Under the pieces are notes generated by a model. It ran no database searches and was not told the DNA's origin. It worked only from the letters and a program-made list of their open reading frames with translations. DNA of 64,000 nt, taken from contig NZ_CP142396.1 in assembly GCF_035934735.1 (NCBI RefSeq), forward strand, positions 1,488,001 through 1,552,000, in the 5' to 3' direction. This document shows positions 1-64,000 of the stretch, one piece after another (within the stretch, counting starts at the first letter, position 1; each line of letters opens with the position of its first letter). The position numbers and the translations under genes are program-made. The stretch comes from Sedimentibacter sp. MB31-C6 (GTDB lineage Bacteria; Bacillota; Clostridia; Tissierellales; Sedimentibacteraceae).

Positions 1-522
1 GTTAGCAGATCTATTAAGACTGCTGGAGACAAATGTGATGATGCAATTGTGAGATATGTAAGAAAAAGATATAATGTTATGATAGGTTTAAGAAGTGCTG
101 AAGACTTGAAAATAAAAATAGGTACAGCATTTCCCGTTGAAGAAGAACAATTTATGGAAGTTAGAGGTAGAAACTTGGTTACAGGTCTTCCAGTAAATCT
201 GACAATTTCATCTTCTGACATGTTAGAGGCTTTGGAAGAAACTACTACGGCAATTGCTGATGCAGTCCATTCTGTTCTTGAAAAAACTCCTCCTGAACTT
301 GCTGCAGATATAAGTGAAAAGGGAATAGTTATGACTGGTGGAGGATGTTTAATTCATGGTTTAGACAAGTTGATAGAAAAGAGAACAGGTTTGAATGTAA
401 CGATTTCTGATGATGCTGTTTCTTGTGTTGCACGAGGTACTGGTAAATCATTAGAACACATGGATGCATTAAAGGATTCGTTATTAACTGAAGAGATTAG
501 GACAAACTACAACAGAGCATAA
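1..522 (+). CDS. mreB: MreB/Mbl-like rod-shape protein, 3' part
   Basis: The reading frame is open from base 1, so the gene begins before the window and only its C-terminal 173 residues are seen. Actin-like MreB proteins polymerise under the membrane and position cell-wall synthesis. Supporting residues are the segment around YNVMIGLRSAEDLKIKIG, which matches the MreB block before the second nucleotide-binding region, and GIVMTGGGCLIHGLDKLI, the conserved adenosine motif of the actin/HSP70 fold. The C-terminus TGKSLEH is also typical. MreB, Mbl and MreBH cannot be separated on this fragment. No other morphogenesis gene follows; galU is next. Confidence 0.88.
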   Translation, partial: VSRSIKTAGDKCDDAIVRYVRKRYNVMIGLRSAEDLKIKIGTAFPVEEEQFMEVRGRNLVTGLPVNLTISSSDMLEALEETTTAIADAVHSVLEKTPPELAADISEKGIVMTGGGCLIHGLDKLIEKRTGLNVTISDDAVSCVARGTGKSLEHMDALKDSLLTEEIRTNYNRA

Positions 523-531
523 AAAAACTAC

Positions 532-572
532 AAACAATAGAGTTTATCTAGTAATAGGTTTAATCTATTGTT
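532..572 (+). terminator. Inverted repeat after mreB-like gene
   Basis: AAACAATAG (532-540) pairs with CTATTGTTT (564-572) across a 23-nt loop, followed by a weak T-rich stretch. It is a plausible but imperfect intrinsic terminator between mreB and galU. Confidence 0.35.
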
Positions 573-598
573 TACTATTTTTATACAGAGGTAAAAAA

Positions 599-1465
599 AT
601 GAAAATAAAAAAAGCAGTTATTCCAGCGGCAGGTCTTGGTACTAGATTTTTACCTGCTACTAAATCGATTCCAAAAGAAATGCTTCCAATAGTAGATAAA
701 CCGACGATTCAGTATATAGTTGAAGAAGTAATTGCTTCTGGAATAGAAGATGTGTTAATTATAACAGGTAGAAATAAGGGTTCTATTGAAGAACATTTTG
801 ATAGAGCAGTTGAACTTGAAAATAATTTAGAAAAAAATAATAAGGAAGAGCTTCTTGAACAAGTAAGAAGCATTTCAAAAATGATAAATATACATACAGT
901 TAGACAAAAAGATCCGAAGGGTCTAGGGCATGCTGTTTGTTGTGCAAAATCCTTTGTAGGTAATGAACCATTTGCAGTGTTATTGGGAGATGATATTGTT
1001 GATGCAAAAAAACCATGTTTAAAACAAATGATAGAAGTTTTCGAAAAATATAATTCAACTATTATCGGGGTACAGGAAGTAGCTTGGGATAATGTTAACA
1101 AATATGGCATAATTTCGGGGGAAAAAGTTAATGATAACACATATAATGTAAAGGATTTAATAGAGAAACCTAATAGAGATAAAGCGCCAACTAATATTGC
1201 AATACTCGGTAGATATATTCTTACACCAGAGATTTTTACGGTATTAGAGAATACTAAAAAGGGTGTTGGTGGTGAAATTCAACTTACAGATGGGTTAAAA
1301 GAACTTAGTAATATTCAAGATATTTATGCATATATATTTGAAGGTCGCAGATATGATGTTGGGAGTAAAATAGGATTTTTGGAAGCTACCGTTGATTTTG
1401 CCCTAAAAAGAGAGGATTTAAAAGATAGCTTTTCATCCTATTTAAGTAAACTAAACTTAAAATAA
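599..1465 (+). CDS. galU: UTP-glucose-1-phosphate uridylyltransferase
   Basis: 288 residues, the usual GalU length. GalU makes UDP-glucose from UTP and glucose-1-phosphate in the cytoplasm. The N-terminus KAVIPAAGLGTRFLPATKSIPKEM is the nucleotidyltransferase signature (shown here only as AAGLGTRFLPATKSIPKEM), and LLGDDIV holds the metal-binding Asp pair. GGEIQLTDGL near residue 225 is the conserved C-terminal motif. The start has an upstream AGAGG. A phosphoglucomutase that supplies the substrate begins 11 bp downstream, so the two form an operon for UDP-glucose or glycolipid synthesis. Confidence 0.95.
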   Translation: MKIKKAVIPAAGLGTRFLPATKSIPKEMLPIVDKPTIQYIVEEVIASGIEDVLIITGRNKGSIEEHFDRAVELENNLEKNNKEELLEQVRSISKMINIHTVRQKDPKGLGHAVCCAKSFVGNEPFAVLLGDDIVDAKKPCLKQMIEVFEKYNSTIIGVQEVAWDNVNKYGIISGEKVNDNTYNVKDLIEKPNRDKAPTNIAILGRYILTPEIFTVLENTKKGVGGEIQLTDGLKELSNIQDIYAYIFEGRRYDVGSKIGFLEATVDFALKREDLKDSFSSYLSKLNLK

Positions 1466-1476
1466 GGGGTGCTAAT

Positions 1477-3177
1477 ATGTATAGGGAGAAACTCGAAGAA
1501 TGGTTGCAAAGCCCATATATAGATACATCAATTAAAAATGAACTAAAATCAATAGAAGATAATGACGGTGAGATTGAAGATAGATTTTATAAGGATTTAG
1601 AATTTGGTACTGGAGGAATGCGTGGAAAAATAGGCGCTGGTACTAATCGCATAAACTTAATAACTGTAGCAAAAGCAACTCAGGGGATTTCTAATTTTTT
1701 AAATGAAAAATATTCAAATGATGAAATTAGTATTGCAATAGCCTTTGACTCTAGGCATATGTCATCAGAGTTTTCAAAAAAAACAGCATCTGTTTTTGCA
1801 GCTAATAATATTAAGGTATATTTGTTTGAAAGCTTGAGACCAACACCTGAATTATCATTTGCTGTTAGACACTTTAAATGTAAAGCTGGAATTGTTATAA
1901 CTGCTAGTCATAATCCTCCAGAATACAATGGTTATAAAGTATACGACGAATTTGGAGGACAGGTAGTTAAATATGCTGATGAAATAATTAATAATATTAA
2001 TAAAGTTGAAATTAAGAATATAAAAAATACATATTTTGATAATAATCCTATGATAAAAATTATAGGTAGTGATATAGATACATTATATATTGATGAAATA
2101 AAAAAATTAAGTTTAAGAAAAGATATAGAAAAAAGCATTAAGATTGTTTATACGCCATTACATGGTACAGGAAACAAGTTAGTAAGAAGGGTGCTAAGGG
2201 AAACAGGATACAAGGATATAACAATTGTTAAAGAGCAGGAAAACCCAGATCCTAATTTTTCAACAATAAAATCGCCTAATCCTGAAGATATAGATTCCTT
2301 TGAAATTGCAATAGATATAGCAAAAAAGACAAAGGCAGATATAATAATCGGTACTGATCCTGACTGTGACAGAATTGGCCTAGTAGTAAAAAATAACAAT
2401 GATGAATATATTCCTTTAAATGGAAATCAGACAGGAGCATTGTTATTAAATTATATTTTGAATACATTAAAAGAGAAGAATTCTTTGCCAAGGAACGGTG
2501 CTTTTGTTAAGACAATAGTAACAAGTGAATTGTCTAAAGAAATTGCTTCAAAATATAGTATTACAACCTTTAACACGTTGACAGGGTTTAAATATATTGC
2601 AGAGTTAATGCAATCTTTTCAAGAGTCTGGGAAGTATAACTTTTTGATTGGTTATGAAGAAAGTTATGGTTATTTAGCAGGGACATTTGTAAGAGACAAA
2701 GATGCTGTTATTGCATCCTTGCTTATTTGTGAAATGGCTGCATATTACAATACAAAAGGTAAGTTACTATTAGATGTGCTCCAAGAATTGTATGAAGAGT
2801 TTGGTTATTATATAGAAGAAACCCTTTCATTTAGCTTCGGTGGAGTTACTGGTCAAAATAAAATGAAAGAGATTATGGATTTTTTTAGAATGAATAAGAT
2901 GAATACTTTTGCTAAGAAAAGTATTTCTTATATAAATGATTATAAAATTGGGTTATCATATAATATTATAAATAAAAATAAAGAAAAACTCAATTATCCA
3001 AAATCTGATGTTCTTAAGTTTTGCTTTGATGATGGATCATGGCTAGTACTTAGACCTTCAGGGACAGAACCAAAATTGAAAATCTATTTTTCTGTGAAGG
3101 GAGAAAATGAAGAAAAATCAAAAGAAGCATTAAAGTGCTTTAAAGAAGAAATGTCGAACATAATTAATCAAATTTAA
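1477..3177 (+). CDS. pgcA: Phosphoglucomutase (alpha-D-phosphohexomutase family)
   Basis: 566 residues, the length of the Bacillus PgcA class. It interconverts glucose-6-phosphate and glucose-1-phosphate. Visible motifs are the catalytic phosphoserine loop TASHNPPEYNGYKVY (about residues 147-161), the metal loop GTDPDCDRIG (about 293-302), the sugar-binding loop GYEESYGYLAG, and the phosphate loop RPSGTEPKLKIYFSVKG at the C-terminus. The start follows a good GGGGTG site and lies 11 bp after galU, with which it is probably co-transcribed. Confidence 0.94.
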   Translation: MYREKLEEWLQSPYIDTSIKNELKSIEDNDGEIEDRFYKDLEFGTGGMRGKIGAGTNRINLITVAKATQGISNFLNEKYSNDEISIAIAFDSRHMSSEFSKKTASVFAANNIKVYLFESLRPTPELSFAVRHFKCKAGIVITASHNPPEYNGYKVYDEFGGQVVKYADEIINNINKVEIKNIKNTYFDNNPMIKIIGSDIDTLYIDEIKKLSLRKDIEKSIKIVYTPLHGTGNKLVRRVLRETGYKDITIVKEQENPDPNFSTIKSPNPEDIDSFEIAIDIAKKTKADIIIGTDPDCDRIGLVVKNNNDEYIPLNGNQTGALLLNYILNTLKEKNSLPRNGAFVKTIVTSELSKEIASKYSITTFNTLTGFKYIAELMQSFQESGKYNFLIGYEESYGYLAGTFVRDKDAVIASLLICEMAAYYNTKGKLLLDVLQELYEEFGYYIEETLSFSFGGVTGQNKMKEIMDFFRMNKMNTFAKKSISYINDYKIGLSYNIINKNKEKLNYPKSDVLKFCFDDGSWLVLRPSGTEPKLKIYFSVKGENEEKSKEALKCFKEEMSNIINQI

Positions 3178-3232
3178 TACAATAACTAATATACTTAAAT
3201 TTGATTAAAATCTAAATAGGGAGGCTGTAGAT

Positions 3233-4696
3233 ATGAAAATATTGAAAACCACAACCCAAAAAATACTTATTTTTAGTATTATATTTGTTTTTGTTTTAAA
3301 TTCATTAGCTTTTGCTAATAACTATAATCCTTCACGTGAAGAGATAGAAATAATGATTGACGAGGTTGCAACTAAACGTGCTATTCCTTCAGTTTTATTG
3401 AAAGCAATAGCAAGAGTTGAATCTGTATATGAACATTATAATGCAGATGGAAGTCCTAAAATAAGTGGAACAAGTATAGGACTTATGCAGATTAATAACA
3501 GATATGGCGGATATGACAGTGAAAGACTTAAATATGATATTAAATACAATATTGAAGCAGGTGCAGATGTATTGCTTAACAAGTGGAGTATGAGTTCCTA
3601 TAAATCTGTATCAAGTGTAGGAAATATGGATCCAAATGTTCTAGAAAATTGGTATTTTGCATTATGGGCTTATAATGGATGGGCACAAAGTAATAATCCA
3701 CACATGTTGTCTTCTTATGCAAAAAAATATACATATCAGCAATTAATTTATGATGTATGTGAAGACGAATATAATCAAACAATAAATAACATAGATTTTT
3801 CATATTTACCACAATCAGGTAAACCGAGCAGATCCTTAGTAGTACCGACACCTTATTCAGCTAATTCTGGACATATAATTTTGTATGAAGAAGGTGACTA
3901 CGTTAGAACAGATGGTGTTAGAAATTCATATCAGCTTAGGGATGTTCCAGGTGGAAAATATATACATGATTTGCAATTAAACCAACTTGGAGTTGTTTTA
4001 GAAGGGCCAGTATTAGAAAATGGTTATTATTGGTATAAAGTTAAAATAGATGATAACAAAGAAGGCTGGATAGAAAGAAATTGGCTTTTAAGAACAGGGG
4101 ATATAGAACACGGCAGATATATTTTTGATGATATTGCATTCCATTGGGCAAGGAAAGATATAATGGAACTTTACAATAAAGGGATAGTAAGTGAAGCTTT
4201 AAGTTTCAATCCAGACGAAATAGTAACGAAGGAAGAATTCTGTATATTCTTAAGCAAAACATTGAATCTATCTAAAGATAAAGAAGAAAAAGCAGAATTA
4301 GAAGAGATTGAAAATGAAATAAATTTGCCTTTTGATGACATAGAAAAAATTAATCCTTGGGCATTAAATTATATTTATGATATTTATGATACTGGTTTAG
4401 TTAAAGTAAGTTCTGGAAACTTTAATCCACAGGAGAAATTAACTCGTATGGATGCAGCATTGATATTATCAAATATCTTCGAAGAAGATAGCAAATATGA
4501 AACACTTGATATAAATAAAGTTTTTTCTGATTTAACAACATTAAGTCAAGAAGAAGTTGATAGCATTAAAAAAGCATATACTTCTGGATTAATGACAGGT
4601 AAAAACACAGGCGAATTTCAAGCAAATGAGTATTTGAGCAGAGCAGAAACAGCAGCAGTAATGACTAAAATACTTAATAAATTAGAAAATAATTAA
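3233..4696 (+). CDS. Secreted SLT lytic transglycosylase with SH3 and SLH domains
   Basis: 487 residues. A signal peptide covers residues 1-29 (hydrophobic LIFSIIFVFVLNSLAFA). Residues about 35-200 form a transglycosylase fold: the likely catalytic Glu is in AIARVESVYEHYN and is followed by GLMQIN, the lysozyme-like SLT motif. Residues about 220-285 look like an SH3b wall-binding module (YQLRDVPGGKYI...GWIERNW). Three S-layer-homology repeats follow, starting near FDDIAFHWARKDI, FDDIEKINPWAL and VFSDLTTL. The protein probably cleaves peptidoglycan while anchored to secondary wall polymer. It is followed by a bidirectional terminator. Confidence 0.85.
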   Translation: MKILKTTTQKILIFSIIFVFVLNSLAFANNYNPSREEIEIMIDEVATKRAIPSVLLKAIARVESVYEHYNADGSPKISGTSIGLMQINNRYGGYDSERLKYDIKYNIEAGADVLLNKWSMSSYKSVSSVGNMDPNVLENWYFALWAYNGWAQSNNPHMLSSYAKKYTYQQLIYDVCEDEYNQTINNIDFSYLPQSGKPSRSLVVPTPYSANSGHIILYEEGDYVRTDGVRNSYQLRDVPGGKYIHDLQLNQLGVVLEGPVLENGYYWYKVKIDDNKEGWIERNWLLRTGDIEHGRYIFDDIAFHWARKDIMELYNKGIVSEALSFNPDEIVTKEEFCIFLSKTLNLSKDKEEKAELEEIENEINLPFDDIEKINPWALNYIYDIYDTGLVKVSSGNFNPQEKLTRMDAALILSNIFEEDSKYETLDINKVFSDLTTLSQEEVDSIKKAYTSGLMTGKNTGEFQANEYLSRAETAAVMTKILNKLENN

Positions 4697-4708
4697 AATT
4701 TGACATAA

Positions 4709-4745
4709 AAGGGTATCATATGATTTATAATCATATGATACCCTT
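4709..4745. terminator. Bidirectional terminator
   Basis: AAGGGTATCATATGA pairs perfectly with TCATATGATACCCTT across a 7-nt loop. It lies between two convergent genes and can end both. Confidence 0.8.
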
Positions 4746-4770
4746 AAATATTTCTAAATTCTAATTATTA

Positions 4771-5796
4771 TTAAGGTACGTTATGAAATTTAATATTATA
4801 AATTCTTTCAGATTCTTTTGTTTCAGAATTATAGGTCACTGGTGATTTATTTCTATTCAGAAGTTTTACGATATCATATACATCAATCCATATTTCAGCT
4901 AATGTTTCCTTTTGTGATTCATCAAAAATCAGTTGCATCCCAAAATGTAAATGAGGCGTTCTTATGTTATTTACATTTTCTTTTCTGCTATATCCAGTCA
5001 TACCTAAATATCCTATTACATCTCCTGCATAAACAATATCTCCTTCTTTAAGAGTTTTTACATAGGGATGGTTTTTTCTTAAATGTGCATAATAATAATA
5101 CCTTTTATTGTCTAAACTTCTAATTCCTATGCGCCATCCACCATATTGATTCCATCCTAGTGCTTCTAATCTTCCTGTTTCAACTGCAATGACAGGTGTT
5201 CCAACTGAACCTATAAGATCATTTCCAAGATGTACTCTCCTAAATCCATAAGATCTAGAATTTCCAAAATCATCATAATGACTATAATAATATCCTCCAG
5301 CGATAGGAGAAAAAGCTTTAAGCCCATACTTTCTTACCCAAATTTTTTGTTCGTTATTATTTTCATCTTTAACTTGAATTTCAAATGGACCTACAAATCC
5401 TCCAAGAACTGCTGTATAAGCTTCAAGGTAATAATCATAGTAACTTAATCCTTCAGTAAGGTTTTCTATACTTTCACCACTTTTAAGTTTATTAATTAAA
5501 TTATCCATATCTTTTGCTTTATAACGGGCAAAATTGCCGCCATATCTTGTGCCTAAATATGCTAAAATTTCAATCCAATTTAATTTCACTTCTTCATCTA
5601 AACTATTAATATCTGCTTTTAATGCCTTATCCATTGCCTCATATGAAACTCTAAAGTCAACCCACTTTATAAAATCCTTTTGTTCATTTGTAGAAGCAGG
5701 TTGGACAGTATTAATAAAAAAAGGTATAATAATAGCTAAAATTAATAAAAGTACTATAAAAATAAAAAAATATTTAAGTTTTATCCTTATTATCAT
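4771..5796 (-). CDS. Membrane-anchored M23 peptidase
   Basis: 341 residues on the reverse strand. The N-terminus has one transmembrane segment (YFFIFIVLLLILAIIIPFFI). The C-terminal half is a LytM/M23 zinc endopeptidase domain: HLGNDLIG carries the first His/Asp pair and TPHLHFGMQ carries the HxH motif, so the metal site looks intact. Such enzymes cut peptide cross-bridges of peptidoglycan. The region before the domain (about 50-170) is not recognised. It is convergent with the SLT gene and shares its terminator. Confidence 0.82.
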   Translation of the reverse strand: MIIRIKLKYFFIFIVLLLILAIIIPFFINTVQPASTNEQKDFIKWVDFRVSYEAMDKALKADINSLDEEVKLNWIEILAYLGTRYGGNFARYKAKDMDNLINKLKSGESIENLTEGLSYYDYYLEAYTAVLGGFVGPFEIQVKDENNNEQKIWVRKYGLKAFSPIAGGYYYSHYDDFGNSRSYGFRRVHLGNDLIGSVGTPVIAVETGRLEALGWNQYGGWRIGIRSLDNKRYYYYAHLRKNHPYVKTLKEGDIVYAGDVIGYLGMTGYSRKENVNNIRTPHLHFGMQLIFDESQKETLAEIWIDVYDIVKLLNRNKSPVTYNSETKESERIYNIKFHNVP

Positions 5797-5993
5797 AATA
5801 TATCCTTTATTATAAAATATTATATAATAAATTCTATGCTACTACTCGGCCAATAGAACTAAGATACAAAATTTGAGATTGAAGTATGCAAGATATTGTT
5901 TGTAAGAATTAATATTTTATGTTAATATTAAATATAATTTAAATACTTATATTTAATGGTTATAAAGCTGGTTAATCCAGTCAGGAGGACGAC

Positions 5994-6782
5994 TTGAAAT
6001 TAAAATTTTGTTCATTATATAGTGGAAGTAGTGGTAATTGCCAATTTATAAAAACGCAGAATACAACTATTCTTGTTGATGCAGGGTTAAGTGGGAAAAA
6101 AATTCAAAATGGTATTGTAAACATAGGGGAAGATCCTAAGAATGTTGATGCAATATTTATTACCCATGAACATATGGATCACATACAAGGAGCAGGAATT
6201 TTATCTAGACGATTAGATATACCTGTATATGCAAATGAAAAAACATGGGAGGCAATGAGTCCTATTATAGGAGATGTAAAATCCCATAATATTAAAATAA
6301 TTAATGAAACAGTAGAGATTGGTGATTTGACTCTGCAAGCATTTGATATTTCACATGATGCAGTCAACCCTGTAGGTTACAATATATATTATAAAAATAA
6401 GAAAATAAGTTTAGTAACAGATACTGGTTGCATTAATGATAATATTATTAATTGTATAAAGGATTCAGAATTGTTATTAATAGAATCTAACCATGATGAA
6501 GATATGGTGCTGATTGGACCTTATCCATGGCCATTAAAAAGACGAGTTTTAGGAGAATTTGGACATATGTCTAACGATACAGCAGGAAATCTTGTTTCAA
6601 AGGTAATAAAAAAAGGAAGAGAAATAGTGCTTCTTGGACATTTAAGTAAAGAAAACAATTTTCCTGAATTAGCATATAAAACAGTTGAAAATATATTAAA
6701 GGAAAATGGAATAGATGTAAATCCTGGAGTAAATTTAGATATGACTTATAGAGATAGATCAAGTAAAGTATATGAAATTTAA
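5994..6782 (+). CDS. walJ: WalJ/YycJ-like metallo-beta-lactamase-fold hydrolase
   Basis: 262 residues. THEHMDHIQG is the HxHxDH dimetal motif, and SHDAVNPVGY and VTDTG add further metal ligands. The N-terminus LKFCSLYSGSSGNCQFI is typical of the WalJ (YycJ) group. Start is TTG at 5994 behind a strong AGGAGG with 5-nt spacing; no better ATG lies upstream in frame. In Bacillus, walJ belongs to the walRK locus. Here walRK is not adjacent, but the small CxxH/CxxC gene that often accompanies walJ is next. Confidence 0.85.
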   Translation: MKLKFCSLYSGSSGNCQFIKTQNTTILVDAGLSGKKIQNGIVNIGEDPKNVDAIFITHEHMDHIQGAGILSRRLDIPVYANEKTWEAMSPIIGDVKSHNIKIINETVEIGDLTLQAFDISHDAVNPVGYNIYYKNKKISLVTDTGCINDNIINCIKDSELLLIESNHDEDMVLIGPYPWPLKRRVLGEFGHMSNDTAGNLVSKVIKKGREIVLLGHLSKENNFPELAYKTVENILKENGIDVNPGVNLDMTYRDRSSKVYEI

Positions 6783-6814
6783 TTAGGTATTCAAAATATT
6801 GTAAGGATGATACT

Positions 6815-6976
6815 ATGAATGAAGAAAGAATTTATGCATGTGAAGAGCATGTGGAGATAGCATTAGATGATTTCTTGAATTATGAGGAAATTGCCCCTAA
6901 GATTATAAATATTTCAGATGAAAATTTTAAATGTAATTATTGTGATAATAATGCTTATTATGAAATATTGAAATAA
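6815..6976 (+). CDS. Small CxxH/CxxC protein (BA_5709-like family)
   Basis: 53 residues. The start is preceded by a GTAAGGATGA stretch. The protein has CEEH near residue 9 and CNYC near residue 40, a four-ligand arrangement expected to bind zinc. Small CxxH/CxxC proteins of this kind are known next to walJ-type genes in Bacillus, and the position here, 32 bp after walJ, agrees. Function is unknown. Confidence 0.72.
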   Translation: MNEERIYACEEHVEIALDDFLNYEEIAPKIINISDENFKCNYCDNNAYYEILK

Positions 6977-7087
6977 TATATGCAATTATAGCATACAATT
7001 AACATATTTATGATGTTATATTTTCTTTAAGTAAAAAAGTACTTGTAATAAAAAACATTAAATGCTATAATATTTACGCTATCCTTG

Positions 7088-7107
7088 CTCCTGAATAAGC
7101 AGGAGCC
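7088..7107 (+). promoter_or_regulatory. Hairpin in the rpsF leader
   Basis: GCTCCTG and CAGGAGC form a 7-bp stem with loop AATAAG, about 22 nt before the rpsF start and just upstream of its ribosome-binding site. Leaders of rpsF operons often bind the S6:S18 dimer for autoregulation. I cannot confirm that this hairpin is that motif. Confidence 0.4.
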
Positions 7108-7129
7108 AAAAGTCCAAAGGGAGGTGACT

Positions 7130-7423
7130 ATGATGAAAAAATATGAAGGTGCTTTTATCTTACTTTCTAATTTAGAAGAAGAAGTAAGAAATGCAGAAGT
7201 TGAAAAGGTAAAAAACATAATAACTGAAAGACAAGGAACTGTAGAAAAAGTTAATGAGTGGGGTCAAAGAAGACTTGCTTATGAAATTGATAAAAAAAGA
7301 GAAGGTTATTATGTATTTATTAATTTTACTTCAGGATCAGATGCCGTTAATGAAATAGACAGAATTTGTAAAATAAGCGACAATTTTGTTAGACATATGA
7401 TTACAGTTGACGAATCAAAATAA
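7130..7423 (+). CDS. rpsF: 30S ribosomal protein S6
   Basis: 97 residues. The sequence MKKYEGAFILLSNLEEE and the central VNEWGQRRLAYEIDKKREGYYVFINF are characteristic of S6, a small-subunit platform protein that binds S18. Two adjacent ATG codons (7130, 7133) follow GGGAGGTG; either could start translation. An in-frame upstream ATG at 7085 lies inside the leader hairpin and is rejected. First gene of the conserved rpsF-ssb-rpsR operon. Confidence 0.95.
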   Translation: MMKKYEGAFILLSNLEEEVRNAEVEKVKNIITERQGTVEKVNEWGQRRLAYEIDKKREGYYVFINFTSGSDAVNEIDRICKISDNFVRHMITVDESK

Positions 7424-7442
7424 ATGATAAAGAGGAAATAAT

Positions 7443-7901
7443 ATGAATAGTGTTGTATTAATTGGAAGATTAGCCAGAGATCCAGAACTAAGATTTGTCC
7501 CTTCAACAGGGATGGCAGTTGCAAACATGGTTTTAGCTGTTGACAAGGAAATGTCAAGAGATAAAAAACAAGAGATGTCATCACAAGGCAAACCAACAGC
7601 GGATTTTATAAATGTAGTTGTTTTTGGTAAACAAGCTGAAAATTGCGCAAATTACTTAGCAAAAGGCAGAGAGTGTGCAGTTCATGGTAGAATACAAACA
7701 GGCTCTTATACTACACAAGCAGGCGAGAAAAGATATACAACAGATGTAATAGCAGATAGAGTAGAATTTATTGGTGGAAGAGGACAGTCATCACCACAAC
7801 AAGGAAAACCGGTTCAGCCAGATAGCAGCTATTTTGACGATTTTCCAGATGACGACAATGATATTTTTCAACCAGTAGATGATGAAGATATCCCATTTTA
7901 A
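7443..7901 (+). CDS. ssb: Single-stranded DNA-binding protein
   Basis: 152 residues. MNSVVLIGRLARDPELRFVP is the SSB OB-fold start, and the fold runs to about residue 110. A Gln/Pro/Asp-rich linker follows. The acidic tip DDEDIPF at the C-terminus is the partner-binding tail of bacterial SSB. Located between rpsF and rpsR as in many Firmicutes. Confidence 0.96.
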   Translation: MNSVVLIGRLARDPELRFVPSTGMAVANMVLAVDKEMSRDKKQEMSSQGKPTADFINVVVFGKQAENCANYLAKGRECAVHGRIQTGSYTTQAGEKRYTTDVIADRVEFIGGRGQSSPQQGKPVQPDSSYFDDFPDDDNDIFQPVDDEDIPF

Positions 7902-7935
7902 TAAGAAATACTATTAAGGGAAGGAGGAAAGTCGT

Positions 7936-8187
7936 ATGAGCTCAAGACAAGGCGGAAACGATAGAATGAATAAAAGAAGACCACGTAAAAAAGTGTGCCA
8001 ATTCTGTCAAGAGAAGACAACATATATAGATTACAAAGATTTAGGAAAGTTGAAGAAATATACAACTGAAAGAGGTAAAATATTACCTAGAAGAATCACA
8101 GGTGCTTGTGCAAAGCATCAAAGAATGGTAACAAGAGCAATAAAAAGAGCAAGATCAATTGCTTTATTGCCATATACAGCAGAATAA
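7936..8187 (+). CDS. rpsR: 30S ribosomal protein S18
   Basis: 83 residues. [14 protein letters not shown] at the N-terminus has a CxxC pair, suggesting a zinc-type S18 paralog form. [31 protein letters not shown] (only the part [10 protein letters not shown] need be noted) is the universal S18 core. It binds the S6 protein encoded in the same operon. AAGGAGGAAAG lies before the start. A perfect palindrome terminator follows. Confidence 0.95.
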
Positions 8188-8199
8188 TATAATAATAAT

Positions 8200-8225
8200 A
8201 AGGATTTGTGCATGCACAAATCCTT
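8200..8225. terminator. Bidirectional terminator
   Basis: A perfect 26-bp palindrome (AAGGATTTGTG / CACAAATCCTT around CATG) between convergent rpsR and the HesB-like gene. Confidence 0.8.
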
Positions 8226-8248
8226 TCTTTAACTACTGATATTCACTG

Positions 8249-8572
8249 TTAATGGCATCCACCACCGCAGCTACTACAACCTGATGTTGGCTGAACAACC
8301 GGTTTTAAGCCAACTCCATTACCATTATTTTCTTCACTAGATACAATAATAAATCCACCATATTGTTCAAGTACATCTTTATCAACAATAAAAGTAACAT
8401 CATTAATTACTTCTGTTTCATCTTTTTCAGTAGCTTCGCTAACCATAATTCCAAAAATAGGTCCACTACAAGATAAACTATCTATTCCAATTCTAATATT
8501 ATAAGAATCAACTTTAGATTCATCTAACAATTCTTTAAATTCTTTATATGCTACATCATTTATAAATATCAT
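8249..8572 (-). CDS. HesB/IscA-like small protein with Cys-rich tail
   Basis: 107 residues on the reverse strand. The core up to about residue 90 resembles the HesB/IscA fold, with LSCSGPIFGI in the position of the first conserved Cys region. The C-terminus GCSSCGGGCH is rich in cysteine as in iron-sulfur carriers. Such proteins carry or sense Fe-S clusters. The exact family is uncertain, and the three canonical IscA cysteines are not all in their usual spacing. It stands alone between a terminator and spoIID. Confidence 0.6.
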   Translation of the reverse strand: MIFINDVAYKEFKELLDESKVDSYNIRIGIDSLSCSGPIFGIMVSEATEKDETEVINDVTFIVDKDVLEQYGGFIIVSSEENNGNGVGLKPVVQPTSGCSSCGGGCH

Positions 8573-8656
8573 ATTTGCAGTCCTTTCTAATTTTATATAA
8601 AAATTATATCATATATATATTAGCTTGTACAATGCAATTCCTTATTGAACTTCCTT

Positions 8657-9685
8657 TTATTTCATTACTGCTATTTCAATACCAGAATAGTAATGTTTTA
8701 ATATTTCCTTATAATTATATCCTTCCTCGGCCATACCATTAGCACCATATTGACTCATACCAACACCATGACCATAACCTGTTGTTACTATTTCTAAACT
8801 ATCACCTGATTGGATAAAGCTGAAATTTGTAGAGTTAAGGTTAAATAGTGATCTAATTTCACGACCACTTATTTCTGTGTTGTCTATATATAAAGATTTT
8901 ATTTTTCCACCTTCGCTTACTTCCCCTAATTGTATCTTTTCATTTAAATTATCAGAAGAAATATTTAAGTCGCCATAAACAGATTTGACCTTATCAATGA
9001 ATTCAGCAACGGTAATTTTCATAGAATCATGAAGTTTCGGAGCTTCTTTCTCATATGGACTTTCAACACTTTTTAAATAGGGAACAGATGTGGAAAATAC
9101 ATCTTCAGAATTTTCAGTTCTTCCTCCACTAGTAGAATGAAATAAAGGTTCAATTATTTTACCTTTATATGTCAAAATTTGACCATCTGTAGAATTAACA
9201 GCTTCCTCAATTTTATTCCAATAATTATTAAACCAGCCATCTGGATGGCTAGCAATTAAATCATCTTTAGAGTTCCAAACCTGGCAGTGAGTACTAGTGC
9301 AAATAGATGCATCCTTATGCTCTGGTTGGCCATCTGGATATTTTAAAAGCCTGTATAACAAATAAGTTCTAGCTGTAACAGCTTGGGCTTTAAGTGCTTC
9401 AAGATTAAATTCTGCAGGCATTTCAGAGGCAACTACACCTTTTAAATATTCTTCAAAATCTATAACCATTACTTCGCTAGTTTTTGTATTAAAAACTTTA
9501 ATTAAATTTGGCTCATCAATTTCTGAACTTTCTAAATTTTCTTTAATAACTTCATCATTAGCTTCCGAAGGGTTGTCTAATTCAGCTGTAATACTAAATT
9601 TTTGTTCTAGTAGAGTCAAAGAAACATTTGGAATTATTAATAACATAGCAAAAATAACTAAAGCAAAAATAATGCGGTTCAACAT
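8657..9685 (-). CDS. spoIID: Stage II sporulation protein D (SpoIID)
   Basis: 342 residues from ATG at 9685 (reverse). This start follows AAAGGGGAT and gives a normal N-terminal membrane segment (IIFALVIFAMLLIIP); the frame extends upstream to 9820, but that part overlaps the spoIIQ start and is unlikely to be translated. Conserved features are the LKGVVASEMPAEFNLEALKAQAVTARTYLL block (key part VVASEMPAEF and AQAVTARTY), SGGRTENSEDVF, and GYGHGVGMSQYGANGMA near the C-terminus. SpoIID is a lytic transglycosylase of the engulfment machine. It is divergent from spoIIQ. Confidence 0.93.
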   Translation of the reverse strand: MLNRIIFALVIFAMLLIIPNVSLTLLEQKFSITAELDNPSEANDEVIKENLESSEIDEPNLIKVFNTKTSEVMVIDFEEYLKGVVASEMPAEFNLEALKAQAVTARTYLLYRLLKYPDGQPEHKDASICTSTHCQVWNSKDDLIASHPDGWFNNYWNKIEEAVNSTDGQILTYKGKIIEPLFHSTSGGRTENSEDVFSTSVPYLKSVESPYEKEAPKLHDSMKITVAEFIDKVKSVYGDLNISSDNLNEKIQLGEVSEGGKIKSLYIDNTEISGREIRSLFNLNSTNFSFIQSGDSLEIVTTGYGHGVGMSQYGANGMAEEGYNYKEILKHYYSGIEIAVMK

Positions 9686-9820
9686 AAAATCTATCCCCTT
9701 TGTCATAAGTTGTATTAATATTTTATGATTGAAAAAATTTTTTAGAACAACCTGTATTAAATTTAAAATATGGGACACACTATCAAAAGATAATAAAGAA
9801 GTAAAAACAGGAGGTTGCAA

Positions 9821-10534
9821 ATGAAAAAGAATAGATTTAGAAATGCAAAAGAAAGAATGAAAAATTTCTTTATTAGACTAAAAAATAAGGATACAAGCTT
9901 TTTTATAATAGCTTTATGTGTCCTGCTATTATCTACAGCTTTAATTTGGAGGTATACTACAAATCCAAACGAAGGAGGCAATTTAGCAGAAAATGAAGTT
10001 GATGAAGGCGATATTGGCGCCAATGTTGACCCATATGAAGATTATGTTCGGGAAATAATGGAAGATTATGAAAAGGAAAATGACAATGAAGAGGAAGACG
10101 AAGAAGAAGAATCTAAATTAGATTTAAAAAGTATCAAAGCGCCATTAGCAGGTGAAATAATAATGGAATATACAGTAGATGATTTAGTTTATTATGAGGC
10201 TATTGGTGAATGGAGAGTACATAAAGGAATAGACATTAAACCAGAAGATACTTTAATGATTGAGTCTGCATTTGCAGGAACTGTAGAATCAGTTACTACG
10301 TCTGAGATTGTGGGAACAGAAATTATTATCGATCATGGTAGTAATGTAAAAACATTATATAACAACTTATCTTCAGCAAAAGTTAAAGTTGGAGATGTTG
10401 TTGACAAGGGACAAATTATAGGTAATATAGGAAAAGTTGTTAGTATTGAATCTGCTGAAGGACCTCATCTTCATTTCGAGTTAATAGTTGAAGGTGAAAA
10501 TGTAAATCCCCTCGATTATATTACAGGAGAATAA
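9821..10534 (+). CDS. spoIIQ: SpoIIQ-like M23 sporulation protein
   Basis: 237 residues. ATG at 9821 has AGGAGG 5 nt upstream. One N-terminal transmembrane helix (FFIIALCVLLLSTALIW), an acidic spacer (residues about 55-100), then a LytM domain. VHKGIDIKP supplies His/Asp and GPHLHFELI supplies HxH, so zinc ligands are present as in clostridial SpoIIQ and unlike Bacillus SpoIIQ. In the forespore membrane SpoIIQ pairs with SpoIIIAH. The position between spoIID and spoIIID matches other clostridia. Confidence 0.85.
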   Translation: MKKNRFRNAKERMKNFFIRLKNKDTSFFIIALCVLLLSTALIWRYTTNPNEGGNLAENEVDEGDIGANVDPYEDYVREIMEDYEKENDNEEEDEEEESKLDLKSIKAPLAGEIIMEYTVDDLVYYEAIGEWRVHKGIDIKPEDTLMIESAFAGTVESVTTSEIVGTEIIIDHGSNVKTLYNNLSSAKVKVGDVVDKGQIIGNIGKVVSIESAEGPHLHFELIVEGENVNPLDYITGE

Positions 10535-10610
10535 GAAATTAAGTTCTAATAGGACAGATAAACGCATAAAAATGTAAATAAGACGGTGATAATGCCAAAG
10601 GGGGTTAAAC

Positions 10611-10886
10611 ATGAAAGATTACATAGAACGGAGAGCCATGGAGATCGCGGATTATATTATAAGTACTCAATCCACTGTAAGGCAAACAGCTAAAAAATTC
10701 GGCGTTAGTAAAAGTACAGTGCATAAGGATGTTACGGAACGTCTTCCAAAATTGAACCCTCCTGCTGCAAGTGAAGTTAAAAAAGTTTTACTTAAAAACA
10801 AATCAGAAAGGCATATTAGGGGAGGTAAAGCTACACGCCTTAAATATAAAGAAGCACATGACCACGATAAAGTAAGTAATATGTAA
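10611..10886 (+). CDS. spoIIID: Sporulation transcriptional regulator SpoIIID
   Basis: 91 residues. MKDYIERRAMEIADYIIS and the helix-turn-helix VRQTAKKFGVSKSTVHKDVTERL identify SpoIIID, a mother-cell DNA-binding regulator acting with sigma-E. The tail GGKATRLKYKEAHDHDKVSNM is basic and polar. The gene looks intact. Its last 68 bases are repeated, alone, at several places 19-30 kb downstream, which points to use of this 3' end as an integration site. Confidence 0.95.
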   Translation: MKDYIERRAMEIADYIISTQSTVRQTAKKFGVSKSTVHKDVTERLPKLNPPAASEVKKVLLKNKSERHIRGGKATRLKYKEAHDHDKVSNM

Positions 10887-11012
10887 TTAACCATTTGAGG
10901 AAGGGCACTAACTGCAACATGTTAGTGCCTTTTTAGTTTTTGTATGTAAAGTGTTTACAGGGTAAAATATTAAACATCAATAGAGACAAAAAGGAGTGTT
11001 GGGACAAAAAAA
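10819..11012 (+). repeat. spoIIID tail copy A (in the intact gene) with downstream arm motif
   Basis: Bases 10819-10898 match copy D at 40446 base for base. They cover the last coding part of spoIIID, its stop codon and the start of the trailer. The terminator stem GGCACTAAC/GTTAGTGCC (10904-10929) with T5 follows and differs from the terminator in the other copies. GGGACAAAAAAA at 11001 lies 115 nt after the stop codon, close to the spacing (113-126 nt) of related motifs after copies B-E. I take this as the left junction of the array. Confidence 0.6.
10903..10935 (+). terminator. spoIIID terminator
   Basis: Perfect 9-bp stem GGCACTAAC/GTTAGTGCC, 8-nt loop, then TTTTT. Confidence 0.85.
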
Positions 11013-11154
11013 TTATCTTAACATATTCTCCTTGTTATATGCGGATAGGCCTTGAAAGCTACAAATACAATTCTGGATGGTATTTGTAAAAGTTTATTCG
11101 TCATAGCTGAAATAAATTTAAATTTGAGTCATTGCTGAAATAATTTTAAATTTA

Positions 11155-11183
11155 TTGACAGTACAAAAGTTCTAATATATAAT
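11155..11183 (+). promoter_or_regulatory. Sigma-A promoter of the cobalamin operon
   Basis: TTGACA (11155-11160), a 17-bp spacer and TATAAT (11178-11183): a consensus promoter directly ahead of the riboswitch. Transcription should begin near 11190. Confidence 0.85.
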
Positions 11184-11194
11184 TAAGGCAATTG

Positions 11195-11395
11195 AATATT
11201 GATATTTTGGTAACATTTGTTTTAATAGGGAAAACAGTAAAAGCTGTTACAGCCCCCGCTACTGTGAAAGGTGATAATGCTCCATACCACTGTGCTTTGC
11301 ATGGGAAGGTGAGTGTTAGATGATCCGAAAGTCAGGAGACCTGCCAGGATATGCTTGTTTGTAGATTTTCGGGAGGATTATCTAAAATATTTAAT
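11195..11395 (+). promoter_or_regulatory. Cobalamin (B12) riboswitch
   Basis: The aptamer core GCTGTTACAGCCCCCGCTAC (11253-11272) and the B12 box AGTCAGGAGACCTGCC (11330-11345) are diagnostic. The aptamer lies just after a consensus promoter and before a terminator hairpin at 11419-11447, so adenosylcobalamin binding should stop transcription of the downstream cbi genes. The ends given are approximate. Confidence 0.93.
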
Positions 11396-11418
11396 TGTGA
11401 TATATATCAGTATTGTTT

Positions 11419-11447
11419 AAACTTCCGTAAATTACGGAAGTTTTTTT
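11419..11447 (+). terminator. Riboswitch expression-platform terminator
   Basis: AACTTCCGTAA pairs with TTACGGAAGTT and is followed by seven T, between the B12 aptamer and cbiD. Probably the regulated terminator. Confidence 0.85.
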
Positions 11448-11513
11448 ATGCAAATAATTTGATGAATGAGACTGCGTATATGTATTTTTAATAGTAATAT
11501 TTTTGAGGTTAAT

Positions 11514-12599
11514 ATGGATAAATTTGTACTTAAAAATGGCAAGAGGTTAAAATGCGGCTTTACTACCGGTACCTGCGCGGCTGCTGCCGCAACAGCAGGT
11601 GCTCTGATGATATTTACCGGAAAGACTGTGGCGAATGTTTCAGTGAGGCTGCCAAGAGGTGAAATTCTTATAATTGATATTAAGGATCCGTCTTTTAATA
11701 CACATGGGGTAAGATGTTGTGTTCAGAAAGATAGTGGAGATGATCCAGACTCAACAGACGGGATTTTAATATATGCAGATGTTGAACTGGATGACTCTGG
11801 TGAAATACGCATAGATGGAGGTAAAGGCGTAGGACGTGTAACTCAAAATGGTTTAGATTGCCCTGTTGGTGGACCTGCAATAAATTCAGTGCCAAGAAAA
11901 ATGATAACTGAAAATGTTCATCGGATTTGTAATGAATATGGCTATAGGGGAGGAGTTAATATTATTATATCTGCTCCTGAAGGTGAAGAGGTCGCCAAAA
12001 AAACTTTCAATCCTCATTTGGGCATAGTGGGCGGAATATCAATAATTGGAACGACAGGAATAGTTGAGCCTATGAGCGAGAAAGCTTTAATTGACAGCTT
12101 GAAGGTTGAAATGCAGGTAATAAAGGAAAGAGGCTTTAATACACTATTGGCTTTTCCTGGCAATTATGCAGAAAGTTTTATTGACAGCACTCTTGGGATA
12201 CGCGGGGAAAACAGTCTTAAGTATAGCAATTATCTAGGAGAAGTTCTGGATTTTGCCCTGGAGCTTAATTACAAGGAAATATTAGTAGTGGGTCATATAG
12301 GCAAGATGATTAAGGTGGCCGGAGGCATGATGAATACCCATTCTCATACCGGGGATTTCAGAATGGAAATGTTCGCTTGCTATGCTGGGTTGTATGGCGC
12401 AGGAAGCCATGTTATTGAAGAAATATTATCCAGCGTAACTACAGAACAGGTTTTGGAAATATTAATAAGGGAGGATTTATTAAAAAAGGTAATACAAAAA
12501 ATAAGTGAAAGAGCACTCTTTTATATTAACAAAAGAGTGGATAATAGAATTATAACTAAATTAATTATTTATTCAAATAATCATGGAATCTTAAATTAA
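11514..12599 (+). CDS. cbiD: Cobalt-precorrin-5B C1-methyltransferase CbiD
   Basis: 361 residues from ATG 11514. This start gives the family N-terminus MDKFVLKNGKRLKCGFTTGT and has TGAGGT upstream; an in-frame ATG at 11466 would add 16 unrelated residues. CbiD methylates C1 of the corrin ring in the anaerobic pathway using SAM. TTGTCAAAAATAGAL and GGISIIGTTGIVEPMSE are conserved CbiD segments. It is the first gene after the riboswitch. The region has a few GC-richer codons at its start compared with neighbours. Confidence 0.93.
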   Translation: MDKFVLKNGKRLKCGFTTGTCAAAAATAGALMIFTGKTVANVSVRLPRGEILIIDIKDPSFNTHGVRCCVQKDSGDDPDSTDGILIYADVELDDSGEIRIDGGKGVGRVTQNGLDCPVGGPAINSVPRKMITENVHRICNEYGYRGGVNIIISAPEGEEVAKKTFNPHLGIVGGISIIGTTGIVEPMSEKALIDSLKVEMQVIKERGFNTLLAFPGNYAESFIDSTLGIRGENSLKYSNYLGEVLDFALELNYKEILVVGHIGKMIKVAGGMMNTHSHTGDFRMEMFACYAGLYGAGSHVIEEILSSVTTEQVLEILIREDLLKKVIQKISERALFYINKRVDNRIITKLIIYSNNHGILN

Positions 12600-12614
12600 T
12601 GTAAGGAGACTAAA

Positions 12615-13370
12615 ATGGTACATTTTGTAGGTGCAGGACCTGGTGCAACAGATTTAATCACAATGAGGGGACATAAACTTTTATGTGACGCAGATGTAAT
12701 AATATATGCCGGTTCATTGGTCAATAAAGAGCATTTAAACTATGCAAAAGAAGAAGCGGAAATTCACAATAGCGCTCATATGACTTTGGAGGAAGTTGTA
12801 GATGTTATAAAGAAGGCTGAGAAAGAAAATAAAAATACAGTTAGACTTCATACTGGCGATTCAAGTATTTACGGTGCCATAAGAGAGCAAATAGATATTT
12901 TAAAGTCACTGAATATTCAGTATGATGTGGTTCCTGGTGTAAGTTCATTTTGTGGAGCAGCAGCATCATTGAATGCGGAATATACATTGCCTAATGTGAG
13001 CCAATCAGTGATTATCACACGAATGGAGGGAAGAACTCCTGTTCCTGAAAGAGAAAGCATACGTTCATTTGCAGCACATAAGTCAACTATGGTTTTATTT
13101 TTAAGTTCTGGATTAACAGAAGAATTATCAAATGAATTAATTGCAGGTGGATATGAAAAAGATACGCCTGTTGCTGTTGTTTATAAAGCAACATGGCCTG
13201 ATGAGAAAATATTCAGATGCACTATTGAAACTTTGCATCAAACTATGAAGGATAACAATATAACTAAGACAGCATTAATTTTGGTTGGCAATTTTCTTGG
13301 AAATGATTATGAAAGAAGTGAATTATATAATCCAACATTTACACATGAGTTCAGAGAGGGGATTAAGTAA
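12615..13370 (+). CDS. cbiF: Cobalt-precorrin-4 C11-methyltransferase CbiF
   Basis: 251 residues. MVHFVGAGPGATDLITMRG is the SAM-binding start of the tetrapyrrole methylase fold, and ADVIIYAGSLVN is typical of CbiF/CobM. HTGDSSIYGA is the second conserved loop. The stop codon overlaps the ATG of cbiJ by one base. Acts on C11 in ring contraction chemistry. Confidence 0.92.
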   Translation: MVHFVGAGPGATDLITMRGHKLLCDADVIIYAGSLVNKEHLNYAKEEAEIHNSAHMTLEEVVDVIKKAEKENKNTVRLHTGDSSIYGAIREQIDILKSLNIQYDVVPGVSSFCGAAASLNAEYTLPNVSQSVIITRMEGRTPVPERESIRSFAAHKSTMVLFLSSGLTEELSNELIAGGYEKDTPVAVVYKATWPDEKIFRCTIETLHQTMKDNNITKTALILVGNFLGNDYERSELYNPTFTHEFREGIK

Positions 13371-14113
13371 TGCATGTGTGTATTTTTGGAGGAACAACAG
13401 AAGGGCGCTTGCTGGCTGAATTTTTGAATGATTACAATATAAAAACTGATTTATATATTGCTACGGAATACGGAGAACAATTTGTTAAAGATTTAAATAA
13501 TGTAACTGTTCATCAAGAAAGACTTAACAAGGAACATATGATTGAATTATTTCAAAAATATAATTTTGATTTTGTTGTTGATGCAACACATCCATTTGCA
13601 AAAATTGTTTCTCAGAATGCTATGGAATCGACAGAATGTTGCAATTTAAAATATTACAGGATTGTAAGAGAAACTGTAGAAAATGAACGTGCCATATACT
13701 ATGACACAGTAGAAGATATAGTAAATTACTTAAACAATGTTGAAGGGAACATATTGCTTACTACGGGGAGCAAGGATTTAGATAAATTCACAAAAGTTTC
13801 AAATTATGAGGAAAGGATTTTTATAAGGATTCTTCCCATGGAAAGCTCACTGAAAAGAGCCATAGAGCTTGGATATTCTAACAAAAATATCATCTGCATG
13901 CAGGGTACCTTCAGTGAAGAGCTTAATGTTGCAATGATAAATGCTGTTGATGCTAAATACCTTGTAACAAAGGAAAGTGCTGCATCAGGAGGCTTTGATG
14001 AAAAGGTAATGTCATGCATTAAAACAAATTCTAAATGCCTTGTATTGAAAAAACCTGAAGAAGAAGGTGTCACCTTTGTAGAGTTTAAACAAATAATAAG
14101 AGGGAATGTATGA
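13370..14113 (+). CDS. cbiJ: Cobalt-precorrin-6A reductase CbiJ
   Basis: 247 residues. The N-terminus CIFGGTTEGRLLAEFL is the nucleotide-binding signature of CbiJ/CobK, and DATHPFAKIVSQNAM is the conserved second block. KESAASGGFDEK near the C-terminus is also typical. It reduces the macrocycle with NAD(P)H. It overlaps cbiET by 4 bp. Confidence 0.92.
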   Translation: MHVCIFGGTTEGRLLAEFLNDYNIKTDLYIATEYGEQFVKDLNNVTVHQERLNKEHMIELFQKYNFDFVVDATHPFAKIVSQNAMESTECCNLKYYRIVRETVENERAIYYDTVEDIVNYLNNVEGNILLTTGSKDLDKFTKVSNYEERIFIRILPMESSLKRAIELGYSNKNIICMQGTFSEELNVAMINAVDAKYLVTKESAASGGFDEKVMSCIKTNSKCLVLKKPEEEGVTFVEFKQIIRGNV

Positions 14114-15330
14114 AGAAGGTTTATATTATAGGGTTGGGTATTGGCGATTTAGATTATATGCATAAAAAGGCATCAGATATATTAGAAGAATGTGATTGCT
14201 TAATAGGCGCGAAAAGAATGCTTAAGGATTTTCAAGGTTTAAATAAACCAATTTACGAAAGCTCAAATGCAGAAGATATATGTGTATACATAAGTCAAGG
14301 AGAACATAATAATTATGGAGTCTTGGTTTCCGGAGATTCCGGTTTTTATAGTCTTTCAAAAAAAGTTACAGAGCTTTTGGAAAAAAAGGATGATGTAAAG
14401 GTTGAAAATATCCCAGCAATAAGTTCACTACAATACTTTGCCTCAAGACTAAATCTGCCTTGGGATGATATTAAATATGTTAGCGCTCATGGTAGAAATC
14501 TTAATATTATATCTAATGTTATTTTTAATAAAAAAACATTTATTCTTACTTCCAGTGATTTTAGTCCTAACATTATATGTGAAATTCTTACAAACAAAGG
14601 ATTGGGACACTTAAAGGTAAGCGTTGGAGAAAATTTGTCCTATGATAATGAAAGGATAATTGAGGATAGAGCAGAAGTAATTGCTGAAATGAAGTTTGAA
14701 GGTCTTTCTGTAATGATAGTGCACAATGATGATTTCATATCTATAGACGAAGCACATAACTCAATAAAGGACGAAGAATTTGTTACAGGAAAAGCACCTA
14801 TGACAAAAAGTGAAGTGAGAACTATAAGTATTGGTAAGCTTAAGTTAAAAAGTGATTATATAGTCTATGATATAGGTGCAGGAACAGGTTCTATATCAGT
14901 TGAAGCAGCTTTAAAGCTATATAATGGAACATTGTATGCTGTAGAAAAAGATGAGGAAGCAGCAGCTTTAATAGAGAAAAATATAAAGAAGTTTAAAACC
15001 TATAATATAGAAGTTATAAAAGGTACAGCGCCCGAGACAATAGAAAATATTCCGAGTCCCGATGCTTGCTTCATAGGAGGAAGTAACGGAAACATGGATA
15101 ACATAATAAATGCCGTATTAAAAAAGAATCCTCATGTAAATGTGGTTATTAATACGATTACCCTACAAAGCTTAAATGAAGCGATAAATTGTATGGAGAA
15201 GTATAAGTTTAAAGATGTTGAAATTGTAAATGTTTCAGTGGCTAAATCTAAAAAAATAGGCAACTATGACCTTATGATGGGACAAAATCCAATTTTTATA
15301 ATCAGTGGAAAAGGAAGTGGCCTGCTGTGA
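14110..15330 (+). CDS. cbiET: Fused CbiE-CbiT: precorrin-6Y C5,15-methyltransferase (decarboxylating)
   Basis: 406 residues, a natural two-domain fusion. Residues 1-200 are the CbiE tetrapyrrole methylase (KVYIIGLGIGDLDYMHKKA; SGDSGFYSL). Residues about 215-406 are CbiT, a class I SAM methyltransferase: PMTKSEVRTISIGKL and VYDIGAGTGSISVEAAL hold the SAM site. Together they methylate C5 and C15 and remove the C12 acetate carboxyl. Overlaps both neighbours by 4 bp. Confidence 0.93.
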   Translation: MKKVYIIGLGIGDLDYMHKKASDILEECDCLIGAKRMLKDFQGLNKPIYESSNAEDICVYISQGEHNNYGVLVSGDSGFYSLSKKVTELLEKKDDVKVENIPAISSLQYFASRLNLPWDDIKYVSAHGRNLNIISNVIFNKKTFILTSSDFSPNIICEILTNKGLGHLKVSVGENLSYDNERIIEDRAEVIAEMKFEGLSVMIVHNDDFISIDEAHNSIKDEEFVTGKAPMTKSEVRTISIGKLKLKSDYIVYDIGAGTGSISVEAALKLYNGTLYAVEKDEEAAALIEKNIKKFKTYNIEVIKGTAPETIENIPSPDACFIGGSNGNMDNIINAVLKKNPHVNVVINTITLQSLNEAINCMEKYKFKDVEIVNVSVAKSKKIGNYDLMMGQNPIFIISGKGSGLL

Positions 15331-16712
15331 AATCAAAAGCACCTAGAATAATGATTTCTGCGATTAGTAGCAACAGTGGAAAAACAACGATCACTGCAGC
15401 CATTTTAAAAGCGTTTCAGTTGAGGGGTAATAAGGTTGCTTCATTTAAAGCGGGACCTGATTATATTGATCCCATGTTCCATTCGAAAATTATTAAAATT
15501 CCATCAAGAAACCTGGATAAATTTATGATTGGTGAAAATAACTGCAGATACATAATGGGAAAAGGTAGCAGTAATATAGATGTTTCAGTTATAGAAGGAG
15601 TAATGGGTTATTATGATGGCATAGGCACCAATACTTCCTGCAGCTCCTATGAACTGTCGGCAGCTTTAAATTGTCCTGTGGTACTTGTTATTAATCCCAG
15701 TAGCATGGCTGCATCGGTGGGGGCAATAATCCATGGATTTAAAAGTTTTAGAGAGAATAGCAATATTAGAGGAGTAATTCTAAATAATGTTTCAGATGCA
15801 ATGTATGGATACTATAAAAAAATTATTGAATCCAACACAGATATTAAGGTTTATGGCTATATGCCAAATTTACCAAACTGTAGACTCGAAAGTAGGCATC
15901 TCGGACTTGTAACGGCAGAGGAAGTAGGTAATCTTGAGTCCATAATTGAGCAATTAGGGACACAGGCATTAAAAACCATTGACTTAGATTGTTTATATGA
16001 ATTGGCTGCAGGTTCAGCACCTATAGAATATACCGATCCAAACATAAGCTATATAGATAAAACAAAAATTGCTATTGCTAACGATAAAGCTTTTTGCTTT
16101 TATTATGAGGATAATCTGGACATACTTACACAGTTGGGTGCTGAAATAGTTAAATTCAGTCCTCTTAAAGATAAAGAGCTTCCTGAAGGAATAGGTGGCT
16201 TATATATTGGAGGAGGTTATCCGGAATTATATATAAAGGAGCTTTCAGAGAATATATCAATGCTTGATGATATAAAAGAAAAAGTTTCTAAGGGACTTCC
16301 TACGTTTGCGGAATGCGGTGGATATATGTATTTAATGGACAGCTTCACAGATAAGGAAGGAAATTTATACAATATGGTAGGAGCAGTAGAAGGAAATAGC
16401 TATATGACAGATTCTCTTAGAAGATTCGGATACATTACATTAACAAGTCAAAATAATAATTTGATGTGCAACACAGGAGAGTCAATTAACGGTCACGAAT
16501 TTCACTATTCTGATAGCAATAATACAGGAGAAGCTTTTTTAGCAGTAAAGCCAGAATCAGTTAGAAGCTGGAAGGCAGTTATAGCCGATGAAACAAAGTT
16601 TTTGGGATATCCCCACATAAACTTTATGGGAAATATTAATTTTGCAGAGAATTTTGTAAAAAGATCAGTTGAGTATTCTAAATTAACTGTCAGGGGAGTA
16701 AATAAAATATAA
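15327..16712 (+). CDS. cbiA: Cobyrinate a,c-diamide synthase CbiA
   Basis: 461 residues, normal for the family. The P-loop region SAISSNSGKTTITAAILKAF starts an ATP-dependent synthetase domain. KAGPDYIDPMFHSKI is a CbiA hallmark. The C-terminal class I glutaminase-like domain holds GGLYIGGGYPELY and the nucleophile in FAECGGYMYL. It amidates the a and c side chains with glutamine. The other amidase of the pathway, cbiP, is not in the window. Confidence 0.93.
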   Translation: MKSKAPRIMISAISSNSGKTTITAAILKAFQLRGNKVASFKAGPDYIDPMFHSKIIKIPSRNLDKFMIGENNCRYIMGKGSSNIDVSVIEGVMGYYDGIGTNTSCSSYELSAALNCPVVLVINPSSMAASVGAIIHGFKSFRENSNIRGVILNNVSDAMYGYYKKIIESNTDIKVYGYMPNLPNCRLESRHLGLVTAEEVGNLESIIEQLGTQALKTIDLDCLYELAAGSAPIEYTDPNISYIDKTKIAIANDKAFCFYYEDNLDILTQLGAEIVKFSPLKDKELPEGIGGLYIGGGYPELYIKELSENISMLDDIKEKVSKGLPTFAECGGYMYLMDSFTDKEGNLYNMVGAVEGNSYMTDSLRRFGYITLTSQNNNLMCNTGESINGHEFHYSDSNNTGEAFLAVKPESVRSWKAVIADETKFLGYPHINFMGNINFAENFVKRSVEYSKLTVRGVNKI

Positions 16713-16723
16713 GAGGATTTAAA

Positions 16724-17755
16724 ATGAAAATTCACATATATGCATTTTCAGGCAATGGTGCAAGACTATGCGATAAATTAATTGAAAATTTAAATGACCA
16801 TGAAGTAAGTGCCTATGTTCCTGAAAGGTATTTAAGTTCTGCAAGTTTGGTTAAATTACGTGAAGAAAACTTATACAAGTCAGCAGAAAGGTCCTTTAAA
16901 AATGTAGATAGTATAATTTTTGTAGGTTCTGCAGGCATAGCAGTTAGAGCCATAGCACCTTTTGTAAAAAGTAAAAAGAATGACCCCGCTGTCATATGCA
17001 TGGACGAAAGAGGAATTAATGTTATATCTCTTTTAAGCGGGCACATTGGTGGCGCAAATAAGCTTACATTGAAAATTGCAGAGATTGTAGGGGGCAATCC
17101 TATTATTACTACGGCAACTGATGTAAACGGAAAGTTTGCAGTGGACGAATGGGCTCATAGCAGCAATCTTCACATAATGAGCTTAAAAAGAGCAAGAGAC
17201 ATTGCAGCAGATATATTGGACGATAAAAAAATAGGCTTTGAATCTGATTATAAGATAAATGGAAACTTGCCTTTAGAAATAGATTTGGCTGAAAGAGAAA
17301 TAGGAATATGCGTTAGCCTTGATTCTAACAAATCCCCTTTTAAAAACACATTAAACTTAATTCCTAGGATTGTATCCGTAGGAGTGGGCTGCAGAAAAGG
17401 GACAGATTTTAATGATATTTACACTGCTATAAAGGAAGTTTTAAACAGGCACAATATTTCACAGTTTGCTGTTAGTTCAATAAATTCCATTGACCTAAAA
17501 AAGGAAGAAGAAGGAATAAAAAGAATAGCAGAGATTTTCAAGGTCCCCTTTCATACATATTCAAAGGAAGAGCTTAGTGAAATACAGGGGCAGTTTTCAA
17601 GTTCTGACTTTGTAAAAAAAATTGCGGGAGTTGATACTGTATGTGAAAGGGCTGCAATTATGGGAAGTAAATCAAAAAAATTATTTATAAATAAGACTGT
17701 TGTTAATTCCGTTACGGTCGCAGCAGCTATAGATACATATGAAGTGGTATTTTAA
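16724..17755 (+). CDS. cbiG: Cobalt-precorrin-5A hydrolase CbiG
   Basis: 343 residues. Central and C-terminal signatures include FVGSAGIAVRAIAPFV, SLLSGHIGGAN, and VSVGVGCRKGT, all typical of CbiG. The enzyme opens the delta-lactone and releases acetaldehyde, a step confined to the anaerobic route. It begins 11 bp after cbiA with GAGGA upstream. Confidence 0.92.
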   Translation: MKIHIYAFSGNGARLCDKLIENLNDHEVSAYVPERYLSSASLVKLREENLYKSAERSFKNVDSIIFVGSAGIAVRAIAPFVKSKKNDPAVICMDERGINVISLLSGHIGGANKLTLKIAEIVGGNPIITTATDVNGKFAVDEWAHSSNLHIMSLKRARDIAADILDDKKIGFESDYKINGNLPLEIDLAEREIGICVSLDSNKSPFKNTLNLIPRIVSVGVGCRKGTDFNDIYTAIKEVLNRHNISQFAVSSINSIDLKKEEEGIKRIAEIFKVPFHTYSKEELSEIQGQFSSSDFVKKIAGVDTVCERAAIMGSKSKKLFINKTVVNSVTVAAAIDTYEVVF

Positions 17756-17762
17756 CAGGAGC

Positions 17763-17808
17763 GGACACGTGGAGATTAATGGACAGTAAGAACCGTCTCC
17801 ACTGGACA
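17763..17808. repeat. REP-like hairpin between cbiG and cbiC
   Basis: GTGGAGA (17769-17775) pairs with TCTCCAC (17796-17802); the loop contains GGACAGTAAGAACCGTC, which resembles intergenic repetitive hairpins I know from other Firmicute genomes. GGACA occurs on both sides. No T-run follows, so it is not a simple terminator. Confidence 0.4.
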
Positions 17809-17818
17809 AGGAGGAAAA

Positions 17819-18445
17819 ATGGAAAATATTAAATTTGTAGAGCCTCATAATATTGAAAAAAGAAGTTTTGAAATGATACAGGAAGAAATGGGAGAAATAC
17901 AACTTGATAAGGAAATAGAGCCCATAGTAAAAAGGGTAATACATACTTCAGCAGATTTTGATTATTTAGACAATATGTGTTTCTCAAAAAATGCTGTAAA
18001 AAAGGCCAAGGAAGCTTTAAAAAATGGTGCAACAATCATTACTGATACAAACATGGCGTATTCAGGAATAAATAAAAAGGCAGCGGAAAAATACGGAGTG
18101 AACATACATTGCTTCATGGCGGATGAGGATGTGGCTAAAGAAGCCATGGAACGTGGAGAAACAAGGGCTACTGTTTCCATGGAGAGGGCATCAAAGATAC
18201 AAGGCCCTATAATTTTTGCCATAGGCAATGCTCCCACAGCTTTAATAAAACTTTATGAAATGATAAAGGCAGGTATATTTAAGCCTGATGTTATTATCGG
18301 TGTCCCTGTTGGATTTGTAAATGTAGTTGAAGCAAAAGAGCTCATAATGAGCTTGGAAAATGTGGAATACATTGTTGCAAAAGGCAGAAAGGGAGGCAGT
18401 AATATTGCTGCAGCCATATGCAATGCCTTATTGTACAACATCTAA
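17819..18445 (+). CDS. cbiC: Cobalt-precorrin-8X methylmutase CbiC
   Basis: 208 residues. RRVIHTSADFDYLDNM (here KRVIHTSADFDYLDNM) contains the catalytic His, and ITDTNMAYSGINKKAAEKYG and GNAPTALIKLYEMIKAG are conserved. It moves the C11 methyl to C12, giving cobyrinate. The gene is set between two palindromic intergenic repeats but remains in the same transcription direction. Confidence 0.93.
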   Translation: MENIKFVEPHNIEKRSFEMIQEEMGEIQLDKEIEPIVKRVIHTSADFDYLDNMCFSKNAVKKAKEALKNGATIITDTNMAYSGINKKAAEKYGVNIHCFMADEDVAKEAMERGETRATVSMERASKIQGPIIFAIGNAPTALIKLYEMIKAGIFKPDVIIGVPVGFVNVVEAKELIMSLENVEYIVAKGRKGGSNIAAAICNALLYNI

Positions 18446-18451
18446 AGGTAT

Positions 18452-18497
18452 GGGGACACACCTCTAAAGTAGGAGTGAACTTTAGAGGATTGTCCGC
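18452..18497. repeat. REP-like hairpin between cbiC and cbiL
   Basis: CCTCTAAAGT (18461-18470) pairs perfectly with ACTTTAGAGG (18479-18488). The stem is extended by GGACA (18454) and TGTCC (18491). Like the hairpin at 17763 it starts with a GGACAC sequence and lacks a T-run. Confidence 0.45.
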
Positions 18498-18522
18498 AAA
18501 AATCAAAATCAAAGGAGAAATT

Positions 18523-19221
18523 ATGTTTTACGGTATAGGAGTAGGTATAGGAAACAGTCAAACTGTAACCAAAAAAGCAATAGATGTATTGGATGAGCTG
18601 GATATTTTGTATGTACCAACAGCTAAAAAAGCTGAAAATTTCAGCTCAGCACACAGTATTGTAAAAGATTATATTAATAAAAGAACAATAATTAAAGCTA
18701 GACATTTTCCAATGAATTATAATTCAGAAGAGCTTCAAAAAGCTTGGAATGAAATTGCTTCTGAAATAATTAGGGATGTGTCAGAGGGCAATAAAGTAGG
18801 ATTTGTTACTATTGGCGACCCGATGGTTTACAGTACATATATTTATTTATTAAGAATACTAAAGGATAAAATTAAAGTAACAACAATACCTGGTATAGCA
18901 TCATTTTTGGATATTGCTTGTAATAATAATTTTCCATTAGTGGAGGGAGAGGATCCGTTAATAATTTTACCTGCTACTATGGGAATAGAAAAACTTAGGA
19001 ATTATATTAAAAATGAAAATTCAATTGTTTTAATGAAGGTTTACAACAATTTTGATGAAGTTATTAAAATGCTCATTGAAGAAAATCTTGAAAATCATTC
19101 CATAGTTGTAAGCAATTCGTCAAAAAATGAAGAAGTAATATATGAGAATATTAAAGATATTAAAAAATCTGATGTTTCTTATTTTACCACTATATTAATA
19201 AATAAAAGATGGGAGATATGA
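18523..19221 (+). CDS. cbiL: Precorrin-2/cobalt-factor II C20-methyltransferase CbiL
   Basis: 232 residues from ATG 18523, which has AAAGGAGA 5-8 nt upstream; the longer frame from 18418 would read through the palindromic repeat. FYGIGVGIGNSQTVTKKAI is a CbiL-type start, and FVTIGDPMVYSTYIYLL is the conserved SAM loop. It methylates C20. Its stop overlaps the cbiH start (ATGA). Confidence 0.9.
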   Translation: MFYGIGVGIGNSQTVTKKAIDVLDELDILYVPTAKKAENFSSAHSIVKDYINKRTIIKARHFPMNYNSEELQKAWNEIASEIIRDVSEGNKVGFVTIGDPMVYSTYIYLLRILKDKIKVTTIPGIASFLDIACNNNFPLVEGEDPLIILPATMGIEKLRNYIKNENSIVLMKVYNNFDEVIKMLIEENLENHSIVVSNSSKNEEVIYENIKDIKKSDVSYFTTILINKRWEI

Positions 19222-19964
19222 TGATATATGTTGTAGGAATAGGTCCCGGAGGTCATGAAACAATGACGCATGAAGCAAGGTCAACAATTCAAAAATCAGA
19301 TGTCATTGTTGGATATAAAACATATATAGATCTGATTAAGGACTTAATTAAGGAAAAGCAAGTGGTTTCAAATGGTATGAAGCAGGAAATAGATAGGGTT
19401 AAAAAGGCCGTTGAAATTTCGAAAACGGGCAAAACAGTTGCAGTTATAAGTTCTGGAGATGCAGGAGTATATGGCATGGCTGGATTGGTTTTAGAAATGG
19501 CGGAAGAAGAAAAAGTGGAAATAATAAGCGGTGTAACAGCATCAACAGCTGCAGCAGCAGTACTTGGAGCCCCTTTGATGCATGATTTTTGTCACATAAG
19601 TTTAAGCGATTTATTAACACCATTAGAATTAATATACAAGAGAATTGAATTGGCATCAGAAGGTGATTTTGTTATATGTCTTTACAATCCAAGGAGCAAG
19701 GGTAGACCAGATTATTTGAAAAATGCTTTTGAAATAATGAGAAAATTTAAATCAGGTTCTACTCCTGTAGGAATAGTTAAAAATGCAGAAAGAGAAAATC
19801 AAGAAGTACATATTTGCACCATTGATACAATTGATTATGAATTAGTTGACATGTTAAGTATAGTAATAGTTGGCAACGGCTCAACATATATAAAGAATAA
19901 TACAATTATTACTAAAAGAGGTTATGAAAACAAACTAAAAGGAGAAAGAAATGAAGAAATTTAA
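19218..19964 (+). CDS. cbiH: Cobalt-factor III C17-methyltransferase CbiH
   Basis: 248 residues. IYVVGIGPGGHETMTHEA and SSGDAGVYGMAGLVLEM are signature loops of CbiH/CobJ, the ring-contracting C17 methylase. CLYNPRSKGRPDYL is also family-specific. Candidate starts are 19209, 19218 and 19221; 19218 gives the usual ATGA overlap with cbiL. The stop codon region overlaps the next gene by 14 bp. Confidence 0.92.
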   Translation: MMIYVVGIGPGGHETMTHEARSTIQKSDVIVGYKTYIDLIKDLIKEKQVVSNGMKQEIDRVKKAVEISKTGKTVAVISSGDAGVYGMAGLVLEMAEEEKVEIISGVTASTAAAAVLGAPLMHDFCHISLSDLLTPLELIYKRIELASEGDFVICLYNPRSKGRPDYLKNAFEIMRKFKSGSTPVGIVKNAERENQEVHICTIDTIDYELVDMLSIVIVGNGSTYIKNNTIITKRGYENKLKGERNEEI

Positions 19965-21003
19965 TGTTTTAAAGATTATGTTAACAATTTTAATGATGAC
20001 GGTTTTGTTTGCAGGATGTAGCAAAGAAGTAGATAACAAAACTGGACAGCCTGCAGAAGAAAATAAGCCTGTAGAAGAAGCTCAAAATGAAGGAGATGCT
20101 GAAAAATCTGCTGCATCAGATTACGGTGTAATAATTAATGAAGAAGATATATTGTTTACTGATAGATCAGGAGAAGAAGTAACAATTAAAAAGAATCCTC
20201 AAAGGGTAGTAGTATTACAAAATTCCCTATTAGAGATGTGGGATCAGGCAGGTGGAGTTGTTGTAGGAAGAGTTGAAGAATCTGAAGATAAAAAAGTTGA
20301 AAATGCGATATCAGCAGAAGTTGTAGGTGCAATGGGTGCTCCGAGTCTTGAAAAGATATTATCTTTGCAACCTGATTTAGTTATTGTAGCCAGCAGTTAT
20401 ACTGCACAAAGAGAAATGATACCGTCTCTAAAGCAAAATAACATACAAGTAATTGATTTAGAAAATAACCTTTTAGAGGACTATTATAAAACAGTAAGAC
20501 TGTTTACAGCAATTACTGAAAGAGAAGATTTGTATGAAAATCATGTAAATAACATACAAAAGAAAGTAGATGAAATAGTTTCAAAAGCACCTAAAGATAA
20601 AAACTATAAAGCAGTAATAATGTTTGCTACATCTAAAAGTATCACTGTAAGAGATTCAAACACTATGGTTGGTGAAATGGTAAAAGATTTAAATGTTATT
20701 AATATATCTGACTCTGCAGATACAGGAGTAGACACAAAGACCTTTAGCATGGAAAAAATATTACAGGAAGATCCAGATTTCATTTTTGTACAAACAATGG
20801 GAAGTGATTTGGAAAAAATAACTGAAAGATTAAAAGCAGATGCTTTGGACAATCCTGCATGGGCATCACTTACAGCAGTTAAGGAAGACAGATACATTGT
20901 TCTTCCAAAGGATTTATATTTGTACAAGCCTAATGACAGATATCCTGAGGCATATGAAGGTTTAGCAAAAATGATTTACCCAGAAGTGTTTGGAGAATAT
21001 TAA
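19951..21003 (+). CDS. BtuF/FepB-like ABC substrate-binding lipoprotein
   Basis: 350 residues. A lipoprotein signal peptide ends at the lipobox LFAGC. After an acidic/charged linker, RVVVLQNSLLEMWDQAG and LEKILSLQPDLVIVAS are typical of the two-lobed binding proteins of the iron-siderophore/B12 class. Given its location inside a B12-regulated cluster the ligand is probably a corrinoid, but this is inference. A permease and ATPase follow. Confidence 0.82.
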   Translation: MKKFNVLKIMLTILMMTVLFAGCSKEVDNKTGQPAEENKPVEEAQNEGDAEKSAASDYGVIINEEDILFTDRSGEEVTIKKNPQRVVVLQNSLLEMWDQAGGVVVGRVEESEDKKVENAISAEVVGAMGAPSLEKILSLQPDLVIVASSYTAQREMIPSLKQNNIQVIDLENNLLEDYYKTVRLFTAITEREDLYENHVNNIQKKVDEIVSKAPKDKNYKAVIMFATSKSITVRDSNTMVGEMVKDLNVINISDSADTGVDTKTFSMEKILQEDPDFIFVQTMGSDLEKITERLKADALDNPAWASLTAVKEDRYIVLPKDLYLYKPNDRYPEAYEGLAKMIYPEVFGEY

Positions 21004-21014
21004 TAGTTACTAAA

Positions 21015-21046
21015 AGAGATTCTTCATTTTGATTTGAAGAATCTCT
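21015..21046 (+). terminator. Hairpin between binding protein and permease
   Basis: AGAGATTCTTCA pairs with TGAAGAATCTCT across an 8-nt loop. The missing T-run suggests mRNA stabilisation or partial attenuation. Confidence 0.45.
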
Positions 21047-21077
21047 AAATGTTAAGTAAAGGCTGGTAAAAATTAAA

Positions 21078-22082
21078 ATGACAAACTGCGTCAAAAAAAA
21101 GGATAGAATAAAAAAAAGTGTTATTTTAATTATTTGCATTTGTTTTTCAATAGTAGGTTTTTTTATAAGTATAATGAATGGTGCAGTAAAAATATCACCT
21201 AATGAAATTGTTAATGCCATACTCTTTGAAGAAGCAACCGTGAATTATCAAATAATTTGGAATGTGAGATTGCCAAGAACAATTGTAGCATCATTAGTTG
21301 GAACATGTCTTGCCTTATCGGGCTGCATACTTCAAGGAGTAATGAGAAATCCTCTGGCAGGTCCTAACATTATAGGTGTTTCATCAGGTGCAGGTCTTAT
21401 GACATTAGTAATTCTAATTATTTTTCCTGAGTATTATTTTTTAGCTCCTTTAGGTGCTTTTACTGGAGCACTTTTAGCCACACTTTTTATTTATTTTTTA
21501 GCATGGAAAGAAGGTGCGGCAACAAATAGGCTAATTCTAGCAGGTGTGGCAGTTTCATCTTTGTTGGGAGCAGGAAATAATGCCATAATGACTTTCTATC
21601 CTGATAAGGTTTCAGGAGTAATAGGATTTATGGTGGGAGGGTTGTCATCTACTAATTAGAAGCATGTAAATATGATAATTCCATATGCAATTATTGGAAT
21701 AATACTTCTTTTATTCGTTTTAAACAAATTAAATATACTTATGCTCGGAGATGAGGTAGCAACAGGACTTGGCTTAAATGTAGAAGCAACAAGATTTTTC
21801 TTTATTATAATTTCTTCATTACTTGCAGGAGCTGCTATAAGTGTGGTGGGATTACTTGGCTTTGTAGGTCTAATAGTTCCTCATATAACAAGATTGTTCA
21901 TAGGTTCTGATTACAGGTACTTGCTTCCTGCAACTATTTTTACAGGTTCAGCAGTTGTTGTTTTATGCGATACTCTAGCAAGAGTAATGTTTGCTCCTGT
22001 TGAAATACCGGTAGGAATTATAATGTCAGCCTTAGGAGCCCCATTTTTCTTGTATTTATTAAGAAGGAAGAAGGAACATTAA
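21078..22082 (+). pseudogene. BtuC/FecCD-type permease interrupted by an in-frame amber codon
   Basis: The frame encodes a normal-length (334-codon) FecCD permease except for TAG at 21657-21659. Before the stop: ALSGCILQGVMRNPLAGPNI and the SGAGLM segment. After it, in the same frame: KHVNMIIPYAII and VGLLGFVGLIVPHITRL, the conserved motif that meets the ATPase. The stop sits where homologs often have Trp (SW.HV), so TGG to TAG is the simplest change. If real, the importer is inactive unless the codon is suppressed. A start at ATG 21672 without a clear ribosome site could make only the C-terminal half. Confidence 0.8.
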
Positions 22083-22865
22083 ATGGAATTAAAAGTTGAA
22101 AACTTAAATGTAAACTATGATGATAAAAAAATTCTAAAGGATATAAGTTTTAATGTTAAAAATGGAGAAATAGTAACTATTATAGGGCCTAACGGCTCTG
22201 GCAAATCCACCCTTATTAAATCAATTAGCCGTTATTTAAAGCCTGCAAGTGGAAAAATTTATTTGAATAAAGTCAATATCAATCAAATAAATACAAAGGA
22301 AATTGCAAGAAACCTTGCTGTATTGCCACAGGTAAAAGGTGTGTCATCAGACATTTCCATTGAAGAATTAGTGTCCTATGGACGCTTTCCACACCTTAAA
22401 TTTGGAAGAAGACTTGGCATTGAGGACAAAGAAATTATTTCATGGGCATTAGAAAAGACGGGATTAATGGAAATGAAGGACAGATATGTTGTTACTCTTT
22501 CAGGAGGAGAAAGGCAAAGAGCGTGGATTGCAATGTCTCTTGCGCAAAAACCTAAGATATTGCTCCTTGATGAGCCTACAACATTTCTTGATATTTGTTA
22601 CCAATTAGAAACATTGGAGCTAGTGAAGGAGCTAAATAAAACATTGGGTATAACTGTGGTTATGGTGCTTCATGATTTAAATCAAGCAGCCAGATATTCA
22701 GATAATATATTGGTTATAAATAATGGTGAGTTATGGGAATATGGGGAGCCTTGTAAGGTTATAAGCGAAGGATTACTCAAACATATTTTTAAAATAGATG
22801 CAGATATATATGAAGATAAAATAAATAATTGCCCATACTTTATTCCAAGAAAAATTACGGCATAA
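22083..22865 (+). CDS. BtuD/FecE-type ABC transporter ATPase
   Basis: 260 residues. Walker A IGPNGSGKSTLIKSI, signature LSGGERQRAWIAMSL, and Walker B ILLLDEPTTFLD are intact, with a HDLNQAARYSD switch region. It starts one base after the permease stop. It is expected to power corrinoid or siderophore import with the preceding binding protein and the interrupted permease. Confidence 0.88.
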   Translation: MELKVENLNVNYDDKKILKDISFNVKNGEIVTIIGPNGSGKSTLIKSISRYLKPASGKIYLNKVNINQINTKEIARNLAVLPQVKGVSSDISIEELVSYGRFPHLKFGRRLGIEDKEIISWALEKTGLMEMKDRYVVTLSGGERQRAWIAMSLAQKPKILLLDEPTTFLDICYQLETLELVKELNKTLGITVVMVLHDLNQAARYSDNILVINNGELWEYGEPCKVISEGLLKHIFKIDADIYEDKINNCPYFIPRKITA

Positions 22866-22878
22866 GGGAAGTGATTAA

Positions 22879-23715
22879 ATGATTGAAATACAAAGTCTTA
22901 GCAAAAAATTCAATGATTTTACTGCTGTAAATAATGTGGATTTATCTATAGAATCAGGTGAATTTATTGGAATTTTAGGACCAAATGGAGCAGGAAAAAC
23001 TACCATAATAAAAATTCTCACAGGTTTGTTAAAGCCTACAGCAGGAAATGTAGTCATTAACGGCAGTTTAATGAGTAGAAATAATAAGAAAATTAAAGGT
23101 ATTATGGGCATAGTTCCCCAGTATTCAAATTTAGACAAGGAGCTTACTGTTTATGAGAATTTAGTTTTTGCTGCAAAATTATTCAAAGTTGATAATTACA
23201 AAGATAAAATAAATGAACTTTTAGAGTTTGTAGAGTTGTTAGATTTTAAAGACAGAATTGTAACAAATTTATCCGGAGGTATGGTAAGGAGACTTACAAT
23301 TGCCAAAGCACTTATAAACGATCCGGATATTATTATACTTGATGAACCAACAGTAGGAATAGATTTAAATGGCAGAAGAAAAATATGGGATATTTTAAAA
23401 TATATGAAAGCGAAGAATAAGACTGTACTACTGACTACTCACTATATTGAGGAAGCAGAATATCTGTGCAACAGGGTATGTTTAATAGATAAAGGAACAA
23501 TTATTCAAGATAGTACGCCAGATATTTTAAAGAAACAGTTAGGTATCTATACTGTTGAGTACTTTGACGAAGAGGCAAAGACAATATATAAATTCTTTGA
23601 AAGTAAACAAGAGGCTATAAATTATTCTGCAGGTATAGAAAGCTTAAATTATACAATTAGAGATACAACATTGGAAGATGTTTTTTACAATTTTACAAAT
23701 AGGAAGGTATTATGA
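22879..23715 (+). CDS. ABC-2-type exporter ATPase
   Basis: 278 residues of the DrrA/CcmA class. Walker A LGPNGAGKTTIIKIL, Q-loop PQYSNLDKELTVYEN, signature LSGGMVRRLTIAKAL and Walker B IIILDEPTVGID are present. The substrate is unknown. It overlaps the next permease gene by 4 bp. This pair sits inside the cobalamin run and may export a metal or intermediate, but nothing in the sequence says so. Confidence 0.85.
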   Translation: MIEIQSLSKKFNDFTAVNNVDLSIESGEFIGILGPNGAGKTTIIKILTGLLKPTAGNVVINGSLMSRNNKKIKGIMGIVPQYSNLDKELTVYENLVFAAKLFKVDNYKDKINELLEFVELLDFKDRIVTNLSGGMVRRLTIAKALINDPDIIILDEPTVGIDLNGRRKIWDILKYMKAKNKTVLLTTHYIEEAEYLCNRVCLIDKGTIIQDSTPDILKKQLGIYTVEYFDEEAKTIYKFFESKQEAINYSAGIESLNYTIRDTTLEDVFYNFTNRKVL

Positions 23716-24305
23716 TGGAAATAGTTACAGTTCTGTGGAGAGAATATTTGTTTTTTAAAAGACGAATTGCAAGAATTACTTTATCTGCCATCATGAGTCC
23801 TATTTTATATCTTATTGCATTTGGATGGGGATTGGGAAAAGATGTTGTAGTTGAAGGTTCAACATACATGCATTTCATCATACCAGGTATTATAGCCATA
23901 ACTACCATGAATACAGGCTTCAATGCAGTATCATCAAGAATAATTACATCAAAATTGTATGAAAGAAGTTTTGAGTATTACCTTACCTCTCCCATAAGTA
24001 TGCCGCTCATGTCCTTAGGATATGCTGCCGCTTTATCAATTGAAAGCCATTATGATATGGGCAGATTTAACACATATATTATGACTCCAATGTCATTTCT
24101 TTGCGGAACATTTTTTTCTTTGGAGAATCTGCCTGATGTAATAAAGGCAATTATTGGTATTTTGCCTCTCTCACATGCTTCTGTATCTCTTAGAAGCATT
24201 GTATTAAAAGGGAATTTTTATCATAAATCTATTGCAGTTTTGTTGATATATGCAGTTTTATTGTATTTAGTAGGCGTGAAAATGAGTTATAGGGAAATGA
24301 AATAA
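23712..24305 (+). pseudogene. ABC-2-type permease with an internal deletion
   Basis: 197 residues; related permeases have about 250. The N-terminal part (REYLFFKRRIARITLSAIMS to TSPISMPLMSLGY) and the C-terminal part (SIESHYDMGRFNTYIMTPMSFLCGTFFSLENLP onward; key SIESHYDMGRFN and MTPMSFLCGTFF) are well preserved, but about 55 residues that should hold two central membrane helices are missing at the join near 24020-24035. The frame is kept. The protein is probably non-functional. Confidence 0.6.
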
Positions 24306-24325
24306 ATAAAATTACTGGAGGAAAT

Positions 24326-25102
24326 ATGAAAAAGGCTATAGTTGTTGCAAGTTTTGGATGTTCAATAAAAGATTCAAGAGAAAAATATATAGAAACAATT
24401 GAAAATGCTGTAAAGGATACATATAGGGATATTGATTGCTTCAGAGTGTTTACATCGGAAATCATAAGAAAAAAGATGAAGAGAGAAGAAAACTTGGACA
24501 TACACAACATGAAAAGTTGTTTACAGATGTTGAAAGAAGGCGGCTACACTCATGTATATGTTTCAGTTACACACGTAATACCGGGAGTTGAGTATGAAAA
24601 AGTATTAAGAGCGGTTAGTGAATATATAAATGATTTTGAAGAAATAAAAGTAGCAAGAACATTTTTAGATGAGCATTTGGGAAATGATGAAATTAATGTT
24701 ATAAAATCTTACATAAAGACTGATTTACAGGATGAGGAAGCCATTATTTTGGTGGGACACGGCTCGCACCATGATTCACATAAATACTATGAGGAAGTTG
24801 AGAAGCTTCTGAGAAATCATGTTAAAAATTCATATGTAGTGAGCATTGAAGGCAATCCGTTTATTGATGACATAATAGATGAATTAAAGAGAAGAAAGTA
24901 TACAAAAATTTATCTCTATCCATTTTTAATAGTTTCAGGAGACCATGCATTAAATGATATTGGATCAGATGATGATGAATCAATAAAATCTATACTTTCC
25001 GGTAATGGTTTTGATGTAGAAATGTTTTTTACCGGGCTTGGAGAAAACAGAAATGCTATTAATTTATTTGTTGATAGATTAAATGAGATTATAACTGTAT
25101 AA
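24326..25102 (+). CDS. cbiK: Sirohydrochlorin cobaltochelatase CbiK
   Basis: 258 residues. CbiK inserts Co2+ into sirohydrochlorin, the first committed step of the anaerobic pathway. The likely metal ligands are the His residues in [19 protein letters not shown] and [10 protein letters not shown], matching the CbiK pattern. [15 protein letters not shown] is a typical start. The ATG is preceded by TGGAGG. It stands directly before the cobalt transporter genes. Confidence 0.93.
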
Positions 25103-25139
25103 ATTTAATAGTACAGTTAAAATAAAAAAGGAGGAAAAA

Positions 25140-25865
25140 ATGAAAAAAAGATTTATGTTATGTCTGGCATTGATGTCAGTAATGCTATTATCACCAAATT
25201 ATATTTTCGGTATGCACATTATGGAAGGATTTTTGCCTGTTGGGTGGGCAATATTCTGGATGGCGGCGAGTTTGCCATTTGTTATACTAGGTATGAGAAC
25301 AATATCTAAAACTTTTAAGGAAAATCCAAATCAAAAATTATTATTTGCTTTAGTAACTGCTTTTGTATTTATTTTATCTGCTCTTAAAATGCCTTCGGTA
25401 ACAGGAAGCACATCCCATCCTACGGGAACAGGTCTTGGTGCAATATTGTTCGGGCCTATGCCTATGGCAGTATCAGGTCTTATAGTACTTTTGTTTCAGG
25501 CGCTTTTGTTGGCTCACGGAGGCATAAGCACACTGGGAGCAAATGTATTTTCAATGGCTATTGTAGGACCATTTGTATCATATTTTGTATACAAGCTTCT
25601 AAAAGGCACTAATAAAAAGGTTGCTGTATTTATGGCTGCAGCTTTAGGAGATTTATTAACATATGTGGTAACATCCATACAGCTTGCTTTAGCACATCCA
25701 GATGCTGTAAGTGGTGTAATGGGATCATTAACTAAGTTTTTAAGCATATTTGCAGTTACTCAGATTCCCCTAGCCGTAGCTGAAGGAATTTTAACAGTAA
25801 TAGTCTTTGATTTAATTGTTAATTATCAAAAAGAGGGAGGATACCAGCTTGAAAGAATCAACTAG
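25140..25865 (+). CDS. cbiM: ECF cobalt transporter component CbiM
   Basis: 241 residues. A cleavable signal peptide precedes [16 protein letters not shown], whose exposed N-terminal Met-His binds cobalt in CbiM. Several membrane helices follow, with [19 protein letters not shown] and [14 protein letters not shown] conserved. With CbiN, CbiQ and CbiO it forms the group I energy-coupling-factor cobalt importer. Confidence 0.94.
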
Positions 25866-26139
25866 AAATATTTTATTGATTTTAGTATTAATTATAATGG
25901 TGGCAGTGCCATTGTTAGTTTTACAAGACGCTGAATTTGGAGGAGCTGATGGACAGGCAGAGGAAGTTATAACGGAGATAAATTCTGACTATGAGCCATG
26001 GTTCAGTCCATTAATTGAACCAGCCAGTGGCGAAATTGAAAGCTTGCTGTTCTCACTGCAAGCAGCAATTGGAGCAGGAGTCATAGGATATTTCTATGGT
26101 CTTGTAAGAGGGAAGCGATTAGCAGGAAATAAAAATTAA
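25849..26139 (+). CDS. cbiN: ECF cobalt transporter component CbiN
   Basis: 96 residues from TTG 25849, which has GGGAGG 8 nt upstream; an ATG at 25816 lies in cbiM without a ribosome site. Two membrane helices flank the extracytoplasmic [14 protein letters not shown] and [21 protein letters not shown]; both motifs are CbiN hallmarks. It overlaps cbiM by 17 bp. Confidence 0.9.
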
Positions 26140-26155
26140 TTAAAGAAGGTATAAA

Positions 26156-26857
26156 ATGCTTATTATAGATAGATTTGCATACACCAATAAATTCAGTAAT
26201 TTAAATCCTTGTTTAAAGGTAATAATTTCATTGCTTTTGATATTATTATCAATTGTCAATTCAAACATATATGTTTTATGTTTCATGATTGCAGGAAATA
26301 TTTTAACTACAATATTTGGTGCGGGAATTCCAAAAAAGTCATATATTAAGATGATTGCGGCTCCTGCAGTATATCTTATAATAAGCATTTTTGCCATAAT
26401 ATTTACTTTTGGTTTCTCAGATATTGTGCATTCAGAAAACTTTGTTTATTTAAAACAATTCCGATTTTTAAAATTTTATATAGGCTTGGCGGAAGGATCA
26501 GTCAAAAACGGACTTACCTTGGGATTGAAATCTTTAAGCGGTATAGCAAGCATGTATTTTCTCATACTTACTACCCCTTGCAGCCAGCAGATTAAAGTTA
26601 TGAAAAAAGCTAAATTGCCGGTTGTATTTATTGAACTATATGTATTGACATATAGATTTATAGCAATATTTTTTGAAGAAGCGATTTTAATTCATACTGC
26701 TCAAAAAATGAGGTTTGGATACAGCAATTATAAAAATTCAATGAATTCATTGGCAGTGCTGATTAAAGTACTGTTTGTGCGAATAATGAAAAGGTACAAG
26801 GATATGCAATCAATATTGGAAATAAAGCATTTTGATGGTAACTTTTATACAGATTAA
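26156..26857 (+). CDS. cbiQ: ECF cobalt transporter membrane component CbiQ
   Basis: 233 residues with several membrane helices (ISLLLILLSIVNSNIYVLCF; YLIISIFAIIFTFGF). KMRFGYSNYKNS and the region ending RYKDMQSILEIKHFDG are the ATPase-coupling helices of CbiQ/EcfT proteins. It begins 16 bp after cbiN. Confidence 0.9.
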   Translation: MLIIDRFAYTNKFSNLNPCLKVIISLLLILLSIVNSNIYVLCFMIAGNILTTIFGAGIPKKSYIKMIAAPAVYLIISIFAIIFTFGFSDIVHSENFVYLKQFRFLKFYIGLAEGSVKNGLTLGLKSLSGIASMYFLILTTPCSQQIKVMKKAKLPVVFIELYVLTYRFIAIFFEEAILIHTAQKMRFGYSNYKNSMNSLAVLIKVLFVRIMKRYKDMQSILEIKHFDGNFYTD

Positions 26858-26887
26858 GAATTAATAGATTTATAAAGCGGGTGCATT

Positions 26888-27679
26888 ATGTTAAAAACTG
26901 AAAATGTAACATATGTTTATGAGGACAATACTGTAGCTTTAAAAGATGTAAATATAGATTTAACTAAAGGTAAGAAAATAGGAATAGTGGGCTCAAACGG
27001 ATCTGGGAAATCAACATTGTTCATGATCTTTTTAGGACTGTTGAAACCTACTGAAGGCAGAGTAATTTTCAATGAAAATGAATTGCAATATGATAAAAAT
27101 ACATTGACTAAACTAAGAAAAAACGCAGGAATAGTATTTCAAGACCCTGATAAACAAATATTTTTCTCCAGCGTATTTGATGATGTGGCTTTTGCTCTTC
27201 GAAATCTCAAGTTTGAAGAAAATGAAGTGAATAAAAGAGTTAACGAAGCAATGGAAAAAACTAATATATCTCACTTGCAAAATAAACCTGTACATTTTTT
27301 AAGTTATGGTCAAAAAAAGAACGTATCTATTGCCGGTGTAATTGCAATAGATCATAAGCTCATGTTTTTTGATGAGCCCACAGCAGGGCTTGATTACAAA
27401 TCAAAAGAAAATGTAAAAAGCATACTTGAGAACATTGCAGCTACAGAAGAGAAATCCATTGTAGTTTCAAGTCATGATATGAATTTTATATATGAAATCT
27501 GCGACTATATATATGTCCTGAACAAAGGGCATGTGCTGTCTCACGGAATAAAGGAAGAAATATTTCTGAATAAAGAAATTTTAGATAAAGCAGAGTTAGA
27601 GGAACCATTTTTAGTTAAAGTCCATAAATATTTAGGAAAGCCTCTATACAAAAGCGAAGATGAATTATTCATAAATTAA
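26888..27679 (+). CDS. cbiO: ECF cobalt transporter ATPase CbiO
   Basis: 263 residues. Walker A VGSNGSGKSTLFMIF, Q-loop VFQDPDKQIFFSSVFDDVAF, signature LSYGQKKNVSIAGV and Walker B LMFFDEPTAGLD are intact. The LSYGQKK signature is usual in CbiO. It completes cbiMNQO. Confidence 0.93.
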   Translation: MLKTENVTYVYEDNTVALKDVNIDLTKGKKIGIVGSNGSGKSTLFMIFLGLLKPTEGRVIFNENELQYDKNTLTKLRKNAGIVFQDPDKQIFFSSVFDDVAFALRNLKFEENEVNKRVNEAMEKTNISHLQNKPVHFLSYGQKKNVSIAGVIAIDHKLMFFDEPTAGLDYKSKENVKSILENIAATEEKSIVVSSHDMNFIYEICDYIYVLNKGHVLSHGIKEEIFLNKEILDKAELEEPFLVKVHKYLGKPLYKSEDELFIN

Positions 27680-27697
27680 AATCAAGTGAGGTAAAAG

Positions 27698-27979
27698 ATG
27701 GATAACAATAATAGTGAAGAAAAAACTGAAAATTATAAATTTTTTCAAAATACAAAGTGTGAGTATTTCCCATGCCATAAAACAACAGATAAAGAGAATT
27801 TTAATTGTTTATTTTGTTATTGTCCCCTTTACATGTTAAAGGGCGATTGTGGCGGCAATTTTATTAAAAATCATAATATAAAAGACTGCACAAATTGCCT
27901 TGTTCCTCATTCCGAGGGAAATTATGAAAGAATAATGTCAAAAATGAAAGAAGTTGTAAAAAGAGGAAGTGATTTTTAA
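27698..27979 (+). CDS. Cysteine-rich small-domain protein
   Basis: 93 residues. KFFQNTKCEYFPCHK and FNCLFCYCPLYMLKGDCGG, with a late CTNC pair, match the cysteine-rich small domain often encoded in cobalamin gene clusters. The cysteines suggest metal or Fe-S binding. The function is unknown; its location between cbiO and the adenosyltransferase supports a role in cobalt or corrinoid handling. Confidence 0.8.
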   Translation: MDNNNSEEKTENYKFFQNTKCEYFPCHKTTDKENFNCLFCYCPLYMLKGDCGGNFIKNHNIKDCTNCLVPHSEGNYERIMSKMKEVVKRGSDF

Positions 27980-28151
27980 TGTGCGATTGCTTTTGCAATC
28001 ACAATGCTTTGTCCCATTGCAGTGTTTCATTGCCTTAAATACGTTGATAACATATATTGATTTTCATGTTTTATGTAATATAATGATTTTAACATAAAAG
28101 TTTTATTCAGGAATATCAATAATGGATAAAAATTGAAGAGGAGAATATGGA

Positions 28152-28571
28152 ATGGGATATGTACATGTTTATACCGGAAACGGCAAGGGTAAGACAACAG
28201 CTGCATTAGGACTTTCATTGAGAGCAGTTTGTGCAGGTAAAAGGGTATTTTTCGGACAATTTATAAAGGGTATGGAATACAGCGAATTGAAATGCACAGA
28301 ATTTATGAATAATTTTGAAATAGAGCAGTTCGGCAGAAGATGCTTTATATATGAGGCTCCTACAGAAGAGGACATCACTGCTTTTAAGCTGTTTAATGTT
28401 GAAGATGCACTTGCAGCAATTAAAGACAGGTCTGAAAATGTGGAGGTAATAATAACAGGCAGGTATGCTCCCGAAGAAATAATAAGCATTGCCGACCTTG
28501 TGACAGAGATGAAAGAAATTAAGCACTATTACAGCAAGGGCATTGAAGCAAGAGAAGGAATTGAGTTTTAA
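28152..28571 (+). pseudogene. cobA: Cob(I)alamin adenosyltransferase (CobA/BtuR type) with internal deletion
   Basis: 139 residues; CobA/BtuR enzymes have about 175. The P-loop GNGKGKTTAALGLSLRA and the GQFIKGMEYSE block are intact, as is the C-terminus TGRYAPEE...LVTEMKEIKHYY. The part between EDITA and KLFNVEDAL lacks about 35 residues, which in homologs include the VVILDE (Walker B-like) segment. The join is near 28385-28400 and in frame. Without it, ATP-dependent adenosylation is unlikely. A sequencing or assembly deletion cannot be excluded. Confidence 0.7.
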
Positions 28572-28671
28572 TTAGAGCAAGAAATTGTATGGGAAGACAA
28601 GCTTGAAAATTCATTTGACATGATAATAGTATGTAAGGTACAATACTTATTTTCGGAAGCAAAATGAAATA

Positions 28672-28721
28672 AAAACCAGTAAAGCCTTGTGATAGCAAGA
28701 CAATGCTGGTTTGTTTTTTTG
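28672..28721. terminator. Hairpin with T-run downstream of cobA/transposase
   Basis: AACCAG (28674-28679) pairs with CTGGTT (28706-28711), with an inner CTTG/CAAG pairing, followed by G and T7. It could end the cobalamin operon. It could also belong to the 3' end of the neighbouring IS fragment. Confidence 0.55.
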
Positions 28722-28740
28722 AAAAAAGTTGTTGTGTAAT

Positions 28741-30220
28741 CTAGCTTATTTTCGAACTTCCTAAAATTTTTTTTATTTCTTGAAGAGTCATCAATTGTCT
28801 GCCTATATCCAGATTAAAAGCAGCATTAATATCATCTGTGACACTATCAGCAAAGTCGAATAACCACAAGTTTTGATCTATATGACTGCACTCTACACGC
28901 TGCAATGTTTCGGCTATTTTAGCTATGGTGTATTTTCCACCAAGTTTCATTTCGACAATTCTAGCAATCAATAAGGAAATAAAGCAAGTAAGAAAATGTG
29001 CATTAATGTGTTCCTCAGTATGCAAGTACACCGGCCTTGTACCAAGAACACTTTTTGTGACCTTAAATGATTCCTCAATACGCCATAAACCTCTGTACAT
29101 TTCAATGATGTGTTCACTTGTATCATCGAGCTCGCTAGTTATGATAGCATAATATCCGTCATACTTTTGTTCATCTTCAATCTTCTTTTTGTCGAGCACA
29201 AGGGCGTCTTTTATGTTCAAAATTTCTCCAGTCTCTTTATCGATTTTCAGATTTTCGATATATCCTGCGGCTCCATAATCGAATGTTCGTCTGTATTTAG
29301 CAGGATTTTCTATCATCTTAATTGCTTTAGAAATTGCCTCTTCTCGCTTGTATTTCGCCCTGGCAGCATATTTTTCACTGTAAAATACAATCCATTTTTG
29401 CTCAACAGTTACTTTCTTTTTTGTTTTTTTCTTGCCATTTTGTTTTACATTAACATTAATAACAGCATCTGGGACAATCATGGACTTTAATTTGTAACTA
29501 TCTGAAATCTGCTGATATCCTGTTTCGTCAAGTACCCACTTTTTAAAATCTTCACTGGCGCCTCGAACACTTTTGCTGTAAATGTATCCATCGCCAAGAA
29601 TTGTGTTGTATGCAATATTATCTCCACTGTTAAGTCCTTTGTCTGCAACCGATATTATCCGCTGTACTCCGAATTTTTTCTTTACTTCTGATAGCATTGG
29701 CATAAGCGTTTGGGAATCATGTGTGTTCCCTGGGAATAACTTGTATGAGATGGGCAATCCGACTTTATCAAGTAAAAGACCCATTTGTACGATTGGATCC
29801 TTTCGGTGTTCTTTGGATGGCCCTCTCTTTCGCAAGTCATCTTGCTTATCAATTTCAAAGTAGTAGTTTGTTACATCATAATAGACAAGGTCTGTCTCAC
29901 GGCCGTATTGTTCAGTTATCTTCTCGTGAAGATGTTGTTGTAAATCACCAGATATTTTACTGAAGTGTGTGAGTGCATGGTAAACATCATCAAGAGTAAA
30001 ATTGAAACTGTCAAAAAAACGCTCTTTATTTAGAATAGATGCACGTTTTGAACCAGGAAACAAAAGCCGTGTATATATGAGTAGGCGCATGATTGCGTCA
30101 GTATTAAATTTAAAATTTTCATGTCTCCTAGCATTTTTAAGAAACCTATCGATCTCAAGTTCGTGATAGATTTTACTGAAAACAATATGTCCATAGTTTT
30201 TTCGATTTTCTTTATTTCGT
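28741..30220 (-). pseudogene. IS1634-type DDE transposase, 5'-truncated
   Basis: About 490 residues are recognisable on the reverse strand: YDVTNYYFEID with the first Asp, VADKGLNSGDNIAY with the second, and YRGLWRIEESFKVTKS with the Glu of the DDE triad. The N-terminal ~80 residues of the family are absent. The open frame runs on to 30327, but from 30221 it is encoded by a partial spoIIID-tail repeat (copy E), so the 36 extra residues are foreign. No start codon of the original gene remains, and no left inverted repeat is seen. Confidence 0.8.
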
Positions 30221-30351
30221 GTAATTAACCATTTGATGAGAGACACTGACTGTAATAGGTTGGTGTCTTTTGTATTTGTTAGAATCTTTAATAAAAAATG
30301 TAAAATATAGAGTATTGATATTATCAAAAAGGGTATTAGGACATTTTTGTA
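30221..30351 (+). repeat. Partial spoIIID tail copy E with arm motif
   Basis: From TAATTAACC (the stop codon context) through the terminator this equals copies C and D, but the coding part of the tail is missing because the IS fragment abuts at 30220. TTAGGACATTTTTG follows, with GGACA at 30339, 115 nt after the TAA. The next ~300 bp (30272-30575), without a gene, are almost identical to 35932-36233 and carry the presumed sigma-gene promoter region, including TATAAT near 30510. Confidence 0.65.
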
Positions 30352-30575
30352 ACAAAAAATATTTAAATCTCATCATGTTAATAGTCCAATGTTACTTTAA
30401 ATACCTTAGAAAATTTCGTAAGAGAATTTTATGCAGATAGTCTTATGCTATTAATTAAGTAATTAAGCTATTATTACAATAAATTTGATAATTACAGTTT
30501 AATTTAATGATATAATAGACGAAATAAATAACAGACAACATTAAATTGCATATAGATAGTCGGGGGTATAGTGTC

Positions 30576-31142
30576 TTGATAATTATATTTTTTGATGTAA
30601 TAACAGATGAAGAAAAGGAATTAATCAATAAAATTTTTTCGAAAATGAATGTCAAATTGTATAATATTTCTTTTAACATTCTTAAGAATAAATTTGATGC
30701 AGAAGATGCTGTAATACAGACATTTTTAAATATTTCTGACAATATAGAAAAAATTTCTAATTTACCATGTCCCCAAATAGAGCCTTACTGCGTTGTAATA
30801 TTGAAGAATGAAAGTATAAATATTATGAGAAAGAGTAGGAAGGTTGAATTTGAGGAAAATATAGATTATTTGTACCAGAATTTACATCATGATGAAGTCT
30901 ATAACCTTGAAGAAGAGTTTATGAAAACAGCAGATAAAGAAATTTTATTATCATGCATTAACAGACTTTCAGACGATGAGAAAAATCTTATATACTTAAG
31001 ATTTCTAAACGAGTTGGGTTTTAAACAAATTTCAGAGCTTTTAGATATTACTGAGGAGGCTGCCAAAAAACGAGGGCAGCGCATTTTAAAAAAGTTGCGG
31101 GCGTATTATGAGGATGGTGATAAGGTTGTCCAAAACGATTGA
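30576..31142 (+). CDS. ECF-like sigma factor, copy 1
   Basis: 188 residues from TTG 30576, which follows CGGGGGTA; copy 2 has the same start. Region 2-like FDAEDAVIQTFLNISDNI precedes a region 4 helix-turn-helix, LSDDEKNLIYLRFLNELGFKQISELLDITEEAAKKRGQR (key: FKQISELLDITEEAAKKR). It should direct RNA polymerase to a small regulon, probably the following genes. It overlaps the membrane anti-sigma-like gene by 35 bp. The first 140 codons are essentially identical to copy 2 at 36234. Confidence 0.8.
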   Translation: MIIIFFDVITDEEKELINKIFSKMNVKLYNISFNILKNKFDAEDAVIQTFLNISDNIEKISNLPCPQIEPYCVVILKNESINIMRKSRKVEFEENIDYLYQNLHHDEVYNLEEEFMKTADKEILLSCINRLSDDEKNLIYLRFLNELGFKQISELLDITEEAAKKRGQRILKKLRAYYEDGDKVVQND

Positions 31143-32091
31143 CATTATTATGAAAGATGTGTGTGAATTATCTTTTCGGGATGAATTGCAAAAAATAAAT
31201 GATTTAGACAATAATAATATTATTTACGAATCATTGACTAAGGAGGATATTAATAGATTAGCTAAAAAAATAGAACTATTACCATTTGAATACCGCAATA
31301 TTCTTTTTTTTCGATATTGCTTTAACAGCACTCTTTTTGAAACAGATAAAATACTTAAAATAGAAAATTCCAAAAAGAAATTGCGTTATATTCAAAAAAT
31401 GCTATCAAATTTTATGGGTGTCGAAAATTCATTGATAGATAATAATTCTATGGAAGATGCCTGTCAATTAGCTTTGTCCGAAGATATGAAAGACTATGAT
31501 AGTATCGAAATATTACAAAAACCTATTTATTCTAAGAACTTCATAAAAAAGCTGAAGAAATATAATATCAAACAAAATAATAATATATATATTTTAATAG
31601 CTAAAAAAGCAGCAACATTAATATTGATATTCATCATGAGCTTATCAACGGTCTTGGTGTTTAACACAGAAGCAAGAACAAAATTATTCAACTGGATTAT
31701 TGAAAAGTTTCCTAAGTATAGTATATTCACATCACAAAACGTTAATGAAGATAATGGTCCTGTAGATTTAGTATCATTTAAAATCAAGTATATTCCTAAC
31801 GGATATGAGTTGTCTGAGATTCATGAAGGACATAATGCATTAATATATAATTATTTATCTGGAAACAATCAAATGTTAACGATAAAATTATCGGTTATAG
31901 GAAGTAAATCATATTATGATACTGAAAATGCTGACATAGAAGATTTTTTCTTTAAAGGATCACAGGCGTATATTTGGCAAACTGATAGTAGAACACATTT
32001 ATTATGGAATCAGAATGGTGTGGATTTTCACATCATCGGAAACTTAAATAAAGATGAGATTATAAAGATTGCAGAAAATATTTCAAAATAA
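31108..32091 (+). CDS. Membrane anti-sigma-like protein with DUF4367-type C-terminus, copy 1
   Basis: 327 residues. The N-terminal ~140 residues are helical and partly resemble a sigma region (LPFEYRNILFFRYCFNST). A transmembrane helix lies near residue 170 (KAATLILIFIMSLSTVLVF), followed by TEARTKLFNWIIEKFPKYS and a beta-rich outer domain of the type paired with ECF sigma factors. The role as an anti-sigma factor is inferred from position and topology. The start is uncertain: ATG 31108 overlaps the sigma gene. Confidence 0.65.
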   Translation: MRMVIRLSKTIDIIMKDVCELSFRDELQKINDLDNNNIIYESLTKEDINRLAKKIELLPFEYRNILFFRYCFNSTLFETDKILKIENSKKKLRYIQKMLSNFMGVENSLIDNNSMEDACQLALSEDMKDYDSIEILQKPIYSKNFIKKLKKYNIKQNNNIYILIAKKAATLILIFIMSLSTVLVFNTEARTKLFNWIIEKFPKYSIFTSQNVNEDNGPVDLVSFKIKYIPNGYELSEIHEGHNALIYNYLSGNNQMLTIKLSVIGSKSYYDTENADIEDFFFKGSQAYIWQTDSRTHLLWNQNGVDFHIIGNLNKDEIIKIAENISK

Positions 32092-32125
32092 TTAAAAATA
32101 ATTTCAAAAAAGATGTCCCTTTTTT

Positions 32126-32173
32126 CCTCCTTGTTCGTTATAGAGGTAAGAACCTAAAAAACAACAAGGAGGA
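32126..32173 (+). promoter_or_regulatory. Inverted repeat that can hide the ribosome site, copy 1
   Basis: CCTCCTTGTT (32126-32135) is complementary to AACAAGGAGG (32163-32172), the ribosome-binding site of the next gene. The same pairing is kept at 37774-37819. If both arms are transcribed, the hairpin would block translation. Confidence 0.6.
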
Positions 32174-32181
32174 TTTTTATT

Positions 32182-32622
32182 ATGAAATTAAAGAAAATTG
32201 TAGCAATAGCGTTGGTGTCTGCATTAATATTTGGAAGCGTTGGAGTTAATGATGTATATGCTATAGAACAACAAGAACATTTATTAGTAAATACAAATCA
32301 ACAGATAATCACTCAGTTTTGGTCTCAAATTGACATTATTTCGCCATACATATCTGCAAGTGGTTATGCTCTTTACCCAGAAGTGTATATAGAGGCTAAA
32401 AGTACTTCAGCTTCAATTAGTGGAACAATGTATCTACAAAAATTCAGTTCCGGAAGTTGGGTAAATGTAACATCATGGAGTTTAAATGGTACAGGTAATG
32501 TATTTTTATCTAAGAGCTATAGCGGAACTTCAAATACAATATATCGTACTAGAGTTATAGTAACTATAAATGGAGAAACTGCCGAGGCCGTTTCAGGTGC
32601 TTGTGAAATTTTAAGGTATTGA
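32182..32622 (+). CDS. Small secreted beta-rich protein, copy 1
   Basis: 146 residues. Signal peptide IVAIALVSALIFGSVGVNDVYA is followed by a mature part rich in Ser, Thr and aromatic residues with alternating beta pattern (TMYLQKFSSGSWVNVTSWSL). No catalytic motif is visible. It follows the sigma/anti-sigma pair and is the likely target gene of that sigma factor. Copy 2 at 37829 has the same length and about three quarters of the residues in common. Function unknown. Confidence 0.75.
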   Translation: MKLKKIVAIALVSALIFGSVGVNDVYAIEQQEHLLVNTNQQIITQFWSQIDIISPYISASGYALYPEVYIEAKSTSASISGTMYLQKFSSGSWVNVTSWSLNGTGNVFLSKSYSGTSNTIYRTRVIVTINGETAEAVSGACEILRY

Positions 32623-32629
32623 AAATTGA

Positions 32630-33202
32630 TTAAAGTCTGTTGTAGACGTAAAAGCAGAAAAAAATGGTGATTTGATTTTTGATATTATTGAAAATGGGAA
32701 AAAAGACAAAATAATTATTACATCTGAAGGAAAAATTTTTAGTGATGAGATTGAAATAAAAGTAGAAACCGTTGAAACTGATCAAATAATTGTAAAAGAC
32801 GTTCAGCCAATGAGTACTTCATATAATACGATGGATTGTCCTAGAGGTAACCCCTCCGATTACACAGAATATTATATGACTGAAAACAAAAGTAATATAG
32901 AATTAAGTAAAAAATCATCTGAATATACTGGTTTAGGGTTATCCATATTGCTAGCTGGCCTTACTGGAACAGTATTTTTGGGAAGTATTTCATTTGCTAT
33001 AGCTGACGTACTTATTAATGATTTTGGAAATGTTGAACCTGATACATATGGACTATCTTTTAAAGCCACTATATATTCACATAAAGATGGTCCATATTAT
33101 GGAACTATTTATAGGAAATATAATACAAAGTGGTATTCTCAAATAAATTACGGTGGAAGTATTACAAACACAGTTTCTTATAGGGTAACAGAATATTATT
33201 AA
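32630..33202 (+). pseudogene. 5'-truncated gene for a secreted/membrane protein
   Basis: The frame is open from just after the TGA at 32627 and reads VVDVKAEKNGDLIFDI before the first possible start, TTG 32672, which has no ribosome site. The sequence before this point matches the other module copy up to GAAAATTG and then diverges, so a recombination join near 32628 probably removed the start and signal peptide. The remainder has one hydrophobic segment (LGLSILLAGLTGTVFLGSI) and a Tyr-rich C-terminus. Not recognised. Confidence 0.55.
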
Positions 33203-33266
33203 TACTAAATTTTGGGAATAAGATATTTTCAAAAATACTTAGCATAAATAACTTGAAGATTGAATA

Positions 33267-33307
33267 AACCTCTAAACGGGTGTTAAAGTATAATGTTTAG
33301 AGGTTTT
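33267..33307 (+). terminator. Intrinsic terminator
   Basis: AACCTCTAAAC pairs with GTTTAGAGGTT across a 17-nt loop, ending in TTTT. Ends the first sigma module. Confidence 0.75.
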
Positions 33308-33428
33308 CACTATTCAATATTATATACGATATTTAATAAAAAAGATACCATCTAATTTTATTTATTTGAGAATATTATGTGCTTTTATAGTGTGTGTGTT
33401 ATAATAGTAATAAGAGGTGGATATTATT

Positions 33429-33668
33429 ATGAATAATAAAATCAATAAAAATAATAAAAATAATATAGAAAAACCTAAAACTGCTTTTAATGATATAAAA
33501 TTATTTCTATATCTACTTTTATGTTCTGAACTATTAATGCTATATTATTCTGTAAGGCAAATGTTTTTTCAAAATATAGATTGTTCTTCAAGGGTAGCTG
33601 GAATAAATACAGTATTACTGATTTCAACAATTATTCATATAAGAAAAATTAAAATCAGAGAAAAATAG
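33429..33668 (+). CDS. Small membrane protein
   Basis: 79 residues from ATG 33429, with AGAGGTGG upstream. A Lys/Asn-rich N-terminus precedes two hydrophobic segments (LFLYLLLCSELLMLYYS; GINTVLLISTIIHI). Not recognised. It is the last gene of its cassette; the following ~270 bp before copy B hold a small hairpin (ATGGGAT/ATCCCAT near 33743-33786) and the cassette end element. Confidence 0.55.
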   Translation: MNNKINKNNKNNIEKPKTAFNDIKLFLYLLLCSELLMLYYSVRQMFFQNIDCSSRVAGINTVLLISTIIHIRKIKIREK

Positions 33669-33812
33669 TTGTAAACAGATAGATTTTATGTAAATACGTA
33701 TAATTAATATTTAGATATTGTTTAATCATGGTGGATAGACTCCATGGGATGAAGGAGAGATTTATTATATTAGGAATTTATCCCATGACAATGAATGACC
33801 GGTATAAAATTA

Positions 33813-33936
33813 GGACATTTTTGGGACATTTTTTATTGTAAAATCATATAAAATGTAGTTAATAAATAAAGGTAAAAAATCTTAAAAACCTTGAAATTAC
33901 AAAGAAGTGTTAATTCTACATTACATTCTATTACTC
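33813..33936 (+). repeat. Cassette right-end element next to copy B
   Basis: GGACATTTTTG and GGACATTTTTT lie in tandem with 11-bp period (33813, 33824). An imperfect inverted repeat follows (AATGTAGTTAAT near 33850; TTAATTCTACATT near 33909). The second motif's C is 110 bp before the tail repeat. The layout is shared with 35694-35815 and 40322-40445. Confidence 0.6.
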
Positions 33937-34141
33937 GGGGAGGTAAAGCTACTAAGCTGAAATATAAAGAAGCACATGACCATGAAAAAGTAAGCAATAT
34001 GTAATTAACCACTTGATGAAAGACACTGACTGCAATAGGTTGGTGTCTTTTTAATTTTTGATTTTGCTGCAAAGTATAGGTTGAAATATACTTAATTTTT
34101 TGGATAACTAATGCGTTTTTATCTTGTCTGGGCAAATTTCT
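33937..34141 (+). repeat. spoIIID tail copy B (divergent) with arm motif
   Basis: It encodes GKATKLKYKEAHDHEKVSNM and a stop codon in phase with the native tail, but with synonymous and conservative changes (R to K, D to E, CTG for CTT, AGC for AGT). A hairpin with T-run ends at 34052. TGGGCAAATTTC (GGGCA at 34130) lies 126 nt after the stop codon. The changes look like the tail of a spoIIID from a related species rather than random decay. Confidence 0.75.
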
Positions 34142-34215
34142 AAAAAAGTATTTTTAAATAGATGTCGAAAATTGCATATTGCATATGAATCTTTATATGT
34201 AACATTATTATTTGC

Positions 34216-34240
34216 AATGTAACATCGAGAATGTTACATT
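34216..34240. promoter_or_regulatory. Operator-like palindrome
   Basis: AATGTAACAT and ATGTTACATT form a perfect inverted repeat with a 5-bp spacer; another ATGTAACATT lies at 34197. No gene starts nearby except the distant lipoprotein on the other strand, so its target is unclear. Confidence 0.4.
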
Positions 34241-34377
34241 ATGAAAAAGTAAGAGAAAGATTTAAACTTATTATTAAGTAAATTGTATATGAAATTATTT
34301 TTTAAAATTGTCTAATCTCTATTATATGGAATAATAAATTATGAGTATTTGAAGGATGGTAGATATTTAAGTTCCAC

Positions 34378-34431
34378 AAAAAAAGGAACTGAAGCAGTCG
34401 TTTTTAACAACTATTGCTACAGTCCTTTTAC
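34378..34431 (-). terminator. Terminator of the lipoprotein gene
   Basis: On the reverse strand AAAGGACTG pairs with CAGTTCCTTT across a long loop with its own pairing, then T-rich sequence follows. Confidence 0.55.
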
Positions 34432-34436
34432 AATCG

Positions 34437-34877
34437 CTATTGTAACAGAAGGTCTTCCAAAATAAGTTCTCCCCACATTCCCTTATATTTTCCATCCTCC
34501 AGTTCGGGAATCTTTTCGTTGATAAATGCCTTCATTTTTTCGATTGCAGCGTCCCGTGTATAAAGTTCCTGAAGTCCATTACAATACTTTTTAACTTCTC
34601 TAAGACCCATTTGTGGAGTATCATGTGCAAATGCGTTGATAAATAAAGGATAATGTATCACTGTTTCAACTAATGCTTCGGTGGTCATATTAAGCAAAAT
34701 ATCATCTGGTATTTGGCATGCTTTTATCTTCTCCTGTAAGGATTTAAGATCTGACCATTCCGTCATTCCAGGCACGATAGGGTATTGATATGGTTCAGTA
34801 ATTGTATATGTGTCTCCTATTTGGCAAGCTACCATAAAAATTAAAATGCAAAATATTACAATAATAATACGTTTCAT
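34437..34877 (-). CDS. Uncharacterised lipoprotein
   Basis: 146 residues on the reverse strand. The signal peptide ends at the lipobox FMVAC, so the protein should be lipid-anchored outside the cell. The mature part is mostly helical (LREVKKYCNGLQELYTRDAAI) and unfamiliar. Its GC content is visibly higher than neighbouring cassette genes. It is the only intact gene between tail copies B and C. Confidence 0.6.
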   Translation of the reverse strand: MKRIIIVIFCILIFMVACQIGDTYTITEPYQYPIVPGMTEWSDLKSLQEKIKACQIPDDILLNMTTEALVETVIHYPLFINAFAHDTPQMGLREVKKYCNGLQELYTRDAAIEKMKAFINEKIPELEDGKYKGMWGELILEDLLLQ

Positions 34878-35315
34878 ATAGCATCCCTTTCACAATCATC
34901 ATGAACTGTGCAAATTTATTATATTACACAAAATATCAAGATTCTATACCTTGTGTGATGGTGTAAAAAGCTTATTTAGATTATTGATTATTTTATCTAT
35001 AATAAATGTATACTGAATGAGTTTTAATGTTATCTCCACATCACAAACTTGATTCAGTATCTTAAACATTTATTATTCAACATTTTATATGATATAATTA
35101 TAACATATATGTAGTTTTATGTAAAGACTAACCATTTTATTGCTTCCTCATAATTTGTTTTTAAAAATGATCGCAACAGTATAACATCTTTTAAATTTTT
35201 TAAAAGTTAGAAACAATTAAAGCATAAAAGTAAAATTCATTTTAAAAAGTTGTTGTCTTTATGGTTTGTATGTCGTAACATTATTACGAACAATAAGGAC
35301 AAAAGGAGCAATATT
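34878..35315. other. AT-rich non-coding stretch
   Basis: No credible gene. TACTGAAT (35009) and ATTCAGTA (35049) form a weak inverted repeat. The left part should hold the lipoprotein promoter; the right part leads to the AbiE remnant. Confidence 0.5.
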
Positions 35316-35668
35316 ATGTCTGATAAAGATATGGTTTTCAAATTAATGAAAAATAATAATGGAATTTTAGAGTCAAAACAAGCTGTAAAAGCGGGAATTG
35401 ATAATAAAGTATTACAAAGATTATATAAGGCAGGCGATATAGGATTTTTTATAATGTATATGTTCTTTTAACATTGAGAAAAGATGATTTGATTAAAGCT
35501 GAAATTAAAGATGCCGTTTGGAAAAAGGCTGAAGAAAGAAACAGCACCATTTATATAAAAGATTATCAAAAATATTTAGACGATATAAGCAGTAGCAAAG
35601 ATATACGGTCAATTTGGAATGCTTATAAGAGTGAAAAAATACTTTTGGTTGCATTAAATATACAATAA
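35316..35668 (+). pseudogene. Remnant of an AbiE-type toxin-antitoxin pair
   Basis: ATG 35316 has AAAAGGAGC upstream. The first 43 residues (FKLMKNNNGILESKQAVKAG) resemble the N-terminal winged helix of AbiEi-type antitoxins, after which the frame ends at 35471. A second piece (35474-35668, YLDDISSSKDIRSIWNAYKSE) resembles the C-terminal helices of AbiEii-type nucleotidyltransferases. The middle of both genes is gone, so the system is dead. Family assignment rests on short similarity. Confidence 0.4.
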
Positions 35669-35693
35669 CGAGAATATTAATAAATGTGGTTTA

Positions 35694-35815
35694 GGACAAA
35701 TTTTGGCAAATTCAATTAAAAAACAGTATAAAATGGGGTTAATAGAAAGCAATAATTACTATGAAAATGTTGTAATTTACACATTGTATCAATACCATTA
35801 CAACCCCTAAGATTT
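35694..35815 (+). repeat. Cassette right-end element next to copy C
   Basis: GGACAAATTTT (35694) and GGCAAATTC (35705) lie in tandem. An imperfect inverted repeat follows (AATGGGGTTAATA; TATCAATACCATT). The second motif's C is 109 bp before the tail repeat, as at copies B and D. Confidence 0.6.
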
Positions 35816-36009
35816 GGGGAGGTAAAGCTACACGCCTTAAATATAAAGAAGCACATGACCACGATAAAGTAAGTAATATGTAATTAACCACTTGATGAAA
35901 GACACTGACTGTAATAGGTTGGTGTCTTTTGTATTTGTTAGAATCTTTAATAAAAAATGTAAAATATAGAGTATTGATATTATCAAAAAGGGTATTAGGA
36001 CATTTTTGT
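35816..36009 (+). repeat. spoIIID tail copy C with arm motif
   Basis: Identical to the native spoIIID tail from GGGGAGGTAAAGCTAC through TAATTAACCA, then a different hairpin terminator (to 35930). TTAGGACATTTTTG follows, with GGACA at 35998, 115 nt after the stop codon. The next ~220 bp without a gene equal the sequence after copy E and lead to sigma copy 2. Confidence 0.75.
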
Positions 36010-36233
36010 AACAAAAAATATTTAAATCTCATCATGTTAATAGTCCAATGTTACTTTAAATATCTTAGAAAATTTCGTAAGAGAATTTTATGCAGATAGT
36101 CTTATGCTATTAATTAAGTAATTAAGCTATTATTACAATAAATTTGATAATTACAGTTTAATTTAATGATATAATAGACGAAATAAATAACAGACAACAT
36201 TAAATTGCATATAGATAGCGGGGGTATAGTGTC

Positions 36234-36800
36234 TTGATAATTATATTTTTTGATGTAATAACAGATGAAGAAAAGGAATTAATCAATAAAATTTTTTCGA
36301 AAATGAATGTCAAATTGTATAATATTTCTTTTAACATTCTTAAGAATAAATTTGATGCAGAAGATGCTGTAATACAGACATTTTTAAATATTTCTGACAA
36401 TATAGAAAAAATTTCTAATTTACCATGTCCCCAAATAGAGCCTTACTGCGTTGTAATATTGAAGAATGAAAGTATAAATATTATGAGAAAGAGTAGGAAG
36501 GTTGAATTTGAGGAAAATATAGATTATTTGTACCAGAATTTACATCATGATGAAGTCTATAACCTTGAAGAAGAGTTTATGAAAACAGCAGATAAAGAAA
36601 TTTTATTATCATGCATTAACAGACTTTCAGACGATGAGAAAAATCTTATATACTTAAGATTTTTAAACGAATTGAGTTTCAAGCAAATTTCAGAGCTTTT
36701 AGATATTACTGAAGAGGCCGCTAAAAAACGGGGACAGCGTATTTTAAAAAAGTTGCGGGTGTATTATGAGGAGTGTGATAAGGTTGTCCAAAACGATTGA
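36234..36800 (+). CDS. ECF-like sigma factor, copy 2
   Basis: 188 residues from TTG 36234 behind GCGGGGGTA. Same region 2 and region 4 features as copy 1. Nearly every base matches copy 1 up to about codon 140; changes then appear (LNELSFKQISELL; RVYYEECDKVVQND). It overlaps the downstream membrane gene by 35 bp. Which of the two copies controls which secreted-protein gene cannot be told. Confidence 0.8.
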   Translation: MIIIFFDVITDEEKELINKIFSKMNVKLYNISFNILKNKFDAEDAVIQTFLNISDNIEKISNLPCPQIEPYCVVILKNESINIMRKSRKVEFEENIDYLYQNLHHDEVYNLEEEFMKTADKEILLSCINRLSDDEKNLIYLRFLNELSFKQISELLDITEEAAKKRGQRILKKLRVYYEECDKVVQND

Positions 36801-37749
36801 CATTATTATGAAAGATGTGTGTGAATTATCTTTTCAGGATGAATTGCAAAAAATAAATGATTTAGACAATAATAATATTATTTACGAATCATTGACTAAG
36901 GAGGCGATTAATAGATTAGCAAAGAAAATAGAACTATTACCATTTGAATACCGCAATCTTCTTTTTTTTCGATATTGCTTTAACAGCACTCCTTTTGAAA
37001 CAGATAAAATACTTAAAATAGAAAATTCCAAAAAGAAATTGCGTTATATTCAAAAAATGCTATCAAATTTTATGGGTGTCGAAAATTCATTGATAGATAA
37101 TACTTCTATGGAAGATGCCTGTCGATTAGCTTTGTCCGAAGATATGAAAGACTATGATAGTATCGAAATATTACAAAAACCTATTTATTCTAAGAACTTA
37201 ATAAAAAAGCTGAAGGAATATAATATCAAACAAAATAATAATACAGCATTCCTTGCAATAGCTAAAAAAGCAGCAATATTCATATTAATATTTATCATGA
37301 GCTTATCTACAGTCTTGGTATTTAATACAGAAGCACGCACAAAATTATTGAACTGGATTATTGAAAAGTTTCCTAAGTATAGTATATTTACTTCACAAAA
37401 TGATAATGGTCCAGTCGATTTAGCATCATTTAAAATTAAATATATTCCCTCAGATTTTGAATTATCAAATACTCACGAAATGCGTAACATGTTAATTTAT
37501 GAGTATTTGTCTGAAGATAATCAAATGCTGACTATAAAATTATCTATTTCTTCCAGTGAAAGAAAATCTTATTATAATACTGAAAATGCTATCATAGAGG
37601 AATTTATTTTTAAAGAATCTCAGGCTTATATGTGGCAAATTGATGAAATAACTTATTTAATATGGTATCAGGATAGTGTGGATTTCCATATTATCGGAAA
37701 CCTAAGTAAAGACGAAATTATAAAAATTGCAGAAAATATTTCAAAATAA
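36766..37749 (+). CDS. Membrane anti-sigma-like protein, copy 2
   Basis: 327 residues. The N-terminal 150 residues differ from copy 1 at only a few positions. The membrane helix (AAIFILIFIMSLSTVLVF) and the TEARTKLLNWIIEKFPKYS segment are kept. The outer domain is clearly diverged (IPSDFELSNTHEMRNMLIYEY), which suggests a different signal or partner is sensed. Role inferred as for copy 1. Confidence 0.65.
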   Translation: MRSVIRLSKTIDIIMKDVCELSFQDELQKINDLDNNNIIYESLTKEAINRLAKKIELLPFEYRNLLFFRYCFNSTPFETDKILKIENSKKKLRYIQKMLSNFMGVENSLIDNTSMEDACRLALSEDMKDYDSIEILQKPIYSKNLIKKLKEYNIKQNNNTAFLAIAKKAAIFILIFIMSLSTVLVFNTEARTKLLNWIIEKFPKYSIFTSQNDNGPVDLASFKIKYIPSDFELSNTHEMRNMLIYEYLSEDNQMLTIKLSISSSERKSYYNTENAIIEEFIFKESQAYMWQIDEITYLIWYQDSVDFHIIGNLSKDEIIKIAENISK

Positions 37750-37773
37750 TTTTAAAAAAATTGTCCCTTTTTT

Positions 37774-37820
37774 CCTCCTTGTTCGTTATATATGTAAGAA
37801 CCTAAAAACAACAAGGAGGA
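37774..37820 (+). promoter_or_regulatory. Inverted repeat that can hide the ribosome site, copy 2
   Basis: CCTCCTTGTT (37774-37783) is complementary to AACAAGGAGG (37810-37819), 9 nt before the start of the secreted protein. Kept from copy 1 although the loop differs. Confidence 0.6.
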
Positions 37821-37828
37821 TTTTTATT

Positions 37829-38269
37829 ATGAAACTAAAGAAAATTGGAGCAATAGCGTTGGTATCTGCTTTAGTACTTGGAAGCGCTGGAGTTAATAAT
37901 GTATATGGCATGGAACAACAAAAATACATATCTAAAAATACAAATAATCAAATAATCACTCCATTTTGGGTTGAAATTATCACAATTTTACCAGATATAT
38001 CGGCAAGTGGTAATACTCTTTATCCGGAAGTATATGTAAAAGCTAAAAGTACGTCATCTTCAATTACAGGTATAATGTATTTAGAAAAATACAGCTCCGG
38101 AAGCTGGGTAAATGTAACTTCATGGAGTTTAAAGGGAACAGGAAGCCTATCTGCATTTAAGAGCTATAGCGGAATTTCAAATAACATATATCGAACAAGA
38201 GTTGTAATAACTGTAAACGGAGAAACTGCCGAGGCCGTTTCAGGTACTTGTGAAATTTTAAGGTATTGA
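37829..38269 (+). CDS. Small secreted beta-rich protein, copy 2
   Basis: 146 residues from ATG 37829 (AAGGAGGA upstream; the longer frame from 37727 is rejected because it overlaps the preceding gene and lacks a signal peptide). Signal peptide IGAIALVSALVLGSAGVNNVYG, then a beta-rich domain (YLEKYSSGSWVNVTSWSLKG) ending TCEILRY as in copy 1. No known catalytic residues. Probably an extracytoplasmic product of the sigma module. Confidence 0.75.
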   Translation: MKLKKIGAIALVSALVLGSAGVNNVYGMEQQKYISKNTNNQIITPFWVEIITILPDISASGNTLYPEVYVKAKSTSSSITGIMYLEKYSSGSWVNVTSWSLKGTGSLSAFKSYSGISNNIYRTRVVITVNGETAEAVSGTCEILRY

Positions 38270-38368
38270 AAATTGGGTGTTTCAACATTACTTACCTAAA
38301 TATGGCGGATATTTTCCGTTGTACAGAGACTATATTAATAATTCTCAAAGTAAAGGGGGGAAATACAA

Positions 38369-38500
38369 ATGAAGAACATTAAAGAAAAAATACTTAAATT
38401 GGCTGTTAAACAAATTAAGAACACAGCATTCTCTGCAGTCGGCGTTACATCATATTGGTTAGCATTTCAACCTAAAGAACCAAGTAATTTAAAAAGGTAA
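38369..38500 (+). CDS. AgrD-like cyclic-lactone autoinducer prepeptide
   Basis: 43 residues, too short for usual ORF cut-offs. ATG 38369 follows AAAGGGGGG. An amphipathic leader (KEKILKLAVKQIKNTAF) is followed by a short core TSYWLA and the charged tail FQPKEPSNLKR, the three-part plan of AgrD precursors. The ring-forming residue would be Ser instead of the usual Cys, which would give a lactone. No AgrB peptidase gene is present nearby. A truncated frame (33 codons from 38271) ends over its start by ATGA, a sign of a lost upstream partner. Confidence 0.65.
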   Translation: MKNIKEKILKLAVKQIKNTAFSAVGVTSYWLAFQPKEPSNLKR

Positions 38501-38629
38501 TTTTAATTATTAGTTACTTTAAATTGTTCTTACAATATAATTATAATTTTTCTTTTACTTTTGCAATATAACTCCATTCAAATTGCAGCTAATTATTATA
38601 TAGTAAAAGAAAAAAAGGAGGGGGTTCCA

Positions 38630-38692
38630 TTGGGATTTATGTTTGTATTACAAAATTTACAAAATGCATATAATTTAAAAAATTATGAATAA
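38630..38692 (+). CDS. Putative 20-residue peptide
   Basis: TTG 38630 lies 5 nt after AGGAGGGGG, one of the strongest ribosome sites in the region, and opens a frame of 20 residues (MGFMFVLQNLQNAYNLKNYE). It sits between the AgrD-like gene and a secreted-protein gene. It may be a leader peptide, a signal peptide pheromone or chance. Confidence 0.35.
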   Translation: MGFMFVLQNLQNAYNLKNYE

Positions 38693-38706
38693 TGGGGAGG
38701 TAACAA

Positions 38707-39456
38707 ATGAAAAAAGGTTATATAGCATTAAGGAAACTATTTGCTTTGCTTATGATTTTCACATTATGCATTACATCTTCAGTATTTGCAAGCACACCAA
38801 ACAAATTACCTGATGATCATGAAGTTTTAAATGGGCAACTGTATATAGACGGAAATAAAGTTACTGAAATAATTCAGGTAGAATCAGGTAAAACGAAAAA
38901 AATTACTGTTGGACAATATGTTTCTAAGCTTGAACATGGTGAGATAATCTTTGATGATACTGTTACATTGGAAGATACGTCAGAAGATATGATAATTTCA
39001 CCTTTAGGCATTACTGATGACTGGTACAGATATGATGAATCTTCTTGGACCTCTGTTTTGAGAACTACTAAGAGAGAGAGAGTATCAACATATCTTAAAA
39101 ATGAAACTTCTAATCCAGCTGACCATTTATTAAGTACAACTTGCGAATCATCTCAATCATTTAGTTTTAATGTTGAAACTGGCGATAAACCTTATATTAA
39201 GGGAGGGGCAGGGTTTACTTGGGAATCTTCATCATCCAGAACTGAAGAAAAGAAATTAACTATTAGTCCAGGTATGTATGGATGGTGGGAATTTGCTCCT
39301 ATAGAAAACAAAACTAGTGGATATATGAAAACATTTAGTTGGTTAGGAGAACTTAAAGAAGAAAAATCTGTATATGCTTATTCACCGAAGGAAATAAATG
39401 GGTATCTTGATGGCGTGTATTATGCAGTGGAAAAAGCTACAATGCCTACAAATTAG
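38707..39456 (+). CDS. Secreted beta-rich protein
   Basis: 249 residues. Signal peptide LFALLMIFTLCITSSVFA. The central part alternates Ser/Thr with hydrophobic residues (TTCESSQSFSFNVETGDK; AGFTWESSSSRTEEKKLTI) and then reads SPGMYGWWEFAPIENKT, a pattern seen in secreted Firmicute proteins with long beta-hairpins. Resemblance to pore-forming beta proteins is only suggestive. Its GGGGAGG site lies next to the peptide gene above; a terminator follows. Confidence 0.6.
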   Translation: MKKGYIALRKLFALLMIFTLCITSSVFASTPNKLPDDHEVLNGQLYIDGNKVTEIIQVESGKTKKITVGQYVSKLEHGEIIFDDTVTLEDTSEDMIISPLGITDDWYRYDESSWTSVLRTTKRERVSTYLKNETSNPADHLLSTTCESSQSFSFNVETGDKPYIKGGAGFTWESSSSRTEEKKLTISPGMYGWWEFAPIENKTSGYMKTFSWLGELKEEKSVYAYSPKEINGYLDGVYYAVEKATMPTN

Positions 39457-39548
39457 TCAATTTTAAACTATAATTTTAAGATATGATATGCTAAAATAAG
39501 GTTATATACTCTATAATTATTTTGGTGAGAAAAATTGTTAAGTACGAC

Positions 39549-39580
39549 AAAGACGTGGATGTTACAATTTCACGTCTTTT
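39549..39580 (+). terminator. Intrinsic terminator
   Basis: AAAGACGTG pairs with CACGTCTTT across a 12-14-nt loop and ends in TTTT. Confidence 0.75.
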
Positions 39581-39668
39581 AAAAATATGTGCATCATAAT
39601 GTAAACAGTATTGTAGGCAAATAAAATATAAATATGATAAAATACTTTTAATACAGGAGGATTTGTTT

Positions 39669-40226
39669 ATGAAATTTAAATATCTTATTTTGGTTGGAGT
39701 TATTATCATAGTAGTATTTATTATATATATATACAGTAATAAAGAAGAATCCCAACTTACTAGATCTAGAGAGTATACTGATACAATTCAGCTTGGATTG
39801 CAGGGCGAAGGTTTGACTGAGGACCAAATATTGTTCATTGAACCGCTTAAAGATAATGAGGAACTTATTTTTTTTAGTAATTATAATGCCTTAGCTTTTG
39901 CCTGTTTATCTAAAATTAAAGATGAATGGTTGTGGAAAAGAACAGATCCTATGTATGACTTCCAATCTACAGATTCATCATCATATATGACTTCTATGGT
40001 TGAGATAACAACAATAAAAAATCATAATTATTATTTGTATTTAGGAGAGATATTTAATCCGAAAATTAATAAAATAACTCTACATAATGATACAATTAAT
40101 GCTAGGATAGTAAAAATAGACAACAATACATTCTGGTTTACAGTTATTGATATTGAATTAATAGGTGGTGATTATTTAAATATTGATACTAAAGCTTATG
40201 ATGATTTAGATAGTATTATAGAATAA
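39669..40226 (+). CDS. Membrane-anchored protein of unknown function
   Basis: 185 residues from ATG 39669 (AGGAGG 8 nt upstream; the TTG at 39663 is too close). One N-terminal membrane helix (YLILVGVIIIVVFIIYIY) and an extracytoplasmic domain of about 155 residues with mixed helix and strand. Not recognised. Last gene before tail copy D. Confidence 0.6.
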   Translation: MKFKYLILVGVIIIVVFIIYIYSNKEESQLTRSREYTDTIQLGLQGEGLTEDQILFIEPLKDNEELIFFSNYNALAFACLSKIKDEWLWKRTDPMYDFQSTDSSSYMTSMVEITTIKNHNYYLYLGEIFNPKINKITLHNDTINARIVKIDNNTFWFTVIDIELIGGDYLNIDTKAYDDLDSIIE

Positions 40227-40321
40227 TGTAATAAGTATATAATGCTGAATTTAATTCTTAGTTTCATCTATTGATTTAAGTATAAAAATCATAATATTAG
40301 TATAAATTTAAAAAATACTTC

Positions 40322-40445
40322 GGGCAAATTCTAGGCAAATTTTTATAAAAAACAATATAAAACGGTATTAATAAAAATGATTAGTAAACCTTAAAACCAT
40401 TGAAGTATACACATAGTATTAATACCGTTTTATCCCTTAAGATTC
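40322..40445 (+). repeat. Cassette right-end element next to copy D
   Basis: GGGCAAATTCTA and GGCAAATTTTT lie in tandem with 11-bp period. A perfect 15-bp inverted repeat follows (AAAACGGTATTAATA; TATTAATACCGTTTT) with a ~43-nt loop. The second motif's C is 110 bp before the tail repeat. This is the best preserved of the three end elements. Confidence 0.65.
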
Positions 40446-40637
40446 GGGGAGGTAAAGCTACACGCCTTAAATATAAAGAAGCACATGACCACGATAAAGT
40501 AAGTAATATGTAATTAACCATTTGATGAGAGACACTGACTGTAATAGGTTGGTGTCTTTTGTATCTTTTGTTTCTGTGGCGATGGTTTGAAACAAAAAAT
40601 GCAAAAGTAAACAAAAAGAGTTCCCGGGCAAATTTTT
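40446..40637 (+). repeat. spoIIID tail copy D with arm motif
   Basis: 80 bp identical to the native gene end (10819-10898), then the hairpin terminator of copies B, C and E (to 40560). CCGGGCAAATTTTTT (GGGCA at 40626) lies 113 nt after the stop codon. The region up to 40875 otherwise has no gene and contains the palindrome at 40702. Confidence 0.75.
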
Positions 40638-40701
40638 TAAAGAATAGTTTAAAGAATCTTATTAGAACGTATTGTACCCATGTTAATGGATATATGTGAT
40701 G

Positions 40702-40745
40702 TGACCCCAATATGTTAGAATTCTAGGTCTAACATATTGGGGTCA
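40702..40745. repeat. IS-end-like perfect palindrome
   Basis: TGACCCCAATATGTTAGA and its exact complement are separated by 8 bp. The TGACCCC tips in inward orientation look like the terminal repeats of an IS3-type element whose interior is lost. No T-run, and no clear target duplication. Confidence 0.45.
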
Positions 40746-40875
40746 GTTCATTTTAAAGGGTTTCTATTTTTGAATTATGTATTTTTGGTAAAAGTATATT
40801 CTTAGTAAACTAAACTTAACAATTTAAAAATGCAACAGCAATACTTTTACTTTTTAAGTTTTATACTAAATATCT

Positions 40876-41850
40876 CTATGGTTCTACATATCCTATAGAA
40901 GTATCTATACCAACTGTGCTTGTTTCACTATCCCAAGTTATTCCTATATTAAAAATTTTAGCAACATCTCTTAATTTAAAATAATTGTTATTATTAATAT
41001 TATAAGCGCTTAATTGAACTTCGATGCTATCTTTATATATTTTCGATGTGTTTAAATTACCTGTTTTTGATTTACCATTGCCTTTACTCAGTTCACCACC
41101 TACTGTTGTATAGGCTGTATTTGAAATTAGATTAATTGCATTTTTATTATCCCACTTCACTTCGAATTGCTTTTCACTATTGTTTACTACACTTGCTAAA
41201 TCTCTAAGTTTAAAATAATTATTATTATCTATATTATAAGCATCAAAAGATAATACCTTGCCATTTACTATAACCTTAGAATTTGTTGGTTCTGCAGTCA
41301 CTGTTGTTGGCTCTGCAGGTACATCAACAGGCGTTGTATTTTTAGTTCCTGATTTATATTTGATTAATTTTAATGTGTAATACTTGTAAAAATCATCTAT
41401 GTCTCTTTCCATACCGTTAGGTACATATTCATATAAAATATAACCATATACTTCTGGACTATCTTGTGTGTGATCATTACCTTTTGCTTTTACATTAAAT
41501 TTTTCACTTGCTTTAAATGTACCAGAATATAAAATATCCTTAGATGTTGACTTTGTTTCATATGTTTCTATAAACGCAGTGCCTTGCCACGTTTCAGCAA
41601 ATTCTAATTTGTCATCAATCTTGATTAAAAAACCTGTGGAATTTATTCCAGCAGTCTCATCATTGCCATAACAATATTCTATTATTGTATTTTCATCCCA
41701 AACTTCAACTTCATATTCTCCGTCGTTAAATGGTGTTCCTCTGTATCCGCCAAATACTACATTCTCTTTTTGTATTTTTACTACATTTTTACTTTCAGAA
41801 AATCCTCTAAATTCATCTACTCCAATGGAATCACTAAAGAAGATAAAGTA
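40876..41850 (-). pseudogene. Secreted protein with copper-amine-oxidase-N-like repeats, 5'-truncated
   Basis: The reverse frame is open for 325 codons from 41850 but has no start codon until an internal Met at 41412, so the 5' end is lost. The upstream part (GGYRGTPFNDGEYEVEVWDE; FAETWQGTAFIETYET) is unfamiliar. The C-terminal ~120 residues contain two stalk-type repeats with NYFKLRDLASVVN and NYFKLRDVAKIFN, typical of the copper amine oxidase N-terminal-like domain of secreted clostridial proteins. The break lies just before tail remnant F. Confidence 0.65.
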
Positions 41851-41882
41851 TTATATAAATTAATTAAAGATAAAAATATATA

Positions 41883-41930
41883 TTAACACTTGATGAAAGA
41901 CACTGACTGAAATATAGTAGTGTCCTTTTT
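41883..41930 (+). repeat. Degenerate spoIIID terminator remnant F
   Basis: TTAACACTTGATGAAAGACA and the following CTGACTG...TAGTGTCCTTTTT match the trailer and terminator of copies B-D, but the coding tail is missing. No arm motif is seen at the expected distance to the right, where the Mn catalase gene lies. It may mark the right edge of the array. Confidence 0.45.
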
Positions 41931-41946
41931 AAATTTTCATATAAAT

Positions 41947-41970
41947 AAATGACTCTCTTAAGAGCCATTT
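41947..41970 (-). terminator. Terminator of the Mn catalase gene
   Basis: AAATGACTCT and AGAGCCATTT form an imperfect stem with a 4-nt loop at the 3' end of the reverse-strand catalase gene. Confidence 0.5.
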
Positions 41971-41981
41971 ACCAAACAGAA

Positions 41982-42662
41982 TTAATTTTTTACGTTAGGC
42001 GATGCAAAACTCGGTGGTTGAGCATTTTGAGCATTGAAATTGTTTGTTCCTGGAGATGACAAATCAAAGTAAAGTTTTGAATCTGCTGTAACTCCCCAGT
42101 TTTGATTAGAGCCAGTATCTTGTATTTTATTAAATGCTTCTCTGAACATTGTGTTATGCGCTTCTTCACGGTTTAACAAGAAATCAATCGTATCTCTTAC
42201 ACCTTTGTCGTTAATTTGTCTGTACAAATATTGATATACTACCTTTGCACGCTGCTCAGCTGCTATGTTTGATAATAAGTCTGCTGCTAAGTCGCCTGTT
42301 TCATTAACATATGCAGAAGTCCATAGATATCCTGACGCATTAGCTAATATTGGCGCTAATCCTGTTAATACATGTGCCTCCACACCTCCAATAGTTGCAT
42401 TTTGTGCATCTAAGTCGTGTCCGTTCAACAAATTTATTGCAGTTGCAACCATTTCCAAATGACTTAATTCTTCTGCTGCAATATCTAAAAACAAGTCCTT
42501 TATTTCTTTATCTTTAATACGCTGACTTTGAGATAAATATTGCATTGCAGCCTTTAGTTCTCCTTGTGGGCCTCCAAGCTGTTCCTGCAGCATAGCTGCA
42601 TAGTTCGGATTTGGTCTATCTACCTTAACTTCATAAAGCAATTTTTTATCATGTAAAAACAT
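41982..42662 (-). CDS. Manganese catalase family protein
   Basis: 226 residues on the reverse strand. Ferritin-like four-helix fold with dimetal ligands visible in GPQGELKAAMQYL (Glu), AAEELSHLEMVA (Glu and His), and later IAAEQRAKVVYQ (Glu) and NREEAHNTMF (His). It should dismutate hydrogen peroxide, protecting an anaerobe from oxygen. CotJC spore-coat proteins belong to the same family, so a spore role is possible. The C-terminus is Asn/Pro-rich. Confidence 0.88.
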   Translation of the reverse strand: MFLHDKKLLYEVKVDRPNPNYAAMLQEQLGGPQGELKAAMQYLSQSQRIKDKEIKDLFLDIAAEELSHLEMVATAINLLNGHDLDAQNATIGGVEAHVLTGLAPILANASGYLWTSAYVNETGDLAADLLSNIAAEQRAKVVYQYLYRQINDKGVRDTIDFLLNREEAHNTMFREAFNKIQDTGSNQNWGVTADSKLYFDLSSPGTNNFNAQNAQPPSFASPNVKN

Positions 42663-42865
42663 AAAATCTCTCCTTTTTTATTTTAAATTAGTTTTGCCTT
42701 TAAAATAAAAAATATGCTATATCTATAGATATAAATGATAGATATAACATTAATATGAGATATTAAATTATATAAGCAGTATTCTAATATTTTATGTTTT
42801 AATCGTGTATACGCAACAAGCTTTAAAGTATAAAATAAAGTTAAGTGATTTAAATTAGAATTTAA

Positions 42866-43432
42866 TTATAATGATTTAATCATTAATTCTAAATATTGTT
42901 CTGCTCTTTCATGAAGATCAAAACTACCATTGTGAAGACACCAGTGAAATATTAGTCCTCTCATTGCCTGATAAAGGTATTCATTTATTTCATCGACGCT
43001 CATGTTAGTTGTTATTTCTCCATTTTTTATAGCTTCTTCAATAATAGGATCAAGAAGAGTTTGCATAGCCCTTCCTTTTTTAAGAAACAGGGTATTACTA
43101 TTACTATATAGAATTTTAGTAAAATCAAATGGTTCACTAATAACAAAATCTATATAAAATAGCATATAATTTTTCATTTTTTCTTTAGAAGTTTTTCCTT
43201 TGATTTTATTCTTCATAAAATCATTAAATATTTTATCTGCTAAGACATATTTCTGATATAGTATATCATTCTTAGATTTATAGTAATTATAAAATGAGCC
43301 TACAGATACATTTGCTGATTTTACTATATCTTGTATTGTAACATGTTCATAACCTTTGGTTTTGAACAGCTTAATGCTGATATTATATATTTTTTCCTTG
43401 GTTTTTTGTGCTTGGATTGAGCGACTGTTCAA
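42866..43432 (-). CDS. TetR family transcriptional regulator
   Basis: 188 residues from TTG 43432 (reverse) with GGAGG 8 nt upstream; the frame extends to 43483, but the added residues are unlike the family. The helix-turn-helix VTIQDIVKSANVSVGSFYNYYKSK is clear. The C-terminal ligand domain is not assigned. It is divergent from the flavoprotein gene, whose promoter carries an inverted repeat likely bound by this repressor. Confidence 0.85.
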   Translation of the reverse strand: MNSRSIQAQKTKEKIYNISIKLFKTKGYEHVTIQDIVKSANVSVGSFYNYYKSKNDILYQKYVLADKIFNDFMKNKIKGKTSKEKMKNYMLFYIDFVISEPFDFTKILYSNSNTLFLKKGRAMQTLLDPIIEEAIKNGEITTNMSVDEINEYLYQAMRGLIFHWCLHNGSFDLHERAEQYLELMIKSL

Positions 43433-43553
43433 CTTGATTCCTCCTATTACATCTATGAATTTACAACTGAATTCGCATATCATATAATTTAATTATAACA
43501 TAATAAGTATTTATAGCAAATTAAAATAAAATGTGTATTGCTAAAAATATTGC

Positions 43554-43608
43554 TTGATAAATAACAAACTATATATTATAATGAATACATTCGGTGAATA
43601 CGTTCATT
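43554..43608 (+). promoter_or_regulatory. Promoter and probable TetR operator
   Basis: TTGATA (43554-43559), 17-bp spacer, TATAAT (43577-43582). An inverted repeat, AATGAATACATTC / GAATACGTTCATT with GGT between (43580-43608; 10 of 13 pairs match), overlaps the -10 box and start site, the usual place for a repressor. Confidence 0.65.
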
Positions 43609-43633
43609 AAAATTGAAAAAGTGGAGGAGAGCT

Positions 43634-45571
43634 ATGAAATTTAGAAGAATTTTAAGTATTATTTTGGTTTTATCTATGATTTTAAGTCTTAGCGCTTGTG
43701 CAACAAATACTGGAGTAAAGCCAACAGATGAAGAAAACATTGATGCTATTTTCACACCTGGTACTTATGAAGGAGAAGCAGAAGGCTTTCATGGAACAAT
43801 TAAGGCAACAGTTACTGTTACAGAATTAGAAATAACAGATATTACTGTAGAGCACACTGAAACAGCTGGACTTGGTGATAAGGCAGTTGAAAAAATTGCA
43901 CTAGAAGTAAAGGAAAATACATCTCTAGATGTTCCGTTAGTTTCTGGAGCTACATATTCAAGTGAAGGAATAGTTGCTGCCATAACTGCTGCTTTGGAAA
44001 AAGCAGGAGCTGACATTGCAGCTTTAAAAAGTAAGTCAGTTGAAGAAGATGAAGAGGCTGCTGCCGATATAGAAAAGACAGCTGACGTTATAGTAATTGG
44101 TGGAGGCGGAGCTGGATTAGCAGCTGCAGTTTCTGCACATCAGAACGGCGCATCTGTAATAGTTATTGAAAAAATGCCTCAAGTAGGTGGGAACACAATT
44201 ATTTCTGGTTCAGCTTATAATGCTGCGGATACAGAAAGACAATCTTCTTTAACAATGACTGATCTTGAAAAACAAACTGTTAAAGATATTATATCATCAG
44301 AGCAAACTGATCCTGAAGTAAAAGAATGGCAAGAAACACTTAAAAAAGAATGGGAAGAATATCTTGCATCAGGTAAGACTGGGTTATTTGATTCACCTAC
44401 ATTACACAAACTTCAGACTTACAATGGAGGAGATAAAATTGGTAATATAAAACTTATTAATACGCTTGCTGATAATACATTAGATTCAGTTGAATGGTTA
44501 GAAGATCTTGGAATGGAATTCAAAGATTATGTATTTACAGTTTTAGGCGGTTTGTGGTCTCGTGCCCATAAACCGGAGAAACCTTTAGGAACAGGATATA
44601 TTGAAACTTATATGAATTATATAGAAGAAAATAGTAGTGATATTGAGATAATGGTTGATACAACTGCTAAAAGTTTTATAGTAGAAGATAGTGTAGTTAA
44701 GGGAGTAAATGCAGAAAGCAAGGGAAGTAAAGTAACTTTAAATGCTGAAAACGGAGTAATCCTTGCTACAGGTGGCTTTGGAGCAAATGTTGATATGCGT
44801 GAACAGTACAACACAATATGGCCATCACTTAAGGATATTAAAACAACAAACCATACAGGAGCTACTGGAGATGGTATTGTAATGGCAGAAGATATAGATA
44901 CTTCAGTAATCGGCATGGAGCAAATACAGTTACTTCCTATGGGGGACCCTGAAACTGGAAGTTTAAGCGGAAATATTGAGCAAGGAGTTCAGGACCGTAT
45001 ATTTGTTAATAAAGAAGGAAGCAGATTTGTTGATGAAGGAGCAAGAAGGGATGTAATGACTAAAGCCTTAATGGAACAGGAAGATTCGTATATGTGGGTA
45101 ATAGTGGACAAACATTCATATCCTACAGGGGATACGGTAAACAATTTTAACGAAAGTATAGATAGCTTGGTTGAAGCAGGTAGAGCTTTTAAAGCTGATA
45201 CACTTGAGGAACTTGCAGAACTTATTGATGTTGACCCTGATGAACTTGTAAATTCTGTTGAGACTTTTAACGATGCTGTAGAAGGAAGTATTGATGATCC
45301 TTTTGGAAGAACATTATTCGATAATAAGATTGACACAGCACCATTCTATGCAGGAGCACGTGTACCTACTGTCCATCATACAATGGGCGGTGTAGAAATA
45401 AATGAAGATGCTCAGGTTGTAGATAATAATGGAGAAGTTATTAAAGGACTTTATGCAGCTGGAGAAGTAACTGGAGGTATCCATGGAAGCAACAGATTGG
45501 GTGGTAATGCTCTTGCTGATATAACTGTATTTGGAAGAATAGCAGGAACAAGCGCAGCTTTAGCTAAATAA
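43634..45571 (+). CDS. FMN/FAD fumarate-reductase-like lipoprotein
   Basis: 645 residues from ATG 43634 behind GGAGGAG. Signal peptide with lipobox LSLSAC. Residues about 40-125 are an FMN-binding domain; VSGATYSS contains the SGAT motif whose Thr takes a covalent FMN. Residues about 150-645 are a flavocytochrome-c-type FAD domain (VIGGGGAGLAAAVSA; HHTMGGVEIN; GGIHGSNRLGGNALAD). Enzymes of this build reduce fumarate, urocanate or related enoates outside the membrane. The actual acceptor is unknown. Control by the divergent TetR gene is likely. Confidence 0.88.
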   Translation: MKFRRILSIILVLSMILSLSACATNTGVKPTDEENIDAIFTPGTYEGEAEGFHGTIKATVTVTELEITDITVEHTETAGLGDKAVEKIALEVKENTSLDVPLVSGATYSSEGIVAAITAALEKAGADIAALKSKSVEEDEEAAADIEKTADVIVIGGGGAGLAAAVSAHQNGASVIVIEKMPQVGGNTIISGSAYNAADTERQSSLTMTDLEKQTVKDIISSEQTDPEVKEWQETLKKEWEEYLASGKTGLFDSPTLHKLQTYNGGDKIGNIKLINTLADNTLDSVEWLEDLGMEFKDYVFTVLGGLWSRAHKPEKPLGTGYIETYMNYIEENSSDIEIMVDTTAKSFIVEDSVVKGVNAESKGSKVTLNAENGVILATGGFGANVDMREQYNTIWPSLKDIKTTNHTGATGDGIVMAEDIDTSVIGMEQIQLLPMGDPETGSLSGNIEQGVQDRIFVNKEGSRFVDEGARRDVMTKALMEQEDSYMWVIVDKHSYPTGDTVNNFNESIDSLVEAGRAFKADTLEELAELIDVDPDELVNSVETFNDAVEGSIDDPFGRTLFDNKIDTAPFYAGARVPTVHHTMGGVEINEDAQVVDNNGEVIKGLYAAGEVTGGIHGSNRLGGNALADITVFGRIAGTSAALAK

Positions 45572-45591
45572 GGTTTTAATAGTTTTAAAAT

Positions 45592-45620
45592 CTCCAAATC
45601 TTAATGATTTGGGGGTTTTT
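45592..45620 (+). terminator. Intrinsic terminator
   Basis: CCAAATC (45594-45600) pairs with GATTTGG (45606-45612), followed by GGG and T5. Confidence 0.8.
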
Positions 45621-46063
45621 GTTTTGTATTAAAAAACCAATTATAGAAAAATATAAAAAAACAATAGAAAAGATAACGTTTTTATGATATAATAATGTAG
45701 ATTCCCAACACGAAAAAAATGTTCTAAATAAAATCACATCTATTATAAGTTTTTTCAGCAATTGAATACTCTTTTTCAACTACTACCTGCATTAATAAAA
45801 TTAAATTATAGTAAGGGTAGTTAATCTAAATTGCCAAATTTATATATCTACATACCTTAAATACTAAGATATACGGCAGCTAAGATAATAATTCATTACA
45901 AATCATGACATAAGCAAAATATTACCTTGAGTAAAATTTTATTGAGGTACTCTTTTGAGGTTATTTTATTTCTTATTTTTAAATAAATTTTAAAACTTAG
46001 TTTTTTTATATTTTTTTGTCTTAATTGATACTTAAATGTTAATTTTGTTTGAGAGGAGGAACT
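45621..46063. other. Non-coding stretch before the opuB-type operon
   Basis: AT-rich, with no credible gene or RNA. It should contain the promoter of the transporter operon; no -35/-10 pair stands out clearly. Confidence 0.4.
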
Positions 46064-46687
46064 ATGAATTTATTAGAATTTTTTTTAAGCCGTTTAAATT
46101 CAATAATTGAATTGACATGGGAGCATTTGTTGATGGTAATTATCGCAATGGTGATTTCAATTACTTTAGGGATTTTAATAGGTGTTTTAATAACATATAA
46201 TGAAAAAGTTGCAAAAATAGTACTTAGTATTACAGAAGTTCTTATGACAATTCCAAGTTTAGCATTGTTTGCTGTTTTAATTCCAATATTTCACATTGGT
46301 GTTACACCAGCAGTTATAGGACTTGTACTTTATACACAGCTTCCAATTGTTAGGAATGTTTATACAGGAATTAAAAATATTAGTCCGGCAATTATAGAAT
46401 CTGCAAAAGGAATGGGTATGTCTGATTTAAAAATAATGTATAAAATTAAACTTCCATTAGCTTTTTCTGTTCTTATAGCTGGAATAAGAACTGCTGTAGT
46501 AATGGGCGTAGGAATGGGTGCTATAGCATCATATGTTGGTGCTGGAGGACTTGGTGATTATATTTTTCATGGAATACAAAGAACAAACGACAAAATGGTT
46601 ATTATTGGCGCCATAATGATTTCTTTAATGGCAATTATATTGGATAGGTTTTTGTTTTTAATACAAAAAAGGTTAGAAGTAAAATAA
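46064..46687 (+). CDS. opuBB: Glycine betaine/choline-type ABC permease (OpuBB-like)
   Basis: 207 residues from ATG 46064 (GAGGAGGA upstream). Several membrane helices; the coupling loop is IIESAKGMGMSDLKIMYKIKLP, and GAGGLGDYIFHGI is typical. With the ATPase, second permease and binding protein that follow it forms a complete importer for quaternary amines such as betaine, choline or carnitine. The ligand cannot be fixed from sequence. Confidence 0.88.
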   Translation: MNLLEFFLSRLNSIIELTWEHLLMVIIAMVISITLGILIGVLITYNEKVAKIVLSITEVLMTIPSLALFAVLIPIFHIGVTPAVIGLVLYTQLPIVRNVYTGIKNISPAIIESAKGMGMSDLKIMYKIKLPLAFSVLIAGIRTAVVMGVGMGAIASYVGAGGLGDYIFHGIQRTNDKMVIIGAIMISLMAIILDRFLFLIQKRLEVK

Positions 46688-46712
46688 TGTTGAGCATAGG
46701 AGGTAGTTTTAT

Positions 46713-47810
46713 TTGATTAGATTTGAAAATGTAACTAAAATATATCCTAATACAAGAAATTCTGCAGTTGACAAACTAGATCTTCATGTTAAACAAGGAG
46801 AAATTTGTATACTTGTAGGACCATCTGGGTGCGGAAAGACAACTACTATGAAGATGGTAAATCGATTAATCGAACCAACATCTGGAAATATATTAATTAA
46901 TGGGGAGAATATAAATAGTCATGATCCTGTAGAGTTAAGACGTAATATTGGTTATGTAATTCAAAATATAGGATTGTTTCCTCATATGACAATTGCTGAG
47001 AACATTGCAACCGTTCCCAAAGAAAAAAAGTGGGACAAGGAAAGAATAAGCAATAGAGTTGATGAGTTACTTAAACTAATGGAGTTAAAACCTGAAATTT
47101 ACAGAAATAGAAAGCCTTCTGGTTTGAGTGGAGGTCAAAAACAAAGAGTTGGTGTTGCAAGAGCACTTGCAGCTGATCCGCCAGTAATGCTTATGGACGA
47201 GCCATTTGGTGCATTAGATCCAATAACTAGAAATAGAATTCAAAATGAATTTTTGCATATACAAGAAAAGATTAAAAAGACAATATTATTTGTTACTCAT
47301 GATATTGATGAAGCTATAAAAATGGGTGATAAAATAGTTGTTATGAGAAAGGGAAAAATAGTACAACTTGGTACACCTGATGATATTTTAAGTTCACCAA
47401 CGGATGAGTTCGTAGAGAATTTAGTAGGTGGAAATCGTTCAATAAAACGTTTAAATCTTATAAAATGTGAGGATGCAATGCGTAATACTTTTAGCGTAAG
47501 AATGAATACACCTCTAGATGAAGCAAAGATAATAATGGAGCAAAATAGGCTAAAGACAATTGCTATAACTGAAGTAGACAACAAATTTAATGGATATATC
47601 AGATTAAAAGACATCGATGGAAAGAATGGCTTGGCAGGCGAATTTATTAGGGAAATGGATACAGTGGAAAAGGGTATGTCACTTAATGATGCATTATCTG
47701 AAATGCTGAGCATTGGACAAAGATATATTTATGTTTTAGATGAAAAGGAACATTTGAAAGGATGGATTGGAATAAATGAAATATTAAGTGCGGTGAGTGA
47801 CAATGATTAG
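46713..47810 (+). CDS. opuBA: Glycine betaine-type ABC ATPase with CBS domains (OpuBA-like)
   Basis: 365 residues from TTG 46713, with GGAGG 11 nt before it. Walker A VGPSGCGKTTTMKMV, signature LSGGQKQRVGVARAL and Walker B VMLMDEPFGALD are intact. The C-terminal ~130 residues hold two CBS motifs (RNTFSVRMNTPLDEAKII; VEKGMSLNDALSEML), which in this family sense ionic strength or nucleotides. The next gene overlaps its end. Confidence 0.9.
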   Translation: MIRFENVTKIYPNTRNSAVDKLDLHVKQGEICILVGPSGCGKTTTMKMVNRLIEPTSGNILINGENINSHDPVELRRNIGYVIQNIGLFPHMTIAENIATVPKEKKWDKERISNRVDELLKLMELKPEIYRNRKPSGLSGGQKQRVGVARALAADPPVMLMDEPFGALDPITRNRIQNEFLHIQEKIKKTILFVTHDIDEAIKMGDKIVVMRKGKIVQLGTPDDILSSPTDEFVENLVGGNRSIKRLNLIKCEDAMRNTFSVRMNTPLDEAKIIMEQNRLKTIAITEVDNKFNGYIRLKDIDGKNGLAGEFIREMDTVEKGMSLNDALSEMLSIGQRYIYVLDEKEHLKGWIGINEILSAVSDND

Positions 47811-48540
47811 CACAAAAATTTCAAAATCAAAATTTAAAATTTTCATATTTCCATTGCTACTCTTGCTTATAGCCTTTGTTTATAGCTTTTATGTTGTAAA
47901 TTGGCCTCAAGATAAGATTGTTGCAAATTATGTATCTTACAATAAAATATTATTGTCTTTAATGCAACATATAAGATTAGTAATAGTTTCCGCAAGTTTT
48001 GCGATAGCTGTTTCTGTGCCATTAGGAATTTTACTAACTAGACCTAAATTTAAAGTTTATTCTAATGTGGTAGTTAATATTGTTAATATAGGTCAAACAA
48101 TACCAAGTTTGGCGATACTGGCGTTGTTTGTAGGTCTATTAGGAGTAGGGTTTAAATCTGGAGTTTTTGCACTTTGGGTATATTCACTATTACCTATATT
48201 AAATAATACAATAGCAGGAATATTAGGGGTGGAGGAATCTATAATGGAATCGGCTAAAGGTATGGGTATGACGAAAAGACGAATTCTGACTAAAATAGAA
48301 TTACCACTTTCTTATCCAGTTATTATGGCTGGAATAAGAACAGCTGTAACTATTAATATTGGAACAGCAACTTTAGCTGCCTTTATTGGAGCAGGTGGTC
48401 TTGGTGACTTAATTATTGCTGGTAACAATATAAACAGGTGGCAGATAGTCATATTAGGTGCTTTGTTATCTGCATTACTTGCAATTTTAACTGATTATTT
48501 AATGGGCTTAATAGAAGCTCGATTAAAAAATAAACAATAG
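47803..48540 (+). CDS. opuBD: Glycine betaine/choline-type ABC permease (OpuBD-like)
   Basis: 245 residues. ATG 47803 overlaps the ATPase stop by 8 bp. Membrane helices and the coupling loop IMESAKGMGMTKRRILTKIELP are clear, with GAGGLGDLIIAG downstream. It is the second membrane subunit of the importer, slightly longer at the N-terminus than the first. Confidence 0.88.
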   Translation: MISTKISKSKFKIFIFPLLLLLIAFVYSFYVVNWPQDKIVANYVSYNKILLSLMQHIRLVIVSASFAIAVSVPLGILLTRPKFKVYSNVVVNIVNIGQTIPSLAILALFVGLLGVGFKSGVFALWVYSLLPILNNTIAGILGVEESIMESAKGMGMTKRRILTKIELPLSYPVIMAGIRTAVTINIGTATLAAFIGAGGLGDLIIAGNNINRWQIVILGALLSALLAILTDYLMGLIEARLKNKQ

Positions 48541-48555
48541 TATAGGAGGATTTTA

Positions 48556-49482
48556 ATGAATATCAAAAAATCAAATTTTATGAAAGGTATTTTATTTTCA
48601 CTAGTACTTGTATTTATAGTAGGTACTTTAAGTGCGTGTGGTGGTGGAAGTAAGGACGTTATAAAGGTAGGCTCAAAGGAATTTACTGAACAGCTTCTTT
48701 TAGGACAAATTACAATCTTAGCTTTAGAAGACGCAGGGTTTGAGGTAGAAGATAAAACTAGTGTCGCTGGTTCAGATAAAGTACGTATGGCTTTAGAAAA
48801 TGGGGACTTCGATTTATACTGGGAATATACTGGAACAGCATGGTTATCACAGCTTCAGCATGATGAGCCTTTAACAGATTCTCAGGAAGCTTATGAAAAA
48901 GTAAGAGATGAAGATGCTGGAAATGGGTTTTCATGGCTTCAATATGCTCCGTTAGATAATACTTATACTTTAATGATGCGACGAGAGGATTCAGAAAATT
49001 TAGGTATAAAATCAATAAGTGATTTGGCAAAATACATAAATGAAAATCCAGGGGAAATAACAACGGCAATAGATCATGAGTTTTCTATACGTCCAGATGG
49101 TTATCCAGGTATACAAGAACTTTATGGATTTAGTCAAAGTGAGGATGCTATAAAGATAATGGATCTTGGAATTATGTATAAAACGCTACAAGATGGACAG
49201 GTTGAAGTTGCTATGGGATTTGCAACAGATGGAAGAATAGCAGCATATGACCTTGTGAACTTAGAAGATGATAAAAACTTCTTTCCAGTTTACAATGCTT
49301 CTCCTGTAGTTAGAAATGATTCATTGGAAAAGAATCCAGAAATAAAAGAAATTCTAGAAAAAATAGCTCCATTATTAGATACTGATACTATGACACAGCT
49401 TAACTATGAAGTTGATATTAATGAGAGAGAACCTGAGGAAGTAGCTAGAGAGTGGCTACAAAAAGAAGGATTTATAGATTAG
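48556..49482 (+). CDS. opuBC: Glycine betaine/choline-type substrate-binding lipoprotein (OpuBC-like)
   Basis: 308 residues. Signal peptide with lipobox TLSAC. KVGSKEFTEQLLLGQI and DLYWEYTGTAWL are the hallmarks of OpuBC/OpuCC binding proteins, which cage a trimethylammonium group in aromatic residues. The start has AGGAGG upstream. In an organism with a glycine-reductase-like pathway 5 kb away, import may serve nutrition as well as osmotic protection (inference). Confidence 0.88.
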   Translation: MNIKKSNFMKGILFSLVLVFIVGTLSACGGGSKDVIKVGSKEFTEQLLLGQITILALEDAGFEVEDKTSVAGSDKVRMALENGDFDLYWEYTGTAWLSQLQHDEPLTDSQEAYEKVRDEDAGNGFSWLQYAPLDNTYTLMMRREDSENLGIKSISDLAKYINENPGEITTAIDHEFSIRPDGYPGIQELYGFSQSEDAIKIMDLGIMYKTLQDGQVEVAMGFATDGRIAAYDLVNLEDDKNFFPVYNASPVVRNDSLEKNPEIKEILEKIAPLLDTDTMTQLNYEVDINEREPEEVAREWLQKEGFID

Positions 49483-49488
49483 TAATTT

Positions 49489-49517
49489 AAAAGGTTAAAG
49501 ATTGTCTTTAGCCTTTT
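49489..49517 (+). terminator. Intrinsic terminator
   Basis: AAAGGTTAAAGA pairs with TCTTTAGCCTTT (one G-U) across a 3-nt loop, then T-rich. Ends the opuB-type operon. Confidence 0.75.
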
Positions 49518-49719
49518 TAAATTATAAATATTGAAAATATTCGAAAAACTATATATAATATATGTAGTATTACATATAGGTCATACATTATGTTAGTTAG
49601 AAATATAATAATACAAAAAGATATTAGCCTCTTATATAGTTTTAGAGTATATATTTAAGTTTGGAGACTGAGGGAATATCTTGCGTTAAGTTTCGCAAAT
49701 TAAAAAGAGAAGGTGAAAT

Positions 49720-50976
49720 ATGTATAATAATTTTTTAAGTATTTTAAAAAAAGAGCTTGTACCTGCTCTTGGTTGTACTGAACCAATAGCTATTGCATAT
49801 GCATCTGCTGAAGCAAGAGTATTGCTAAATGAAATTCCAAATAAAATAATTGTTAAATGTAGTGGAAATATAATTAAAAATGTTAAAGGGGTAATTGTAC
49901 CTGGCACAGGTAATTTGAGGGGAATAGAAACAAGTGCAATAATAGGTGCAATAGCAGGGGATGCTTCTAAAAAACTTGAGGTTTTAACTGACATATTAGA
50001 TAAAGATATTGAGAAAACTAAAGAACTTTTAAAAACAAATATTTGTAAGGTAGAATTAGAAAAAAACGTAGACAATTTATTCATAAAGGTAATAGCAAAA
50101 AAAAATGATAATTGGGCATCAGTAACTATATCTGGCGGTCATACTAATATTGTTCAAAAAGAAAAAAATGGACAAATTGTTTTTAAACAAAGCATATCAA
50201 GCGATATTACAGATAATGATGACATCTTCAAAAATATTACTATGAGAAATATCTATGATTTTACAAATGAGGTTTTAATAGAAGATGTAAAAGATATATT
50301 AGATCGACAAATAAAATATAACACTGAAATTGCAAAAGAAGGTATGATTCATAAATATGGCGCTAATGTTGGAGATTCATTAATTAAAAATTATGGGAAT
50401 GATATAAAAGTATTGGCAAAGGCTTACGCAGCATCAGGTTCTGATGCAAGAATGAGTGGTTGTACAATGCCGGTAATTATAAACTCAGGAAGTGGCAATC
50501 AAGGACTTGCAGTTTCTATTCCTGTAATAGAATATTCTAAATATTTAGGCGTTAATGAAGATAAAATGTACAGGGCGTTAGTATTGAGTAACTTGATTTC
50601 TATTTATATTAAGAAAGATATCGGTAAACTTTCGGCATTTTGCGGAGCAGTTAGTGCTGCAAGTGGTTGTGGGGCGGGAATTTCATATTTACATGATGCA
50701 CCATATGAAATTATTACAAAAACAATTACAAATACATTAGCTAACATTTCAGGAATAGTATGTGATGGTGCTAAACCTTCATGTGCTGCTAAAATCGCTT
50801 CATCAGTTGATGCAGCAATAATGGCACATAATATGGCTATGGAAGGTAGAACATTTAATTCTGGAGAAGGTTTAATAAAGGATAATGTTGAAGATACAAT
50901 AAAAAGTATTTGCAAATTAGGCAAAGATGGAATGAAGGATACAGATGTAGAAATACTTAATATTATGATTAAATAA
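49720..50976 (+). CDS. cyuA: L-cysteine desulfidase family protein (CyuA-like)
   Basis: 418 residues. VPALGCTEPIAIAYASAEA, NSGSGNQGLAVSIPV, GAVSAASGCGAGI and CDGAKPSCAAKIASS give the conserved cysteines that hold the catalytic Fe-S cluster in this family (formerly UPF0597). It breaks cysteine into pyruvate, ammonia and sulfide, or acts on a related amino acid. Ribosome site GAGAAGGTG. Monocistronic with its own terminator. Confidence 0.88.
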   Translation: MYNNFLSILKKELVPALGCTEPIAIAYASAEARVLLNEIPNKIIVKCSGNIIKNVKGVIVPGTGNLRGIETSAIIGAIAGDASKKLEVLTDILDKDIEKTKELLKTNICKVELEKNVDNLFIKVIAKKNDNWASVTISGGHTNIVQKEKNGQIVFKQSISSDITDNDDIFKNITMRNIYDFTNEVLIEDVKDILDRQIKYNTEIAKEGMIHKYGANVGDSLIKNYGNDIKVLAKAYAASGSDARMSGCTMPVIINSGSGNQGLAVSIPVIEYSKYLGVNEDKMYRALVLSNLISIYIKKDIGKLSAFCGAVSAASGCGAGISYLHDAPYEIITKTITNTLANISGIVCDGAKPSCAAKIASSVDAAIMAHNMAMEGRTFNSGEGLIKDNVEDTIKSICKLGKDGMKDTDVEILNIMIK

Positions 50977-50988
50977 TATATTATTTGT

Positions 50989-51026
50989 AAAAAAGACATA
51001 CTTTTATACAAAAGTGTGTCTTTTTT
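50989..51026 (+). terminator. Intrinsic terminator
   Basis: AAAAGACATACTTTT pairs with AAAAGTGTGTCTTTT across a 4-nt loop, followed by T. Confidence 0.8.
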
Positions 51027-51124
51027 ATAATTTTAAATTAAATTTGATAAGATTGATTTATTTATGTTAAAATTAAATAACAATAGGTATAATATTATTA
51101 GTATCTTATTATAAGGAGAAAAGA

Positions 51125-51868
51125 ATGACAAGAATTGACGATAGAAATAATAGTGATTTAAGACCAGTTAAAATAACGAGAAATTATCTCTTGCATCCAG
51201 AAGGTTCTGTTTTAATAGAAGTAGGTAATACAAAGGTTATTTGTTCGGCTATGATTGAAGATAAAGTTCCTCATTTTTTAAAAGGAACAGGGCAAGGATG
51301 GGTTACAGCAGAATATTCCATGTTGCCAGCTTCCACTCAAACTAGAAAAGCAAGGGATATAAATAGGGGTAAAATCGATGGCAGATCTCAGGAAATTCAG
51401 AGATTAATAGGTAGGAGTTTAAGAACAGTTGTTGATTTGAAGGGCTTTGGAGAGAGAACTTTATGGATAGATTGTGATGTAATTCAAGCTGATGGAGGAA
51501 CAAGAACAGCATCAATTACAGGTTCCTTTGTGGCTATGGTAGATGCATTTAATTCTTTAATAAGCAAAAAGGAAATTAAGAAAATACCTGTAAAATCCTT
51601 TGTATCTGCAATAAGTGTAGGAATTATTAAGGAAGAAAAAATATTAGATTTATGTTATTCAGAGGATAGTAATGCTATAGTTGATATGAACATAGTGATG
51701 ACAGATAAAGGAGAATTTATAGAAGTTCAGGGTACAGGCGAGGAATCACCTTTTACATATGAAGAATTACTTGATTTAATAGAATTAGCAAAAAAAGGAT
51801 GCAATGACTTATATAAAATGCAAAAAGAAGTTTTAGGTGAAAAATTAAGTGAGGAAATTGGAAAATGA
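51125..51868 (+). CDS. rph: Ribonuclease PH
   Basis: 247 residues. [20 protein letters not shown] and [20 protein letters not shown] are RNase PH signatures, with [15 protein letters not shown] and [18 protein letters not shown] (active-site region) following. It trims tRNA 3' ends by phosphorolysis. The last 4 bases overlap the next gene (ATGA), forming the common rph-rdgB pair. Confidence 0.95.
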
Positions 51869-52461
51869 AAAGAAAAATTGTCTTATCAAGTGGAAACAAG
51901 CACAAGATTAATGAAATAAAAGACATACTTAAAAATATGCCCTTTGAAGTTGTTTCTAAGGATGATTTAGGTTATGAAAATTTTGATGTAGTAGAAGATG
52001 GCAAAACGTTAGAAGAAAATGCTTTTAAAAAAGCACAAGAACTTCGAAAATTAGTTAATGAAATAGTTATAGCTGATGATACAGGATTATTTGTTGATGC
52101 TTTAAATGGCGAACCTGGCGTGTATTCTGCTAGGTATGCAGGTGAAAACGTATCTTATAGTGACAATAACAAGCTTCTGTTAAAGAATCTTCAGAATGTA
52201 GCTATGGAAAACAGAACAGCATACTTTAAAACTGTTATTGCAGTAATTTTGGAAAATGGAGAAAAAATTATAGCAGAAGGTAAATGTAGTGGTAAAATTG
52301 CTTTTGAATCTAAAGGTGAAAATGGTTTTGGTTATGATCCCTTATTTATTGTTGATGAAATTAATAAAACATTTGCAGAGTTATCTGAAAGTGATAAAAA
52401 TAAAATTAGTCATAGAGCCAAAGCTTTATTGAGTTTAAAGAAAAAACTGGAGGATATTTAG
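51865..52461 (+). CDS. rdgB: XTP/dITP pyrophosphatase (RdgB/HAM1)
   Basis: 198 residues. [16 protein letters not shown] is the Ham1 start motif; [25 protein letters not shown] holds the catalytic Asp region (key [15 protein letters not shown]); [12 protein letters not shown] is the second motif. It cleans non-canonical purine nucleotides. Co-transcribed with rph and the following phosphodiesterase. Confidence 0.95.
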
Positions 52462-52946
52462 TGAAAATTTTAGTGTTAAGTGACACTCATGGGGCTGTTA
52501 TTGATTCAATAGCAAAACAAATAAAAATAGAAAATAATATTGAAATATTAATTCATTGTGGTGATAATTACAAAGATGCAGACAAGTATGCAGAATTATT
52601 GAATATTAAAAAAGTTTATAAAGTGCCTGGTAATTGTGATTATAATTTTAAACATAAAGAATCTGTAATTGTCGAGGAAATTGAAGGTAAATCAGTGTTG
52701 ATTACTCATGGACATTTATATCTTGTTAAAAAAGATTTATTTAAGTTAAAAGAATATGCTATTAAAAGTAATGTAGATATAGTATTATTTGGGCATACTC
52801 ATAAATCTCATGATGAAATTGATAATAATATTTTGTATTTTAACCCTGGAAGTACTACCCTTCCTATGGATGGAAAGAGTAGTTTTGGTATCATAAATAT
52901 CTCGAATAAAGATATTAAGAGTAGAATAATTTCAATTACTACTTAA
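52461..52946 (+). CDS. YfcE/MJ0936-type metallophosphoesterase
   Basis: 161 residues from GTG 52461, one base overlapping rdgB, with CTGGAGGA upstream. Motifs LSDTHG, HCGDN, PGNCD, ITHGH and GHTHKSH form the full dimetal phosphoesterase site. Such enzymes hydrolyse phosphodiesters in vitro; the physiological substrate is unknown. Often follows rdgB in Firmicutes. Confidence 0.9.
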   Translation: MKILVLSDTHGAVIDSIAKQIKIENNIEILIHCGDNYKDADKYAELLNIKKVYKVPGNCDYNFKHKESVIVEEIEGKSVLITHGHLYLVKKDLFKLKEYAIKSNVDIVLFGHTHKSHDEIDNNILYFNPGSTTLPMDGKSSFGIINISNKDIKSRIISITT

Positions 52947-53063
52947 CTTTTAATATTATATATTACTATAAACGTAATTTTTTAAAGTTACTGGACATAT
53001 ATTATTCTAAACTGATTTTATTTGATAAATTACTCTTATGTTATAAAAAGAAAGGTGTTATTT

Positions 53064-54488
53064 ATGGTCAATATTGAAGGATTGAAATTTAATAGTTTAG
53101 ATTATGTATTAATCGTTGATAAAGAATTTACAGTTGTTTACAATACTCGTTTTGATGAAAATGTTAATGCTTCGTTCAATGATAGTAATAGTAGGGAGTA
53201 TTTAAATAGAAATTTATTTGAAATTTATCCAACAATTAAAAATGAAGCGGCTACTTCTTCAATAGTTAGATGCATAACTACAGGAGAAATTGTTGTAAAA
53301 AAGTTTCAAAAATATAAAGACTTTAAAGGTAATTTATATTCAACACATAATGTAACCATACCTTTATTAAGAGAAGGAAAAATTATAGGTGCAGTAGAAC
53401 TTGTAAAGGATATAAAAACAATAGACAATGTTAATAACGATGACTGCGATAAAAACTATGATGATGAAGACAACGAATTTATAAATAGCATCATTAATGA
53501 TATAAGCAATACTTCCTTCGAAAGTATTATAACAAATGATAAGAAAATGTTGAAAGCTATTGAACAGGCAAAAACAATGTCAAAGATGCAAAGTCCAACT
53601 CTTATTTACGGTGAAACGGGTACTGGCAAGGAAGTATTTGTACAAGCAATGATTAATTATAGTGGAATACCTAGAAAAAAAGTTGTAGTTCAAAATTGCG
53701 CAGCAATACCTCATAACTTGATTGAATCAATTTTATTTGGAACCTATAGAGGCGCATATACTGGAGCTGAAAATAAAAAGGGTTTATTTGAAATAGCAGA
53801 GGGAGGAATAATATTTTTAGATGAGTTAAATTCAATTCCTTACGATGTGCAAGGAAAACTTCTAAGGGTACTGCAGGATGGAAGCTTTAGACCTGTAGGG
53901 TCAAACATTCAAAAAACTGTAAATGTAAAAATAGTTGCAGCAATGAATGAGGATCCATTAGAAGCAATAAAAAACAATCATTTAAGAAAAGATTTATTTT
54001 ATAGATTAAGCAGTGGAATGATATACTTACCTCCATTGCGAGAAAGAAGAGGGGATATCAAACTATTTATAGATAATTATATAAAAGAATTTGATATAAT
54101 TTATAATAAAAATGTTCAAGGTATTACGAAAACTTTAGAGAAAATTTTTCTTGATTACAATTGGGATGGTAATGTTCGAGAATTAAAACATATAATTGAA
54201 TCAATGATAGGAGTAGCTGATAGCAAAATGCTTGATGTGCAATATTTGCCTGCATATATGTATGACCGTGTTTATAAAACTAATAATAATACTTTGGTTG
54301 AAACAGATAATAATAATTTTAATTATGATATGGAGACATATAATTTGAAAAAAATATTGGAAGAAAAGGAAATAGAGATTATTAAAAAAGTTCTTAAAAT
54401 TACTGATGGTAATAAAACTAAAGCTGGGAAAATATTAGGAATACCTAGACAAACACTAAACTACAAAATTGACAAGCTAAAAATATAA
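53064..54488 (+). CDS. Sigma-54-dependent activator with PAS domain
   Basis: 474 residues from ATG 53064 (AAAGGTG upstream; the frame reaches back to 53022 without a ribosome site). Residues about 10-115 are PAS-like. Residues about 165-400 are the AAA+ domain: Walker A YGETGTGKEVF, loop GAYTGA in place of GAFTGA, Walker B GGIIFLDE. The C-terminus has a Fis-type helix-turn-helix (NKTKAGKILGIPRQTLNYKI). It should drive the -24/-12 promoter just downstream, and the PAS domain may sense the substrate. Confidence 0.92.
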   Translation: MVNIEGLKFNSLDYVLIVDKEFTVVYNTRFDENVNASFNDSNSREYLNRNLFEIYPTIKNEAATSSIVRCITTGEIVVKKFQKYKDFKGNLYSTHNVTIPLLREGKIIGAVELVKDIKTIDNVNNDDCDKNYDDEDNEFINSIINDISNTSFESIITNDKKMLKAIEQAKTMSKMQSPTLIYGETGTGKEVFVQAMINYSGIPRKKVVVQNCAAIPHNLIESILFGTYRGAYTGAENKKGLFEIAEGGIIFLDELNSIPYDVQGKLLRVLQDGSFRPVGSNIQKTVNVKIVAAMNEDPLEAIKNNHLRKDLFYRLSSGMIYLPPLRERRGDIKLFIDNYIKEFDIIYNKNVQGITKTLEKIFLDYNWDGNVRELKHIIESMIGVADSKMLDVQYLPAYMYDRVYKTNNNTLVETDNNNFNYDMETYNLKKILEEKEIEIIKKVLKITDGNKTKAGKILGIPRQTLNYKIDKLKI

Positions 54489-54492
54489 TTAT

Positions 54493-54561
54493 CGACAAAA
54501 ATTAGTCGCTAACGACAATTTTTTGTCGATAAATGTGCAAAAAAACGACAAATATTTGTCG
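54493..54561. promoter_or_regulatory. Three enhancer-like palindromes for the sigma-54 activator
   Basis: CGACAAAAATTAGTCG (54493-54508), CGACAATTTTTTGTCG (54513-54528) and CGACAAATATTTGTCG (54546-54561) share the form CGACAA-N4-TTGTCG (one mismatch in the first). Centres are 20 and 33 bp apart, about two and three helical turns. They lie 60-130 bp before the -24 element, the normal place for upstream activating sites. The last one with its T-run may also end the activator gene. Confidence 0.75.
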
Positions 54562-54620
54562 TTTTTTTATATTAAAAAAAACTGCAAATATAATTCATTG
54601 ATTTCTCAACGAATTATATT

Positions 54621-54636
54621 TGGCATGGTATTTGCT
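54621..54636 (+). promoter_or_regulatory. Sigma-54 (-24/-12) promoter
   Basis: TGGCATGGTATTTGCT fits the consensus TGGCAC-N5-TTGCT with correct GG-to-GC spacing. Transcription should start near 54647, ahead of the reductase operon. Confidence 0.88.
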
Positions 54637-54713
54637 TATTATTAGTGTAAGTATTATCAATTATAAAAATCAAATATTATATATTGTATTTGAGAAAAGT
54701 TTAGGAGTTTATT

Positions 54714-55997
54714 ATGAATCTAGAATTGAGAAAAATATTTATTAAAGATGTTATTTTTAAAGATGAGAACAAAATTGAAAATGATATATTGTATGTTAAT
54801 GCAGATTTGTTAAGTGAATTTATAAAAGAAGATAAAAGGATTAAGGATGTTTCTTTTGACATTGCAAGACCAGGAGAATCTGTAAGGATACTTCCAGTTA
54901 AAGATGTAATTGAGCCAAGAGCAAAGTTAGATGGAGAGATATTTTCAGGTTTATTTAAAGAACAAGTAGAAGAGGCAGGAAAAGGTATAACCTATGTTCT
55001 AAGTGGATGTGCTATTGTTACAACAGGTCCTATTGTGGGATTTCAAGAAGGTTTGATAGATATGAGTGGTCCAGGGGCAAAGTACAGTATTTTTTCTAAA
55101 TTGATAAATATTGTAATGGACATTACCAAAGAAGATTTTGTAGACCCACATGAACATGAGGAAGTTGTAAGATTGGCAGGAATAAAGGCAGCTCAATATG
55201 TTGGTAAAATAGGGTTAAGCTATAAGAATTATGAAGTAGAACGATATGAATGGAAAAGTATTGGAGAAAAGTATGCAGAGTATCCTGAACTTCCTAAAGT
55301 AGCATATGTATATAATTGTATGAGTCAGGGCCTTTTACATGATACATATTTTTATGGAAGAGATTCAAAGCTAATGATTCCTACTATGATTACACCATTA
55401 GAGGTAATGGATGGAGCAATCGTAAGTGGTAACTGTGTTTCTCCTGGTTCTAAAACGACTACTTATCACCATTTAAACAATGCAGTTATTAAAGAATGTA
55501 TGAGAAGACATGGTAAAGAAATAAATTTTATGGGTATCGTTTTGAATCCTTTAATGGTTACTTTGAAGGAAAAGTATAGAAATTGTATGCTTACTGTTAG
55601 GCAAGTAGAAATGCTTGGTGCAGAGGGTGTTGTTATTTCCCAAGAGGGATTTGGAAACCCTACAACTGATTTAATGATAGTATGCCAATCATTTGAGAAG
55701 ATGGATATTAAAACAGTAATAATAACTAATGAAGATGCAGGAATTGATGGCATGTCAGAATCCTTACCAGATAGTGTCACAGATGCTGTAGCAATTGTAT
55801 CAACAGGAAATAGCAATGCAACAATTATGCTACCTAAAATGGATAAAACAATAGGTAGAATAAAGGAAATTGAAAGATTAACTGGTGGAAATGTAGATTC
55901 AATACAAGATGATGGAAGGCTTTTAGTAGAAATCCATGGAATTATGGGAAGCCATAATTTACAAGGTAATACACAATTAAGTGCTATGACGATATAG
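54714..55997 (+). CDS. Component B alpha/beta proprotein of a glycine/sarcosine/betaine-type reductase (GrdE/G/I-like)
   Basis: 427 residues, the usual length. SGCAIVTTGPIVGFQEGLIDMSGPGA (key TTGPIVGFQEGLIDM) and DPHEHEEVVRLAG are conserved in GrdE/GrdG/GrdI. Cys241 in VSGNCVSPGSKTTTYHH matches the known cleavage site where the proprotein splits and forms a pyruvoyl group that binds the amine substrate as a Schiff base. Glycine, sarcosine and betaine forms cannot be told apart here. Driven by the sigma-54 promoter; the selenoprotein partner follows by 14 bp. Confidence 0.87.
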   Translation: MNLELRKIFIKDVIFKDENKIENDILYVNADLLSEFIKEDKRIKDVSFDIARPGESVRILPVKDVIEPRAKLDGEIFSGLFKEQVEEAGKGITYVLSGCAIVTTGPIVGFQEGLIDMSGPGAKYSIFSKLINIVMDITKEDFVDPHEHEEVVRLAGIKAAQYVGKIGLSYKNYEVERYEWKSIGEKYAEYPELPKVAYVYNCMSQGLLHDTYFYGRDSKLMIPTMITPLEVMDGAIVSGNCVSPGSKTTTYHHLNNAVIKECMRRHGKEINFMGIVLNPLMVTLKEKYRNCMLTVRQVEMLGAEGVVISQEGFGNPTTDLMIVCQSFEKMDIKTVIITNEDAGIDGMSESLPDSVTDAVAIVSTGNSNATIMLPKMDKTIGRIKEIERLTGGNVDSIQDDGRLLVEIHGIMGSHNLQGNTQLSAMTI

Positions 55998-56011
55998 GGA
56001 GTGGTGAGAAA

Positions 56012-57283
56012 ATGAAGAAGGTAGTTTTTTATACTAATCAATTTTTTGGACAAATAGGCGGCGAAGATAGAGCATATATGGAACCTCAAATACATAAAGG
56101 CTCTATAGGAAGTGCAAATGCATTTGTTGGTAAATTAGAAAATGCAGAAATTGTTGCAACTATAATTTGTGGTGATAATTATTATGCTGAAAATATGGAT
56201 ATAGTTAAAAATTTTATAGAAGAAAATTTGAAAAATGTTGATATGGATTTATATATAGCAGGACCAGCCTTTAATGCAGGTCGTTTTGGCATTGCATGTG
56301 CAGATTCCTGTGCTTTTGTAAAAAAAAGATTCGGTATTGAAGCAATAACAGGTTTATATAAAGAAAATCCTGCAGTAGAAATGTATAAAAAAGATATATA
56401 TATACTTCAAGTAGGAAAGTCAGCTGCAAATATAAGAAAAGCAGTACCTCTAATGTCTGAATTTGCTAACAAGCTATTAAATAAAGATAAAATTGGCAGT
56501 CCTAAAGAAGAACAATATTATGCAATGGGAAAGAGAATCAATTTATTTAAAGAGAAAAATGGAGCAGAAAGAGCACTGGATATGTTGGTTAATAGACTTA
56601 AAGATGAATCATATGAAACAGAGCTTGAAATTTCAGTATATGACAAAGTAAAACCTGCTCTTCCACTTAAAGATTTAAAAAGTGCAAAAATTGCATTATG
56701 TACATCTGGAGGGATTGTGCCAATGGGAAATCCAGATCATATGCCAGCAGCTACGGCTAAATTTTATAAAATGTATGATATATCAAATAAACAGAGGTTA
56801 GAAGAAGGAGAATTTGAGTCTGTTCATGCAGGTTATGATCCAGTTTATGCAAATAAAGACCCAAATAGAGTAGCACCTTTAGATATTCTTAGAAAGTTAG
56901 AAAAGGAAGGTTTAATAGGAAGTGTATATACGTTTTTAAGCACAACAACAGGTAATTCGACTTCAGTTTCAGATGCTATAGCAATGGGTAAAGAAATAGC
57001 TCAGAAATTTGTTGAAGATAAAGTAGATGGAGTTATATTAACAAGCACATGAGGTACTTGTACACGTTGCGGAGCAACAATAGTAAAACAAATTGAAAAA
57101 GCAGGTATACCAGCAGTTCACATATGTACAGTAACACCAATATCAAAAACAGTAGGGGCAGTTAGAATATCCGGAGCACAAGCAATACCATATCCTACTG
57201 GAAATCCTGAGTTAACTCTCGAAAAAGAAGAACAGCGTAAAAGACAAATAGTTTTGAATGCTCTTAATCTACTTTTACAATAG
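56012..57283 (+). CDS. Component B selenoprotein of a glycine/sarcosine/betaine-type reductase (GrdB/F/H-like)
   Basis: 423 residues when the in-frame TGA at 57050-57052 is read as selenocysteine (residue 347). The downstream frame continues STUGTCTRCGATIVKQIEKA (U = Sec), the UxxCxxC active site of GrdB/F/H, and ends at TAG 57281 with the normal C-terminus. Stopping at TGA would lose the active site. With the preceding proprotein it removes the substrate's amine group and hands the carboxymethyl unit to selenoprotein GrdA, which is not in the window. GGIVPMGNPDHMPAATA is a further family motif. Confidence 0.92.
57066..57078 (+). promoter_or_regulatory. Candidate bacterial SECIS hairpin
   Basis: GTTGC/GCAAC closes a GGA loop 13 nt after the UGA, within the coding region, which is where SelB-binding hairpins lie in bacteria. 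Confidence 0.5.
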
Positions 57284-57318
57284 TTTAAGAAGTATAAATA
57301 TATATTATGGAGGCAAAT

Positions 57319-58398
57319 ATGAAAGTAGCAGTTTTAGGATCAGGCAATGGTGGAAGTGCCGTTGCATTTGAGTGGTCAAAGGCAGGACATGATGTATCTA
57401 TGTTTGATTTTGAAGAATTTGATAAAAATATTTCAGCAATTAAAAGTGCTGGTGGTATTACTTCTGAAGGTGAATTAGAAGGATTTCAAAAACTTACATA
57501 TGTAGGACATGATATTTCAAAAGTTGTACCAGATGCAGATATTATATTTGTTGTAGGACCAGCATATAGTACAGAGCCTTTCGGGAAAGCATGTAAACCA
57601 TATATAAAACCAGGTCAAATGTACATTATTTGTCCGAGTTCATGTGCTGGAAGTCTCGTTTTTAAAAAGGCACTAGGTTTGGAAATAGAAGATGAATCTG
57701 TTATTATTGCAGAAACATCAACATTACCATATGCCGTAAGAATCATAGGTGATGCAAAGATAGCAGTATATAATAGGCTAAAGGGAGCTTATTTTATCGC
57801 AGCTTTACCAAGTAAATTTAATCAGAAAGTATATGATGTTGTAGGAAATATATATACTGAAATTGAAATAGCTGAAAATGTTTTGCAAACGACTTTACAA
57901 AATGCTAATCCAATAATACATCCTGCTGTAACATTATTAAATGCAGCTCTAATAGAAAGAACTCAAGGTGATTTCTTATTTTATGAAGAAGGTGTAACTC
58001 AAGCAGTAGGCAGAATTATTAAAGCTATGGATGATGAAAGAATTGAAATAGGCAATAAAATAGGGGTTACAGTTATTCCTGACCCAGTATTAGGAATAAA
58101 ACAAGGTTATATGGCAGATGACACTTATGACATAGGTTATTCTAAAGCACCTGGATTTAAAGGCATAATGGCTCAAACACAGCTTGACTACAGATATTTC
58201 AATGAAGATGCAGGTTTTGGTTTAGTATTTTTTACAGATTTAGCAAAACAATTTAATGTAAAAACACCTACTATGGATGCAGTAATTAAATTGGCTTCAA
58301 TAGTTATGGCTAGAGACTATAAAGAAGAAAAGGCAAGAACTATGGAAAGCTTAGGGTTATCAAAATATAGCTTAGAAGAGTTGAAAAAGATTATCTAA
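57319..58398 (+). CDS. Octopine/opine dehydrogenase-like NAD(P)-binding protein
   Basis: 359 residues from ATG 57319 (GGAGG upstream; the ATG at 57307 lies in the ribosome site). VAVLGSGNGGSAVAFEWSKAG is the Rossmann dinucleotide motif. The C-terminal half (NANPIIHPAVTLLNAALIER) resembles the helical domain of octopine/nopaline dehydrogenases, with a His in HPA that is catalytic in that family. These enzymes join or split an amino acid and a keto acid through a secondary amine. The natural substrate here is unknown. Confidence 0.78.
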   Translation: MKVAVLGSGNGGSAVAFEWSKAGHDVSMFDFEEFDKNISAIKSAGGITSEGELEGFQKLTYVGHDISKVVPDADIIFVVGPAYSTEPFGKACKPYIKPGQMYIICPSSCAGSLVFKKALGLEIEDESVIIAETSTLPYAVRIIGDAKIAVYNRLKGAYFIAALPSKFNQKVYDVVGNIYTEIEIAENVLQTTLQNANPIIHPAVTLLNAALIERTQGDFLFYEEGVTQAVGRIIKAMDDERIEIGNKIGVTVIPDPVLGIKQGYMADDTYDIGYSKAPGFKGIMAQTQLDYRYFNEDAGFGLVFFTDLAKQFNVKTPTMDAVIKLASIVMARDYKEEKARTMESLGLSKYSLEELKKII

Positions 58399-58423
58399 AT
58401 TAGATAGATAAATGGAGGGTTAT

Positions 58424-59542
58424 ATGATTGTCGGTATACTAAAAGAAGTAAAAAGCAATGAATATAGAGTATCTGCTGTACCAGCAGCAGTAACAGAACT
58501 TGTAAAAAATGGACATAAAGTTTACGTGGAAAAGGATGCAGGATTAGGTAGTGGTTTCTCAGATGAAGAATATAAAGATTCAGGAGCTATAATAGCAGAC
58601 TGCGATACTATATGGAAAAATTCAGAGATGATATATAAGGTTAAAGAAATATTACCACAAGAATATAAATACTTAAGAGAAGGATTAATTGTTTATACGT
58701 ATCTTCATTCTAATGCTCACCTTGATATGACTAAAGAAATTCTAAAAAATAAAATAATAGGTATTGCCTATGAAGACATTACAGATAAAAATGGAAAATT
58801 TCCTTTACTTAGTCCAATGAGCGAGTTAGCTGGCAAGGGAGGATTCTTAGCAGCACTCCACTATGGTCAAAGTGTTAATGGAGGGAAGGGAATATTATTT
58901 AATCGAGTAAGTGGAATAGATACCCCTGTTGTAACTATAATAGGTGGAGGAAATTCAGGAATGGGAGCTGCTGAAATTGCAGCAAGTTTAGGAAATAACG
59001 TAAAAATATTAGATGTAAATAAAGAAGTTATGGATGAAGTTAAAGCTAAATTACCCCCAAATGTAGAATTTTTATATTCGAATAGAACAAATTTATTAAA
59101 ATGTTTAAAAGAAACTGATGTATTAATGAATTGTATTTTATGGAATAAAACACGTAAAGACCATCTTGTTAATAGAGAAGATTTAAAATTAATGAAAAAA
59201 GGAGCAATGATATTTGATATTGCTTGTGATGATAATGGGGCTATAGAAACATGTCATACAACAACACACGATGATCCAATTTACTATGAAGAAGGGATAT
59301 TGCATTACTGTGTTGATAACATTCCTTCAGCATTTGCTCGCACAGCATCAATTGGTCTTTCGAATGCTACTCTACCATTTGCTTTACAAATAGCAAATAA
59401 AGGCTGTGAAACTGCATTAAAGGGAAACCATCATTTGTTGAAAGGTCTTACATGTTATCATGGTAAATTAACATTACAAGAAACAGCAATTAAACATAAT
59501 TTAGAATTAACACCGCAAGATAAGATTGTAGAGCAGTTTTAA
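58424..59542 (+). CDS. Alanine dehydrogenase-like protein
   Basis: 372 residues from ATG 58424 (GGAGGG upstream). IVGILKEVKSNEYRVSAVP is the AlaDH/PNT start. Lys74 and His95 (YKVKEIL; YTYLHSNAH) correspond to the substrate-binding Lys and catalytic His of alanine dehydrogenase. VTIIGGGNSGMGAAEIAASLG binds NAD. It would convert alanine, or a similar amino acid, to the keto acid with NADH release. Located in the reductase operon, it could supply electrons for it. Confidence 0.82.
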   Translation: MIVGILKEVKSNEYRVSAVPAAVTELVKNGHKVYVEKDAGLGSGFSDEEYKDSGAIIADCDTIWKNSEMIYKVKEILPQEYKYLREGLIVYTYLHSNAHLDMTKEILKNKIIGIAYEDITDKNGKFPLLSPMSELAGKGGFLAALHYGQSVNGGKGILFNRVSGIDTPVVTIIGGGNSGMGAAEIAASLGNNVKILDVNKEVMDEVKAKLPPNVEFLYSNRTNLLKCLKETDVLMNCILWNKTRKDHLVNREDLKLMKKGAMIFDIACDDNGAIETCHTTTHDDPIYYEEGILHYCVDNIPSAFARTASIGLSNATLPFALQIANKGCETALKGNHHLLKGLTCYHGKLTLQETAIKHNLELTPQDKIVEQF

Positions 59543-59657
59543 TTATAATCTCAGTATATTTTCTATATGAAATAAATAGGAATTGTTATTAGTTTTATTA
59601 TGATTAAATATACTGAGATATAAATAAATTTAATAATAAATAAAGGGAGGATTATTA

Positions 59658-61061
59658 ATGGATTATGGTATTTTATCGTTAGCACCTGCATTAGTAGCTC
59701 TTGTTTTAGCATTTTTAACAAGAGACGCATTATTTTCAATTTTGATTGGTGTTTTAGTAGGTATTTTAGTTACAGGACAGAATTTATTATTAGGATTTAG
59801 TTCAATAATTCAAAGTGCATTAGGAAATGCAGACTTCATTTGGGTAATAGGTATTGAAGTGTTTATTGGTATGATGGTAGCGTTATTTCAAAAATCAGGT
59901 GCTATTGAAGCATTTGCGAATGCAATAGCAAAGTTTAATATTAAAGCTAGAGGAGCACAAGTTATTGCTTGGCTATTAGGTATATTTATATTCTTTAGTG
60001 ATTATTTTAGCCCACTGTATGTTGGTACAGTAATGAGAGGAATTACTGATAAGGCAAGAGTAGCAAGAGAAAAACTTGCATATATTTGTGATTCAACGTC
60101 AGCACCTATATGTACACTGATACCGTTTTCAGCATGGGGTATTTATATGGCAGGTCTTTTAATAGGGTTAGGACCAATTATAGATAATGATATGGCTATG
60201 GAAGCAGTTATTAGGATGGTTCCATTTAATTTTTATGGGTTAGCATCAATTTTAATGGTTGGACTAATTACAACAGGTATTCTTAAAGATTTTGGTCCAA
60301 TGAAAAAAGCAGAAACAAGAGCTAGAGAAGAAGGAAAGGTAGTAAGTGATACAGCTAAGCCATTATTGAGTAATGAGTTAGACAAAATAAAACCAAATGA
60401 TGGTGTTAAGTCTAATTTGTTCTTAAATTTCTTTGCTCCTGCTATAATAATAATTTCGGTTACATTAGGTACTTATATATTTATGGGTTCTGCTAAAACT
60501 TTAGAAGCATTTATAGCAGCAGTAGCATATCAATTTGTAGTTATGATAATTCAAAAAATGGGAACTTTATCAGAATTAGTTGATACAGCAGTTGAAGGAA
60601 TTAAAAGTGTTATGTCAGCAATGTTAATATTAGCATTAGCATATTGTTTAAATGCAATAAGTAAAGAATTAGGAACAGCTCAATTTGTAATAAGTGCAAC
60701 AGAATCTTGGATGACACCTATGTTCTTGTTACCATTAACTTTCCTATTATGTGCTTTTATTTCATTCTTTACTGGGACTTCATGGGGTACATATGCAATT
60801 ATGACACCAATTTGTGTTGGGTTAGCATTCCAATTAACAGGTGGTGCAGTTAACACTGTAATATATGGAACAGTTGCAGCGGTTATGGGTGGAGGTTGTT
60901 TTGGAGACCATTGCTCACCATTGTCAGATACAACTATACTATCATCGCTTGCATCAGGATCAGACCATATAGACCATGTTAAAACACAGTTGCCATATGC
61001 TATGACAGCAGCCGCAATATCAGTTGTTGGATATTTATTAGTAGGAATAACAATTGCATAA
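59658..61061 (+). CDS. NhaC-family Na+/H+ antiporter-like transporter
   Basis: 467 residues with about 11-12 membrane helices. FFSDYFSPLYVGTVMRGITD and MGGGCFGDHCSPLSDTTILSSL are signature segments of the NhaC family. Members exchange Na+ with protons or with organic anions, so this one may bring in the substrate or remove a product. Ribosome site AAGGGAGG. It is the last gene of the operon and is followed by a terminator. Confidence 0.85.
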   Translation: MDYGILSLAPALVALVLAFLTRDALFSILIGVLVGILVTGQNLLLGFSSIIQSALGNADFIWVIGIEVFIGMMVALFQKSGAIEAFANAIAKFNIKARGAQVIAWLLGIFIFFSDYFSPLYVGTVMRGITDKARVAREKLAYICDSTSAPICTLIPFSAWGIYMAGLLIGLGPIIDNDMAMEAVIRMVPFNFYGLASILMVGLITTGILKDFGPMKKAETRAREEGKVVSDTAKPLLSNELDKIKPNDGVKSNLFLNFFAPAIIIISVTLGTYIFMGSAKTLEAFIAAVAYQFVVMIIQKMGTLSELVDTAVEGIKSVMSAMLILALAYCLNAISKELGTAQFVISATESWMTPMFLLPLTFLLCAFISFFTGTSWGTYAIMTPICVGLAFQLTGGAVNTVIYGTVAAVMGGGCFGDHCSPLSDTTILSSLASGSDHIDHVKTQLPYAMTAAAISVVGYLLVGITIA

Positions 61062-61090
61062 TTTATGAGAGTATAGAAAATAAATAAATT

Positions 61091-61120
61091 AAGTTTCAAC
61101 TTAGGTTGGAACTTTTTTTT
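61091..61120 (+). terminator. Terminator of the reductase operon
   Basis: AAGTTTCAAC pairs with GTTGGAACTT (one G-U) across TTAG, followed by T6. Confidence 0.8.
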
Positions 61121-61159
61121 ATTATATAGGAAAGTTCTCCTTTCCTATATAATAAAAAA
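61115..61159. repeat. Long perfect palindrome before uvrB
   Basis: A 20-bp arm (starting TTTTTTATTATATAGG) and its exact complement flank a 5-nt loop. Another small palindrome, AAGGACG/CGTCCTT, lies at 61165-61182. They may act as a bidirectional terminator or form part of a repeat family. Confidence 0.55.
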
Positions 61160-61275
61160 CTAGGAAGGACGGAACGTCCTTGCGAAGCAAATCTTTTTAA
61201 TGAGAAATTGTATATCTTGACTTTATAAATACAAAGATATATAATGTATACGAACATACGTTTAGAGGAGAAAAT

Positions 61276-63237
61276 ATGGCTGAATTTAAAATAAAATCAG
61301 ATTATAAACCTACTGGAGACCAACCAAAAGCAATTAAAAAAATTGCAGAGGGATTGAATAAAAATTTAAAATATCAAACATTATTAGGTGTTACAGGCTC
61401 AGGAAAAACTTTTACTATGGCAAATATTATCGAGAAGGTACAAAAACCTACACTTGTTTTAGCCCATAATAAAACATTGGCAGCTCAGTTATGTTCAGAA
61501 TTCAAGGAATTTTTCCCCGATAATGCAGTCGAATACTTTGTTAGCTACTACGATTATTATCAGCCTGAAGCATATGTGCCAAGCAGTGATACATTTATAG
61601 AAAAAGATGCTTCAATAAATGATGAAATTGATAAGCTTAGACACTCAGCAACTGCATCTTTATTTGAAAGAAAAGATGTAATTATAGTTGCCAGTGTTTC
61701 ATGTATATATGGACTAGGTAGTCCTATTGATTATGAGAATCTTGTTATATCATTACGTCCAGGGATGCAAAAGGATAGAGATGATGCAATAAAGAAGTTA
61801 ATTGAGATACAATATAAAAGAAATGATATAAGTTTTACTAGGGGTACTTTTCGAGTAAGAGGAGATACTTTAGAGATTTTTCCAGCATCATCCTCAGAAA
61901 ATGCTGTTAGAATAGAGTTTTTTGGCGATGAGATAGATAGAATAACTGAAATAAACACAGTTACAGGAGAAATTCTGGGAAGAAGAAATCATATATCCAT
62001 TTTCCCAGCAACTCACTATGCAACTACAGAAGAAAATGTAAAAAGAGCAGTAGTTAGTATAAAGGATGAACTTCAAGAAAGATTAAAATATCTTGAAAGC
62101 GAAAATAAGCTACTTGAATATCAAAGATTAGAACAAAGAACAAATTATGATATAGAAATGCTTCAAGAAATGGGATATTGCAATGGTATTGAAAATTATT
62201 CTCGACATATAAATAATTTAAAGCCAGGAACAAGGCCATTTACATTGTTAGACTATCTTCCAAAGGATTTTCTTATGATTGTCGATGAATCACATGTTAC
62301 ATTACCACAGGTAAGAGGAATGTACAATGGAGACAGAGCAAGAAAAACTACATTAGTTGATTATGGTTTTCGTTTACCATCTGCTTTAGATAACAGACCT
62401 TTGAAGTTTGAGGAGTTTGAAAAAATTATAAATCAGGTGGTATTTGTAAGTGCAACTCCTGGACCATATGAAGCTGAGCATTCACAAAATGTTATAGAAC
62501 AAATTATACGTCCAACGGGTTTGATAGACCCACCTATTTTTGTAAGGCCTGTTGAAAATCAAATAGATGATTTATTAAAAGAAATACGTATTTCAACAAG
62601 CAAAAATCAAAGAGTGTTGGTAACGACACTCACTAAAAAAATGGCTGAAGATTTGACATTTTATTTTAAGAATACAGGAATACGTGTTAGATATTTGCAT
62701 TCTGACATCGACACATTGGAGAGATTAGAAATAATAAGAGATCTACGGACGGGAGAGTTCGATGTCCTTGTAGGAATCAATCTTTTAAGAGAAGGACTAG
62801 ATTTACCGGAGGTTTCTCTTGTAGCAATACTTGATGCAGATAAGGAAGGATTTCTTCGTTCGGAAACTTCACTTATACAAACAGTAGGAAGAGCTGCACG
62901 AAATGTAGATGGCAGAGTTATTATGTATGCTGATAAAATAACAGGATCAATGGAAAGAGCAATAAAAGAAACGAATAGAAGAAGAGAAATTCAAGATAAA
63001 TATAACAAGGATCATAATATTACACCTACAACAATAGTAAAAAGCGTTCGGGCTGTAATTGAAGCGACTAAGGTGGCTGAAAATGAAGAAAAATACACAT
63101 CAAAACGTACAAAAATCCTTGATATGGAAGCTTACATCATAGAACTTGAAAAAGAAATGAAAATAGCTGCAGAAAACTTGGAATTTGAAAAAGCAGCCAA
63201 AATAAGAGATGAAATAAAGGAACTAAGTATGTCCTAA
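61276..63237 (+). CDS. uvrB: Excinuclease ABC subunit B
   Basis: 653 residues, full length. Walker [15 protein letters not shown], the beta-hairpin [21 protein letters not shown] (key [12 protein letters not shown]), helicase motifs DESHVTLPQ and QTVGRAARN, and a C-terminal UVR motif ([13 protein letters not shown]) that binds UvrC. Acts in nucleotide excision repair after loading by UvrA, encoded next. Confidence 0.97.
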
Positions 63238-63303
63238 GAGAATAAGCAAATAGATGAATGAATTGTGAAACTATATTTAAGACCAAAATTGAAAGGATAA
63301 CAA

Positions 63304-64000
63304 ATGGATAAAATCGTAATAAGAGGAGCAAAGGCGAATAATCTTAAGAATATTAACGTTGAATTGCCAAGAGATAAACTTATTGTTTTTACAGGAGTTA
63401 GCGGTTCAGGAAAAACATCCCTTGCTTTTGATACTATATATGCAGAAGGGCAAAGACGATATGTAGAAAGTCTTTCCTCATATGCTAGAATGTTTTTAGG
63501 ACAGATGGATAAGCCTGATGTGGAATCAATTGAAGGTTTATCGCCAGCAATATCTATAGACCAAAAAACCACTAACAAAAACCCACGTTCTACAGTGGGA
63601 ACTGTTACAGAAATTTTTGATTACTATAGACTTTTGTTTGCAAGAGTAGGAACCCCCCATTGTCCTAACTGTGGAAAGCCAATAACAACTCAAACGATAG
63701 ATCAAATTACAGACAAGGTATTAGAATATGAAGAAAGAACAAAAATTCAAATTTTAGCACCTATGGTAAAAAGAGCAAAGGGAACACATAAAAGGCTTCT
63801 TGAAAATATAAAAAAAGAAGGTTATGTAAGAGTAAGAGTTGATGGAGAGATTTTAGACTTAGAAGAAGAAATAAATCTTGAGAAAAACAAGAAACATAGC
63901 ATTGAAGTTGTTGTTGATAGACTTATAGTTAAAGAAGGAGTGCAAAAAAGGTTAGTTGATTCAGTTGAAACAGCTCTTCAACTTTCAAATGGTATGGTGC
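63304..64000 (+). CDS. uvrA: Excinuclease ABC subunit A, 5' part
   Basis: The frame starts at ATG 63304 (GAAAGGATAA upstream) and runs off the end of the window, giving 232 residues. [20 protein letters not shown], Walker [21 protein letters not shown] (key [14 protein letters not shown]), Q-loop region [19 protein letters not shown], and the first zinc motif HCPNCGKPI identify UvrA. It is the damage sensor of excision repair. Confidence 0.95.

What the first reader, a model, noticed from the sequence alone, without database searches (positions are those of the whole stretch)
10819..41930. Dispersed copies of the spoIIID 3' end mark a tandem array of integrated cassettes
Seen: the last ~68 coding bases of spoIIID, with stop codon and a hairpin terminator, recur at 33937, 35816 and 40446 in the same orientation, with partial copies at 30221 and 41883. 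Copies C and D match the native gene base for base over 70-80 bp. Between them lie unrelated, cargo-like genes. Known: tyrosine recombinases often integrate at gene 3' ends and rebuild them, and cis-mobilisable elements accrete in tandem (for example at fda in streptococci). Inferred: spoIIID is the target of a family of elements without their own recombinase. I know of no described system of this kind at spoIIID.
Basis: partly seen in the sequence, partly recalled or inferred. Interest (0 to 1): 0.9.

Follow-up and report, generated by a model that had tools for sequence, protein, structure and literature searches.

The report
Mobile island array at spoIIID 3' end
Behind a sporulation regulator gene, a spore-former's chromosome has collected a row of small inserted DNA islands, each bounded by a copy of that gene's last bases, and related species carry a full-size island there with the enzyme that most likely does the inserting.

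Summary
The last 68 bases of spoIIID (stop included) plus terminator recur at 33937, 35816 and 40446, with terminator halves at 30220 and about 41875, all on +; a whole-genome search found no other convincing copy. Nine full copies from five genomes begin to match spoIIID at the same place, GGGGAGG. Most are preceded by one of two conserved ends with paired GGACATTTTT or GGGCAAATTT repeats, resembling integrase arm sites. In three relatives a tyrosine integrase gene lies directly behind spoIIID (two intact, one fragment); in one a second tail follows 18 kb on. Of two close relatives, one has a 4.75 kb unit at the tail that the other lacks. Best reading: a tandem array of integrase-less relatives of spoIIID-targeting integrase islands. 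Four literature searches listed no report of spoIIID as a target. The mechanism is of a known kind (Dehalococcoides ssrA islands, CIME tandems); target and lineage appear new.

The parts
10611..10886 (+). spoIIID, intact; target gene
   Evidence: Pfam SpoIIID 1.5e-40
10819..10942 (+). native tail: core GGGGAGG..., 68 coding bases with stop, plus terminator
10995..11020 (+). possible truncated type I left-end remnant (TTGGGACAAAAAAATTATC), resembling by eye the sequence between spoIIID and int in G024
   Evidence: side by side; aligned identity to type I left ends only 45-49%, below the shuffle maximum of 51%, so tentative
11148..28568 (+). second cobalamin biosynthesis cluster with cobalamin riboswitch (11191-11362); lies between the native tail and the array
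28741..30219 (-). IS1634-family transposase gene (ORF call 28741-30327); its element appears to abut and truncate the next tail
   Evidence: NCBIfam IS1634 4.7e-113; no coding half of a tail found on its other side; exact IS ends not determined
30220..30280 (+). terminator half of tail copy A
30281..33936 (+). unit E2 (right end type I; left repeat type I by eye): ECF-like sigma factor, DUF4367 protein, secreted-looking protein, further ORFs; no integrase found
33937..34060 (+). tail copy B, preceded by type I right end with paired GGACA repeats at about 33810
34061..35815 (.). unit E3 (type II ends): one 145 aa ORF on - and short + frames; no integrase found
35816..35939 (+). tail copy C, preceded by type II right end
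35940..40445 (+). unit E4 (left repeat type I by eye, right end type II): sigma factor, DUF4367 protein, secreted-looking proteins; no integrase found
40446..40569 (+). tail copy D, preceded by type II right end (GGGCAAATTCTAGGCAAAT at 40322)
40570..41874 (-). unit E5: type II left repeat by eye, one 177 aa ORF (weak Cu_amine_oxidN1 match); right end lost
41875..41931 (+). terminator half of the most distal tail

Best explanation
The spoIIID 3' end is the attachment site of a family of integrative islands seen so far only in one genus. A lambda-type tyrosine integrase recombines a circular island near the left edge of the shared block (GGGGAGG). The island brings its own copy of the last 22 codons, stop codon and terminator, so spoIIID stays intact and the old tail is pushed downstream as the distal boundary. 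Repeated insertion at the same site builds a tandem array. In this genome the members E2-E5 have lost, or never had, an integrase. They keep attachment ends of two specificities and are at present immobile, or movable only by an integrase supplied from elsewhere. Shown: the repeated tails, the shared boundary, two end classes, integrase islands and unoccupied sites in relatives. Inferred: the recombination step, its cut points, past excision, and supply in trans.
For: The copies found lie in one orientation behind spoIIID. In 9 of 9 full copies used, from five genomes, the match to native genes starts at the same place; further upstream only scattered A/T positions agree. Right ends fall into two groups across species: 57-77% identity among five type I, 66-84% among four type II, 49-61% between the groups; shuffled controls mean 35%, maximum 51%. 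The type I repeat pattern, at up to one mismatch, hits 7 places in 25 genomes and all 7 adjoin a spoIIID tail or decayed tail; the backwards control pattern hit 5 places. PF00589 genes lie convergent right behind spoIIID in G012 and G020 (intact, 80% identical) and G024 (fragment); in G020 a tail copy follows 18 kb on. G003 against G009 (aligned pieces 91-97% identical): G003 has an extra 4.75 kb unit with tail and left end repeated on both sides. A Ham1-like gene, 41 kb behind spoIIID here, lies about 6-14 kb behind it in G001, G002, G004 and G016 (in G016 the contig starts inside the tail).
Against: No integrase of the spoIIID type was found in this genome; the nearest (C1:1877091) is 37% identical and elsewhere. 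No integrase was found with type II ends at spoIIID. The left ends after the native tail, C and D do not align above shuffle level with either class and are typed only by a short repeat seen by eye. The between-class identity of right ends (49-61%) overlaps the lower edge of type I, and the G009 copy's upstream aligns with neither class (17-49%) although its last bases look like type II. E4 has mixed ends; 6 of 7 matching units is not significant alone. The 19 kb cobalamin stretch has only a doubtful left-end remnant. Some tails in relatives sit on other contigs. G003 and G009 also differ by a 3.6 kb and a 10 kb stretch further on. Excision and circles were not observed.
Confidence: 0.87

Rival explanations
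1. The integrase-less units are not decay products but dedicated mini-elements (satellite-like cassettes) that routinely use integrases of other islands in trans and spread between species.
For: Of 9 tail-to-tail intervals (window 5, G003 1, G024 2, G020 1), 7 have no PF00589 hit, 1 has a fragment and 1 an intact gene. A similar module (sigma factor, DUF4367 protein, small secreted-looking protein) occurs in E2 and E4 and in the integrase-less unit of G003. Copy B's tail is closest to G018/G024 (5 differences in 58 bases), not to its own host's gene.
Against: No helper seen in G000 or G003 today. E5 and the 30220 tail are damaged, which fits decay as well. Transfer of the module between species was not tested by a tree.
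Confidence: 0.3
2. The tails are ordinary segmental duplications made by homologous recombination or insertion sequences, without site-specific recombination.
For: An IS1634-type element abuts the 30220 tail, and E2 and E4 share a stretch that is 94-100% identical over most of its first 1.2 kb.
Against: Full copies start at the same place; conserved ends and an integrase are linked to them in several species; G003 has a unit at the tail that G009 lacks.
Confidence: 0.04
3. The tail repeats are kept as transcription terminators or binding sites and their spread is not by mobility.
For: Five of six fold as strong terminators; the two half copies keep only the terminator.
Against: Full copies also keep the 22 codons in frame and carry conserved sequence upstream of the coding part; terminators alone would not need these.
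Confidence: 0.04

Closest known systems
Dehalococcoides ssrA genomic islands (PMC3146451; passages read)
   Same: Many tandem islands behind one single-copy gene, each bounded by a repeat of its 3' end; 16 with an integration module beside attL and 15 without one that the authors say might be cis-mobilizable elements.
   Different: Serine recombinase (DsiB) and a 20 bp repeat of an RNA gene; here a tyrosine integrase, a block of about 110-125 bp and a protein gene for a sporulation regulator.
ICESt1 / CIME accretion at fda in streptococci (fda is recalled; CIME and accretion as described in PMC5704250, passages read)
   Same: Elements that lost integration and transfer genes but keep attL and attR stand in tandem; [quoted passage not shown]
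   Different: Other target and lineage; no conjugation family found among the ORFs scanned in the window; two end classes in one array.
Sporulation-gene intervening elements: skin in sigK, gin in gerE (start of abstract of PMC5595907 in a search listing; one skin passage of PMC6957869)
   Same: Target is a sporulation gene.
   Different: Those split the gene and are excised in sporulation; spoIIID here stays intact.
Tycheposons (recalled; only a search listing seen)
   Same: Recalled: integrated elements with repeated gene 3' tails and varied cargo.
   Different: Recalled as using tRNA genes in marine plankton; not compared by sequence here.

Membership tests
Tyrosine-integrase genomic island at a gene 3' end | Direct repeats of the target 3' end at both borders, same orientation | tested here: met
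   E2's left and E5's right border are half tails
Tyrosine-integrase genomic island at a gene 3' end | Integrase gene beside one border | tested here: inconclusive
   Met in G020, G012 (intact) and G024 (fragment), not in the window's own units
Tyrosine-integrase genomic island at a gene 3' end | Arm-type repeats flanking the core | tested here: inconclusive
   Paired repeats conserved at right ends and at some left ends; other left ends rest on a single repeat seen by eye; binding not tested
Tyrosine-integrase genomic island at a gene 3' end | Occupied and unoccupied sites in relatives | tested here: met
   G003 against G009; synteny in G001 and G004, with G016 across a contig break
CIME (cis-mobilizable element) tandem | No integration or transfer genes but both attachment sites kept | tested here: inconclusive
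   Met for E3. E2 keeps only half of its left tail, E4's ends are mixed, E5 has lost its right end. No integrase, relaxase or T4SS family among the ORFs scanned; short ORFs were not scanned
CIME (cis-mobilizable element) tandem | Moved in cis by an adjacent functional element | not testable with these tools
   No adjacent functional element seen in this genome; needs excision assays
Integron cassette array | Integron integrase (IntI) next to the array | tested here: not met
   No PF00589 hit in the window; the three distinct full-length own-genome recombinases score 53-96 bits against an integron-integrase cut-off of 265; the short fragment at C1:2859761 was not scanned
Sporulation-gene intervening element (skin type) | Element interrupts the reading frame | tested here: not met
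   spoIIID is a full 91 aa frame

The most novel reading that the evidence does not exclude
spoIIID anchors an open-ended cassette array: short, integrase-free DNA units with two alternative attachment codes, several carrying a sigma-factor/DUF4367/secreted-protein module, are loaded and shuffled by integrases supplied by larger, defence-carrying islands that use the same gene end. A protein-coding developmental gene would then serve as a genus-wide cargo dock, also hosting a second cobalamin operon.
Probability: 0.25. Interest if true: 0.7.

Novelty: new member of a known kind. Interest (0 to 1): 0.5.

Why it matters
It points to a new integration hot spot, the 3' end of a conserved sporulation regulator, in a little-studied lineage. 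Units there carry genes matching anti-phage models in two relatives (CBASS-type cyclase with NucC in G020; QatC, QatD and a PD-T4-1-like protein in G024), and a second cobalamin cluster lies behind spoIIID here. It gives a readable record of repeated insertion, decay and end exchange, and a simple rule for finding cargo: read what lies between spoIIID tails.

Tried and rejected
Viral contigs and phage/plasmid records were searched for the G012 integrase: 26% identity in the two viral-contig loci, 26-31% in the 12 phage and 12 plasmid rows listed, and under 60% in all matching records (2,492 phage, 2,674 plasmid), so no close phage or plasmid relative was found there. Of 249 order-wide genomes, 5 have a match at E 1e-60 or better, all of the same genus and this genome's 37% match among them. 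A peptide-pattern scan of named genomes found two loci, the G012 and G020 contigs themselves. A spoIIID protein search over the 249 (112 with a match) showed tail-only pieces in G000, G003, G009, G020 and G024 only, but the C-terminus diverges outside the genus, so this says little about other families. The own-genome integrase at C1:1877091 was considered as a helper: GGGCAAATCTGGGGCAAA lies beside it, resembling type II repeats, but it is 37% identical and sits elsewhere; it remains only a possibility. A broken AbiE-like gene in E3 was suspected by eye; Pfam gave no support. That the cobalamin cluster is native at spoIIID is disfavoured, not excluded: in the one relative on a single contig (G024) it lies some 645 kb away, and in the other drafts on other contigs than spoIIID; this genome has a second, 71% identical CbiD. 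The CbiD tree used 13 of the 19 matches; six (G005, G006, G007, G009, G010, G013) had not been fetched. Matching of end types (6 of 7 units) has a chance of about 0.11 by my hand count and is not used as proof. The copy comparison left out the half tails, the decayed G003 C10 copy and the tails at contig starts in G010, G012 and G016.
Full report
Observation. spoIIID is window 10611-10886. Its last 68 bases (stop included) and terminator recur at 33937 (B), 35816 (C) and 40446 (D); terminator halves lie at 30220 and about 41875, all on the + strand. C and D equal the native gene for 75 and 80 bases; B differs at 8 of 68 coding bases yet still encodes the tail. In the own genome (3.02 Mb, 2 contigs, 99.57% complete) a search with the native tail found the three full copies and the 30220 half; the next match has E 0.13. 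It did not list the 41.9 kb half, so equally decayed halves elsewhere cannot be excluded. The copied block contains a folding terminator, weaker in the 41.9 kb half.

Anatomy. Nine full copies from five genomes were compared with 19 native genes: from GGGGAGG onward the match is near complete, and further upstream only scattered A/T positions agree. Upstream of the copies lie two conserved right ends. Type I (TAGGACATTTTTGGGACATTTTTTATTG...) precedes B, G024 c1, the G020 copies and a decayed copy on G003 C10. Type II (TCGGGCAAATTCTGGGCAAATTTTT...) precedes D, G003 copy and G024 c2, and a variant (GGACAAATTTTGGCAAATT) precedes C. Identities are 57-77% within type I, 66-84% within type II and 49-61% between them; shuffled controls mean 35%, maximum 51%. 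The G009 C37 copy aligns with neither class (17-49%). Among left ends, B, G003 (both), G024 c1 and G009 form one group (71-100%) and G024, G020 C143 and G012 natives another (68-70%). The left ends after the native tail, C and D of the window do not align above shuffle level with either and are typed only by a short repeat seen by eye. With that limit, seven units have both ends: E2 I/I, E3 II/II, E4 I/II, G003 II/II, G024 first I/I, G024 second II/II, G020 I/I; six of seven match.

Repeat patterns. The type I pattern gave 7 hits in 25 genomes at up to one mismatch, all 7 beside spoIIID tails (one of them decayed); the backwards control gave 5 hits. The type II pattern gave 13 hits against 0 for its control: 4 beside spoIIID tails (G000, G003, G014, G024), one inside the G020 island just beyond the start of its integrase gene, one inside G024's first unit, the rest elsewhere, some near other integrases.

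Integrase. PF00589 was found in all 25 genus genomes. Three of those genes lie directly behind spoIIID and convergent with it: G012 C394 (390 aa open frame), G020 C143 (396 aa) and G024 (220 aa fragment). G020's is 80% and G024's fragment 71% identical to G012's. G020 C143 begins inside spoIIID and ends in the next tail 18 kb on, so it holds a whole unit. Among its ORFs are the integrase, a HEPN/ApeA-like protein, an FRG-domain protein, an Mrr-type nuclease, a CBASS-type cyclase with NucC, a small serine recombinase and a small HTH_17 protein (below the Pfam cut-off; a possible excision factor by position). G024's first unit holds QatC, QatD and a protein whose first half matches PD-T4-1. This genome's PF00589 hits are an XerC-like and an XerD-like protein (best models, below their cut-offs; the second present on both contigs), a 384 aa integrase 37% identical to the spoIIID type at another place, and a short fragment.

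Occupied and unoccupied sites. In the genus-wide DNA search 9 of 25 genomes gave two or more matches, 13 gave one and 3 none. Some second matches are ambiguous because contigs break inside the tail (G010, G016). Of the 13, G002 and G018 carry decayed remnants, G014 a type II left repeat, and the G017, G019 and G021 contigs end at or just behind the tail. G003 and G009 are 91-97% identical in the aligned pieces; G003 carries an additional 4.75 kb type II unit at the tail (sigma factor by similarity, DUF4367 protein, secreted-looking proteins, no integrase hit), with tail plus left end on both sides; G003 also has about 3.6 kb and G009 about 10 kb more further on. A Ham1-like gene (window 51865) and neighbours lie 41 kb behind spoIIID here but about 6-14 kb behind it in G001, G002, G004 and G016; in G016 the contig starts inside the tail, so its link to spoIIID is assumed.

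The cobalamin cluster. Between the native tail and the array lie a cobalamin riboswitch (11191-11362) and cobalamin genes to 28.57 kb. The genome has a second CbiD at C1:344856. The CbiD tree groups the window's copy with G020, G002, G008, G024, G018 and G022 (98/96), while an M23 peptidase next to spoIIID groups this genome with G001, G021 and G020 C79 (99/96), the same side as the second CbiD (86/84 with G001). This suggests that the cluster behind spoIIID was acquired. Against it, G020 stands next to the window in both trees, so shared descent with G020 is possible; G020 also has two spoIIID genes and may be a mixture. Whether the cluster came as cargo of a spoIIID island is not shown; only a short, doubtful left-end remnant (about 10995-11020) hints at it.

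Mechanism. The evidence fits a lambda-type integrase acting near the left edge of the block and rebuilding the gene with the island's own tail. Host-like variants at the very start of the block in the G020 C125 copy suggest a crossover at or left of GGGGAGG (inference). Array growth then follows by repeated insertion. E2 and E4 share about 2.4 kb from their left end (94-100% identical in most 200-base steps of the first 1.2 kb, ungapped; falling to 58% and rising to 85%), then differ, and have different right ends, so units also seem to recombine with each other.

Comparison. Tandem islands with integrase-less members are described for ssrA in Dehalococcoides (PMC3146451, passages) and reviewed for ICE/IME/CIME tandems (PMC5704250, passages; no occurrence of spoIIID there). 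Literature searches joining spoIIID with integrative and attB (2 papers), integration site and integrase (3), genomic island (4), and prophage or insertion site (12 listed of 1,263) showed by title and abstract start no report of spoIIID as a target; one passage mentioning it was read. Only open-licence papers are held, so this is not proof of absence.

Organism. The records of the two intact integrase carriers are titled as a Clostridiales bacterium (UBA10612) and a Tissierellia bacterium (STF2_113). I suspect a Sedimentibacter-like genus, which was not tested.

Noticed in passing
window 11148-28568: Second cobalamin cluster with riboswitch, possibly acquired horizontally; the genome's other CbiD is at C1:344856 and is 71% identical.
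   Followed up: partly
L069 (G020 C143) and L068 (G024): Units behind spoIIID in two relatives carry genes matching anti-phage models: CBASS-type cyclase with NucC, HEPN/ApeA-like, FRG, QatC/QatD, PD-T4-1-like.
   Followed up: partly
window 30576-32619 and 36234-38266; L066 14808-16530: Repeated module of ECF-like sigma factor, DUF4367 protein and small secreted-looking protein in integrase-less units of two species; sigma-70-like proteins also lie downstream of spoIIID in G009 and G013.
   Followed up: partly
L077 15900-16030 and L055 about 8974-9035: G001's spoIIID has an unrelated terminator, while a terminator like the genus form lies on another contig, as if relocated.
   Followed up: no
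L064 (G000 C1 1-4327) and L065 (G000 C2 3058-7384): The own genome's small contig C2 repeats the start of C1 (five proteins at 100% identity), probably an assembly overlap.
   Followed up: no
L072 6250-16430: G009 has a 10 kb insertion beginning with a type II-like left end, distal to an 800 aa gene, relative to G003.
   Followed up: partly
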